In this document: piece by piece, positions 1 through 64,000 of the stretch | Position numbering within the stretch: the first letter of the stretch is position 1 | Layout of the letters: the number at the start of each line of letters is the position of its first letter | Assembly (NCBI RefSeq): GCF_000003605.2 | Contig: NW_003121911.1 | Location: 723,951-787,950, forward strand | DNA: 64,000 nt | Reading direction: 5' to 3' | From: Saccoglossus kowalevskii | Lineage: Eukaryota; Hemichordata; Enteropneusta; Harrimaniidae | The notes under the pieces: model-generated | Databases searched by the model: none | Told to the model about the DNA's origin: nothing | What the model saw: the letters and a program-made list of their open reading frames with translations, nothing else | Translations under genes and position numbers: made by a program

Positions 1-949
1 AAAAAATAAAATTAAAATAAGTTTATAGCCACAATAATTAAAGCCCGTACACTAGATCAGATTTTAATCAGATTGTATTAAAACAAACTTGCCATTTTCT
101 TCCAGTTTCTCAACCAGATTATTTCATACGAGTTCCTTCTTTTTTTTTTGAAATTTTGTATTTGTTGTTCTGACGACGGGGATTTATTTGCTTTCGGACT
201 CAGACCAATTTGACATCCTGGCATTTGGTGAGTACCACCATTGTTCCACTCACTCCGGTGAGATATGCAACTCCCCCTGTCAAAATCAGCCCCCCACATC
301 ATGATACACTTTCCGGAATCCACGGTATCTGTTTTCCAAATCAGACCGGAAACCCCCGAAGGCTCGGCTTTATCTACCGACTCAAACTTTCCATCTTGTT
401 AGTTATCCAATCCCACGTGGCTGTAATGTTTACGCTGTTTGAAATAGACCATTTGTAGGGCTTCAATGACACGTGATACTTGATACAGAGTACGTCATCA
501 AATTCGCCATTTTTGTTCACTGTAGTTCGTAACTAGTTCTAGATGTATATCTGTCACAGCAGGGCATAAAAGGCCGGTAAATGTTAAATTTGAAATACCG
601 TAAAGTCATCATTTTGGTGCACATTTGAGCATGCATGTCTACCAACCGCGAACTAGCCGAAAGTTACGAACGTAATCGAACAGAATACTAGTAGCACGGG
701 CTCTAGAATCTCGCATTTGGTATGTTAGTTAATAGAATAAAAAGTGATGATGGTCGAATACCATGCTCTGTTTCTTGTTGATCGGGTGACTAACTTTCAT
801 TCCGCACATGCGCACCGGGATATATTAACATTCAGCTTGTTTTTCAAATATTTAAATCATATCCTAATATCAGACGTTCCAAAATTATCAATAACAAATG
901 ATAACAAACATAATTCTGTGTTTTATTTACGAAATGAGATAAAAAGCTG

Positions 950-1040
950 TTAGCCGGCGCGCAACGCGTGTTCGAATTACAAGCGTAGTATGTCGCATGC
1001 AGTGGGACGTCTATCGAACACAACGCGGTGCAACGACTGA
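950..1040. mobile_element. Short inverted-repeat element, family B (divergent copy)
   Basis: A GC-rich island in AT-rich DNA. The left end reads GCGCAACGCGTGTTCGA. The right end is its imperfect reverse complement (TCGAACACAACGCGGTGCAA). The same CGCG-rich ends occur at 8947-9079, so I read this as a non-autonomous MITE-like relic. It has no coding capacity. Confidence 0.5.
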
Positions 1041-2699
1041 CTGTAAAAAATACTGGGAAGTTATAATCTAACATGGCATGATAGCACTGGTCTTATACTG
1101 TGCTCAGTGCGTTGTCGTTATTGAAATAAACCGATGCTGCGCATTAAACACAGAGTAAGACCGATATGTAAGCATGCATGTCTGAACGCGAGACACAATT
1201 CCTTATCTTGCAATATACAGTCTATAAAGCCGAAGGTGAAACTAACTAAAATAATATTTACGTTCTGAATAACCATCTAGTCACGATGATTTATAACGAA
1301 ATATTAAATCTCATGCATCCCTGCCAATATAACCATAATTTATTTATAACGCGTTGGTGTTCTCAAGACACGACCTATGTGTATTATTAATTCGAATTCC
1401 AGGCGTAGCTTTCTTTACTAAAGACATTACAATGATGGCACGAGAAACCCCGCTATATTGGAATCATGTCAACGGGATTTCTTGTTAATTACATGTGACG
1501 TGCAGTGAACACGGCGACACTACCACTGTGAATGTTTATCAACTCACGCAGGGTGAATTACCGAAGGCTGAGCTGTGATATAATGCAATCGAATGATTTT
1601 TACTGTTTGTGTGTCAAGAGAAGACACTTTCTCTATCCGGACTTGAGTCAGGTCTATAACGTGTGTGCATCGAACAGACATCGATAAGCGTCACAGAAGT
1701 GGCGTAGTGGTGAAAAGAATTCACGACGGACGCCAAATAATTAAAGTTAGGACCATAGCGCAAACCGTGATTCATCTCCGATGTGTCGTAGGTCAACTAC
1801 ACATCTGCTAAGATACTTGTTCAATTTCTTAAGCTGTGCCGGGTGAGATATTACTTGCAGCCAGTTGACTAACTGTTAATCAGAAACAAACACTGACGAA
1901 TGGAGAGTGAATTAATACATGTTTTCATCACGTTCCTATAGGTCAACGTTATACCCCCTACCCTTTGTTCTACTCCGATGTCAAAATTTGAATATAAAAA
2001 ATAGCCCGATACGTGTTCGTGGCGGGAAGTAAATATTCGCCACAACTTTTCGTTGGTGAAGAGGTAGTAATCGAAAAATCGAACTACTCGTAGCGGCGGG
2101 GAGTAAAATCACCGTTACATGGCTGACTATATTGCATTGACCGGTATGGTCACAAGCATTGGCTGAATCGACTCGGAGGTCACGGCTGGGATGGGTGAAG
2201 GAACTCGGAGGTCTACACATCGTGGGCAGAACCTGTCCCCTTGTTCTGTTCGTACTCTAAACTGAATGCACTTTACTTGTTGTTGTCATGGGGACTAATT
2301 GACACAAAAATAACTAGGAGTAGCACAACAGTATGGACGCACTGTGGATACGGCTTACGCCATCTACTACTTAACTAGTATTTTCAAAATAGAATATGCA
2401 TATTATACGTATGTGTTGTTCTAAAACCCATTTCTACGCCAACCAATGGGTTGAAAGTCTTTGCGAATCATAATGATCAGCCATGATTTTTAGATATTTC
2501 TCAAACTTATATTTCAGTTTACCTCCGTGTATGTCCTTAGTTTGTAACTGTCCTAGTACGATTGTGTGTCTCAGTAATTTTTGAGTAAATCTTTCACTTT
2601 TGTGTTGAATACTGACGGGTTTTATTTATATTGTTTTCCTGCTTCTCTGAGTTGTTAAATGTAAGTGTTTGTATCCATTGTGATGGATACACATTTCTG

Positions 2700-2785
2700 T
2701 TTGGTATGTGTATTTTACACGTGCTGTATACGTCGCTATGAGTCCCATATCGAACAGGACGGGGCGCGACAACTTCCGCCATTTA
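2700..2785. mobile_element. Short inverted-repeat element, family B (one end only)
   Basis: The stretch from the ACACGTGCTGTATACGTCGC block through CCATATCGAACAGGAC to ATTTAA matches the right half of the complete copy at 8947-9079 with few differences. The opposite terminus is not recognisable, so this copy is truncated or decayed. Confidence 0.55.
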
Positions 2786-5085
2786 ATCATCACTTCATTA
2801 AAGCAAAGAAATTAGAAAAAAAAATTTAATATCTTTCATTAAAGGTGTTTTAATAGCGAAAATCGACTTATTGCATTCACCGTCTCACATGCACGGACTT
2901 CTCCTTCTGAAATCACGTGACGTTTCAAGATATTGATTGATAATAAACAGATAATTACCATAACATATGTCCCTCCTGGAATTTAAGCCTGTCTCTGCAG
3001 TTCACACGTAAGCCACATCGTGAACTTCTCGTGATATATGGGTCAGCAAGTGCTACCATAAACAACGGTCGGCCCATGTAACGTTCAAAGCGAAAGCCTA
3101 AATTCCAACGAGTCAATAAAAAACAGAGAATATTGATATTCAAGCTGGTATTTTATCAAGGACATTACTTACAATGTCAAGGATATACAAACTTGAAGTT
3201 CGGGTTGGCACTATAAAATATTTGTAAGCTTTGAAACTATCTTCGATTGATATTTGTTTTGAACACGGATTGTTAAAGTGACTGCTTAATATCATTACTA
3301 ATTTCAATATTCCGGACACAAGAACACCAGTTTGTCGAAAGTACAGTGCGTTAACGGACATAAAACAATGAGCAACATGTTTGGAAACGCATGTTGCAGC
3401 AAATAACTTTTTGCTTTGATAAGGTCACTGGTGAATGGTGTTGAACTTAGCACAACACATCAACTATGACGATCTTGACGTTTACGCGTGACACTTAACT
3501 CGATCGCTGCACCAGTCAAACATGAAGCCCCTTGCATATTAAGTCATGCAATATAATTTTGGAAGTCAAATATTCACAGTTAATAGTCTATATAGAAGAT
3601 ATTTATTTTTAATTACCCGCAGTTCGTTCCCGACACTCTGGCTCAGTAATTACTTCACGAAAAACTCGTTCCGTTTCAATTTATTTAAATTCTGGCTGTA
3701 TATATATATAGAAGTCGCATTATCAACTGACAAGTGGACTTTACTGTAGACAAATATGTATCGATTGGTGATTGATTCTCGCTACTCTTGATTAATTTCA
3801 CATAACATAAATCATTGAATCGACCAAAATGTCATCAGAGTTTGTTGTTACAGTGTTAGTGCAATTCGTTTGTATTCACCCCGGACGGCGATAACGAACG
3901 TTCAAGTCAACTTTACCTTACTCGGCGTAGGTTGATCAAGTGCCATTAATTGCCCAATGTAAACCGATTATCTACTGCAGTGAGGAGATAAAATCCACTT
4001 TCCACCAAGAAACCGTCACACTGCGCAAACATAGCGCGGAAATCATCGGTGATTTAATTGGGATTTAAAGAGCAAACACTACCGTCGGGCCCGCATCTTT
4101 CTTAGCAAAGCTGTTAAATAAATTACATTATACCCATATGCAAGTCTGTGATGATGAATCATGTTTATCTTTTAGTAGGGTACACTCAGATTGTGAATAA
4201 ATACATCACCGACATATGAAATGCGCCCCATGAAATATATACTGAGTATTTCTATCATTTATCAGACGGAGGTCAGTCGGGAGGGACCAGGGGTCGTGGG
4301 GTGAACTGTCACTGTCATTTAGTCTGAACGTTATTGCGGATTAATTACATTTATAGCTCCCAGATTTGAAATTAGACAACATGTCAAGTACGTAATGACA
4401 TGCTACATGGAAACACCACATCATCTAACAGTGGTTGCGTGTGATTTCATGAACATGATACTATACGTGCATAATGTAAAAACGTTGCTGTAATATCAGC
4501 CATATACTAAACGTATTAGGAAACTGTTTTAAAAGAAAACCAACATTTATTATCTAACCAAGTTGTGAAGGATATTTATCACAATAGGTAACATACGTAC
4601 TCGATAGCAGTATTCAAAATGTCCAAACAAGTTCACGGTGTCACTTTGGATAAATCTAGTACTACGACCATCATAGAGAAAATAGCGTATATCTGGTTAA
4701 ACCAGGCAGTGGATGGAACCAGGGCGTCGAAACGACGTCATGCTACATCGAATGCAAATATTCGGAGTATACGTAATATATACAAAATAACACTCGTTTT
4801 TGTTAGTTAGACACCGTCTATCATTTCTCATAGTAAAAAAAAACACATTATATTGTCCTCTATTTCATTTCTCTTTAGAAGAATTCAAATAATTAATTGT
4901 TCTGGAAAGACAAAATTAGTGGGCCATGTGTTATTTAACAATGGAAGTGTGTTAATTCCGCCATTTATGTTCTTTCCTTCTCCGAAAATATACAAACTAG
5001 GCGAGATTACATACATATTATATCGTCGTCATAGTTCAATATCAAAAGAGGTTGCCAAATATGTTCATGATCACATCACTATTAT

Positions 5086-7770
5086 TCATTTCATAGATGT
5101 ATCCGAGCAACTTTCGTCTATTGTAATGTCTTCTTCGCCATCATTAACGCTGCCATTATCATCATCTTCGTCGTCATCATCGTGACTCTCTGTGGTCAGT
5201 GTTTTGGCAGCAGATAGGTCGTTATTCAATTCCTCTACGTCCCTCTTCAATTTCGCACGTCTGTTCTGAAACCACGTAATAACCTGTGAACTACTTAGGC
5301 CTAAACTCGAAGCTATTTCGTCTCGATCTCCAGGCGATAAGTATTTTTGATACATAAACCGTCTTTCCAGTTCGAATAACTGTTGGTTTGTGAAAGCTGT
5401 TCGAGATTTTCTTTTTTTCCTAGATGAAGAATTGCGTTGACTGAATAGATTGAGATGCGATTTTTTTCCATCTTTCGCTGCTGCTATGAAAAAACAAAAA
5501 CAAAACAAGATGGTGTTAAAAATTAGGTGACTACAAAGTATTTTCTTTGTTAATGAATGTTCACTGTCCGCTTTGTCCAAAGTTTCGTTCGGAGCGCGCA
5601 CTGTTCACTATTGTACCGCTCCCATTATCACGTCTTCAAATAGACACTCTTGCTCAGTTATGTTCCGTCTCGCATTTAAGCAAATCTGGAACTGCGTATT
5701 AGCCTAGCTGCCACAATGAACTGACATGCCGTGGTTACTTTCAATATCACACAGAGAGATTTTCGATACATGGTTTTACAGAATTTACTACTGCAACAAT
5801 CATGTATTAAAAGTTGATATTCGACTAAAGTCTCCAGATTCATTGTCGCGAAATTGAATAGTAGTTTTATTTCATCTATGATTGCTGTCAAATGCTAGTG
5901 ACATTTGCACATCACAAAAGATTGCGATCAATGCGACGGCGCTGTTGAGTAGTTTCCTAATTTATTTTCTTCACAATATTTTGAATGGGTTGTTGTGTGG
6001 ACGCGGTAGATTTTTACGGGAATAGTAGACGAATATTTTAGTTGTTGTGCAATTGCGGTAGTTTGTTCACTTGACGAGATTATTTAATTTCCATCATATT
6101 TTACTTGTTTTTATTCAATAGCCGTTATGAGGTTATTTATATATAAACCATAACAAAAGAAAAGATGAATCAATAACAATAAATAAAATATTGAAAAAAA
6201 TAATGGATTCTAATCAGATAGTGGTAATATTTGATTTTCATCTACACGACGACAAATGTACTCTTAGTTTAAATTGCTACCAACGTTATTATTTAGCCCC
6301 CTTTTATTTTAAACGACTACACATTATACGACGACTTCTTGCAGTACAGTCGCCTTTAGTTAGTTTGATATACGAGCTCCAAGCGGAAGACAACAAATAG
6401 CAGACTTACAAAGTTGCCGACTCCACGATACAGGGATTTAATTATTGCATTCAACAATACAGTCAAACGTCAATATTACATCTGATCGACTGTTGTTTAT
6501 TATGTTATTTTTCTGACATTCGACCTCTCAGTATTAACTCGGCAATTATACACGGACGTACTTGCTATAAACCTTTGATCGACAGTTGTCATATGTCTTT
6601 CGTCACCGAGTTCTAAAGACACCAGATGCCGATGAATTTATACTTAAAACTGACATTTTACATTCATTGTCGTCTATTCGGCAAGTATGCATTGTTACCG
6701 AGCCCCTGATGTCAGTCTTGTGAGATGTCAGTGTTTTTTGCGCATCGAAACATTTGATGATTAACCACAGGGTGCCGAGGTTCGTCAATACCGTACGTGC
6801 CTTTCAATACTTGTCCTACAACAGGCGAATAATTTATTGAAACAGACGCGGAACTGATCGTGAAATATATACATATTTCACCGACCGCTGTGCTACTTTA
6901 TCGTAAATGCGTACGTATCTGTGTCACTCCAGTTTCCTCTTCGCTCGTAACATGGATGACCCAGTGTTTGGAAATTGACACACGGTTTCTCGTAAATGAA
7001 AAAGAAATGTATAGTTGAGTTGAGGTCAACAATAACATAACAAATCTACTTCTTAACTGGATGTCGTTGAGACGTCTGTAATAAGCTAATGTGTAAACGT
7101 ATCCGTCACCAAAGTTCATCATTTTATTTTTATCTGGTAATGTGTTAGTAATTACTGAGATTAAATTTGCTGTAACTTCCATAATTAAAGGACAATGAAG
7201 AAAATTAATTTCATTTTCCACGGAGACGCGTCTTGTCAGACAAGTTGATTGTCGTAAATTGTGAACCTTCATTTGACTTGCTCACGGTTACGGTGGAAAC
7301 GAGTTAAATCAGAATATCTCTACAAATTATCGCTTACACCCTCGAGTATGGATGTTTTCAGATACAAATGACTAGTTGTGGAATGAATCACTCGATGTTA
7401 ACTTACCCTCGGCAGTTTTGATAATGTTTTCTTCCAGTCCTTTGAACGTCTCTTGAGTGAGTTCTTCTAAAGCGTCCAGTGGTGAATCCGGAGTCATCTG
7501 GCTGGATGTGGCAGTGACATGACGGCTACCATGCGGTCTACAAGGCTGTACGGCTACATGGTGATGGTCAGCTTCTTTCGACCATCGATGATATCGCCTA
7601 CTTGGAGATTTCGAGTTCAAAATATCCCGTATCGAAAATGGTGTGAGTGGCTTTGTAGGGTTCGCCGGTGGAGGTAGATGAACTTTCGACAAACGCTCCA
7701 CTGGGTCAACTTCACAATTTCTCTTCGTCCTCGTTGATACTAGTTTCTCGGCTGATTTGTTTTCCGGCAT
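5086..7770 (-). CDS. Lbx: Lbx (ladybird-type) homeobox transcription factor
   Basis: Exon 1 is 7770-7407 and exon 2 is 5483-5086 (364+398 nt, 253 aa), with a phase-1 intron of 1.9 kb. Donor G|GTAAGT and acceptor TTTTCATAG are clear; the acceptor could shift by one CAG. I chose the ATG at 7770 because the family N-terminal block begins shortly after it. Residues 32-51 hold LPPPANPTKPLTPFSIRDIL, nearly the same as vertebrate LBX1, including the EH1-like Groucho-binding core (43-51). A second family block, ALEEL..ETFKGLEE..I.TAEG, ends exon 1. The homeodomain spans about 145-204 with VITWFQNRR in helix 3 (Gln50, Asn51), of the NKL/Lbx type. The C-terminus is acidic (DDDDEDDD..EED.TIDE), as in vertebrate LBX1. 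It is a nuclear DNA-binding repressor; in other animals it patterns muscle precursors and neurons. The intron holds a 124-codon minus-strand frame (7272-6898) that I take as chance. Confidence 0.95.
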
Positions 7771-8946
7771 GGCAGATACGACGTACCACGGTCTCAAAAA
7801 ATGAGTATCAGAGCCGTTAACAAGACCTCTTCTTACCATAACATGATTCACGGCGTATTGACTGGCTATCACTTGCCTGACTTCAAGAGTGTTACGGGTT
7901 TTTTTTTCCGACTCCTTGAGAGGGTGAGAGGAAATACTGTCTGGCTAACAGGGTGGTACCACCTACTACATCGAGAGATTAGAGCATCTGATTGGCCAAC
8001 AACTGAAAGTCCTTGTCAATTGCTAGAATTTAGGGCCAATCGTACAGTCCGTGAAAGTGATATCATTAATTAGCAATATTGGGCGGGGTGAGTCGGGATT
8101 GGTATTTGCGGAAGTTGGATAAACAGCTCCCAGTCCTGTCATCTGAAACTGGCCGGTGTCAGAGACTCACATAGCTAATCGTATCTCTCGTGTTACACTT
8201 GAAACCCGCGTTGCCCTTCAAGCGTTTTAATTAATTTGTTCAGACGTACCAGTTGGTACTACCAGTCTTATCTTGCCTTGCCACGACACATGCAATAAGT
8301 CAACTTTACAAATCAACTTAAGACGATAGTTCAATGTAAAAATGCAGTCAAAAGGAAACGCGTAAAGCAATAAAATTAAAGTGTGTTTTCAAAACAAATA
8401 ACAACTGCGCATATATCAGGAGCCGTAATTATAGTTGCAAGCGTTAATATTAGTATTGTGATGCGTATTCACACATCGCTCATTTACCAACATTTATCTT
8501 ACGATTTTATAGTTGAATGATGGCTGCCGGCAGTGGTGACAAATCGGCTGTGAAAAACCAACACGTACTTGACGGTGTTTGAATTATAAATTAAAACAAA
8601 AACGAATTCGCGCAATGGTCGTTTTGATGGAAAACAGATTCTTTGACGGACTCAAGCAAACTTATCGCTCGATCTCATGGCACTGAATTACCGTCGTGGT
8701 GCGGAAGCAAACCATATCAAGGTATTAAAAAAAGCTAACCGGACTTGCTCACTGAAATACTTTCTCCGTCAATTATGATCTTACTCATTGTGAATCCTTA
8801 AAAACCTACATATGTCAATAGAAGCGTTCGCGCACTTAGCACGGACTGTAAAGTCAATATCGTTACCCCGTACTAACAAAACGGGCCAGACCGCGCAGTA
8901 CGAACTAAGAAACTGTCAGTCCGAGTTTGATGCGATCCCGGGCTTG

Positions 8947-9079
8947 TTAAAGTGCGGTGGTCGTCGCGCAACGCGTGTTGGAATTTCATGTAAGTGAACA
9001 ATGTATTGTACACGCGTTGTATACGTCGCTATGAGCCCCATATCGAACAGGACGCGGCGCGACGACTGCCGCCCTTTAA
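8947..9079. mobile_element. MITE-like element, family B, complete copy
   Basis: It is 133 bp long. It starts TTAAAGTGCGG and ends CCGCCCTTTAA, so both edges are TTAA. The terminal inverted repeat continues inward as GTCGTCGCGC(A/C)(A/G)CGCGT. Related pieces lie at 950, 2700 and 55305. The short length, lack of coding and TTAA edges fit a non-autonomous DNA transposon. The autonomous parent is not in the window. Confidence 0.7.
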
Positions 9080-11309
9080 CGGTCCAGTCCCTTTGGTTAG
9101 AACTCACGGAGAGTGTGCGAACGGCTAGCTCGGACTAAGTGCCTTCTGGGAGTATATTTGGCAACAGATCCCACTGTACCGTATTCGTTGTTCATTTGAA
9201 CGAGTAACTTCGTATATTCAGAACTAGTCATTTCGGTATGCCATTACAGACGTGACAAGCAGCGTAGTCGCGTCTAGAGACTTTGTTGTCAAGAACAAAA
9301 ATTGACTAACGATGAAACTCTCTACTACTCTCTATTGTCTTTTGCCGTTGTTAGTGTACATGGTATAACCTAGGAACTAAAATGCATACCATCGCGTTTA
9401 ATAATGACAGCAACTTTTGAAATCAAAGGCCTTTAGTACTTCAATACTACTAACAGTATCCCCTGCCCCTAACGTCAACACAACTGGGTCTACTTGATAT
9501 ACAAACATGGGTCTACCTTTAATTTTAGTCCGCAGTACAGGGTAGACTTAAACAACTAGTTTGAACAAACCTAATGATAAGTATATCTGGAATTCGTTAC
9601 AGCGACGACCGTCATTCAGACTCACGGGGAGTTTAGTTTGTAAATGGGGGTGAAGTAATGTTACAAAGATAAAATTTTTGCTCCTCTTAGTAACAAGTAG
9701 AATTTTCGTTATTGTAGTAATCATGCCCCGATGATGACATGCTTGGAAAGCGGATACTGATCCAACGTACGAAAATTGTATTCATGTAACATGGCCTGTT
9801 GTTATTAGGGTCACATCTCAAAGTTACTTCTATTTGCATTATATTCGACGCTAAAATTATGAAAACAACCCGAAAAGTAAGTATTTAATATGACATGTTC
9901 ATTTTCGGCTGTTTCTGTGCTATAAGACATAGTGACTAAACAGCGCAGCTCCGAAAAAATAAATTAATATCCCGGACGTTTTCCTGATCGCTGAAAACGG
10001 ATAGCCCGACACGGTTAAGTGTTGTTTTTCCATCCAGCGTCCTTTTAAGTTTGCCGCAGAGCGCGACATGCCCGACTGATCAAACCCGAAGCCCTAAAAC
10101 AAATTCCCAGCGAGAGCCGCATCCTATGTGGTCACTGGTTTGCAGGATTGTTCATTTCATCTCCCGTGGCTATTATCTCTTAATGCGGCGGCCCGCACTG
10201 TAAAGGACACCCTGCGAATGTGTGGATGAGTGGACGTCTTGTTAGTCCTTGTTAGCGTCATTGTTTGCCCTGCATTTGCGTAGCTCGCCATACCGAGCCT
10301 CGACCCCGATCTCAAAACGTATTTATCCATGTCAGAAACAGCGCTAACTTTGGAAATGCTCGAGGATCGATTTCACAGTTTCTCGCCGCGGCTGTCAATA
10401 CGGATAAGCATCATCGATGTTGTTATCATCTGTTCTTTGACAAGAGCTCACCGATGATACCCTTGCTACTGACATCAAAACCAAACTAAGGGTCTGGAAA
10501 CTTACAGAGGCTGTCACGTCCAGTAAACAGCACCCCACTTTTTAAAACTTGATTTCGATGCGTAAGGCTCGTAATTGATTTGGTGTCATTTATATATATC
10601 CCGTATTACTAGCGCTCTTTTTTAACTCTTGGTAATTTTTGTAAAATTAAGGTATTAACTTCCATTCAATTATAATGTTATTTATTTTCATATGGATGTT
10701 TCTGGTAATATACGATGAGTTGGATGAATCTGAATCTTTAAACAGTCGTATTTGTTTTGTAATTCGTGTAGTAAGTCTCAACTTTGGACTTCTCGCGTGA
10801 TTTGTAAACCTACTAATTCATGATCATTTTTCGCTGTATCCCACGAAAATCAGAACTTAGATGCGATATGCCTTACTACATCTGCGTTCCTCCCTGGAAA
10901 AAAACTATATTTATTTCCATTGCGGGCAGCGCCCTCACACGTTAATCACGGAAAGCTGGATATTGTGGATCTAACTCAGTAAAACGCTGAACGCGCATAC
11001 ACAGTTGTTAGTTATCAACCAGGAAGCAGTAGCGGATGTAATACTCTTTGGATCCCGTAAATTTAAGCGACATGCTATAATAAGCACATTTATCAACTAA
11101 CGGGCACTACATCCTGATGTTAAGGTCAACTGAGCCCTGGAGCGTTGGGCTTCAGTGATGTATACAGCGGATGTATAGTATAAGTCACATACTATAACAC
11201 CAATAAGTCTTCTTGGACGACATTGTAAAAACTTTAAAAAATGGGGTTATTTTATAAAGACAGTGTAATCAATGCACACAACATGTACTCAACCCGGTTC
11301 ACATAATTA

Positions 11310-12665
11310 AGGAATCCTTAGTGCCTTCACGTATGGGGTGCATATGTGACTTCACGTATGGGGTGCATATGTGACTTCTCGTATGGGGTACCTTAGTACC
11401 TTCACGTATGGGGTGCCTATGTGACCTAACATATGGGATGCATATGTGACTCAATGTATGGGGTGCATATGTGACTTCACGTATGTGGTGCATATGTGAC
11501 TTCTCGTATGGGGTACCTTAGTACCTTCACGTATGGGGTGCCTATGTGACCTAACATATGGGATGCATATGTGACTCAATGTATGGGATGCCTATGTGAC
11601 TTCATGTATGGGATGCCTATGTGACTTCATGTATGGGGTGCATATGTGTGACTTCATGTATGGGATGCCTATGTGACTTCATGTATGGGGTGCATATGTG
11701 TGACTTCATGTATGTGTTGCCTATGTGACTTCACGTATGATGAGGTGCATATGTGACCTCATAATTTATCTTCAATTCCCAGTAGTACAACATATAATAA
11801 TTCTACAGAGTTTACCATCCCGCCCCGATATCCTGAAAGATTACTGCTGTACACCATATGGGATGCCTATGTGACCTAACATATGGGATGCCTATGTGAC
11901 CTAACATATGGGATGCCTATGTGACCTAACATATGGGATGCCTTTGTGACCTAACATATGGGATGCATATGTGACTCAATGTATGGGATGCCTATGTGAC
12001 TTCATGTATGGGATGCCTATGTGACTTAATGTATGGGATGCCTATGTGACTTAACGTATGTGATGCCTCTGTGACTTCATGTATGGGGTGCATATGTGTG
12101 ACTTCACGTATGATGAGGTGCATATGTGACTTCACGTATGATGAGGTGCATATGTGACCTCACGTATGATGAGGTGCATATGTGACCTCATAATTTATCT
12201 TCAATTCCCAGTAGAACAACATACAATAATTCTACAGAGTTTACCATCCCGCCCCGATATCCTGAAAGATTACTGCTGTACACCATATGGGATGCCTATG
12301 TGACTTAACGTATGGGATGCCTATGTGACTTAATGTATGGGATGCCTATGTGACTTAATGTATGGGATGCCTATGTGACTTAAAGTATGGGGTAAATATG
12401 TGACTTCATGTATGGGATGTCTATGTGACTTAACGTATGGGATGCCTATGTGACTTAATGTATGGGGTACATATGTGACTTAACGTATGGGATGCCTATG
12501 TGACTTAATGTATGGGATGCCTATGTGACTTAACGTATGGGATGCCTATGTGACTTAATGTATGGGGTACATATGTGACTTAACGTATAGGGTGACCTAG
12601 TGCCTTCACGTATGGGATGCCTATGTGACTTAACGTATGGGATACCTATGTGACTTCATGTATGC
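11310..12665. repeat. Minisatellite, 25-bp unit, with higher-order structure
   Basis: Direct tandem repeats of a 25-bp unit built around GTATGGGGTGCATATGTGAC, with variants GGGATGCCTATGTGAC and ACTTAACGTATGG. The array is broken twice by the same spacer of about 100 bp (about 11759-11857 and 12186-12284), giving a higher-order period of about 427 bp. A shortened third piece of the spacer follows the array at about 12664-12690. Unit variants differ by block: TTCAC/GGGGTGCATA dominates at the left and TTAAC/GGGATGCCTA at the right, so blocks were homogenised locally. An open minus-strand frame through the left part is a by-product of the repeat. Confidence 0.95.
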
Positions 12666-13391
12666 CCCGATATCCTGAAAGATTACTGCGTACCCGGTCA
12701 CACAGAGAAACAAATTGTGTTAAGTGAGTTTAATAAGAGCGATCCGGGACCAACTCTAATTTTATTTATTTATTCAGTCATATTCTACACATCAGGTGGA
12801 ATATTTTGATAAATCATATGTTGATTTTCGTCAAATCAATTTTTAGATAAAAACGCAAATTACATACGTATTTGGTCAAATTATTCAAATTAAGGGAAGT
12901 GCATTCAAACATGGTGAATGTTAATGAATGTTTTTTTTCTTTTTTTTAGTTACATTGTAAGCACCTCCAGTCCATGATGGACTATCAAGTCACGGTTCAA
13001 ATGGCTGCACGACTCCGAGTCGGACAAAGCAGTTTTGGCCCAGGGCGGTTGATGTACGTCTGACAGTGACCGTACGAATGACATATTCTTCCATTAACGT
13101 TTTGCTAATTAATTAATTTCAACTTAAGGTTTGAAGTTCGGTGTTTGACGATTTTTGTCAGAATATTGCTCCTGCGTCACGGTAGTCTCTTATACAGTTC
13201 CATTCAAATATATATTGCGCCATCTACGGACACCCACTGGTTGACAGACAAATGAAATCCCGCTAAATCAAAAAACTCGTTTTTATAATAAGCGTAAGGC
13301 CAAGGGGTTTAGATAAATGTTGTTTTATAGCTGTATAATTATTAATTGAGTTATTTGTTTCCATCATTTGCCGTCAGATGCGTGCTGCACC

Positions 13392-13393
<2 letters not shown>

Positions 13394-13426
<33 letters not shown>

Positions 13427-13434
13427 GGGCAACC
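13394..13434. repeat. AT dinucleotide microsatellite
   Basis: About 20 uninterrupted AT repeats. Confidence 0.97.
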
Positions 13435-14468
13435 GCCGCGCCCAACCAACGCATTCTCTAACTTTTATTCTATCTGTTCCTCTCGAATATTCTTACATAA
13501 ACTACGCCTTCTAAAAGTGCACTAGCTAGCCACATGGCAATGACTAATCATATTCCCAACATTAAACTAATCACAGACACGCCCGTTAACAATAATAGCA
13601 AATGATGTCATCTGATCTGATCTGCTGGTTCGTTTACTTTCGAACTGTGAAGTCCCCGAGTTTAAATTAACTCTATGCACAGACTAGTATCATTCAGTGC
13701 AGAATCGACCAAATGTAATTAATAAAACTTAATTTTACTTATATTGCTTTATTAGACAGTTGTTTGTTATAATTTACTATAAAGCGTCAGGTATTCCTTA
13801 GAGAAATAATACTGCCCCGACCGGCGTACTGTACGAGTCCATTGCAGGCAATTACACAACAAACTACAAATGTTTAACATGTCGTCAGCAAATGGCACAG
13901 GATCGCTAGGGTACTTTTACTGCAGAATGCATTCAGACGAGACGAGGTAAAACCATTCTATAACTGTATAGGTAAAAACATTCTGATTTAAATGTGGTGT
14001 GCAGAAATAGAATGATGACTTCACTTTAATATTATATTTACTGTGTGTGTATATATAATAATCGTAAATATTGTTTTGAAAGCGGCGCTCTGTGTCAATT
14101 TTAAACCAAGGAACTTGATAATGATGATTCGGGTAAAACTGAACATGATCGGGGTAATCGTTGGTGGCGTAACATGTCCACAATCACGAAACTAAGTGGC
14201 CCTTTAAGTGCTTGTCTAGCGATACGTCAATATTGTTGATAGTTTGCCCAAGTTACCTTTGTTAAATAAGTAGCGAACGAGGCATGCTTGAACACTACCC
14301 AGCTAAAAACGTTGACCTCAGTGGTTCAAAAGGTCATTTATTATCAACAAACCTGTGAGTCGTGAGAAGACATCGTGGAATAACAGTGAAAAGCTGTCAG
14401 TGTGGAAATCCCATACTCGCTCCGACACTAGACCATATAAGAATTCCACGTTTAGTTCTTTCTTGAAG

Positions 14469-17400
14469 ATGGGTTGCAGTGGCAGTAAAAGCACCGGGGT
14501 GGACAGTCAGGTGAGCTGTATGAATGCATTATGCATGTATACGCAGATATAACTTCAAATCATCGGTTTCATACTCCCCAGCGTATTGTTTTCTTTATGT
14601 CTTGTTTTATTGCTTCAATGTGGGAGTCAGACTGAGGAAATGGACGTGCGGGTTGGGTACTGGCATATTCAGAGTACCTCGTACCATCTTCGACCGTCCG
14701 CGAGACACGGGAGAATTGGAGGTACTAGTCATCTATAAAGTGTTTGTTTTTTTCTTCATGTAACCGCTATTGCATGCGACGTATAATTTCGAATATGATA
14801 TTTGGGGGATGAACCATTGAAGTGAGTACTTTCCAACTTCGCAAATGAAGGCAACATTTACCGTTTACCGCCCGTGTGTAGTCTCAAAAGGTCTAGTTTT
14901 GTATATAGATGATACCAGGTACGATGATCAGCCTCATCTAATGGAGCCAAAATAAAGAGGGAAATGAGGAAACGGGTCTATCTATAGTTATAATAATTAT
15001 ACCGACTCACATGTTCGCATGTGACTTTGGGTTTGACTCAAATAATAAATGCATTTTTTTCGTCGAGTTGAGTTAAATCACCACGTGCACTTGCGAATCA
15101 CTAATATATAGAACTGACACGCACACTACGTACTATTAACAGAAAGGACAGACTGTCTGTCCCTGATTGGGAAAGCTTTCCTAACTTGAATGATTTGTAG
15201 CCACTGGAACTGCACAGGCCCTCAGGAAACACATTTTACTAAAATAAATCCCATTAGAGGGACGTTTCTCGGCCGTGATTGTATTTCAGTGAATGCATGG
15301 CGACTATAGAGCGTATTAGATATACACCCATTCCCTCTATACTTATGCGGGGTCGGTATTCGATCCCATGTCAACGAAGGCCACGGATTAACGTTTACTA
15401 CACCGTACTGGCCGGGTGAGCTCCCATGCATTCGGCAATCTGTTTTCCCGTCAATGAATCATCAAAAATCAATCTACCGTACCACTGTTAGGCTACAATA
15501 GAGCTGTGCAATTCTAAAATTCAGCAAGTCATGGTGAATATTGGATACTAAAGAAAAAAATGAGTGATCGTTGGAAAATAAACACTTACATCCTTGTTTC
15601 TATGGGTTGCCATAACAAAACGATACCTTGACGTGGGTCAGTGACAAACTAAGTTACCGGGACACCTGTTTCCTTCGTTACATGTATTGACTGTATGGAA
15701 GCCATGGTGATTATAAAACAAATTAACCGTGATCGCCCATATGCAGATGGTGTTATTTCTTCTGTGTAAAAGTAACACGCCTGTCTCAAACGTCTTTTGC
15801 AATAATCTGCCCTTACGGTCAATATAAGGATATTTACATTAAAAAAAAAGTGTCGGACTTAACATCCTAATTTTTCGACGGCCATTTTGTCAGAACGCTT
15901 TAATGCGCCTTTACCATATGCCATCCTATGGTAGAGACATTATGAGGCTAGTACGAGAATGCCGCAAAGTAAGCGCGAAGGTAGTACTGTGATCGAATCG
16001 ACCGATGCGTACCATACTGCCTGAGTGCATGCATACTTTGCGGTATTTCCTTGATAACCTTATTATTATACATCTGTTCTTTGCTTGTAGTAATAATTTA
16101 ATGTGAGATAACAGCAAGAAATGGCAATAAAAAACGTTTCGCGATGTGTTAACATTTGCGTCCAGTGACGGGGTTCTATTTCCATCGTGCGCTGATAGTG
16201 CTTCTGCGTCGCAAGTAAACAAAGAAATATGTTCGAATCTGACGTAAATGTGACGCACATTTTTCAAATAAAACACCTTGTTAAACGCGTTCATGACACT
16301 TTTGACGGCGTTTTACGGACAGAAAAATTCTATTGTTTCTCGTGTCAGATGTATAATATGCCATGTCTAAATTTGTTTACCATCTTGTTACTCTAAATCA
16401 TCAATAATCTGGTTTTAAAAGGCAAGTTCCTTGCGACATTTTCACCTCAAACTAAGATACTTTCTATTCCTTTTCCCTATGTTGGCTTGAACTACAATAC
16501 CCAGTTTCCTTGACCAATAATAACTCACGTTTGCTTTATCTTTTTTCAGAGCACAAGCAAAATAGTATTGCACTACTTCGTTGTCCGAGTCCGTGCCGAA
16601 CCGATACGACTTCTTTTGCACTATGGTGGAATTAAATTTGAAGACAAAAGATACACAATGGAACAATGGATGGAGATGACTAAGAGTGAGTATTGATAAA
16701 CTGTATTATTATGTTTCTAATTTTATTTCTAAATCTATGTTACGCAGAATTGTATATTGGGTATTTTTTCTAACTACAGAGGGTGAGTTCAGGGGTCCGT
16801 TTGGTGTTCTGCCATATGTTGAATATAACGGTGAGATTTTGGGACAAAGCATCGCTATACTAAGATTCGCTGCTAGATCAGTCGGTAAGTTGTAATATTT
16901 GTTGTCGAAAGTTTTGTCGTTGTGATCACGTTTGTTTAAAACAATATTGAATGGTGTACATTTCTGCAGCTGTCGAGATCCACAAAGCCCCGAGTCCTCG
17001 AGAACAAGACGTCTATGAGTAGTGTCGATCTGATTTCTGTTTGAACTAATCTCATGTTCACCTCATTACCGCGTTGACCGTAAAGCGCCATGGCGTGTAT
17101 TCAATTATATTTCAGGAGTGTGTTACATATTATTACATTATTGTATTCATTTTCAGGTGCGTTCGGAGAGAATGCTGTGGAAACAGCTCAGGCGGACAGC
17201 ATAGCTGACACCGTAACTGAATTGGTGGAACCGCTTAGCGGCCTCTTACTTATGAAGCCAGATGACATGGTAAGCCCACCCGTCCAGGGCTGTATATCGA
17301 GATGCGAAACATCGTATCAACTCGGCCGAGTTGCATTGACCATTATTATAATCGTATATCCACGAAATACACAATTGCGCCATAAAGTGCGAATATTTTA

Positions 17401-18123
17401 CCGTGTTTTTTTTTGTTTTTTTTAGGAGGAACAATTGAAAACCCTTTACGCTGCCACTATTGTTACAAGTATGAAAATGTTAGAAAACCAAATCTCGACG
17501 ACGAACGACGGCAAAACAGGGTATCTAGTTGGCAAGAAGGTAATGAATCATCGTACTCTCTTACATTTCATCATCACTGTATCTATGACGTCATGATTGA
17601 TAAATATGAATGTATAAATAGGAAATTATAGATTGTAATTTATACGTGTTCGATGAAATAACGAAAACGTTATACGCATTCATCTGGGATTTACCTTACT
17701 TATACTAGTATTCAATAGACCATTTTCCGTTCACTGCGAGATCCCGCGTTATGCGTGAAGTCGAATGTATAAACAGGACAAAGGTCATAGCTTCGTATGG
17801 TTGGATGGCTGTCATACACATGCTGGCCTTCAGTTGACTCCACCGCCTCCCGATAACATTAGAACATTCGATACAACAACTTAAAATTATCAGTATAGGA
17901 ACAACATAAATAGACTACATGTATTTACGTATAATTTCTTTCTCAGATTACACATGCTGATTTCATGGTGTTCAATATTATGGAGACGATAGAGAAGACG
18001 TATCAAAAGGACGATTTGGACATCTATGCGGAATTTCCACTACTGAAAGGTCATCGCGACCTTATAAAAAATTTGCCACAGCTGCAAAAGTACCTTAATT
18101 CACGTCCTGACCTACCTTTGTAG
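14469..18123 (+). CDS. Sigma-class glutathione S-transferase 1, with myristoylation-type leader
   Basis: Six exons: 14469-14510, 16550-16685, 16780-16884, 17157-17269, 17426-17539, 17947-18123; the sum of 687 nt gives 228 aa in frame. All junctions are GT/AG. Exon 1 encodes only MGCSGSKSTGVDSQ, so the thioredoxin-fold domain starts at about residue 17 with SKIVLHYF, whose Tyr matches the catalytic Tyr of sigma GSTs. The conserved RAEPIRLLL follows, then FGVLPYVEYNGEILGQSIAILRF, the glutathione-binding loop (cis-Pro, Gln-Ser). The C-terminal helical domain ends NLPQLQKYLNSRPDLPL, typical of the class. The usual first residues of the class are replaced by a Gly2/Cys3/Ser6/Lys7 leader that fits N-myristoylation and perhaps palmitoylation, implying membrane association (inference). 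The first ATG in this frame after stops is the one used. AATAAA lies at about 18218. A second paralogue lies 2.9 kb downstream. Confidence 0.92.
15960..16045. mobile_element. Tiny palindromic element in GST-1 intron 1
   Basis: It is 86 bp long, with ends TGCCGCAAAGTA and TACTTTGCGGTA as inverted repeats. A related end (CGCGTGTATACTTTGCGG) occurs at about 42510-42528. It is probably a small MITE-like relic. Confidence 0.45.
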
Positions 18124-18600
18124 TGACAGTCTTATAACTAATACAATAATTGTCTGTTTAAATTGGGAAATTCAACTTTGAGGTGACACAATTAGTTAAA
18201 CTAACATGTACTTCCAATAAATTATTTAGGTTCGTATCCTGAAAAATAGTACAGTTTAATTGTATTTTAGTAACATCCCGACTTATTTCTTAAGCGGAAA
18301 TTGCTCTTGCCTGAATAACCCACCAACAACAATAATAACAACGGGAGCTAAGGATTAGTAAACCACCTCACGTTCAGTTACACATTTTGTTTTTGCATAT
18401 TGCAACTTTTGTACCAAGTTTGTTATTTTTGTAGAAATGCTTCATTTTCCATGTACATATTTTCATTATTCCTCCGTAACAAATAAATACCGAAGTGTAT
18501 GATAAAAATAAACTGGTAATTTGTGTGTAATTTCATATATGACGGATTGAGTATATGAACAATAACAAGGAGCAGGGTTGTTACCATAATGTTGTATTTG

Positions 18601-18765
18601 TTAAAGCGGCAGGGTCGTCACCTGCGCACGCGCTGGAATTGCGTCTCGAGCGACGATAACAACACACGCTAAAAACGCAAAGGCTCATGGGTAGACGCTT
18701 GTTTGTAAACAATGGCACGCTATGGCCATCTGACGCATGCGCAGGTGACGACTCCCCCGCTTTAA
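18601..18765. mobile_element. MITE-like element, family A, copy 1
   Basis: It is 165 bp long, TTAA to TTAA. The left end is TTAAAGCGGCAGGGTCGTCA and continues CCTGCGCACGCG. The right end is its inverted counterpart GCGCAGGTGACGAC..CGCTTTAA. The interior carries AAAAACGCAAAGGCTCATGG. A second copy with the same core lies at 25780-25942. Each sits 350-480 bp past a GST stop codon. Confidence 0.75.
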
Positions 18766-20046
18766 TCCCTTGAATACTGATTCCAACTGATTGTTTTGGT
18801 ACCAAATGAATACACACAGGAATACAAATTCCCGGATGTACGATACGGTCCATACCCAAATTTCCAAAAATCACAGCTCATGGCGCTTCAACAGTGGGAC
18901 TAATAACAAGAAAACATGTACTAAAGGACCATCTTCTTCGATCATATCAAACACACCCCATGATCATTCGCCATAATATGTTACAAGTTGCGAGAACAAA
19001 AAAATAACAATATGATAAAAACGACAAGTGCAGTTAACCAGTCATGAATATAATTTTTTTTTTGGCATAATTTCAAATTCTACTTTCATGCTGATGTCAC
19101 AAGCCTTGGATACTTTTGAGCGAGGACACATTTTATGGAGTGAGGTCACTCCTTATTGGGAAAATTAGCATATTGGATACACTCAAATGATATTACACCA
19201 TATTCCTCAATAACATAGTAACACACCTCTCGATGAGCAATCGATACATACTACTATCTATGGAAGGTACCTTCCATGTATTATCCAAGCTTATTTTATC
19301 TGAAAGAATTAAACAGATAACAAAACGTAATATTTTATCGGCTCGAGTGGTCTCCAAGCATTCGAACCCGACAATTGAGTCGGCCTCTCAATTTATGAGT
19401 CTCGATATGACTAATTCTGCCACGCCCAATGTGATTTGGCAAATTTCATACTGCATGTATTAACAACAGTCGACACGAGCGACTACCGCACGGTCACATG
19501 TTTTGAAGTGTCTCGGAAAAGAAATTTGTAACCAATTTGACCTACGCCATTAAATGGGTCACATAAAATATATATATCAAATATATATCAAAGCATCATG
19601 TATTCTAGGCAAGTAGAGATGAACCTAAAATTTATGTCGAAAATAAGTAACAACAGCACACTAATTGTTGCTTATAGAGCCTTTAAAATAGTTATCAGTG
19701 AGTGATGTAATTTCCCTTTAAGCATTGTTTGAGAATTTTATCGGCAAATCAAGTTGGGTACTGGACACTAGACTGTCTTCTATTGTTTTTTTAATTAAGT
19801 TTCAAACAGAAATTAGTAAACGTTTTTGGCTGAAACATTATTCGTTGGATCTCTCTTTTAATGGTATGCGCGGTTATTAAAAAAAATAAAAACCTGTAGC
19901 TCCCATGGGTATGTTGACAATCCCTGGTATTGCTAAACCAACAGTTTCAAAACATTCTCAACTCCGATGAAAAAACAAGTTTCTGCCACTCACCGCGAAA
20001 GCCAGTCATCGCGAAAGCCATTCATCGTGAAGCTACTAGTAATACA

Positions 20047-20208
20047 TTAAAGGGAAACCGCTCAATCCCATGGATTGCACCAATGAATCATGGGACACTT
20101 TTGTTTATGTTGTTTACAAAGTTAATCTATCTTTTGTTATCCACTGTAATTTGAATCCAGAAAGTAAATTTGTTGTGAGATTAGGCTTAACTGGAAGTGC
20201 CCCTTTAA
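20047..20208. mobile_element. Possible TTAA-edged short element
   Basis: A 162-bp stretch bounded by TTAAAGGG on the left and CCCCTTTAA on the right. The terminal inverted repeat is short, so this is a weak call. No coding is seen. Confidence 0.3.
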
Positions 20209-20609
20209 ATAATATGATTTGTAATGGTAATTATTGAAACAACAGCGTCAGGCCAGTGTCACCATATTTCGTTCGAATGTTAATAGGGATGATCACATGT
20301 TTTTATATAAATGACTTTCGAAAAACTCCCCATTCTGTATTTTCTGTTTAGCCCCTTAGAGGAAGACAACTATTATGGTGATAGGAGCTTGCTAGGTGAT
20401 TTGCTTCTTGAAAGCGTCGAATATTCACTCTCCTCGTTCGATGAGCGGTCAGCCTTACATATAAATGTCAAAACTATAAATTATAAGTGAGAACGACCAC
20501 AAATTAGTCGAAATAATTTTATATTATACATGCGTCAAAACTCATAATCAAAGTGAACAATTATATATAGCACCACGTATCTAGTATCTAGAAAAAATCC
20601 TGACCCACC

Positions 20610-20623
20610 GTTGCCATGGAAAC
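20610..20623. promoter_or_regulatory. X-box-like motif (RFX type), distal
   Basis: GTTGCCATGGAAAC differs at one position from the palindromic X-box GTTGCCATGGCAAC bound by RFX factors. It lies about 430 bp upstream of the GST-2 ATG. The match is seen in the sequence; the function is inference. Confidence 0.4.
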
Positions 20624-20736
20624 AGCCAAAACAACCTAATTTTTGAATACCTACGCGCAAAATGCATCCGTCTCCTTCTATAAATCTTGGCGTAAACACC
20701 TCAATTTGGCTATTACTATTTTGAGTATGTCCTACC

Positions 20737-20750
20737 ATTACCATGGCAAC
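20737..20750. promoter_or_regulatory. X-box-like motif (RFX type), proximal
   Basis: ATTACCATGGCAAC differs at one base from the X-box consensus (GTTACCATGGCAAC). It lies about 290 bp upstream of GST-2. Together with the site at 20610 it forms the ends of a roughly 140-bp inverted arrangement, so the pair could equally be the termini of a short repeat. Confidence 0.4.
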
Positions 20751-21037
20751 ACCCGTTTTTTTAGCGGCCTAGCGGATCGACAATCAGTCTACCGGCTTGT
20801 TTTCTGTTTGGTTCAATGGGTTCAGCTCTGATATAAAATAACATTATATTATATCAGTCTTTACTCTAAGCCAATAACACTAGAACATGCTGTCAAATAA
20901 AAAAACAATGCGCATGCTCAGCACATAAACCTTGTACAAAAGTCAGTTAAAGTCTTCCGCTTGCTTTACACTCTGCTAGCACCGAGAAGCGACTCTGTCA
21001 TTCGAAGCCAACTTGAATCACTTATCAAGCGCACACT

Positions 21038-24000
21038 ATGACTAAGCTAAAGTTAACGTATTTTGACGGTCCAGGTAGAGCAGAAGCTATCCGTCTTTGC
21101 TTCGTGGTTGGAGGAGTCGAGTTCGAAGACGAGAGAGTTAATAAGGAGCAATGGGGAGCCATGAAAACAGGTAAGTCGTCAGCTCTATGATAACGAGGAA
21201 CTGTGGAATAGTTAAACTACGGGGATATGCAAGTTTCAATGTATTGCAATCAAAGATGTTTCTCGGCGTTGCATATAATTGGTATTCTTAAGTTATTTAT
21301 ATCGTCAATGTGAAAAAGATATCAGTTATAACTTGATTTGAAAATAAAAAATACACAATGAGGAAGATCCAGTTTACTATCGAGTGTAAACAGGTGTTCT
21401 TGGATAAATTGCTTTTAAATATGCAAATATGAATAAATAACAGATTTATCTTATCAGTAGTTGACAAGACACGTTTTTTTTCCATTATCGCGAATGTAAA
21501 TATAGTTCAAGTTCAAATTGATGGATGTTGTATTATCCCATCAGATCGATGGTCAAAGTCGTCTAATAACAAAAATGTCATTATATTTATTTCGTCAAAT
21601 TCAAGAACGTATTTTCTGGCCTTTGTAGGGCGAACTTTTATATTAGCCGTTAGTTCCTAAGAAATGTATGTATGAGTATCCTGCGCATGGAGTTGCCTGG
21701 ACAATGTGCTAGTAAATAAAAACATGTCATTCGAACTGTACGCCTGGTCGATGCCCTTCGTCAACAATCTAACGCTTGCTTTTCAAAGTGTTTTTGTTCG
21801 CGAGACAATGCAATACCTCAACCATATTCAAAGGCACATACCTATTATTAACAGCTAGGTGCCTCAAAGAGAACCCCCTAACACGCTATAAATTGCAAAA
21901 AATTGCAAAATGGCAGCAAAATATATTGTCGGCAACATTAATCACGTCTCCTAGATTTTATAAATAATGTCGAAGATTTGATTTTATATTTTTCATAATT
22001 GTATTATACATTGCTAGATACAATTGTGATTATCGCATAGTGTTGCGTTGAAAAACGAACGCATCAGGCCTGAGGGCGTCTTACTGTGCCAGCCTGACAA
22101 TAGTACTTTGTAGTTTCATGACTGTGCAGAATCAGCGTATTGTCATATTGTAAAACAATATTGCTGAGTCATTGTTCGCTAGACGAGTAGACAATAACGC
22201 GACGAATGCAAGTCACTGTGATAAGTTAAAGTGAAGGAAATAAGTCCCTTTTTTACTCATGATTTTTTTTTCAAATAACCAAAACTTTTTTTTTTGTCAA
22301 CAGCGGCTTTGGAAAATGAGAAAAGAAATATATGTCAGATGCCATTTTTGCCTTGGTTGGAAGTAGATGGAGTCGTTATCAGTCAAAGTCTCGCCATTCT
22401 AAGATACGCCGCCGCAACAGCAGGTACTGTATGTCTTTATTTGTTCTTCTAGTTGTTGAGGGCGCACTAACCCGGACGTTTATTGGAGGATTGCAGCGAT
22501 CACACGCACAACTTCCCATAGTCACAATGTACACAACTTGAAAAACAGGGGCTATTAAGATTCCAGTACTAGTACACAACATTTAACACAATGAATAGAA
22601 TGATTTCTCTATTTTTCTATATTTCTAAAAAAAATGTCATTATCGCGGTATGATCTCGGTATTATCAGGACATGTCCCCCGCCAAATACCGACTGTCAGT
22701 TGTCATTTTCGCTAAAATCCCACTAAAAATCTATAGCTATACAAAAGTTGAAACTGGCACTCAATTATCAGGGTAATTATCAATGTTCAGTATTGTTGAA
22801 TTGGGCATATTACATTTTTTGCATATTATCAGTTGTAAATTTGGGTATCCTTGGGGGCGGAGCTACGTCACAAGACGTTCCACGTTGCTAAGACGCGCAT
22901 CACGTACCATGCATTTCTATGGGTTCTGTGCGCGCTGCTGTGGAACGCCGGTCGAGCCGGTGAAAATCCGAGAAAACAACACAAACTCAACTTTGAAGTA
23001 ATCCTGAACAACCAAATTTATATATGTTACACACGTAAGGCTAATCTTGTTACACTGTTCAGGGAAGTCTCAACAACCATTCCAAAGTACCGTTTTCTGC
23101 GAGTTTTTGGCCTTTGTTTTCACCGCAAGGGTTGCCAAGCGATGAAAATGCCCGGATGTCCGCCCCGAGGATTATGATATTGAAATAATGGCTCTTATCG
23201 TTCAATGAGTTCGGTAATATGTATTTCGTACAATCGCGCCCTCTACTGATGAATTGAAAACAACTTGTTATTCAACTCGATAAATGTGTTTGGTTTTGTA
23301 GTTGTTTGTCATTGAGAATATAATGAATCTTTCAAAAACATTATCTTTTTACTGACGGACAACCAATAAAAAAAGTTATTATTCGTGTTGTTTTACATAT
23401 ATGACGTAAACAGTACGACATGCACATATTCTAATTATTAGTTTTTATGCTATCCAGGTTTGGATGGAAAGGCACCACTGGAAAAAGCCAAGATTGACAT
23501 GGTATTAAGCACGTTTCAAGAGTTGTTAGAAATCACGGTGAAATATGTGTTGGCGGAAGAAAGTGACAAGGCAAGTATTATACGGGACTTTGCAGCTATA
23601 AACGGAGAATCAGCTCATCCAGGCACGAAATGTAGTTACACCTGCATGCTTGGTATATAATCACTGGGTTTTAATTTTGCTCATTTCGCTAACTGGAGAA
23701 TGCGCTAAATTTAAAACCCAGTGATTATGTAAAATTTAGCATAGAACACATTATCTAAATGATAAAACAGTGAATTCAAAAACCACTGAAAATGCCTGAA
23801 ATGCCAAATCAGTGAAATTTAAGTGAAAATTATTCATTTGAGTATATAATATATTTAAAAAAAAATTCAATATCAGACATACAATTGAAATACGTTTCAA
23901 CAAAACTATATAAGTATACACAATCCGTGGCAGTATGCCACATTAGGCAACTAGTTTAGCTCATATATACCTACTGATCAACAATTCAATTTAAAACAAA

Positions 24001-25426
24001 AATCACATATTAATTCTGGCACTTACAATTTCGTGACTTTTAACTTTTACTTTGCCAAGACTTCGGATTATTCCTTCTAGTTCGGCTTGGTAGTCACTGT
24101 TCGTCCGAGTAGCCTCCAGTACCGCCACGAACAGACTGATATCTCGAACGATGTGCCTCTGTTTTAACTCCCAGTGATGGGACAGGGCAGGACCGTCACA
24201 TAGTTCCCCCTGTAAAGTATAATGCAATGTATGAGCGTGATAGAGTGGGAGGCTAACAGTTGTATGTGGCAAATATGGACTGTTAACGACAATTTAATGG
24301 GACAGTACGGCTTCGTAAAAAAGAAAGTGACAAGGCAAGTATTATACGGGACTTTGCAGCTATAAACGGAGAATCAGCTCATCCAGGCACGAAATGTAGT
24401 TACACCTGCATGCTTGGTATATTTCTCCGATCCACACAAACTGACGATATATGGTCACGTACTAGGTCATGGTTGTTTAATACTCATTGCGTTTTATTTG
24501 ACAGGAACAAGTGCTTGAAAAAGCCAAAGAAGTGTGGAAAAAAATGCTGACCAAATTAGAAAGTATGATGAAAGAGAGCAATGGTGGGGGAAAATGGCTG
24601 ATTGGCAATGATGTGAGTTACCATGACAACGCTTCTATACTTTCGTGATTAGTAATATAATTGCGTGGGGCATTGGTCGTACTCTTGTGTCATGTGTGGG
24701 CCCAAGTTGGTACTGTGAGAATATGTCGTACAATTGTCTGGCATGGTCGATTCTTTAAATTCATTGTCGTGTTCCCCTACACCCAGCCAATGCATATGTC
24801 TCATGGTGTGTACAGTGAAGGAGAAGTTGTGAAACCGTCTTTTGGCCCGTGCTAACATATGTCTAGCATTACAAAAACCACACTAGCATAGAATAATCGG
24901 ATCATCGTCAAAAAAATGAGAATTTTATGGGGGGTATTTTGAGAGGAAGAGTGTCGCTTCATTTTATAATCGTGTGGGTGGGGGCAGTAGATTTATAATC
25001 TCGTCGGGGTCGAACCATTCTGTTCCACAGCTTCTCGTTTTCTGTATCGAGACATACACGCCGTAATATTTTCAACGAAACTGCGCCACCAACGTTCGCT
25101 TTATCAAATTATTACACGTTAATGGTCACTGCCAGGGTGTGAATTGCAATGATAAATACTTTGCACGGCTAAAATGTAGAAAGTAACGAGCAGTCGATCA
25201 TACAACTAAACGCTACCATGTTTTTTCTTATCAGATGTCTGCAGCGGACATAGTTATATTTTCATTCCTCAAACAAACGGACGCACGCTTGTCTTCCATG
25301 GTGAGTAAAAGTATATACGATGATCTGGACATCCCTTGTCTCAAAGGACTGGCTGAACGAGTTGGGCAGGTGGAGAAAATAAAAGAATACTACGACAAAC
25401 AGGCGGAACAATCAACTAAATCGTAG
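21038..25426 (+). CDS. Sigma-class glutathione S-transferase 2 (prostaglandin D synthase-like)
   Basis: Five exons: 21038-21170, 22304-22423, 23458-23570, 24505-24612, 25235-25426; 666 nt, 221 aa. The start reads MTKLKLTYFDGPGRAEAIRL, with catalytic-type Tyr8 and the class motif GRAEAIR. MPFLPWLEVDGVVISQSLAILRY is the glutathione-binding loop. The C-terminal helical domain carries KWLIGNDMSAADIVIF, the conserved N-capping/Asp motif, and ends at EQSTKS. Intron positions match GST-1 in the core domain; the 113-nt exon is the same length in both. The intron after that exon starts GC (AAG|GCAAGT), a GC-AG intron. The same intron carries the inserted 662-bp copy and a second copy of the exon end plus donor. 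Cytosolic glutathione conjugation or prostaglandin isomerisation is the family role; the substrate cannot be read from sequence. Intron 2 contains a GC-rich island (22850-23180) of unknown nature. Confidence 0.94.
23557..23658. repeat. 102-bp direct repeat, left copy
   Basis: It comprises the last 14 nt of GST-2 exon 3, the GC donor and the start of intron 3. It is repeated without visible difference at 24321-24422. The two copies bracket the inserted 662-bp segment exactly. Confidence 0.95.
23659..24320. repeat. Inserted copy of CKL1 exon-4 region inside GST-2 intron 3
   Basis: It is 662 bp, matching 27624-28285 with one visible difference, at an A/T run near 23865. It carries the CKL1 helix-C exon (24209-24027, minus strand) with both splice sites and flanking intron, but no other CKL exon, so it cannot form a gene alone. 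It begins at a hairpin (AATCACTGGGTTTTAA and its reverse complement within about 70 bp). It is either a very recent local copy or an assembly error. Confidence 0.95.
24321..24422. repeat. 102-bp direct repeat, right copy
   Basis: Second copy of 23557-23658. It includes AAGAAAGTGACAAG followed by GCAAGT, so it offers a second, decoy 5' splice site to the GST-2 transcript. Confidence 0.95.
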
Positions 25427-27276
25427 TTTGGGTGTGTGATCTAATTTAAACAGAATACTTTCTTAAGGTAGCGAGAAGGGAAATTTTCACTTTTTTCTTG
25501 ATAGAAGCAGTAATTGTCCATAAAGTAATCTAGGTACAAACTGAGACTTGTTTGCACTTACAATCGATTGAGATTTCTTGTCTCACAGTCAAAGAGCAAA
25601 ATTGTCGGATTCTACAAATCGAAAACGAAAAAGCTCACTCAGTCAATATTCATTAGTTTCGACGTTTTTTTGTATTTTTTTTCCAGTTTAAATCTGTGTA
25701 ACATTAAAGTCTAAATAACATGTGCTGTACCAAATGAGGGTAACATGTTAAAATGACTACACCCTAGACACCCCAGGAAAACTAAAGCATAGGGGTCTTC
25801 ACCCGCGCATACGCGGGAATTGAGCCTCGATCACATCGACGCGAGCTAAAAACGCAAAGACTCATGGGTAGACGTTTGTTTGTAAACAGTGACACGCTAT
25901 GTACGTCAGCTGCATGCGCAGGTGACGACTCCCAGGCTTTAATTTTGATCGAAAAAACTATTTCCAGACAGTTAATTTAGTTAATTTATATTGCATAGAA
26001 TGAAACTGGGAACCATGTCCTTTTAACAAGATTTGTCTTTCTTTGTACTGGGACCACGTAATAATACTGAGGTCATGTTATATCAATTATGGTATGTTTT
26101 CTGTAAATATTGGGGGTGATCTGAAAAACCAACCTACTGTGTTAATATTTGCGCAACGCTCTCTAGTTAAAGCACTACTGTAGGGCTTGGATTGCAACTT
26201 TCACTGATGGAAACGTCATACACAAGGCATATTGTTCCGTGCAGTGTTTTTTAATACATTCTGTGTTATTTCAAATAAAATATTAGACCATAAAAGTATG
26301 AAATGCATATGTCTGTTTATTATATATCATACAGTCGTGATCGACAAAACTATTTTATTACATGTTTTTATCTCGTAAAATACAATATACTAAATTATGC
26401 ACACAATATCAAGTTAGTTTGGTTAACATTTTATATTAAAGTTTGTATACATACTGCCACCAACGGTAATAACTGACTCCAACCCAACCGCGACCATAGT
26501 CACTTATTTAATATAAATGTTACATTTGATCACGTTGTATGTTGAACTGCACATTGAATATTACACCACCACATTATGCAGGTCGATTAACGCCATCACC
26601 GTCGGTTTCAATTTTAAGCGCCGTAGTGACAAAGAGGGCGCAACACACAACTCATCAGTAAGTTTTATAACGAATTTTAACACGGCGGATAATAATTATC
26701 CATATATGGGCATTTATTAAGAGATTACATTAGTGATACTTAGTATCTACGTGTCGTTTCCATTATACTTGGTTGTGTATTACAAGAGAAGTTTTCACAC
26801 AAACTGTAATTTATTGTTTAGAAAATATTTGTAATTTTTCCTAACATCATGCAACACTAAATTTCTACGATGGCTTTTAAACTTATTTTGTCAATAATAA
26901 TTTCATAGTTTTAGAATTATTGAATACAATAACAAAACAGATTATTAAATAACTTTTTGGTATTAAACAATGTTCCTGGTATATTCAATCGAAAATTTAC
27001 CATATCGTTATTAGTTTTGAAATGAAACGTTAGAAAACACGTCGTGTAATTAAATCCTACATGAAATACTGTTCTAAGTTTCATTCTAAACGTTGTCACC
27101 TACACCTACATAAAAAAACACGCTAATACACGCTAAAAATATTCCTGGTTATTACATTCAGTTTGTTCCGGTAGCTGTTGAAATGGAACAGCACCGTCAA
27201 TAATGAAATTTTGAGCTTCGAAACCTCGGTTGCAAGTAGAGAAATCAAACCTTTAAACGCGTATATATTTTTGGTT
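25427..27276. other. Convergent intergenic region, GST-2 to CKL1
   Basis: No exon recognised. It holds the GST-2 3' flank (AATAAA at about 26275), the family A element at 25780-25942 and AT-rich DNA. The two transcription units end facing each other. Confidence 0.6.
25780..25942. mobile_element. MITE-like element, family A, copy 2
   Basis: It shares the core AGCTAAAAACGCAAAG, the block CTCATGGGTAGACG and the end GCATGCGCAGGTGACGACTC with 18601-18765. The right edge is GCTTTAA; the left edge is degraded (CTAAAGC). It lies 354 bp past the GST-2 stop. Confidence 0.75.
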
Positions 27277-30200
27277 CTAACAAGAATCAACACGAGAAAA
27301 CCCACTTCTCTCATTGACCAGAATATCAAATATTTCAACTTCCATCTTGAGCCTCTGTAGGAAGAGCAAAAGTCGATGCACTACCGCTATAGTGAAAGCA
27401 TCTCTTTCAACTGGAATGTCGGTGAATACGGTAACTGGCTGATCAATATCCAGGCCGAAATGTAACAACTAAAAAAAAAGAATTGAAATAATTGATGTTA
27501 TATGACACTGCATTTGCGATATTACCAGTATATAACGTAGAAGACAATCTTCTAATTAGTATTCACTGTACGAAAGAAATTGGTGCATGCGCAGTAGTTG
27601 ACAGTACTGTAAAATGGTTAATTAATCACTGGGTTTTAATTTTGCTCATTTCGCTAACTGGAGAATGCGCTAAATTTAAAACCCAGTGATTATGTAAAAT
27701 TTAGCATAGAACACATTATCTAAATGATAAAACAGTGAATTCAAAAACCACTGAAAATGCCTGAAATGCCAAATCAGTGAAATTTAAGTGAAAATTATTC
27801 ATTTGAGTATATAATATATTTAAAAAAAAAATCAATATCAGACATACAATTGAAATACGTTTCAACAAAACTATATAAGTATACACAATCCGTGGCAGTA
27901 TGCCACATTAGGCAACTAGTTTAGCTCATATATACCTACTGATCAACAATTCAATTTAAAACAAAAATCACATATTAATTCTGGCACTTACAATTTCGTG
28001 ACTTTTAACTTTTACTTTGCCAAGACTTCGGATTATTCCTTCTAGTTCGGCTTGGTAGTCACTGTTCGTCCGAGTAGCCTCCAGTACCGCCACGAACAGA
28101 CTGATATCTCGAACGATGTGCCTCTGTTTTAACTCCCAGTGATGGGACAGGGCAGGACCGTCACATAGTTCCCCCTGTAAAGTATAATGCAATGTATGAG
28201 CGTGATAGAGTGGGAGGCTAACAGTTGTATGTGGCAAATATGGACTGTTAACGACAATTTAATGGGACAGTACGGCTTCGTAAAAACTCAATAATATTAT
28301 ATCATGATTTTAACTGGGAAGATTTTCGCATACCAATCCGTTCCAACGACGACTTGAGGTTGGAATATATTCATCTATAAATCCTCTTTCCAAGTCGCTC
28401 AATGATGTAATTGACTCTGTGTAGTCCATTACCTAGCAAACAAAAGAACAGTGAAATATTGGTGATCAATACATGTTCTACCATTAGGCCACACTGATTT
28501 AATTTTATGGATGACATCCTCTGGAGACCCCAAAACTAATGCGAGAGGGCGAAAAAAAAAATCCTGCCAAAAAAAAATGCTGCTAAAACCACAGGACTAC
28601 GGAGCTGGTATTACGAATTGAACCACAGAACACAGTGTATCGAAAAAACAACAACAAGTCTTTATTTGTAGAATGCACATGTTGATGTACACATCTCGTA
28701 CTGTATTATTGTCACGGGTATAACCATTTCAGACAAGCTCTAGTACATGTAGTCATGATGAAGTACCTTCAGTCAGAAACATTGCATTCAACGTACAGCA
28801 TGAACACCATTTTCAGTACAAGTCAAGGCGGAATGTACATATCACTACTTTATGACAATAACTAACAAAACATTGCAATGATACAGAAATGTCCTTGCTT
28901 GCTCCTCTTTACACAGCTGGGGTTAGCTTTAACTGTGTTGTCAGATGAAATGAAGCCTACATGTTAACACTGCAAATATGTCTAGTGTCCCATGTCTAGG
29001 GATCTCAACCTTAAGTATCAAAAAAAAAAATGATCTCTTGCACTCCTCTACACCCCACACATCGATCTCTTCAACAATAGGTTTTTTCTTCCNNNNNNNN
29101 NNNNNNNNNNNNNNNNNNNNNNNNNNNNNNNNNNNNNNNNNNNNNNNNNNNNNNNNNNNNNNNNNNNNNNNNNNNNNNNNNNNNNNNNNNNNNNNNNNNN
29201 NNNNNNNNNNNNNNNNNNNNNNNNNNNNNNNNNNNNNNNNNNNNNNNNNNNNNNNNNNNNNNNNNNNNNNNNNNNNNNNNNNNNNNNNNNNNNNNNNNNN
29301 NNNNNNNNNNNNNNNNNNNNNNNNNNNNNNNNNNNNNNNNNNNNNNNNNNNNNNNNNNNNNNNNNNNNNNNNNNNNNNNNNNNNNNNNNNNNNNNNNNNN
29401 NNNNNNNNNNNNNNNNNNNNNNNNNATGCTCACGTATTTTGGTGGCGTGGTCGCCATGTTGGAATTCCCGGCAACACAGTACGCATGTGCAGAAGATCAT
29501 TTACGACATAACTGACACGTTTTGAGATAGTCCAAAACGAGTTTTACAAAAAACCGGCGTTTTGAGACAATATGAGTTGGCAAGTTCCAGACTGAAAACC
29601 GATCTGTGGAGACTCATCGTAGGAGATTTTTTTTTTTTTTTTTTTTTTGTTGTTGAGATAATCGATTTGTACAAAATCAGATTGGTCTTGTGACTCGTTT
29701 ATCTAACAGCAAAACCACACATTACAGATTAGCGCCAAGCTGAGACGTAATAGCGATACGCTGTTTCGATTACGTTCAGTGTATTTTTCTATTTTAATCG
29801 TTTAACCCTCTTTGTCAACACCATGTTACGTATCAAATTACCAAATGGATGAAAATAGGCCTGCTTTCTGGACCAACCACATGGTACGCGCCAATGTACC
29901 TGCTATTCATGGCAAAATTACATAGTTTCAAATATGTATATTCGAGAAATAAATCAGATTTGTTGATGTAATAAAGAAATAAAGAAATAAATTTTAACGT
30001 TGATTGCCGTTTTTCCCCGAATAATTTAGAGCACAAAACTGGAATGGCACATTGCTGCAGTGTATAATTCATTTCATATTTCAAGTGCGACCCCCCAATA
30101 TAAAATAAATTGAAAGGTCATAAAAGAATATTTGATCCATGCCGGGTGCGGGGCAAACGTTTTTGCGATATTATGGATTTTCACTAGCTTGGTAAATTAG

Positions 30201-31570
30201 CGAGTGTACTGATCGCATGTTTACTTTGCCATGACTTAGAGTTTTATGATAGAGTTTGTAAGATATTGTAACAGAAGAAGGAGCGAAGAAAGCAGCGAGG
30301 TGTGACCTCAGCTGACGGTTTGGACGATATCAGTAGCGAACTAGTGTGTGTTCCTTTGGCTCGAATCGTGTATCTCTACGTGTAAGTCTTATCAGCCAAG
30401 TGAGACAGAGTTTCCTGTTCACAACATATGGTGGAGAACAGTACAAATATATATTACAAGAATCTTATGAATAGATTGCGTACTAATTGTATTTGGGAGT
30501 GGCAACTTCGAAAGGCTTTAACCGTGAGACACATCCCTGGTAATTATGTGACTTGGAAACACGCTTTTGCACAGTAACATATTTGTAAAATTATATTATT
30601 TATATTTTGTATTTATTTACACTGGTTTTGTAACAGCTCTTTCACCTTCAGTGTTTATCTTTTTCTCTCGATGTGCTATGCTACCAAGTGGATCAAAAGT
30701 GGGCCGGCGACGTTAACAAACAAACGTACCGAATGGGTGAAATCGTCCGTACTTTATTTGGGCTAGAAAGGTGTTAATTTACGCAATAAGGGAGTGCCCA
30801 TTTTATTACAGCATTGTTATGAACATAAGTTAAAATTTCGACTGCGTTTTGTGAGCATTTGTGGAAACTATTTTCAGTGGCATGACAAAATACGACAGGT
30901 TTGGTAATTTAGAACGGATTACATAGTGGATAGAGTTGAAAAATGTGCCGATTAAGGATTAAATTTAGTAATGCAAATGATTATCTCTTATCCATTAACT
31001 CTTTTTGTGAACGTGACCGGTGTATATAAATATATGAAATAACAAATATATCATGAGCATCGAGAGAAATATACTCAGAAATTGCGAAACTCAATACTAC
31101 GCACAATACCCTTCAGAACACTTGCACTTTTGGTTGAGCTTTTCAGTCTTCGAGTTGTTGGAACAAAAAATAGTTTGAATTCGAAAATGTTACGTTGTAA
31201 ATGCCAAATATGTAGTGTTCGATGTACTCACCATGTGCGAGTAAACCTGGTTCGTTAACAATTGTACAGATAACACCTCTTGCCATGCAAAACACGATGC
31301 CGTCGACAAGACAGGAAACGACGACAAAGTTATGCATGAAAAAGCGGCACAGTTAGTTGAGTCCACCGATAGAAATATCACCAGAATACCTGAAATAAAG
31401 AGTAAACATCGCAATATTAGCAGCGAGTATAACTATACTCTTTTAAAATTAAAATTTAAAATTATTTCATTAACTAATGTATGTTGCGAAATCAACTACT
31501 GTACAATGGTTTCCAGTGAAATGAACATGAATACTGACTGACCTATGACAAACAGCGTATCCCGGTTCAT
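27277..31570 (-). CDS. CKL1: predicted secreted four-helix cytokine, IL-6/CNTF type
   Basis: Five exons: 31570-31543, 31389-31232, 28432-28334, 28174-27992, 27468-27277 (219 aa; phases 1,0,0,0). All have GT/AG sites (ATAG|GTCAGT, ATG|GTGAGT, TTG|GTATGC, ATT|GTAAGT). Joining exons 1 and 2 creates a clean leader, MNRDTLFVIGILVIFLSVDS, with Cys23 after it. Helix A is about 35-62. Exon 3 (63-95) carries Ile-Pro where paralogues have Leu-Pro, then RRW. Helix C is about 107-156 (HIVRDISLFVAVLEATR then a second half). The terminal exon has helix D (about 177-208, FTIAVVHRLLLFLQRLK). Length and layout equal LIF/CNTF/CLCF1. It is expected to act outside the cell on a gp130-type receptor (inference). 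Intron 2 is 2.8 kb and contains an assembly gap. Exon 4 with flanks is copied into GST-2. The family call rests on shared exon plan with CKL2-6. Confidence 0.78.
27624..28285. repeat. Source segment of the copy found in GST-2
   Basis: This is the native context, inside CKL1 with exons on both sides. It matches 23659-24320 over 662 bp. It starts at a hairpin formed by AATCACTGGGTTTTAA and TTAAAACCCAGTGATT. Confidence 0.95.
29093..29425. other. Assembly gap (N run)
   Basis: 333 undetermined bases inside CKL1 intron 2. Reading frames running through it are meaningless. A poly-T run (about 29626-29648) lies nearby. Confidence 0.99.
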
Positions 31571-34500
31571 TGTCACTGTTAAGATATATTGGTTATTAAT
31601 CTGACGAATGTTTGTGTGATTCCTCCCACTGCAGTCCTGTTAATACCGAAGATTACATGCATTTTTCTATATTTATACCTTTTTAAGGTGAGAGACGTAC
31701 TTTTCCTTTTTGCGGCATATTTCTAAAATAGCACAAATGTCATGGAATTGACACAAACTTCACAAATACTCCATACATTTAAACAAAAATCCAAGATTTT
31801 GTCGTATTAAATGACGGTCGTACACACCTTAATTTCATCATGACATTCTATGCTATGAATGACCATGTAATTTAATCAAGACGAATATTCAACCCCGACT
31901 TACCGTAAACACACACCAACAATGTGGGCCATATCAGATTATCTTCTGCCTTTTTTCATCTATGGATCGGGTGTCTAAGATGTGGGCATGTGGGAATGAT
32001 AGGGGCGTCACTGTTTTCAATGAAGGTTATAATTTTACACGGTTCTACTCGGAAAAAACGTACCTCGCTATCCCATGTATATAACTTGTTTTGTGAAAGC
32101 AGTAATCAATGTATGAACACCTGTTGTGTATGTAATGTTCAGATCGGTAGTTTCTCAATTAATAAATCAAAAAAATCAACTTTTCAATCAATTTGTTTAT
32201 TTAAATTGACACATAACTTGATGCCAGGCAAAAATGTTAGTATAAAAGTTTGACTATTTCTATGTTTGTTTCTATATTTTTCGATAATTTTGAAGAAAAT
32301 TTACATACTTTACAATGGCTCGATAAAAGTATTACGGATTTTATTTGTTAAACTTAGAGGAGAAAAAAGTAGCATTCAAAATGTTAATGAATAAGAAAGC
32401 CAAAATATCTGTATACATGTATATTTCATCCGCCCATCGACTCTTGCATTGCGAGAGGGCGCTGTTCATGTTATAATCTGTATATTGTAAAACATGTCTT
32501 TTTCGCGGGCATGTCTTTTTACAAATTTAGCTAGAGAACTAATTCGCTAATTTGAGATGTCGCTAATGACTTTATTATAAATTCAAAATGACCAAGGCTT
32601 GAGGATTTGTATACAGTAATCCGGAACATAAAAATCTGGGGCGCTTTCTAATTACACTTGACATTTTTTGTTTGTTTTTATTGAGATGATAACTGCGCAT
32701 TTGTTTTGGTAGGCGACAGACAAGTATTGTGAAAACAGGAGATCAACAAAGACAAGAAAGATTCGCTTAATCAACATCTCGCTATTACATCATTCTACCA
32801 CAATTCACTAAAATAGTATGTCGCCTTTTCAACATGTTTTACAGTAATTCCCATGGCTTCGGACTTATATCATAGATATGACGTACGATATCGTAGGGAA
32901 TTCCCCTTTCTTTTCCCTTCACATGCTGCATAAAAGATTAATAACAAAAATTTATTGATAAAATGTCAGAACCACGCAAAAATAAATGGGATAGTCTGCT
33001 CGGTGATGTTACATGGTTACGTGTTGACTAAATATTATGTCATTTTAAGGCTTGTAAGTAAATTATAGTTCAAGTCTCATACACAGTGTTCACCAGAATA
33101 TCAAACCATTCTTATGCACATTTGTGTCTGCTGCTTTGCTGGGCGGATTGGGTGTGGGTTATATAAACGATTATTAAATTCATTTTTTCTTCAATTGATA
33201 ACTTTTCCCCGAAACCTAGCTTTAACACTGTTTTTGTTTTTAGTAGATTTAGTAAATTTAAAAAATTTAAAATACATAATCCCGTTAATATATATATATA
33301 TATATATTTATCAGCACCTGTACTTGTGACACTCTTTTACCAGCTGTAACAGGATGAAGAGGAACCCATGCCTAAGGTTTGTCTAATGTTCACGATTGAA
33401 GGCCCAACCCAGATGAATTACGCAATGTTTTACACCCAGTTTACTACAATGGACTGTTTGTTGTATATGTCATGTGAGTCCGGCGAGTAAAACTATTTTT
33501 GATACGAATAATGATTGTTATTGTTGATGTAAAATTACAAGCAATTATTATTATGAAAAATGTATGTCTATGACATTATTGTATTGATTAAGTGTTAAAA
33601 CGGTTGTATTTGTAGTTTTATTTTTTTTTTATTGAATCATTTCTGAAATGCAAACGAACTTTCCAAGGAGAAGTTTAGCAGTTTATTAAATTGATTCTGA
33701 AGTTCAAACCAACCTTCCACTGTGACGTTTAGCAAATTACATTAAATACACGAAGCTAACTAATTTCCGGAACGATCATATTTACAGTTTATTAAATGTC
33801 AAAAATAAGTGCAGCACTATAGAACATTTGTCACAGTGACATGATACTTGATATAAAGCATTTTCAACTTTAACATCATTAGTTAAATAGTACTCAACGT
33901 GTTAATAAGTCAATTACTACTCTACCTGAAGCTCAACAACATATGATACACGTATGGGCAAAATATATTTATGGAATAGTAGAACATGACAATATTGTAA
34001 ATATTTTTTGTATTGATTTTTTATAGGCGAACATATTCCCATACTAATGCATGTGTTGATTGGTACAGTGAGTTATTTTCAGGATTGATTGTACCTATCT
34101 GCTTGGGACTGAATACGTGGATTATACGGGGGGTATTACGTTGTAATATGATGGATATTTTCTGAAAAGGCATGATGCCAACGAGTACAACCTCCTGTGT
34201 ATCGCATTCAAATATATCCATGAACTGGCAAATACTATGTCGTTATTGCATAACTTGGAACAGATATGGAACAGATTTACTAACTATTTCTTTTAAAAAC
34301 CTGGCATCATATTTGGGGCGTATGTCCATAAAATCCATATACGTTTTTCTCGCTAATGTGACAATACATTGCAACTGTGATGGTTGGCCGTTTGATTTCA
34401 AGTCAGTGACTATAATTCTTTTATCGATCGCGTATTACATAATTTCTACCTATCTGCGTATCTCTCAAACTTGAACAGAACTTGAGTATATGTCATATAT

Positions 34501-35576
34501 TGCAGCTAGTTTATAACAGTGAGCTAATGGCGCCAGGATGTCCCCCTATCACATGCATGTTGCACTATAATTGCATACACACTACCACTTGGTTATAACT
34601 TAATTTGATATACTACGGTGGGGTATCACTCGTGGAGAGCACGTGTGCTCGACCTTTTCGAAGTACCAGGCATAATTTTCTTGGCTTTGACGTCCACTTT
34701 CACTGCTTTGATCATGCATTGTAGTTTGCCAGTAAGTAATACGTTTATTGTATACTTTTTGTGTTATGTGGTATTGAACTTTACATATTACGAATCTGAT
34801 TGGAGTCTGATTGAATATCATTCTACGATACACATACGTTTGTTAAAATGACTTTAATTCATAACACACTTGGGAATCTCTAGATGATATAGATCAATCA
34901 AAGACATTAAAATATTATTAATTACATAAAATATCAAGGTATTAAATATACTTGACGTAACTTGGTACTGTCGCTTCTGTTCGTGTAACCAATCGCAACA
35001 AAATACAATCACACAAAAAGTATGTACGCTTCAACAAAATGCAGAATGTGTACGAGCTTCCACGTAACTGACATGTCGTTTCGAGGGTACGTTCTTTTTG
35101 GTAAAGGATTTTGCACCACGTCTTTATGGACATATATGAAACAAGATTTGACTCAGAATTCGAAAATTAACACAGCTGGTCGGAACTTTTCAAATTAATT
35201 TTACAATATGGGACAACAATAAGAAATAGCTATTTAAAATATATCCTGTTATGCTGTGAACGATCTAAAATAATTCCGCTAGCTAGCTGAGACAATAGGT
35301 CTCTATAAAATTAAATCAAAAAATATGAATACTTTCGTTTCCAATTATCAATTTGAAAAACACTGTTTAAAATAGTCACCGTTTAAAAAGGAAATATCAA
35401 GGGCATGTGCAAAAGTCTGACTGTAAACATTGTTACTAAGGCAGTGTAGCAATAATATTATTGAAATCTCGCCCGAGGGCCACCTGTACTGCGTAGGAGT
35501 GGCGGCAGCATGAATTATCTATGGCAATTGTAATGGTTGATACATACGCGCATAGCAAAATTGCGAATAATTTCCA
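31571..35576. other. Intergenic, CKL1 to CKL2
   Basis: This AT-rich DNA shows no exon of the CKL plan on the minus strand and no recognisable plus-strand gene. A 109-codon and a 100-codon plus-strand frame (31924, 34172) lack domains and usable splice context. A short AT run lies at about 33285-33307. Confidence 0.55.
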
Positions 35577-37406
35577 CTAGTTTCCTAGTCTTAATATATC
35601 GTTATCGCATCCTTGAAAATGCTCGTGGAAGAGTCCGAAATAGTGTCTTAATTTTGGCAAATATAGTTGAAACTCTGTTAAAAGTACAATAGATTCGACA
35701 AATAATATACTAGTGCTCTTGTCTATTTCGAAGTTATCTAATAGCACTTGCTCTTGCTCTCGTCTGTCTGAAAGCAATTCGCAAAGCATCTCAGCGGATA
35801 GTTCAATGCCTGGTCGTTCAGAATCACTGTAGTTAGTAGCTGCACTGGCATTGCTCACGCTGTCAAGACCAAGTGGGATAGCCATCACATCAGAGTAATC
35901 TGGGGCTTCAGTGTTGTTGCTCACCATTTCATCCGTGTTATAGCAAGTTGTAATCTGTCGACAAGATAAATTACAAACAATTGTTAGACAAAAAAAAATA
36001 CACATGGTTTGCTACATTAATTGTTCATTATATACCTGTATAATAAAAATTGATAACAATTTTAATTTAATATATTTATATTCGTTTTCAATAATTCCAT
36101 ATTATATATGATGATATATGCTAACACAAGAACGTCTTTGGCAAGTATAACTTCAACACAAGCGCAAGCCGATTACATAGTTACATTTTCGATGGGCTGA
36201 CACATCTGATTATTGTACTTGGCGTTGAAATTGAGCGGTAAAATTGTCAATCATGAATTATTACAGATAAATGTAATTTATTAATTTAATTTAGAAATGC
36301 GGTCAATGTCGGGACCGAATCAATTCCATACAAATGAGAGATAAATATCTAAATTGTATTTAAAGAAGAACACAATAGCATCAACAACACAGTATTTAAC
36401 AACACAGTATTGGCCTAATTGCCGGTATCTCTTTTCATTCATTTTAAAAAACAAACAAACAAAAAACTACCGTGTCATGTCGATTGGTAGATAATTCTGT
36501 ATTCCGGTGATTGTATAGGTACATCAGTAATATAGGGTAACCGTTACTACTCACCAGTGACGATACAAAGTGAAGCGTACGACACGTGTGTCTCAATAAT
36601 CCCAAGAAATCGTCGGCAATAGATCGGTTATCGCCAACAACTGATTCGCGCCGCCAAGTATGGAAAAGATGATTGACAAACACGTGCAATGTACTCTGCG
36701 ATTCATATAGCATAGGTTCCCATTCGTTGGATATCTAGAAAGTGAGATATGATCATATATAAGACACACTTCCATTGTTATCACCGTTGATTACTTTCAG
36801 ATAGAAATTGTTATATAAGATAACTCATATGTCTTACCGCCAATTGTTCTACATCCGATCGAGGATGGGATACACGAGGCAGACCCTTGATACGCAGACT
36901 TGTTTCCAGGCTTGCATTTCCAAAACGCACACGTTTCTGTGGGTGAAGAAAAATTATAATATATTTTGTTGAAGTGTATTGATTTTCTCGTCCCTTTCCT
37001 TCAGTTCACATACTATGTTTTGATTGCATATATTCGTAATGTACCTGTAAACTAAACTAAACTAATATAACATTAATTATTAATTATTCAATTAATTAAT
37101 ACTCATTCTGGAATTGTATAAATTAAAATGTTCTGTTACTAATGACATGCTTTGGAATGTCGATATTTCGCGATCTCGTTATTGACACTGAAAAGAACTC
37201 ACGTAATTATTATACGTCTCAGAGATTTCGGCGTGCAACATTTGCGTGGATGTTCTGATTTTCTCGCCGAGTTCCACCACCATGTCATCATCACTCGTAC
37301 GTTCAACATGTTCCATGTGCGATCGCAACCATAGCATATAGGAACTGCTTCCAACGATGTTAAATAACAGACCGACGATGACAAACATACTTCTTTGTGA
37401 GAACAT
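35577..37406 (-). CDS. CKL2: predicted secreted four-helix cytokine with long C-D loop
   Basis: Four exons: 37406-37203, 36936-36838, 36734-36555, 35954-35577 (286 aa; all introns phase 0, strong GTGAGT/GTAAGA donors). Leader and helix A are fused in the first exon. The ATG at 37406 opens MFSQRSMFVIVGLLFNIVGS; a second in-frame ATG at 37388 would also give a leader. Helix A is about 41-68 and includes GEKIRTST, similar to RKIRSDL in CNTF. Exon 2 (69-101) has an Asn-Ala-Ser sequon and the conserved LPR (87-89). Helix C opens ISNEWEPM (Trp106). The last exon has a long polar C-D loop with NNT, NAS and NYS sequons, then helix D (about 239-274, FVESIVLLTEFQLYLPKLRHYF), which lines up with CKL4 and CKL5. 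Exons 2 and 3 (33 and 60 codons) match the CKL1 sizes (33 and 61). Function by family inference only. Confidence 0.78.
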
Positions 37407-40400
37407 GCTTGTCAATATTTCTAGTAGTTAGCTTTCTTTCTGAGGGATAGAAATATTTAATTTAATTTGTCAGATTATTATGTATTGTATTGTACACGGT
37501 TTACAAATACTTCATCATCAACAGGTTTAAAACTTATTCAAAATATAATTCATTGATAGTTGTTATTCTTTCTATTTACTTGGTGTTTCTAAATTCAAAC
37601 ATGTGTAACCGAACAATGTATCAACATAATGCTAGCTATGCCCAATTGATGTAAACTTAATAAATTTAGTAGAAATTTGAAAAGTTATACAAGAATTCGG
37701 ATGACCAATGGCTACGTTAACTCCACTCATGTCTTTAACGAGAAGTACATACGTCATATCGGGACAATCGACATCAAACGCGTATATCAAATGCCAACGT
37801 GAATGTCAACAGTAATTTCTCCAACGCTCCTATTCATGGAAATCTAATGCTATTTCCTGGTATTCATTCCATGTAAGGGAAATCGCAGGAAATTAGGGAA
37901 ACAGAAGTTTACAAACCTTCAACTGGAACAGAGTATCGCCTTAACGCCTAATTCAACGCTAGTTTTGATTCAATATTCTTCCTTCAAGTCTGCCAGCTGT
38001 AGTCTGTGCGCAAGCGTGATCCCAAGAACGTTGCTTTTTATAGAGGCCAGTGTAGCTTTTATGATTGCCGACTAGTTTAATTTTAAATTTATGTAAAACA
38101 TAAGAAGACATCTTTTACAGCAGTTTCTCATTTGAAATACAGTTGTGTTGGTAATCTGTGATGCGATTCAACGCCCCCGTGCTTTTATTGGACTTCCTCA
38201 CTATTAATACACCCAGTTGTTGGCTTCTGGTTGATTACTTAAATGCGCCAAAGAGCTTTACATACCATTTCCAAATTAAACGACTTCCCATGTAGTTTTT
38301 TTAGGCAAATTGTTAAAATAACCACAAAAACAATCGAGCATGAGCGAGTTTTCAAAAGATCAGAGTTTCATTTTTATCTTTAAAGATGGTTCATCTCTTC
38401 TTTTTATCTCTTTAAAGCAAGATACAGAACGGCTTTAACTTTAACAGGGCTGTTCTGATCGGTTGTATGTAATGTAGTGTGTAGTTCGAATAATTTTTTA
38501 TACCGGTTACAACAAAAATAATTTGGCAGTAGAGAAAGATAATCTTGTCATTCTGAATATATAAAACAGAGACATAGATGCTGTCTCAACACATTCGTGA
38601 CACAATGCATGTTTGCGCGAAAAAATGCATATTTAGTCATAGCAAACACATTTGCACATTTCTACTTAACTTAGTGTCTAATATATCAACATATTGCACA
38701 TGTTTCTATATGTATAACTGAAACATACGTAACTTTTTAAAATTTAACAAAAAATGTTATATATATTTAATTGTTTTAGCAGCAACATGCTTGATACATA
38801 CAAACTTCCAATGTGAAATCCATTTTCGTTTTATCAACAGAAGCCATGGAACGGACAACATAATATACATAATGCAAATTATGGTATCATTGGAAATGCA
38901 AAAGGTTCTAGTTCAAAAATCTCCCGTTTTGAGTAATATATATATTATATATATTATGTTTAAAATGTTTTCTTTCGGTTTGAGAAAAACATCTTATTTC
39001 GTAGCCGGCCAAATAGCCACTAAATGATCAACATCTGTGAAAGTGTTTTCATATTTTATTTTTAGAGGTGAAAATATTTGTAAATAAATGATACAGTGTG
39101 TCCAATAAACCTGCATTATATAAGCGAATTCGTTGAATTCGATCTGGCCATGCACTTCGTGCTGCACATACAATGATAAGTACGATCATAAGTGGGAATA
39201 CACAATGTGCGTATCTCTCTCTATATATATGCGAGGTGTTTGCTAGTCGTCGCATTTCTACACGTTTTCAAAGAATTGAAAAGAACACTCGTCAGTGTGT
39301 TGTGTGAAGGTAGTATAGGATAGTGTAGTGCAGGTTTTTAGAATAACACCAGCTTTACACTTCGCAGATATGTAATCCAATGTATCGAAGCGGCGGCGAG
39401 TAGCCTTTGAACGTTGAGCTTTTGTGCACAACCCCCAATATGGTACGTACATGTAATATGTAATGTGTTTTACAAATATTAACCTTGAAACGTTTTGTAA
39501 AAACTCCGAGGCTTTCCATGCGCTCACTACTAAGTTTTTCCACCTCTTGTAAATATGATATTCTTTCAGCTTTCAGTTTGTGGGCCGGAATTTCTTCTAT
39601 TTGCGCAGTTTGTATGATATATTATAATTGTCACAATTTTCATCTACAATATTTATTGTGACTACACGCTGGATTATAAAGAGTGACACTGTAGATTTGT
39701 TTTACATACACATACATATATGTATGGTATGATCGTTCTGGGAGGCAATTTGTGCATGGGATATCATATTGTCTAGGTGTGTGTGTGTGTGGTTATCTCT
39801 TATCGCAGTTGGTCTCACATAAACGTTGAGGTTTTTGTTATAGCCACATGGCAACGGCAAGAATACTAGAGTTTAATCACGTTTACAAATCCGTGAAAAA
39901 TAACAACAATTACGTATACACATTCAAAGTTCAAATCTCAATTTGACTGGTACCTGGCTTACACGTATTTCATTTTCTCATCTCGTGTTGTCTCCCAAAG
40001 GTACAATCAGTTTGGGGTCCAGCATTCATTAAACGTAACATTGCACAATGTAGATCGTTTAAGCGAAGATGCTTAGGTTGTCTCAAGCAGTCACGTTTTA
40101 TATGGAATCAATTGTTCTAATATAATAGGTATATTTTGAATATGATGAGATATTAATTCAGCTAGATATGTTTAAAATACGACATGCTACTCTTTTGTAT
40201 AGGTTGCGTTATGTGTTGGGCTGTTTTATTCACGTGACCTTGGGAGATATGTTATGACGATATGTGCCATGTATGAAACAAACCGTTCTGACTTCTATAA
40301 TATTCGATAAAATGGGTTGTTCCATGTTTGTGTGTTCTTGCTGAAAATAACGAATGTGTCCTGTGTAAGATAAACTTTCTGTATCGACTGTTTACTGAGA

Positions 40401-41105
40401 TTGTGTTTTTGGTCGTAATGTTCTGTGTGCGAAAAGAATACTATTGTCATGGTTATGAATATATCAATACGGGTTGATAGACGGGATAGATGAGCTGATC
40501 ATATTTGTTAATTTCTCCCAGACACATATGGAAGAGTTTATACAGATGAACGCTTGAAATTATAGCAGTCGTTTGTTTAAATTCGGTAAAACACAACAGG
40601 CTTACCAATATTAATGTCAGTTTTTTTTTATTTTTTCTAATAATATACGTGTTTATTTCAATATTACATTCCAAGAAACATGAACATTATTAATATGCAG
40701 GCACACAAATTCTATCTAAATGACGTATTTCAGAATCCACTGGCCTGTCCAACGTTCAAAATAAAAAAATATGTATAACTTTTAAAAACAAATCAAAATA
40801 ATATAAAGTGCGTAAATATGAAAGTTAAAAATTATCTAACAACAACAAACTAGACTTTTACTACTTCATCAACTGTCGATGAAGTTTGTTTAAACTCAAA
40901 TTGATAGAATCTTTTAATAATAAGTAAACGATGCGCAGCGAATTGCGCTACTATTTACATGCCACGTAGCAATGTTTTTTTATTTTTATTTTGACATTAC
41001 GTTCCCGTATCCGAATATTACGACATCACCAATCTTTCCAGTCACATTTGAATACTATGATATTACAAGTGAATATTCCGGGGAGCTGCAGTCAAAAATT
41101 GCTGT
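37407..41105. other. Intergenic, CKL2 to CKL3
   Basis: Mostly AT-rich DNA with no confident gene. One minus-strand helical exon candidate (39596-39484) is listed separately. The frame at 39255-39049 has a leader-like hydrophobic run but no fitting partner exon. A short TGTG run lies at about 39778-39791. Confidence 0.5.
39484..39596 (-). pseudogene. Possible orphan helix-A-like exon of a CKL gene
   Basis: It is a 113-nt candidate exon, acceptor AAATAG and donor AAG|GTTAAT, phase 1 in and 0 out, as for CKL exon 2. It encodes about 38 residues of amphipathic helix ending SLGVFTKRFK, comparable to TDTTYKKF and TALHQF at the ends of the CKL3 and CKL4 helix-A exons. No leader, helix-C or helix-D exon was found in register, so it may be a relic or a coincidence. 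Confidence 0.25.
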
Positions 41106-44100
41106 TTAACATGTTAGTTTCCAACGTTGGAAAAGTGCTTCAAAAAGTTCTAGTCTGAGTTTCAGATTAGAAGTCATTAATTTGAAATCCATTAACGTCA
41201 ATTCATTACGTACTATGTCCATTTCATTTTGTACTTCAGCATTGTCGTCGGAATCACCACCACTTCCCTGATCATTAAAGTAGATATAGCCTTCTTCATT
41301 TTCAGACAAGATTTTTGGGTCTCTCTCAATTACAACGTATTCACCTGGTTCTTTATCTCTGTAATCTTTCTCTTCCCTCTGTACCTCATCCTCATCCTCC
41401 CTCTCGGCATCATAATATCCATCATCACCAACATCATTATCATCACCGCTTCCCTGCTCGCTGATAACACCATCTTCATATTGCCAGTATTGTTCTTCTT
41501 TAACTTCGGTGACGCTATACAATAAAACCTATGAACAACCCATGTCAATAAATAACACTGTTATTTTATCACAATGGTACAACACGTACATGGCATTTCG
41601 TATAAGCAGTTGATGCGCCCGTTTTTATTTTCAAAAATTTCGATTNNNNNNNNNNNNNNNNNNNNNNNNNNNNNNNNNNNNNNNNNNNNNNNNNNNNNNN
41701 NNNNNNNNNNNNNNNNNNNNNNNNNNNNNNNNNNNNNNNNNNNNNNNNNNNNNNNNNNNNNNNNNNNNNNNNNNNNNNNNNNNNNNNNNNNNNNNNNNNN
41801 NNNNNNNNNNNNNNNNNNNNNNNNNNNNNNNNNNNNNNNNNNNNNNNNNNNNNNNNNNNNNNNNNNNNNNNNNNNNNNNNNNNNNNNNNNNNNNNNNNNN
41901 NNNNNNNNNNNNNNNNNNNNNNNNNNNNNNNNNNNNNNNNNNNNNNNNNNNNNNNNNNNNNNNNNNNNNNNNNNNNNNNNNNNNNNNNNNNNNNNNNNNN
42001 NNNNNNNNNNNNNNNNNNNNNNNNNNNNNNNNNNNNNNNNNNNNNNNNNNNNNNNGGTGTTAATTTATGCATAAATTTGAAGTAGTGAAATTTGAGCTGC
42101 TGCCCTACAAAATTGACAACTAGTAGACAGTTTCAAGACGGCGCTTTCTTCATAGTAAACATATGTACCCAATAACCAATTTTGACAGGAAACAGAAGCA
42201 TGGTTTAGAAGCTAATTTGTTTTAAATCACTTTTGACCAAAAAAGCACATTTTTGTGCATATTTCAAATCAAACTACAGTGTCCATAAAAATAAAATATT
42301 AACAAAACTTTAAAATTCATACAATAAGCATTCCGAAAATATAAAGTTTTGTGGACAAGGGAGGTCATCTTGGTTTCGTAATTAACTAATTAAAATACCT
42401 GTCAGGTAAACTGCATCTCTACCTTAAGTGACTTATAGTATCAGGTTATTGCAAGAATGAACGAAGTATACAAAAATGCAGTACGACGATATAGTGTCGA
42501 CCGACGCGTGTATACTTTGCGGGAAATCATTGTCTGTTTGAAGTTAAAATTTAGCAAGACTAAAGACTACATCATCCCGAAAAGCCACTGAAAAGCATTT
42601 TACGAGATTCGTGCTTCTGTCGTTATTTTCGTTGTTAACGTAAATATGACGTACATTTTCCATTTAAGGAAGATGACTCTAAGGCCACACCTTGTTCGTA
42701 GTACATTCGAAAACGACCATAAATTGTTTCTCAACTTTATTATTTACACTGCCAATTGTATAATAAGGCTTGATATCTTACAATTTTTTCAAGAAGCCTC
42801 TCTAGAATCTTCATATAACGAACAATTTTCTTGAGATCACCGATAATCGTTGCCGATATATCGTCATTTTGCCTAATTTCCCACTCAAGTACTTCTTCAA
42901 TGGGTTCCACATAGTGTTGCAATACCACGTAACTTTCTGTTAAGATCTGCATCCACGAATGGCTGTCCTGTATACAAAAACGGAGATTCACAATAATAGC
43001 AGAATCATATAATTGAAAAGTCAGGTGTTTCGTCATCAGTGCCATGCTACGTTTTGACTATCGTTGGTGCAATGTACGCCACTCACAATTCCTGTAAACC
43101 TTTGATTGAAACGGTTTCTAGTGTCGACCTGAATGTCTATTCTACAGTGCCCATATTGATGACCGACTCCATGCGTGGGGAGACCCTTTCAAGTCACACG
43201 CTGATCCCAAATGTTTGTATAGTAACTTTTCAAAGGCACGTACTACTATTGATAGTACGCACTGATTCCATTCATCCAATGACAAGAGGAAGTACTCGGA
43301 ACTGTGTGGACATAATGCCCTCACTGTATCGAATGGACGGTCTTTTATATAATTTTACCTACACTTTCCAATCACCGCACAAAACACCGAACAATCCTTC
43401 AGTGTAAACACACAGTTAACATATATATATATGTATATATATTCATCGCACAAATTAAGTGTACGAGTACTAACCGTGAGTTTCTTGAGAAGCGATCTAG
43501 CGCCAGATAGTTTTGGAAGACGTCTCAATACGAGTTTCTCACTATGGTAATTGCCCAATGTTTTGGCAAATCGTAAGTCCACCTGAAACAAAGATAAACA
43601 CGTATAGTTAGAGTGAATGTAAACTGATCGAGCGGCATGGATAAATATATTCTGAACATAATAAAAACTTACAAATTTCTTGTAGGTGGTATCTGTAAGG
43701 TTCTGTAGCAGTTTCGCTGTTGATGACAAACGACTTTGGCTTTTAAAATCGCATATGATTGCCTTCCATTTCGCAATATCTAACTCAACCATACCAGTTT
43801 CGACTAGATGGAGTTGTTGGTAATGTATAGGACTTGGCCCGGTAACTGTCGGTGCTCCACCAATCATTTCACACCACACGGCAACAAACACAAATACACC
43901 TGTTGGTAAATAATCCTAGAATAATTCAAGCATTCTATAATATAATTTTTGCCATTTTAGCACATTGTATACCCGGTTTACGAAATTACAATTATTATTG
44001 TATATTTTTCATGTTAAAGTCTACTTTAGTTTCTTTTCAAGTTTTTTTAGCAATCAATTTAAGATCGTGACATGTCCCGGAAATATGACAGAAACCAACC

Positions 44101-44310
44101 GTAACACTATCGGAGCACATACAACCCGTGAATGCGGTACTGGTAAACATAACATATTATACTCACAATGGGTCAATAATAGGTGTGCCATTATAGGCTG
44201 GTTCGTTTAGAAATCAATGGACCGTATCTTCACCTACTAAGGTGGAACTGTTAAAATTAGATTATATCTCGCTGTAGGTAGATTCAGTTACCTCTCAGAG
44301 TAATGATCAT
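41106..44310 (-). CDS. CKL3: predicted secreted four-helix cytokine with acidic C-D loop
   Basis: Five exons: 44310-44292 (19 nt), 43899-43673, 43582-43475, 42967-42782, 41528-41106 (320 aa; phases 1,0,0,0). The 19-nt exon MIITLR|G joins VFVFVAVWCEMIGGAPT to make a good leader. A 19-nt coding exon 1 is what I recall for human IL-6. Helix A is about 60-82 (AKLLQNLTDTTYKKF, with an Asn-Leu-Thr sequon; CNTF has DLTALTESYVKH at this point). Exon 3 carries RLPKLSG. Helix C begins DSHSWMQILTESY (Trp123). The last exon has about 100 residues rich in Asp, Glu and Tyr (181-280) before helix D (about 282-316, ELTLMDFKLMTSNLKLRLEL). The acidic stretch is an insertion relative to the other copies. For the last exon I used the acceptor TTCATAG at 41529 because it alone keeps phase 0. 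An assembly gap lies in intron 4. Confidence 0.72.
41646..42055. other. Assembly gap (N run)
   Basis: 410 undetermined bases inside the last intron of CKL3. An extra exon could be hidden here, though the phases join without one. Confidence 0.99.
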
Positions 44311-47300
44311 TGACGGTGAAGTCCTGATTTATAGATCGAATTCTATTATTCAACAACAATGTAACAGTAATTCTTTTATTTATTGTCGCATTGTAAGTGT
44401 CGCCGATTTCCCTGTGATGACTCTGGGACAGTTATATGCGATCATATCGCACTGTGCGTTAGATTTTTTTGTACGTAGGGTAAGTTCCCACTCGTTTTAC
44501 TATAACAATAACAAGAACACATTTCTGTCCTTGCTTTGAAATGTTCCTAATTCGAAAATAGGAAAATGACTCACGTCGTTGTACATGTTTAAGGCTAAGT
44601 TAAATACAGTTTTAAACAAATCATTCTAACGGAACTACTCGACTAATTCCCCGTACGGGAAATATTGCGTCATAAAACTTGCGGGTGTGGAATAATGTGA
44701 CAGGTACTCGTTTTCGTAGTTCTGGGTACGGTCGAGTAATTTAACAAAAATAGAAAGTACTGTGTGATTTAAAAAGTGCGAGCGTTCTAACTACAAATGA
44801 GTGCTCACTCTAACACAATAAAAACGTTACAATAATAATGTTATATTTATAGTTATTAGATACGGGTGGTTGAGCACGACATACTTTTATCAGTGGTCAG
44901 TCACACTGAATGTATTGGTCATGAAAAGATCGGTTAACTATATTCGTGACAATGTTGATGTAACGATTTCCATTTGACTCAAGGAAAAACTTGAATATTT
45001 TTAAAACTAAGCATTCAATTTGGAGCACATCACCACCCGCCAAAAAAACAAACTCTGCCCAGACATTGAAAGGTAATTTGTATTGTTGTTGACAGAGACA
45101 GTAGTGGGTAGCAGCTTTCCAATTCATTCATTATGTGCATGTTACGTAACATCAAAGATGATTTCTGGATGTATTATTCAATCTGCCTCAAACGTTTTTC
45201 ACGGATTGTTCGAAACAATATTCACTGACATGAACACGCAATTTCTTGATGTCGACACATTGACTACGGTTTTATAATTGTGTAATTTCGGAAGATCGAC
45301 ACATCAACTGAAAATGAAACATAATGAAACAAAAATGAAACGATCCTTCGAGATATATATTAAATTTAGGTCTTGACGGGGGTGGTTTAAGAGCTCCACA
45401 CTTTCCCACTATATTTGCAGCACAGATCCCGTGGTTGAAACGACAATTAGTGTTCTATCATGAGTGTTCATATGCCCAAAATTATATTAATAAATATGGT
45501 GGTTTATAACTAGTTTTATTATGTAATTTTGTTGTGAAATATTATAATAAAAATCCTACCAATCTGTAAAACAGAAATGTCACTTTCCTGGTCACAAGTA
45601 AATGGTTTATATGAATCAAGTGTTTTTAAATCTTTTCGAAAATGATGGGGATGTAGTAGCTTTTGAAATATACGTACAAAGGGAAGTTAATTTTTTTATA
45701 ATCTGTCAGTGTTGCAAAACAAAAACAAAATATCAACAAAACAAAAAACGATCGGAAACAAATTCCACCAACATCCATGCATCCAAATCAAATTTACTGG
45801 AAACTAAGATGACATATTTTCTGCTTTCTCTATAGCATAATAGTTTCTACCACGAGGAATTATCAGTATAAATTTCTGCATAATTTTCATGGCACAATAA
45901 ATAGTTACACAAATGGAAAGGGATAAATGGGTTTGTACAAAGATGAAGGTTAACTTTTTTGCACATATTCTGTGACTGTATCTCTGTAAAATTGTTTTGG
46001 ACAGACTATAATGTCGAATGGTGAAACAAAAATAATAATATTTATTTACAGTTGACAAATGATGATACCATTATGGTATCTCCTCATCAATTATATTACG
46101 TTTAATTTAGTAATTTAGAAAAAAAAACATTTTTACAGGTTCTATGACAAAAAATAACCATATTAAGAAACCGTTGGGGGCACTTACACACAACTTTGCT
46201 GACTAGTTTAGATTTTTGTTATTGTTCTTTGTATTTGAATATAAAAAACAACAACATAATACAACAATGAGAGAATAAGGAAGATATAACACTTCTACGG
46301 TCACCCAAATACAGTATGTTTCAAGGTATGTACAATGCTGTGCGAATGATTCCAATATTTACGTACATTGGTAATCATACACTTACTGACTACAACGGGC
46401 CAGATACCATACGCACTCGAGATCAAAAATGTGACAAAGGTAGATTCTAGTACAGTTCATATCAACACATTGAAAGTGTATTCGTAGGTTAGTAAGTTTG
46501 ATTGATTGTAAAAGCGGTCATTATCGAAGTAAAAAAAGATATTTTCCAAATTACATTTGTATTTCAAAGAAGGTTACTTATTATAATGAACATTGTCATG
46601 TGAAATAAAGAAGCACTGCAAGTTTCAAACTTGAAAAGGGTCGTTATTGCTTTGGTTATTATCGCATTATTTTAAAAAGCCTTTTTCAGAAAATCTGACA
46701 TTCATTCTCTAACCGTTTTCGTTAAGGTTATAACTTGCCGATTATACTGTGTCCGTGTTGTCGTAAGTCGAGATCAACCACCGTTAATGCAGTCCGCAGT
46801 AGTCGATACTCCCATGTTCTCGATAGAATTTGATCTGTCATTAGACAATTACGAGCGGTTGACCCCTACCACTGGGTGAGTGTGCCACAAACTCGTGGAC
46901 ATGGAGGCAAAGCTCACTAGATTAATTCAAGAGAGATACATTTCTGTATTTGGTGATACAAAATATGACTACGTCGCTAAGTAGTATTATGATACACGTC
47001 TTGGATACGAATGTCGTATTTTCTCTACAGGCCGCCGTGGAAGGGATCCGATTCACTGTTTCATATGTGCACGATGATCTATGCCATTAAATCGCCGTAT
47101 TGTTAATTTCTCGTTTTAGCTTTAGGGATGTAATTTTATATTATGATTGAAATCGAAACAAAGCGTGACAAATGCAAATTTTGGTTATCACTAGATATTC
47201 GTCATAGGAGATAAATGACATTGATTTGGACATCAGAGTAGATATATGGGCACACATCGCCTCGACAGTATTTCAATGCATTTCATCAAAACGAATAAGA

Positions 47301-48368
47301 TTACATTAGAAACAAATTAATATTCTAAAGCAGAACGATTAAGTACATGATGAGATTCTTTTTTTTTAAATATTTTGGCATTTGCTTCTTTTTTGGCAAG
47401 CAATTGTAGTATATAATCGTGAGAAAAACACAGCCACAACAAGTCTTTATTTGATATGTAGCAAAGTTTATTCTTTTTAATAAGCAATTATTTGAAAATA
47501 AAAATCGTATATGTTATGATATATTCTGTCAAATAGATATCCATATTCTGGTTAATAATACTAAGTGAAAAAAATGAAAATTGTACTACAAATGGTTCAT
47601 TTTTTGAGAACAATAATTATATAATATGTTTCAAAATAATGCTAAATATTCTACGGATATACACACAAAATACAAATTAACAAAAACAGTACTATTATAG
47701 TAAAAAATATAACTACAAATTGTTTCAATCGATAATAAATTACACATTTTTCGAAAAATCATCTGTTTGAGCGCTGGGAAAGACTATATTGCCGTATATA
47801 TGGTATATTATATATTAAAACTGATGAACAGTTTGAGAATTACATCTACGAATATAGGTAACTAATATTTTTCACAGATTTTTCATTGACGCATGTGCCA
47901 ATATCACCATCCAGTTAATATAACGTTGAATTCGGTACCATAAATTATACATATATTAAATTTAAAAAAGGTTTAAAAACACAATCCATTTATACATTGA
48001 TATTCTGTTAGATTGGTATATATAAATATATATATATATATAAAAATCGACATATATATCTAAAAATCGACAAAATTGGAGTCTTGTATTTATTGTGAAA
48101 GACGAATGATTCCAAGGAAAATCAAATAATGATTAACAATAAAACAATTTACTAATAAGATGGAGGTATTAATGAAATGTAAATCAGATAAATCTCTTTC
48201 CATGTATTAACTAATTTGCAAGCTAAATTAGCGAAACATTGCGTTAATTTCTGAAACGAAATTCAACACGACTGTTAGTAGTCAATATGACCTACTATAA
48301 TTGAAATTGGCAAGCCATAAACTTGGCCTCGTGAGTGTAATAGTCGCCCGTCTATATTATCGGCGTCT
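44311..48368. other. Intergenic, CKL3 to CKL4
   Basis: No complete gene found. It contains the orphan terminal exon at 45052-44897. I searched the minus strand upstream of it for a 50-62 codon helix-C exon with proper sites and found none convincing. AT-rich low-complexity DNA fills 47.3-48.1 kb. Confidence 0.5.
44897..45052 (-). pseudogene. Orphan CKL helix-D-like terminal exon
   Basis: The frame encodes 51 residues and a stop. The core QIECLVLKIFKFFLESNGNR aligns with IESCVFLQELGLYLSSFSRE of CKL5 (Cys, Leu, aromatic, Leu, Ser in register with one gap). The acceptor would be the second AG of GGGCAGAG, which restores the phase 0 used by all other last exons. No matching upstream exons are visible before CKL4, so this looks like the remains of a partly deleted copy, or a gene with large introns that I failed to assemble. 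Confidence 0.4.
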
Positions 48369-50459
48369 TTAAAACAAACTCTGCATATATTCAAAGTCTT
48401 TTTTTGCACGAGATAGATACTGATGGTAACCATGAAGCACGGACAAATCCCAAACTGCCAAGTCGTTTTCATTCCTGGTAGCAAACCGGGCTTGTAAACT
48501 CACTATTTCGCTGCGATGCACAGAGCTGTAGGCGAAGGGAAGTCCTTCCGATGATCTGATTCGTTCAACCTGCGAAGAAGACATTGTTTAAATTCACTGC
48601 CATGAATTTTATGAAAATACTCCTAGCAAACCGAAATCTACTTTGTGAGAGGCTAGTAGTTGTTTACACTAGCACCGGTGTCTACATTGCTTGTAACAGT
48701 CGCGGTAAAACATGAACACTGAACAGTCCCACCCCCTTATGTCTGTCTGTACATGATAAATAGATTTATGCTTCAACAACCACCAGTGCTAGTAATTGAA
48801 AGCACCATTGAAAGCGCGATAGGGAGTACAAAGATCGGTTCAAATAGCGAGGACAATAGCATCACTATGTTTGTATGCCTCGCCCGGCGGTGTCATTCGT
48901 AAAGTACTGCTAATGCTAGGCTGCAGAAAAAAGAGGTCGTCTTACCAACGCCGTAATGTAATTTGCAACTTGTTGAAGTCTTCCATCCATTTCGCGAATA
49001 TCGTCGACAAATGTCCCATCGTCTGCATGGTTGACTTCTTCGTCGGTGAGTACTTGCACAAGGTGGATACGAATGATTTCCAGATCGTCTCTGTTTGTCT
49101 GTAGCATGTCTAACATCTGAAAGCAGCGATAACATATGAGATGTGAGTACATAACTATTAATTCGTTTACTATTACGTATTACTGACTAAAAATCGATCC
49201 TGTCCAGACAGGTCAAATGGAAGACGTGTCTAAAAATCATTTTGCTCATTATGCATGGGGGAAATGTTATTGAATAAGATGTAACACTCACCGTCATACT
49301 AAACCATTCACTATTTGACCTGGCTGCAGTTGGTAAGTGTGCGAGGGGAGTGACAGCGTCCAGAATTGCATCCCTACTGTGAAGACTAAGCCGTTGACGG
49401 CCCTGTATAGGAGACAAAATATAATTTAATAGAATTTAATCGTGTTATGATTGAACGTACACGCATATAGTTTTTTTTTACCTTTTTCATTTAACCATAA
49501 TAGATTTTGCACTTTAGATTTTGTACAAAAGGTACATTGTTATTTATTCGACGAAGCGCTTCGCTTTCCGAGAATTCGCGATAAATATAGCATGATAGGC
49601 TTTGCCATGGTAACGCTTTATTGAAACCTTTTGTTGAATGTCTAAGGTTGAATTTAGTACATTGACTCATTTAAAATGAACGTGAACATGTAAAGTTCAT
49701 TCTAAAATTAGAAAGTGGAAATAAGACTTTTCCCATCAACCAATCCAAACTATTTATGTTCGGAAAATACGGCAATATTAATGGCTGGAAATATATGTAT
49801 CCAAACCCAAAGGGTTCTTGATTTTGCCGCTCCAATGACAACCACGTAATACCATGTTATAAAACCCACTTACAAATTGATGTAATGCCGTTCTGGATTC
49901 CTCCATCATTATTTTAATATGACCGGTAGTGATTTGCATGATTTCCTCATTCGTCATTCTGTGCACAAAGTCATCTGCTATAATGTCATCAACGCTTCTT
50001 TTCTCAAGCTGTCTAGTGTGACGGGCGTGGAGAGGAGTGGAGCAAACAGCTAAAATCGAAGACAAAACATTAAATTGTATTTCAAAAAAATCTGAGACAA
50101 GAAATCGTACCGTGTACAAATAATGTATGTTATAAAAAGTAAAACTCGTTCTCTGCCTGCAAACGAACATTTGGTCTCTTCTAATGAATTAACTTACAAA
50201 GCAGAATCATGTCGCACATAGGGGTGCATTGCTAGGAACCAGATGAAATTGTGTTCCGAATAGTTGATATAATGGCATTTTGAACAGCAAATGAAATACT
50301 CGGTTTGGCACATTTACAAATTACGCGACAAATGACCGACAAATGAATCCAACGTAAAAAGTGGAAGCGGAAAAGTAGAATTTGGAATCGTGCCTCTGTC
50401 ATCGACCTACCTGTAATCATATATAGCATTACCGTGACTAAAGTTAGTAATAAAGCCAT
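48369..50459 (-). CDS. CKL4: predicted secreted four-helix cytokine, most CNTF-like
   Basis: Five exons: 50459-50411, 50049-49874, 49402-49292, 49116-48946, 48569-48369 (235 aa; phases 1,0,0,0; donors GTAGGT, GTAAGT, GTGAGT, GTAAGA). The leader is MALLLTLVTVMLYMITAVCS. The internal ATG at 50429 would leave a 19-nt exon 1, as in CKL3. A dibasic RQLEKR|S at 29-35 could be a proprotein cleavage site. Helix A is about 37-75. Exon 3 has HLPTAARS and ends SNSEWFSMT (Trp108). Helix C is 113-169. In the terminal exon, residues 208-227 VWDLSVLHGYHQYLSRAKKD align without gaps to LWGLKVLQELSQWTVRSIHD of human CNTF (7 of 20 identical, from memory). The Trp-to-helix-C stretch also aligns gap-free with CNTF. 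This is the cleanest model of the cluster. Confidence 0.82.
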
Positions 50460-53400
50460 TCTGAGTTGATACCCAAGATCAAATTTTTGTTCGTATAAAA
50501 TAGTATACTATGGTCGATACTGAAGTGGAATCTCACCTTGTGTTTACTTAACGTAATTCGATCATATTTATTACCTGATGGCACCGGAAGTGGGTTTAAA
50601 TATAGACTGATATGACTTGTAGGATAGTCAAAGAGGTCACCAAAAAAATCCCCAAATTGTTGTTTATCTTGCGTTACCTAGTGACTGATCGTTTTGTATA
50701 GGATATTTCCTATAGCGTGCGATGAATCCACAAATACGTTAAACTGTTAATCGGACTTCCCTAAGTTGATTAATTGAGGTAGGAGCAATGACTCACCTTT
50801 GGGAACAGATCGTTACATGAATTGTATAGTTTTAACAATCGTAGGCTTGGTTATTAAGTCTTTCATTTGTCTACGTGCGGTTAAAAGAATATGTTTTAAA
50901 TCACGTTGGTTGAATTCAGACGCCCGAACTCACTCACTAAACATATCCGTTAATCAATGGCCTGAAATTACATGCACTCGGAACAGTAAAAATGAAATGT
51001 ACTTAAATGTTGGGGATCAATATGTATTCGCCACTTAATCATACTCAGGGCCAACATACTTCTGGAACAGAAATTTCTTAAAACTTTGTTGAATTGTTCT
51101 TGGTAGTTAACCAGTTAGCTTTCATAAAATCCTAACAAATACACCTGGATATCGTGGATAAGTTTTGAATTACAATCCACAATTTTGGACATATTTTCTA
51201 ATTCAGAATGGCCACCGAGGTAGAGATTAATGCTATAGAGTGATAGGAAAACCGCTGAGTCGTTATTTCTATGTAGATGAGTTTTGTGCACCGATTTATA
51301 TTTGCTACTTCGCGTTTAATATTTGTTGTGCAAAATTATTTGTTGTGCATTTATTAATTGTTATCCGCGTCCGTCTATAACATCACGTAAAATGATTGTT
51401 TTTATGTTTTTTTAAATGTTCCAATATTTGTTTTATAAAAAACAGACTTGTATAATTGTAGCACAGGGTGGGTATACACATTATGGACATAAACAGCGCC
51501 TCGGGCCATACAGCCAGAGTAATAGATTCCCAGAACTGAATTCTTGACAATGGACATTTTTATTGATCTGAAAAAGGTGTGCAGCCCACTGTCCGATGGA
51601 ATGCCAGGCGTTTTTGCGTGTCATGTTAGTGGGTAGATACTGGTGTTTTTTTTCACACGCGACGTATATATACTAACGCCCACAGATGGAGATTTCATGA
51701 CGTGAATTTTTAACAGGATAGTGATGAAAAGTACGACAAAGGTCATTTATGCAAACGTACATTTTCTTTAAAAAACATAAATGATTTTATTTTATTTTAT
51801 TTTGTATTCAAATTCTTCCGCGGATCGTCGTGGAAGCTAGTCAGAAGGCTAAACACTTACCGTCACAGACCACTACTTTTATTTTAGCATTGCGGCATGT
51901 CGTTGTGTGGTCAAACCGATTTGTCGGTGTTTTTTTGGTCGAGTGAAGAATGATTAAGGGCTTGTTGTTCACAATCTATCATGTGCCGGATCACCGGTCA
52001 TATGTATCACTGGAGAGCATCCCAACATAAAATGACAGATTACCGTTGGAGAATTCCTCACGGTTCCACAGTTCCGCATTCTTCGAACTGATCAATGGAA
52101 ATCCATTCTGATTAGTAATACAAACACGTGCAATTTTGTTCTTAAGAATATACTACTTTTATTTGTTGCGTAAACTGTGAACGTTTTTTGTTGTTGTTTC
52201 CCTGTATTCATGACTGCAATGAGCTCCAATGAAATTTACTGACAGTGTAACTTGGCCGCTAAGTGAAAGTGTAAAAAACAATATTTTATATTGCTCTCAA
52301 ATTCACAACAATATTCCGTCATTTATTTAGTAACTTAGTGCGTGTGGAAAAATCTTACTTTTGAAGAGATGTAAAATCTTGGAATAACCAGTTCTAACTT
52401 GAGGAATTTTTTTTTATTCTCGAATTGATATAATAATGCATATAAAATGTATAAAATCGAAGTCAATCTCAGGTTCACCAATGATCTCATGCAGGGATGG
52501 TCTACTCTTTGTATTCTAGCGAATGTTTATTATTTTGTGTTGACGATGTTTAAATTTGCAACGACAGTAAATTTAAAAATCAGACCTTCAAATCAGTTTT
52601 CGATTCCAAGTTAATCAATGTAGCTTTCGCTCTCCGTTCATAATAATATATGTTTTGCTAGCTGTGATTAAAATAGATTAATTACTAATGAATATAATTA
52701 GAACTAATTGCCGACTTGAAAAACGATTGACCTATGGGTTGGGGGCGATACAATCTGCCGAACCCGTGTGTTTCTATGTTCACAATACACGTTAAGCAGC
52801 GGCAGTATATATAGTCTATGACCGGCTCAAATTTGCCTGAACGCCCACTGATGATTTGTTTTGCCCAAAGTGGTTTTACAATACACCTAAGCTTCTTGAT
52901 CTATTTTCAATGTACTAATTCCGATAGATTGAACTAAAACTAAACATTTACAGTAACAGTGGAATTCATATCTCCGACGTATTTGGATAATTTATCGCAA
53001 CTGCCAAGAAAATACATAATGTTGTGATAGAAAGCCTAGATCGACAATATATATTTCTAGCGGACAATGTGCAGCATTACATCTCAATATGAAAATGTGA
53101 GTGCAGAATAAATGACTTACAGTTGAAGGTTGTTTTTTATTTAATTTTTACTAAAAGAATTACATAAAATCTATAAAAAATTCATAGCACTCAATTATAT
53201 ACATTCTACATCCAAACAGGAAAAAAGTCTGCAGCTTTGTATTATTATTTGTACTATCTGTACTGTGCAAGGTGTAGTATTCGCTTTTGATTTAATTGTG
53301 AAATTGGGGAGAAGACTAGTTAAAGTTGGTTTCTATTAATAAAATACGTATTTCATGATCCAAAAAAACATACAAGTATGGTTTATACATAGAAAGTTTA

Positions 53401-53636
53401 ATTTGTTAACATGCATATATTCCCTGGGGGTCAACAACAAGTTGTCGCTAATTCGGATGTAGGAACAAATTATCAAGAGAATGCATAGTTGATAACCGAT
53501 GGCACATCCACGCTGCCGTATGTGTTGCTTCTATCCAAAGTTATCGCCGACAATGTCACATAAGTGTTCAATGCCATCGCCCTTTCAAGCAACTTCCGAT
53601 ATTATAATACGCGATCGGATCGATAACTTCATGATA
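50460..53636. other. Intergenic, CKL4 to CKL5
   Basis: AT-rich DNA with no exon of the CKL plan and no frame of note (the longest is 79 codons, without a domain). Nothing recognised. Confidence 0.55.
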
Positions 53637-55487
53637 TTAATGAACATTAGAACAGACATCTGGTGTTACGCAATCAACACAAAGAATTCCGTATTCTCTA
53701 CTGAAACTGCTCAGATACAGCCCTAATTCTTGTAGGAATACACATGATTCTATTGTGTCTTCTTCATCGTCGCCTGAAAAGCTGCCGCTAGCATCCTGAG
53801 TTATTTGCGAAACGCGTGACACCATCTCGCCAATGTCCACTCCTACGACGCAGTTCAGCTGTTAGTCAGAAAAAACAAAACAAAAAAAACAATATAATTA
53901 ACGTAATTCTTAATTGCGTAACTGCATCGTGCTACACGGGACCATGGTGGCCTTTTTAATTTTCATAAAATGATGAAAAGGTATGTTTTTAGTATGTTAG
54001 CGGAATCATTAATTCTATCATCTTCGAAACTATACTTACCAACGATAACAACCCAATCTAGATCACTTAATAGTATGAATGGTTTAGGCCAGGATATATT
54101 TAAATAAACTAATAAATAGAAAAAAAACATAAAACAAGTAACAACCATCACGTGCATTCTAGCTATTAAATACAAAAGCAATACATCCAAAAAAATAATT
54201 CAACGGAATAAATAAATGAATAAATAAATAAATAAAACAAAAGTGTTCAAAGGTTTGACTAACTAATTGCTATGAACTTACCACTGAAGATATCGATCGA
54301 AATAGCCGTCCAATTAGCATATTCATTTGAGTCCACTCGCTGTTTATGTTTGGTTTCACTTCTCCTAAATGCTCGGTGTACAGAAAAACGTCGGTCGCCA
54401 CTGCTATCAAGTTATCTAACAATATTCCTTCCTGGGAAATGTGAGCATCATTAGAAAACAAAAGCATACATATTTGTATTTTCAGAGCGTTGGTGGCAGT
54501 ACTTCGATACTTTCAATTATATTCGGGGTGATGGGAAAAGTTGTTGAGACAAAATTGAAACAATTTAAGTTACGTTAGTGTCACCCTTAATACAGTGTGA
54601 ACAAATAAGACCAATTGTTTCCGTTATGGAAATTTGCAGGATACATTAACGTCTGTTAGATAATGTTGCAAACAAAACAGTCGCGGTGTGTGGTGAAATA
54701 TCGCCATGAAATTAAGCAGATACGCTGTTGCGTGTCTTACATACACGCCAGTTACAATGCGATCGCACCTGGTATATCAGCGGTATTTGGCGCCTTCTCA
54801 TATTCAACAACATTCTTGGAAGATTCAGATGTGTTACGAACCGGAATTCGTCTTGGTCGCATCCCTGTTGATATCAATAAAATATCAGGTTTACAGTTTT
54901 TGACGTTTGACGATGTTGTAAAGATTATTACGTAACACGTCAGCAGCGGTAACAGATCACCGAAACACGTATGCTGGCTGACGTATAAGTAGAAAGCCTA
55001 AGAAAAACAAATGCTACAACAATACCCGGAATTCGTACAATGTTTTCTTGAACTTGCTTCACTTGGAATTGTGCCTCGTATAAATGGCAGATCATGTATT
55101 CATACAGCAGACTCCTTTCGGGGCAGCCACCTGAGGGCGCTGCTTCCAATTGACCAATCGGAGTTGTCGATGCCATGAGAAGACAGCACCAAAACACAGC
55201 AACTGAAAGACAGAGTTGTTGAGAAAAAGTCGTTAGTACAAATATAGATGATGAAGGTCTGTTTAGGATGTGTTAGGAATATAACCATTATTCGCTGGTG
55301 GACAATTGTAACCAGTAACGCGCCGCGTGTTCGATATGGGTTTCCAGTGACGTAAACAACACGTGTAAAATACGCTGTTTGTTTACATACAATTTAAATG
55401 GGCGATGCGCGATACGCGATAATCACCATGTATATACACATAAAACACAAGTATGCTCACTTGGTACTTACATTCCATGAAAAACAT
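53637..55487 (-). CDS. CKL5: predicted secreted four-helix cytokine
   Basis: Five exons: 55487-55472 (16 nt), 55202-55039, 54864-54769, 54431-54282, 53858-53637 (215 aa; phases 1,0,0,0). The 16-nt first exon with donor T|GTAAGT was found by searching for a phase-1 leader start; joined it gives MFFMEFAVFWCCLLMASTTP, a plausible signal peptide, and it is the least certain exon. Helix A is about 35-60, exon 3 has the conserved NLPRML (74-79), helix C is 93-142 (the shortest in the family) and helix D is about 176-201 (TIESCVFLQELGLYLSSFSR). A short acidic run, SGDDEED, precedes helix D. Cysteines at 11, 12, 32, 44, 62, 145, 181, 202, 205 and 211 are not shared with the paralogues. Intron 1 contains a family B repeat piece. 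Confidence 0.74.
55305..55400. mobile_element. Family B element piece in CKL5 intron 1
   Basis: CGCCGCGTGTTCGATATGGG, then GTGACGTA and ACACGTGTAAAATAC, follow the same order as the reverse strand of 2785-2700. The far terminus is not evident. Confidence 0.5.
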
Positions 55488-57903
55488 ATTATTTTAAATA
55501 TATTACGACGCTTAAAACGAACTACGATGAATTCAAGTTGGAAGGAGGGTGATGTGTTCCGATGTTCCTCCGTCTACGCAAAATGTATTTTGTTTCGAAA
55601 GTTGCTGTTTTTATAAGTTTTCCTCCTGATATATTCAAAATCGATCGTTAAAATTGGTAATATTACCGCAGTCGGAAATCGTCAGTCGTCACTTCAAATT
55701 CCCACATCTATTTACCAAGCGTATTATCATATGACTAAAATGTACAATATAAACTTACTATTGCTATTATCCAGCTTACACCATGAAATTTCCAACAACA
55801 AAAAAAATATTAATTTGCAGATTTATATTGCCATGTCAGTGTGTGAATGTTTTCTATTTCGTCGTCATGACAACAATGATGCTTTGTGGTAATTCCGTAA
55901 TGGCAGACTAATGACTGTTCTTCACGGTGATCTAACATAAACGTCGGGACCACTATTTACCTCGACGTATGTGTGTTCTACGTACGTGGTTCAATTCTTG
56001 TGGCATATATTATCTCGTTTATCCGTAGAGAATCGCGGTTCGTGCTCGGTTCACTCTTACTTTGAAGGCCAAAGTCACTGACCAAGATTCATTCATTCGC
56101 GAATTCAACTTTCAAATTGGAGGAACCATGTAAAAGACTGTGTTCGTCTCAGTCTGGTTGATTCCAGAATAGTTCATTAAAATTGCTAAAATATCGCTAT
56201 GATAAACACGTGTCCACACATTCCTCGCTCGCACCGCACACTACAGGAAATTATCTATGTGAAGTCAACGTTGTATTTTTTGCAAAAATACACATAGTAG
56301 TAATAGAAGCAGTCGAAATGAAATTTGAACTTATGTCATTTGTGATTTCTTACAGCCGCTTGACACCGAATGACACTTTGAGCAGAATTGGACTGTATAA
56401 ATTTCCACAACAATGCGGCGCTATTTAATAGAAATATTACATAAATATATCTGCGTTGACTGAGTGCCCATTCTCGTCAATCCAATTTGTGTCGGTTGGT
56501 GTATATTTGTCTCGTATGGAACACACGAGAAACACGATGAAACTGATGCAAGACTATACATGTCAACTAAATATGTACATTTTAGAGGTGATTTTTTTTT
56601 TTTTTTTTTTTTTTTTTAAATAAAATGACACAAATTTGTAAACATAATGCAGTTACAACACGATTAATGAAAACAACCTAATATGCAAATTCTAAATGCA
56701 ATCAAAATATAATAATGAATATATAATAGGTCTAATGTTTTTACAAGGCATCCACTGTAATTCATAGCTTATGGCGTGTATAGCCATTACCTATGACGTA
56801 TATAACTTTACTATGACGTATGAATATGTCCTGAAGCGAGCGAAATCACAAAGCTCTTCCGACTGTGATGTATCCGAAAAGAATATATACATTAAGTACA
56901 TATACCAGTTGACATTTTCTATCAAACCTGGCCGATCAGAAAGAAGCAAAATTCTAAAGAAACACATTTATTTGTACTGATTCCTCAACAAATCGATTGT
57001 TGGCCATACATTGTTAGCTAAGAATTGCTTCTAATGAATCATTCAACATATTTCCTTTACTTTTACAATTGTTTTTTTTTTATTTACAAAATTGCAAATT
57101 CCATATGTAAATTAAAAATATTTAAACACCTCAAAATATTGCTCGGTAACAACTTGATATATACAGGCGCTGTAGAAATGTCTTATGCAGTTGTAAGTTG
57201 GGTACTCAAGGCTACTCAAGGACTAGTGGGTAATTCCGATGAATAATATATGATTTGTTTATGATATGATTACTTCATGGATTTAAAAATTGTTCAAATT
57301 TTATTGTGAGATACCTCAGGTGATTTAAATTAATTTCAATAAACAGTTTTTGTTTGAACCCGTGAACGACAGTAATTCTTAATCCCTTTTCATGTGAACA
57401 TTTTCCAGAGCCCATTGGTTACAATCTGAACACCGCATTCTAATCAGGCAACTAAATCCACATGCATATTTCAAAGTGTGAAAAGAAAATTTAGTAATTA
57501 ACAACTTAGTGCAAATACACACATGTCAATGACATCATTGACTTAGCTTCGAAATTCCCTGATGCAATGTTCAAATAAGGTACATAACGTAATATTTATA
57601 CACTATTCCCTGACGTAGTATTTACGTAAGATTCCCTGACGCAATGTTTTTTTTTTTTACAAAACTTCAATCCAAGTTTCAACTCATCGCGGTATTTTGC
57701 ATTCTAAATTGAATATTTTCACTATTTTTACCACAATCACGTACCCAAACCTAATTTTATCATATATTTCAATTCCTTGATTACAGCCATTTCAACGAAA
57801 GCATTTATTAGAGTGACGTATTTATGAATGAGCTGCAAAATGATTTTTTTCTTATACATGTATATGATAAGTGTATAGTTTCACGTGGTTTCATGTGTTG
57901 TGC

Positions 57904-58112
57904 ATTAGAATTGCTAGTTAATTATTTAGGGGATAAATAATAATTTGTTCATAACCTTAGTATTAGTAGCAGGCCTGTAATAAAACAATTAATTTTGTTT
58001 CAAATACTGTAAATTTTAACAATTGGAAACCAGACACGAGAATCATTGCTGAATAGTCAAATTATTAATATAACTGGACAATTAATATAAAGATGCTCTC
58101 AAAATAGATTTT
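57904..58112. repeat. Long inverted repeat, left arm
   Basis: About 209 bp, from ATTAGAATTGCTAGTTAATT to AGATGCTCTCAAAATAGA. Its reverse complement lies at 61107-61290 with high identity and a few small indels. The arm is followed inward by TTTA repeats, as is the other arm. Confidence 0.9.
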
Positions 58113-58384
58113 ATTTATTAATTTATTTTTATTTATTTATTTATACAGATTTTCATTACCAAATTATGTTCCCCAGAGGGTATGTCCATGGAAATATATT
58201 GGAGTTTGGTTGACCGACTCACATTGCCAAGGAAGCGAAGCCTATGTGGTTGCCTGAATACCACCAGCCAATAACAAGGAATGTACATATCATAATTCAA
58301 TTCGTGTAATTCGAAAACATGGGACAATATTTAAGGCATAAAAAACATGTATAGCTATGATACAATACCCGAGACGATCTACTT

Positions 58385-59803
58385 AATCATTCCAACATAT
58401 AAAAAAGGATCCACTGATGACCCGGGGAATTATATAGAGAAATTTCCTTGCTCAGTTTATTTGGTAAAATTTTTACTTCGATACTAAATAGACGGCTGTA
58501 TTTTGGGTAGAAGCACTTGGTAAGATCGATGAAGCACATGCGGGATTCAGGAAAGGTTACTCAACGTTTGGTAACATTTTGATTATGCAGTCAATTATTC
58601 AAAAGTACATTACCAGAAAACGGGGAAAATATTATTGTGCGTTCGTCGATTTTTCGAAGGCCTTTGGCACTGTTGGTGGACAAAGGTCGTGGTATATATG
58701 TGGTATATGTGGTATAGGTTGTGAAAATGAAATGGAATAGAGAAAAAACAAAAGTTGTGATTTTTAAAGCTGGTGGACACTTGTCTAAGAATGAAAAATG
58801 GTTTTATAAACATAACGAAATCGAGGCAGTTTCCTATAAATATCTTGGAATTGTATTTTTTCTTTTAGAGTTCTATGGTCGACAGCAACAAAGGTTTTAG
58901 CACAACAATCCAAAACGACCATGTCTGCCATTATGAAAATAGGTGACAAAACAGGTACCCTAAATTATGATGTATTTTTGTAACTTTTTGACTCCAAGAT
59001 TTTGCCAATTTTAACATATGGTGCTGAAATTTGGGGTTTTGACAGTATGATTGCCTGGAACGAATCCAGTTTTTTGCTTGTAGGTATTACCTTTGTGTCT
59101 CACAAAAATCCCAAACAGTTGTTTATTAGGTGAGTGTGGGAGGTATCCCATTTTTTCTATATACCGCGAAACGCTGTGCAAAATATTGGGCAAATTAATT
59201 AACATGCCCCTTAATAGATATCCCCGCAAATGTTATGATATGCTTTACAGTATAGAAGAGTCTGGAGTTAGAAATAAACATACATGGATTACTGATATAA
59301 AGAATTTGTTGTTTATTTGTAATATGCATAATTGTTGGTACAATCAGGAAGTTAACAATACAAGCACGTTTATGGAAACATTTACTGTTAGATTAAAATG
59401 TACGTTTGAGAAACTCGTGACATATCGCGAATTTAAAACAGCGTTACAGCGCGAAAAATATCTTACTTCGGTCAATATAAACTCCCACAGAAAAAGCTTA
59501 GCAAATTGTCGTTGCTCTTCGCACAGCCAAGGCATCGAAACTGACAGGGGAACTCTTGAGAGAGACCAGCGGCTTTGTAAAGTCTGTGATACAAATCAAA
59601 TTGAAAACGAACACCTTTTAGTATGTCCAATTTATTCCGAATTTCGTCAATTGTATCTTCCAAAATAACTATTTCAACCCTCCATCTTTTCATACATTTG
59701 TAGAATTATTAACTTCACAAGAAACCAATATAATTAAATGTTTGGTTGCCTATGTTTATCACACATTGAAACGTATGGACGATATTGCTGATTTTTGAAC
59801 TTG

Positions 59804-59804
<1 letters not shown>
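58385..59804 (+). mobile_element. Decayed non-LTR retrotransposon (LINE, CR1/L2-like)
   Basis: Fragments of a reverse transcriptase and its C-terminal region in several plus-strand frames: YKKGSTDDP, then AGFRKGYSTFGN, then FVDFSKAFGTVGG (RT motif with the usual Asp changed to Gly), then KYLGIVF and a 191-codon open stretch (59093-59668) ending in a Cys/His-type motif (LCKVCDTNQIENEHLLVCP). The endonuclease part is absent, and the segment that should carry the YxDD active site is deleted at about 58680-58725. There are at least three frame changes. The element is 5'-truncated and dead. It ends at an AT microsatellite. Confidence 0.9.

Positions 59805-59870
<66 letters not shown>
59805..59870. 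repeat. AT dinucleotide microsatellite at LINE 3' end
   Basis: About 33 uninterrupted AT repeats directly after the LINE relic. They may have served as, or grown from, its 3' tail. Confidence 0.97.
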
Positions 59871-59872
<2 letters not shown>

Positions 59873-60930
59873 CACCCGGGACGATCTACCTATAGCTGTG
59901 GTCAAGTAAAATGAATGAGCCCTGGAACTAGCATACAGCGAGTATAGAAATATCGAGCAGTGGCGTAAATTCGCATAATACGATGTGTAATTTCATAGTA
60001 ATGAATGCGTAATCACAAATTAAAATTACATTGGAGCAAGGGACTCCGTGATAAGAGTTGGGAACATAAAAAGGAAAAAAACACATACATTTATTTACCA
60101 AATTTCTAACTCCCCGAAGTATCAGTGACATAAATCCATGTAATATTTTTCATATCAACCCCCCCCCCTACCCTGAGCGGCACATCCATGCACTCAATTT
60201 GACGTCACTAGCCAGTAACCTCCTAGAACGGCAAAACGTAGCTCGTTGTTTAAAATGTGTGAAATATTATGAATCTGAATATTCTCACTATATACAGATA
60301 TGCGTAGCCGTTTTAAAAGATATCGTTGCTTCTAATTCTCCCAACCTCACCGTGCGTGACAACGCAAAAGGATCATTTCACCACTGAATCGTCTCTGCTG
60401 ATGAGCAGTGCGTGAAGACAGCGATAGAACTAGCCAATATTAGTGTAAGTTTAATGAATTTATCGCGGCGCACCAACAAACTTGGACCAATAAGATGAAG
60501 GTGTTGACCACGTACTCAAGACAAACATACGATGTGACACATTGAACTCTATTCAGACTTTTGCCGTGACTGACGGCGTTAATACATGGTATAGTAATTA
60601 GTATGTATAATCCCACGATATAAATCCTAGGTGGGCGCAAAGAATACGAGTGATTATCGCCAATGTTTCGCAACTACCACTAGAATAGCAGGGGAATAGC
60701 ATCAATCTTTGCTATTCGCTCGGATTGATACAAAACTCTGGCGGAAATCACACGAGTCTGAAATAACAAATAAATATATAATGTACTGGAATATAGTTAA
60801 TATAATACCTACACATTATGAAGATTAATAACCAAATATACAAATGAAATCCCAGTTGAATAAAATTTTACAAATATCACAACAGCTATATCCATATACA
60901 TAACCATAAATAAATGTACATGTCAATCAA

Positions 60931-60980
60931 AATAAATAAATAAATAAATAAATAAATTAATAAATAAATTAATTAATTAA

Positions 60981-61047
<67 letters not shown>
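60931..61047. repeat. AAAT tetranucleotide repeat
   Basis: Nearly pure (AAAT)n of about 117 bp with a few AATT interruptions, adjoining the inner edge of the right inverted-repeat arm. Confidence 0.97.
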
Positions 61048-61106
61048 ATTCTCTATTTAATCATTACATTTTATTTAATTACATTTTACATATACTATTT
61101 TATCTA

Positions 61107-61290
61107 AATTCTATTTTGAGAGCATCTTTATATTAATTGTCCAGACTATTCAGCAATGATCCTGTCTGGTTTCCAATTGTTAAAATTTACAGTATTTGAA
61201 ACAAAATGAATTGTTTTATTACAGGCCTGCTACTAATACTAAGGTTATGAAACGTAATTATTACATAAATAATTAACTAGCAATTCTAAT
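61107..61290. repeat. Long inverted repeat, right arm
   Basis: Reverse complement of 57904-58112, e.g. TCTATTTTGAGAGCATCTTT and CAGGCCTGCTACTAATACTA. It is about 25 bp shorter because of small deletions. Confidence 0.9.
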
Positions 61291-61476
61291 TCTTGTACAT
61301 GTTTATTTTATTTTATTTTTTACTAAAACGGTTTAGAAATGGCCGATGAAATCATGTTGAGAGTGTGATTTACACACAAATATATGTATATGTTACATAT
61401 GAAAATGAATTCTAATTTTTTTAAAATGCGTAATACGTCCACATTCTGCCTGGCCTTTTCTTCAGTCGTGACGTCA

Positions 61477-62995
61477 CTAGCTTTTGTGATTATTAGCTTG
61501 TAGGATAAGATATTCTATCATTTGTTTCGCAGAGGGCGTGTACACAGTTGCAAGATGGCGAAGCACGGCTAGCTGTCGTTCGTTGATCAAAGCCAAGTCA
61601 TCGTATGGTAGCATGTCTCCCTCATCGAATGGCGAAATGTCATGGCCAGTCGAAAGAACCTCTCGCTGGTTTATTATCGAAAGCTGAAAGAGTGAAAAGG
61701 TTAGAGTCAATGTGTGGATTCAGTTGACGTCAGATAGTGATTTCGCACTGAAAAGTATAACTTGAAACAGAGTTGCTCATGCACGCATAAATGAACAAGT
61801 GTGGTGGAAATACGTACGCACATATTTCCTAACAACTAGTGTTCGCCCCAGGTGGATGGAGAGTACTCCCATAGTTGGACGGTATACGGGTATACGGGTA
61901 TGCGCCGATGTTTTTACTCCATTTTACGATTTTAGCAAAAGTTAGGACATATTTTTGCGAAAACGCCCTCAACGTCGAAAAGGAAGCATTCCAACCCCAA
62001 ATCCAGATGAGAGTACCCTTCCGGATCGCGCAACAATCACAGAGAATGGAGGGGACATACAACTGAAACACTGATTATTTTACATAACATAAACAAAGCG
62101 TAACGATGCTAACGTAACGATGCTAAGTCACGTAACACTAAACGTAAATACAATAAATTACGCAGTACTTATATAAACAACAACAACTAACACAAAAACA
62201 CGTCTGTACGTGCGACTCCATAAACTTACAAAATCGGGAGCCTCTGTTAGCTGTGATAGAAAACATTACGTAAGAGGTCAATGAAATCAAGCAACATAGC
62301 GAATTAACAAAACTAACCGGAACGGAAATGAACCATCGCAATTCATATAAAGTGACCGGTGCCATAATGTGGTAACATGGTTCAAATGTTTTTGTTTTTC
62401 TTTTAATATTTAGCTGATAACAGATTCAACTTACCACGGAGTTAATGTCCGTTATCGTACGCCTCAATCTCAAAGCAATCTCTTGGAAATCAGTCGCAAA
62501 ATCACCTCCAAGTTGAGCGTTGAAGATCTCGTCCTCGAGAATTAAAACAACAAATACGTGGAACACTTCGAAGTCATTTCTTACCCTCACCAGTAGGTCA
62601 TTATCCTGTTTGCATAACAAAGGAAACTGGTTACTTCGCGGAAAATTTCTGTCTCGTAATGTATGTCTATTTCCTAAGCGGTATGAATTTCAGAACATAA
62701 ACGTCTAAATTTCGAAACAGAGTAAATAAATGAAGTTCGATTGATATGTTCATGTCCTCTGAACATAATGCTTGTCAACGAATGGTAATGTCACGACTAT
62801 AATGTTTATCTGATTGCATACTTAGTCTAATGCAATTCGCGTCATAGAAACGACAATTTCTACCATGCACGGTTTCCAGGTACGACTCACCGATGTCCTC
62901 ATCATCTCTATCCTTGTGAAGGAACGTGGAAGTGTCAGATGCGGGTAGGCACTGATAACTTGGTCAACGTCAATGTCATGGAAACGATTAATTTT
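61477..62995 (-). CDS. CKL6 (partial, last three exons): four-helix cytokine, CNTF-like helix C
   Basis: Three exons found: 62995-62891 (35 codons), 62605-62435 (57 codons) and 61683-61477 (68 codons plus stop). All introns are phase 0 and donors are GTGAGT and GTAAGT. The first has TLPRSF, the Leu-Pro marker of the exon-3 class. The second contains FHVFVVLILEDE, compared with FHVLLARLLEDQ of CNTF helix C (6 of 12 identical, from memory), followed by GGDF where CNTF has EGDF. The terminal exon has helix D (LALINERQLAVLRHLATVYT and on). The leader and helix-A exons were not found between 63000 and 64000 and may lie beyond the right edge, since the equivalent intron varies from 90 bp to 2.8 kb among paralogues. 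No break is seen in the three exons. Confidence 0.76.
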
Positions 62996-64000
62996 CTGAT
63001 GGAAAACAGAATTAAAAAATTAATAAATTAGATTTTAAACAAACAAGGCAAGAGAATGTTGATCTGAAGCAACGTGTCACGTAGAATGCACGAATTGATG
63101 AAATGTGTTCACAACCATACACTGAGGGTTGAACAGAATATACAATACATCCAAATTATACACATACATTCAATTAAATATGGCGTGTGTTTTCTAGTCA
63201 GTTAATTAAATCAAATTATGTAGACGTATTTATATGTATCCTATACACAATGACGGTTCAGCGTAAGAAAACAGTGAAATCATTTTCGATATCTTATTGG
63301 TCAAGGCAAGCAATCTAAATATGTTGACATTGATCATGGCAGCAATCAGTAAATATGCCAATATCTCAAGAAGAGAAATGAGAAATTTATTTATTCGATA
63401 ATTTCTGCTAGTTCCAAATGTCAACTATAACATGTTTGCGATACAGAGCTTAATACGTGTGTAAAACCCACAGGTTGAATTGCTTTCGAAATTATTAATC
63501 ACGTTAATAATACGTATCTCAAACCGCAAATATATTGATGCTTCAAATATAATCTTAATGGCGTAAATGGCGATAATGGATATTATTTATGATAAAGGAT
63601 GAACGCACTACGATGTCTTAAATGCGCGCTCATATATTACGATTTTTAAGGTTTAAAACTAATAAATGGGATGACATATATTTCAAATTTGTGACTCTAC
63701 AAAATCCTATTTATTTAACGCGTACAGTAATTTTCAGGTTTGCCTTGCGCATGCTCGGAATGACAATTACTGCAGTCGGTAATAAATAAATCTAAGATTA
63801 TGTTAAGTAGTAGCACCATTTACACTGATTAAAACAAAATAAATTAAATAAATAAATCTGATACTGTATGGTCGTTCGCGAGATATCGCATATGTATTTA
63901 GTTGCTATATCGTATTGATGAAAAACGCGAATATCCCAATAAATATCAGCCGGGTTTCTATTGTTATTATGATTCACATAAGGTACATATACTTGTATCA
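62996..64000. other. CKL6 upstream sequence, first exons not identified
   Basis: AT-rich. A 64-codon minus-strand frame (63424-63230) has a hydrophobic run but no donor that would join the CKL6 exon at 62995. It is either intron of CKL6 or its 5' flank. Confidence 0.4.

Follow-up and report, generated by a model that had tools for sequence, protein, structure and literature searches.

The window, by which we mean the whole 64,000-nucleotide stretch of the Saccoglossus kowalevskii genome that was analysed, contains six gene models (G1 to G6) on the minus strand, and their outer limits are exactly 27277-62995. The codon use of the mitochondrial genome indicates a hemichordate and speaks against other animal groups. 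All modelled splice sites are GT/AG, and the exons divide the products in a consistent manner: leader, helix A, AB loop, helices B and C together, and CD loop with helix D. In each of G2, G3, G4 and G6 the coding sequence is split into five exons, and the introns fall in phases 1-0-0-0. There are four coding exons in G5, where exons 1 and 2 are fused and the phases are 0-0-0. The combination of five exons, 1-0-0-0 phases and helices B and C in a single exon is seen in G1-G4, G6 and G7 (a further gene, introduced below), and in G5 with its fused start. Across G1-G7, coding exons 2, 3, 4 and 5 span 158-227, 96-111, 150-186 and 192-423 bases, respectively.

G1 enters the window at its third coding exon, which encodes the AB loop (62891..62995), followed by the exon for helices B and C (62435..62605) and the last exon, with the CD loop, helix D and stop codon (61477..61683). 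The G2 leader starts in coding exon 1 (55472..55487, leaving in phase 1) and continues into exon 2, which also holds helix A (55039..55202); the AB loop (54769..54864), helices B and C (54282..54431), and CD loop, helix D and stop (53637..53858) follow. In G3 the leader occupies coding exon 1 (50411..50459) and ends in exon 2 ahead of helix A (49874..50049), with exons 3, 4 and 5, encoding the same elements as in G2, at 49292..49402, 48946..49116 and 48369..48569. G4 begins with a leader-start exon (44167..44191) and an exon for leader and helix A (43673..43899), continues through the AB loop (43475..43582) and helices B and C (42782..42967), and after an intron that includes an assembly gap (41646-42055) finishes with a long acidic CD loop, helix D and stop (41106..41528). 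The fused first exon of G5 carries leader and helix A (37203..37406); its AB-loop exon (36838..36936) and helix B and C exon (36555..36734) precede a last exon with a long CD loop, helix D and stop (35577..35954). Finally, G6 has its leader start at 31543..31570, leader and helix A at 31232..31389, the AB loop at 28334..28432 (the preceding intron includes an assembly gap, 29093-29425), helices B and C at 27992..28174, and CD loop, helix D and stop at 27277..27468. Helices B and C of G1, G2, G4 and G5, and the last-exon elements of G1, G2 and G5, were placed by alignment on the gene models; exons 2 to 5 of G3 and exons 2, 4 and 5 of G6 draw additionally on low-confidence AlphaFold models.

The tandem cluster of six genes is confirmed, and it is larger than it appears in the window. 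G1 lacks its 5' end here because the window ends: its exon 2 lies past the end, at 65635-65801 in window numbering, with a tentative 4-base exon 1 at 66072-66075. A complete seventh gene, G7, also lies past the window end. An eighth, G8, is on another contig, where it was located through an exon-3 match and then read as five exons, with a one-base phase mismatch at the exon 4/5 join. The cluster therefore holds at least seven genes, and the family has one more outside it. A sequence-only reading of this DNA had described a cluster of six; the six minus-strand genes stand, but the cluster continues beyond them. Its account of proper splice sites and of a leader on each of the five complete genes also holds (best 9-residue Kyte-Doolittle mean 2.6-3.5 in all five), and its claim of matching exon order, size and phase applies to G1-G4 and G6, but not to the fused start of G5. 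Over G1-G8 the best 9-residue hydropathy means of the leaders are 2.5-3.5, the first exon of G1 being tentative. The AB loop contains a proline that is invariant across the family.

Relatedness among the genes

The proteins of G1 and G7 match at 26% over 180 amino acids (E 9e-14), although their coding DNA gives no match (best blastn E 2.5). Weaker protein matches join G1 to G3 (E 9e-7) and G4 to G5 (E 1e-5). We built leave-one-out exon profiles of the eight genes and scored them against 3,762 six-frame fragments. The exon for helices B and C ranked ahead of every non-member in four of eight genes (G1, G3, G7 and G8), only narrowly so for G8 (E 0.54, compared with 0.55 for the best non-member); in G2, G4, G5 and G6 it was outranked by 361, 166, 86 and 450 non-members. 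The last-helix exon came first in G3, G5, G7 and G8 and was nearly recovered in G1 (one non-member better) and G6 (five better), with 35 non-members ahead in G2 and 1333 in G4. Given these results, the membership of G2 derives mainly from position and gene layout, that of G6 from position, layout and a weak last-helix match, and that of G4 from position, layout and its match to G5. Judged by sequence, G1, G3, G7 and G8 form a conserved core; the copies G2, G4, G5 and G6 have diverged more and are tied to the family by position, layout and some sequence links.

An exon-profile scan of the window and its flanks (184 kb, including 72 kb of N) did not reveal a clear ninth gene; the strongest match outside the family had E 0.035. 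Genome searches, for which the queries were G1, G3, G5, G7 and G8, returned a weak exon match on contig C2824 (E 0.215). Another match (E 0.447) falls inside a huge open frame and was taken as chance.

Comparison with known protein families

The sequence-only reading held that searches by sequence would miss ligands of this kind, and Pfam, protein-database and PDB searches indeed found no cytokine. In Pfam, eight query sequences from the seven genes G1-G7 matched no family at E <= 10. Of the 5,137 and 5,310 candidates in two protein-database searches, not one reached E <= 10, and no cytokine was found. A PDB sequence-profile search with all eight genes also returned no cytokine; its best matches (E 0.00085 and 0.0059) were chains labelled sc-apCC-6, which from their name and sequence seem to be designed coiled coils, and we read these matches as a generic helix signal in the family profile. 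Nine rows of TEF-1 matches from another PDB profile search (E 0.18 to 0.24) are absent with the better alignment of the eight-gene search and were taken as chance. In phmmer, human CNTF as query lists no CLCF1 chain and CLCF1 lists no CNTF chain. Since these two miss each other, recognition by Pfam does not define membership of the gp130 cytokines.

The sequence-only reading had proposed profile searches against long-chain cytokine families. Profile-profile comparison preferred the gp130 cytokines over six non-gp130 sets. With HHalign, the eight-gene profile aligned to eight human gp130 cytokines over 170 columns with a score of 44.0, a probability of 85% and P 6e-6. This score lies inside the range obtained when each accepted gp130 member is compared with the other seven (19-57). 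As controls, 59 column shuffles averaged 7.8 with a maximum of 12.2, the reversed profile scored 14.2, and block shuffles of 7, 11 and 22 columns reached at most 20.4, 18.3 and 25.3 (60 each). A second aligner setting for the human set lowered the score to 32.5 and the probability to 35%, and removal of CNTF from the human set gave scores of 24-27. Against this 35-85%, the six non-gp130 sets had probabilities of 0.04-2.5%. Under two alignment settings GH/PRL scored 21.4-21.8 (probability 2.2-2.5%; maximum of 20 shuffles 14.5) and EPO/TPO 10.7-10.8. Five other long-chain hormones scored 10.4-18.9 (probability 0.1-1.0%), short-chain cytokines 10.2-11.5, and unrelated helical proteins 9.2-10.8. 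The class II cytokines (IL-10, interferons) scored 11.9-13.3, where 20 shuffles reached up to 12.3, and thus showed no similarity above background. Among 14 human proteins scored with the family HMM, CNTF came top and none of its 882 scored shuffles (of 1000) was as good; for GH, 11 of 893 were.

The signal is unevenly distributed among the genes. The core quartet matched the eight gp130 cytokines at 92%, with 53-95% and scores of 35-55 across nine alignment choices, and at 67-84% when the comparison used seven cytokines with PDB-checked letters; the same quartet matched GH/PRL at 0.6%, and IL6/IL11/GCSF alone or LIF/OSM alone at less than 2%. The G2/G4/G5/G6 quartet alone gave a score of 18 and 0.6%, without recognisable similarity. 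Among single proteins only G3 (46%) and G8 (22%) exceeded 1%. Taken alone, only the G1, G3, G7 and G8 part of the family carries the cytokine signal.

The AlphaFold models of G3 (pLDDT 41, pTM 0.32) and G6 (pLDDT 37, pTM 0.22) are both of low confidence; they are all-helical, and their long helices follow one another as the exon layout predicts. Gp130 cytokines are bundles of four long helices in up-up-down-down topology, with long AB and CD crossovers and a short BC turn; the two models neither amount to the non-four-helix prediction that the sequence-only reading had named as refuting nor establish such a bundle. Intron positions provide a separate comparison. On IL-6, introns 3 and 4 of the family fall at residues 78 and 128, and the human IL-6 introns lie at residues 79 and 128. 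Relative to the human sites, introns 3 and 4 are 0-1 residue from the IL-6 sites and 2-3 from the G-CSF sites, and intron 2 is 11 (IL-6) and 9 (G-CSF) residues away. The five-exon 1-0-0-0 layout is common to IL-6, G-CSF, GH and PRL. The AB-loop proline aligns with prolines of CNTF, G-CSF and IL-11 and lies two residues from that of IL-6. Five exons are also given for G-CSF in one source (PMC6389648).

The genome was also searched for ligands, receptors and pathway components, with three models (LIF_OSM, IL6Ra-bind, STAT_bind) and with fragments of IL6R and gp130 as queries. None of these was identified, and no positive control gave signal in the searches. An IL6Ra-bind match (E 0.39) falls in a stretch that by eye reads like a ubiquitin-conjugating enzyme gene. 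The gp130 fragment gave 46 genome matches, mostly on one contig; in the 15 of 46 that were inspected, the W[ST]xW[ST] motif was absent from open frames of at least 90 residues, and the best match looks by eye like an usherin-type fibronectin-III protein. The IL6R query and the STAT_bind model matched nothing.

Discussion

We consider it probable that these tandem hemichordate genes form one family and encode secreted cytokines, long-chain class I helical proteins of gp130 (IL-6/CNTF) type. That they are a lineage-expanded invertebrate set of such ligands is the best reading, supported by the profile preference, the gene layout and two of three intron positions. Each product would be exported and would fold as an up-up-down-down four-helix bundle. 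On target cells the ligand may then bring together class I receptors of the gp130/IL6R kind, which would switch on JAK and STAT. The strongly diverged copies may have different receptor partners, or act at different times or in different tissues.

Alternatively, the family could consist of long-chain class I helical cytokines outside the gp130 branch, either an early offshoot of the GH/PRL/EPO/IL-6 superfamily equidistant from all of them or a set of GH type, much as GHl is in amphioxus. GH and PRL share the five-exon 1-0-0-0 layout, and GH beats most of its own shuffles in the family HMM. Amphioxus, according to a review, has a GH-like protein and several divergent type I helical cytokines (PMC9010856). 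Counter to this, GH/PRL and the five other hormones stay far below the gp130 cytokines in probability against the eight-gene profile, and the core quartet matches GH/PRL at only 0.6%, so that we regard a non-gp130 origin as unlikely.

Even less likely is that the genes encode lineage-specific secreted helical proteins with no relation to cytokines, acting for instance in defence or reproduction, and that their amphipathic helices merely imitate the profile of a cytokine. The lack of any curated family match, the low-confidence folds and the prominence of coiled-coil chains in the PDB profile search would fit such proteins. Arguing against them, none of 60 block shuffles of each size, which keep local helix character, reaches the observed score, unrelated helical proteins do no better than shuffles, and two of three intron positions and the AB-loop proline agree independently. 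That these are chance open frames with splice-like ends, as the lack of any long exon might suggest, is hardly credible given a G1-G7 match in protein without one in DNA, the same exon order at eight loci, and a G8 that was found on another contig by one exon and then read as five.

If the gp130-type reading is correct, the genes are concrete candidate ligands for receptors of this type, of which an IL6R-like one has been reported from Saccoglossus (PMC13203501) and a gp130-like one from a sea squirt (PMC1963337). Signalling of this kind would then date back at least to the ancestor that hemichordates share with chordates. We raise as a possibility, more tentatively than the family assignment itself, that the gp130 ligand system, and perhaps also a distinct CNTF-like ligand branch, predates this split, and that in hemichordates it grew to eight or more ligands, which would be the partners so far missing for their gp130/IL6R-like receptors. 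More generally, our results suggest that exon layout combined with profile comparison can find cytokines missed by sequence search.

The IL-6/CNTF family has so far been reported mainly from vertebrates. In searches of openly accessible papers we noticed no description of hemichordate members, and one review states that no type I helical cytokines were detected in acorn worms (PMC9010856). The same review gives amphioxus GHl a length of 208 amino acids. GHl and the other divergent type I helical cytokines of amphioxus likewise come from an invertebrate deuterostome; the profile comparison covered human GH/PRL, for which similarity to the family is about 2%. The insect Upd proteins, ligands of Domeless, are comparable to the family in the role proposed for it, as ligands of a gp130-like receptor.

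IL-6, G-CSF and IL-11 share with the family five exons, phases 1-0-0-0 and a single exon for helices B and C, but as a subgroup they match the core quartet only weakly by profile and differ in intron 2 by 9-11 residues. CNTF/CLCF1/CT-1 is the gp130 subgroup that best matches the core genes (80%, score 41), and it is colinear with the family over the AB loop and helices B, C and D, although only 14% of columns in the profile alignments are identical. Vertebrate CNTF, CLCF1 and CT-1 have fewer exons, whereas the acorn-worm genes keep five.

Resemblance to gp130 cytokines

The six candidate cytokine genes of the window (G1 to G6), one gene just beyond its end (G7) and one on contig C2923 (G8) were aligned and compared by HHalign with eight human gp130 cytokines. 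The two profiles match over 170 colinear columns, with a probability of 85%, a score of 44.0 and a P of 6e-6; the controls reached at most 12.2 (59 column shuffles), 14.2 (reversal) and 25.3 (block shuffles). The score was 32.5 (35%) when the human set was aligned with another aligner setting, 23-30 without the CNTF branch and 24-27 without CNTF alone. Against other sets the eight-gene alignment scored 21-22 (GH/PRL), 11 (EPO/TPO), 10-19 (five other long-chain hormones), 12-13 (class II), 10-11 (short-chain) and 9-11 (unrelated helical proteins).

When the family HMM was run against 14 human proteins, CNTF came top with 6.8 bits and none of 882 scored shuffles was as high; an earlier alignment of the family likewise ranked it first. 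Shuffles as high were found in 3/568 cases for CLCF1, 5/564 for IL-11, 11/893 for GH, 24/954 for IL-6, 21/661 for OSM, 30/902 for leptin and 40/945 for apoE, and CT-1, LIF, G-CSF, EPO, haemoglobin and ferritin stood at chance. We consider a placement within the gp130 family, near CNTF, probable but not proved; under the main rival, the genes would branch from the stem of the long-chain class I cytokines.

The HHalign alignment was built without intron information, so intron positions provide an independent check. Through it, introns 3 and 4 map to residues 78 and 128 of IL-6 and 70 and 120 of G-CSF; we take the human sites to be 79 and 128, and 73 and 122, respectively. Intron 2, in a gapped part of the alignment, is off by 11 (IL-6) and 9 (G-CSF) residues from the human sites. 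Low-confidence models predict long helices at 50-77, 107-136, 147-178 and 211-234 in G3 and at 40-65, 102-129, 133-147 and 180-211 in G6, with shorter ones between. Their order is consistent with the exon layout; the models fall short of establishing the fold.

As the sequence-only reading expected, ordinary searches miss the family: Pfam scans and protein-database searches were blank, and a PDB profile search returned coiled-coil chains and chance matches but no cytokine.

Gene structure and kinship

The six minus-strand genes it had proposed were all modelled, G6 to G1 occupying 27277-62995. The matching exon order, size and phase also claimed are common to G1-G7, except that coding exons 1 and 2 of G5 are fused into one of 204 bases. 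In the other genes, coding exon 1 is 4-49 bases long with a phase 1 end, and the leader is completed in exon 2 (158-227 bases), which also encodes the first helix. Exons 3 (96-111 bases), 4 (150-186 bases) and 5 (192-423 bases, where the protein terminates) follow, and introns 2-4 are in phase 0. A 664-base segment with G6 exon 4 and its intron flanks (27623-28286) has a second copy at 23658-24321 (99.85% identity), beside a glutathione S-transferase-like gene; this is a recent duplication or an assembly artefact.

The 5' exons of G1 lie past the window end (exon 1 tentative), and the complete G7 lies at 71433-74348 in continued window numbering. Between them, a long tandem array of an approximately 30-base unit was seen by eye (about 3750-6400 of flanking stretch L001). 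G8 first appeared in a whole-genome search with G7 as one exon match (E 3.75); its locus (L015) holds five exons of the same kind, and a search with G8 itself confirmed it as distinct. It may be a pseudogene or contain a sequencing error, because its exons 4 and 5 join with a phase mismatch of one base, although the five-exon structure is normal in other respects. Searches of the 572 Mb assembly with G1, G3, G5, G7 and G8 gave no further copies besides two weak matches. One, to the AB-loop exon of G3 (C2824:546978-547157, E 0.215), had no convincing additional exons in the surrounding 6 kb; the other, a chance match of the G8 search (C2923:423729-423842), lies about 25 kb from G8 inside a 7,187-residue open frame, possibly a giant repetitive protein.

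At the DNA level the coding sequences of G1, G3 and G7 do not match one another (the lowest blastn E value is 0.18). Similarity is seen between the proteins: G1-G7 share 26% over 180 aa (E 9e-14), with further matches for G1-G3 (E 9e-7), G4-G5 (E 1e-5), G3-G7 (E 0.003) and G5-G7 (E 0.005), and an AB-loop proline is invariant in 8/8 genes. In leave-one-out profiles, made per exon and ranked among 3,762 fragments, G1, G3, G7 and, only just, G8 outrank every non-member by exon 4, and the last helix gives the same result for G3, G5, G7 and G8; G5 and G6 were not recovered by exon 4, and G2 and G4 by neither. Against the gp130 cytokines, the core quartet G1/G3/G7/G8, chosen from the outcomes of these protein matches and profiles, scored 35-55 over nine alignment choices; G5/G4/G2/G6 scored 18, no signal.

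Genomic surroundings

The window corresponds to C1465:723951-787950 of the assembly. A homeobox gene that resembles LBX lies on its minus strand (5086-5604 and 7372-7944), with a homeodomain (E 4e-22) and, judged by eye, a likely first exon upstream. The glutathione S-transferase-like gene (about 24600-25450) consists of open frames resembling the C-terminal domain, one piece matching at E 0.0013, below Pfam's cut-off, and the second having no Pfam match. Minisatellite-like repeats at 11258-12724 are readable in several frames.

On the mitochondrial contig (C4830, 17,037 bases), inspection by eye placed COX1 and ND6 on the strand opposite the other recognised protein genes, in a deuterostome-like order with COX1 inverted and ND2 before ND1. 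ATA occurs where isoleucine or valine is normal, AAA occupies lysine sites and a conserved cytochrome b serine is encoded by AGA. In mitochondrial codes, AAA is Asn in echinoderms and ATA is Met in lancelets and molluscs; this codon use rules out those three groups and is consistent with a hemichordate.

Possible role and comparison with known cytokines

From what is known of the family, the products would be secreted, fold as four-helix bundles and assemble gp130/IL6R-like class I receptor chains, leading to JAK/STAT signalling. Because the copies are tandemly duplicated and strongly diverged, they may be ligands differing in receptor choice or expression. Saccoglossus is reported to have a JAK-like kinase and an IL6R-like receptor (PMC13203501), and the sea squirt one gp130-like receptor (PMC1963337); receptor searches of the present genome gave no clear candidate. 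Such ligands were not found in acorn worms according to PMC9010856, nor in invertebrates according to PMC13203501. The kind of gene is already known; its hemichordate members are apparently undescribed, as we noticed no description of them in our searches of the openly accessible literature.

Accepted gp130 members, each compared singly by HHalign with the other seven, score 57 (CLCF1), 49 (CNTF), 43 (CT-1), 36 (OSM), 35 (IL-11), 33 (G-CSF), 24 (LIF) and 19 (IL-6). Because the acorn-worm score falls within this range, the family is as recognisable as the accepted members, though it has the advantage of being a profile where they are single sequences.
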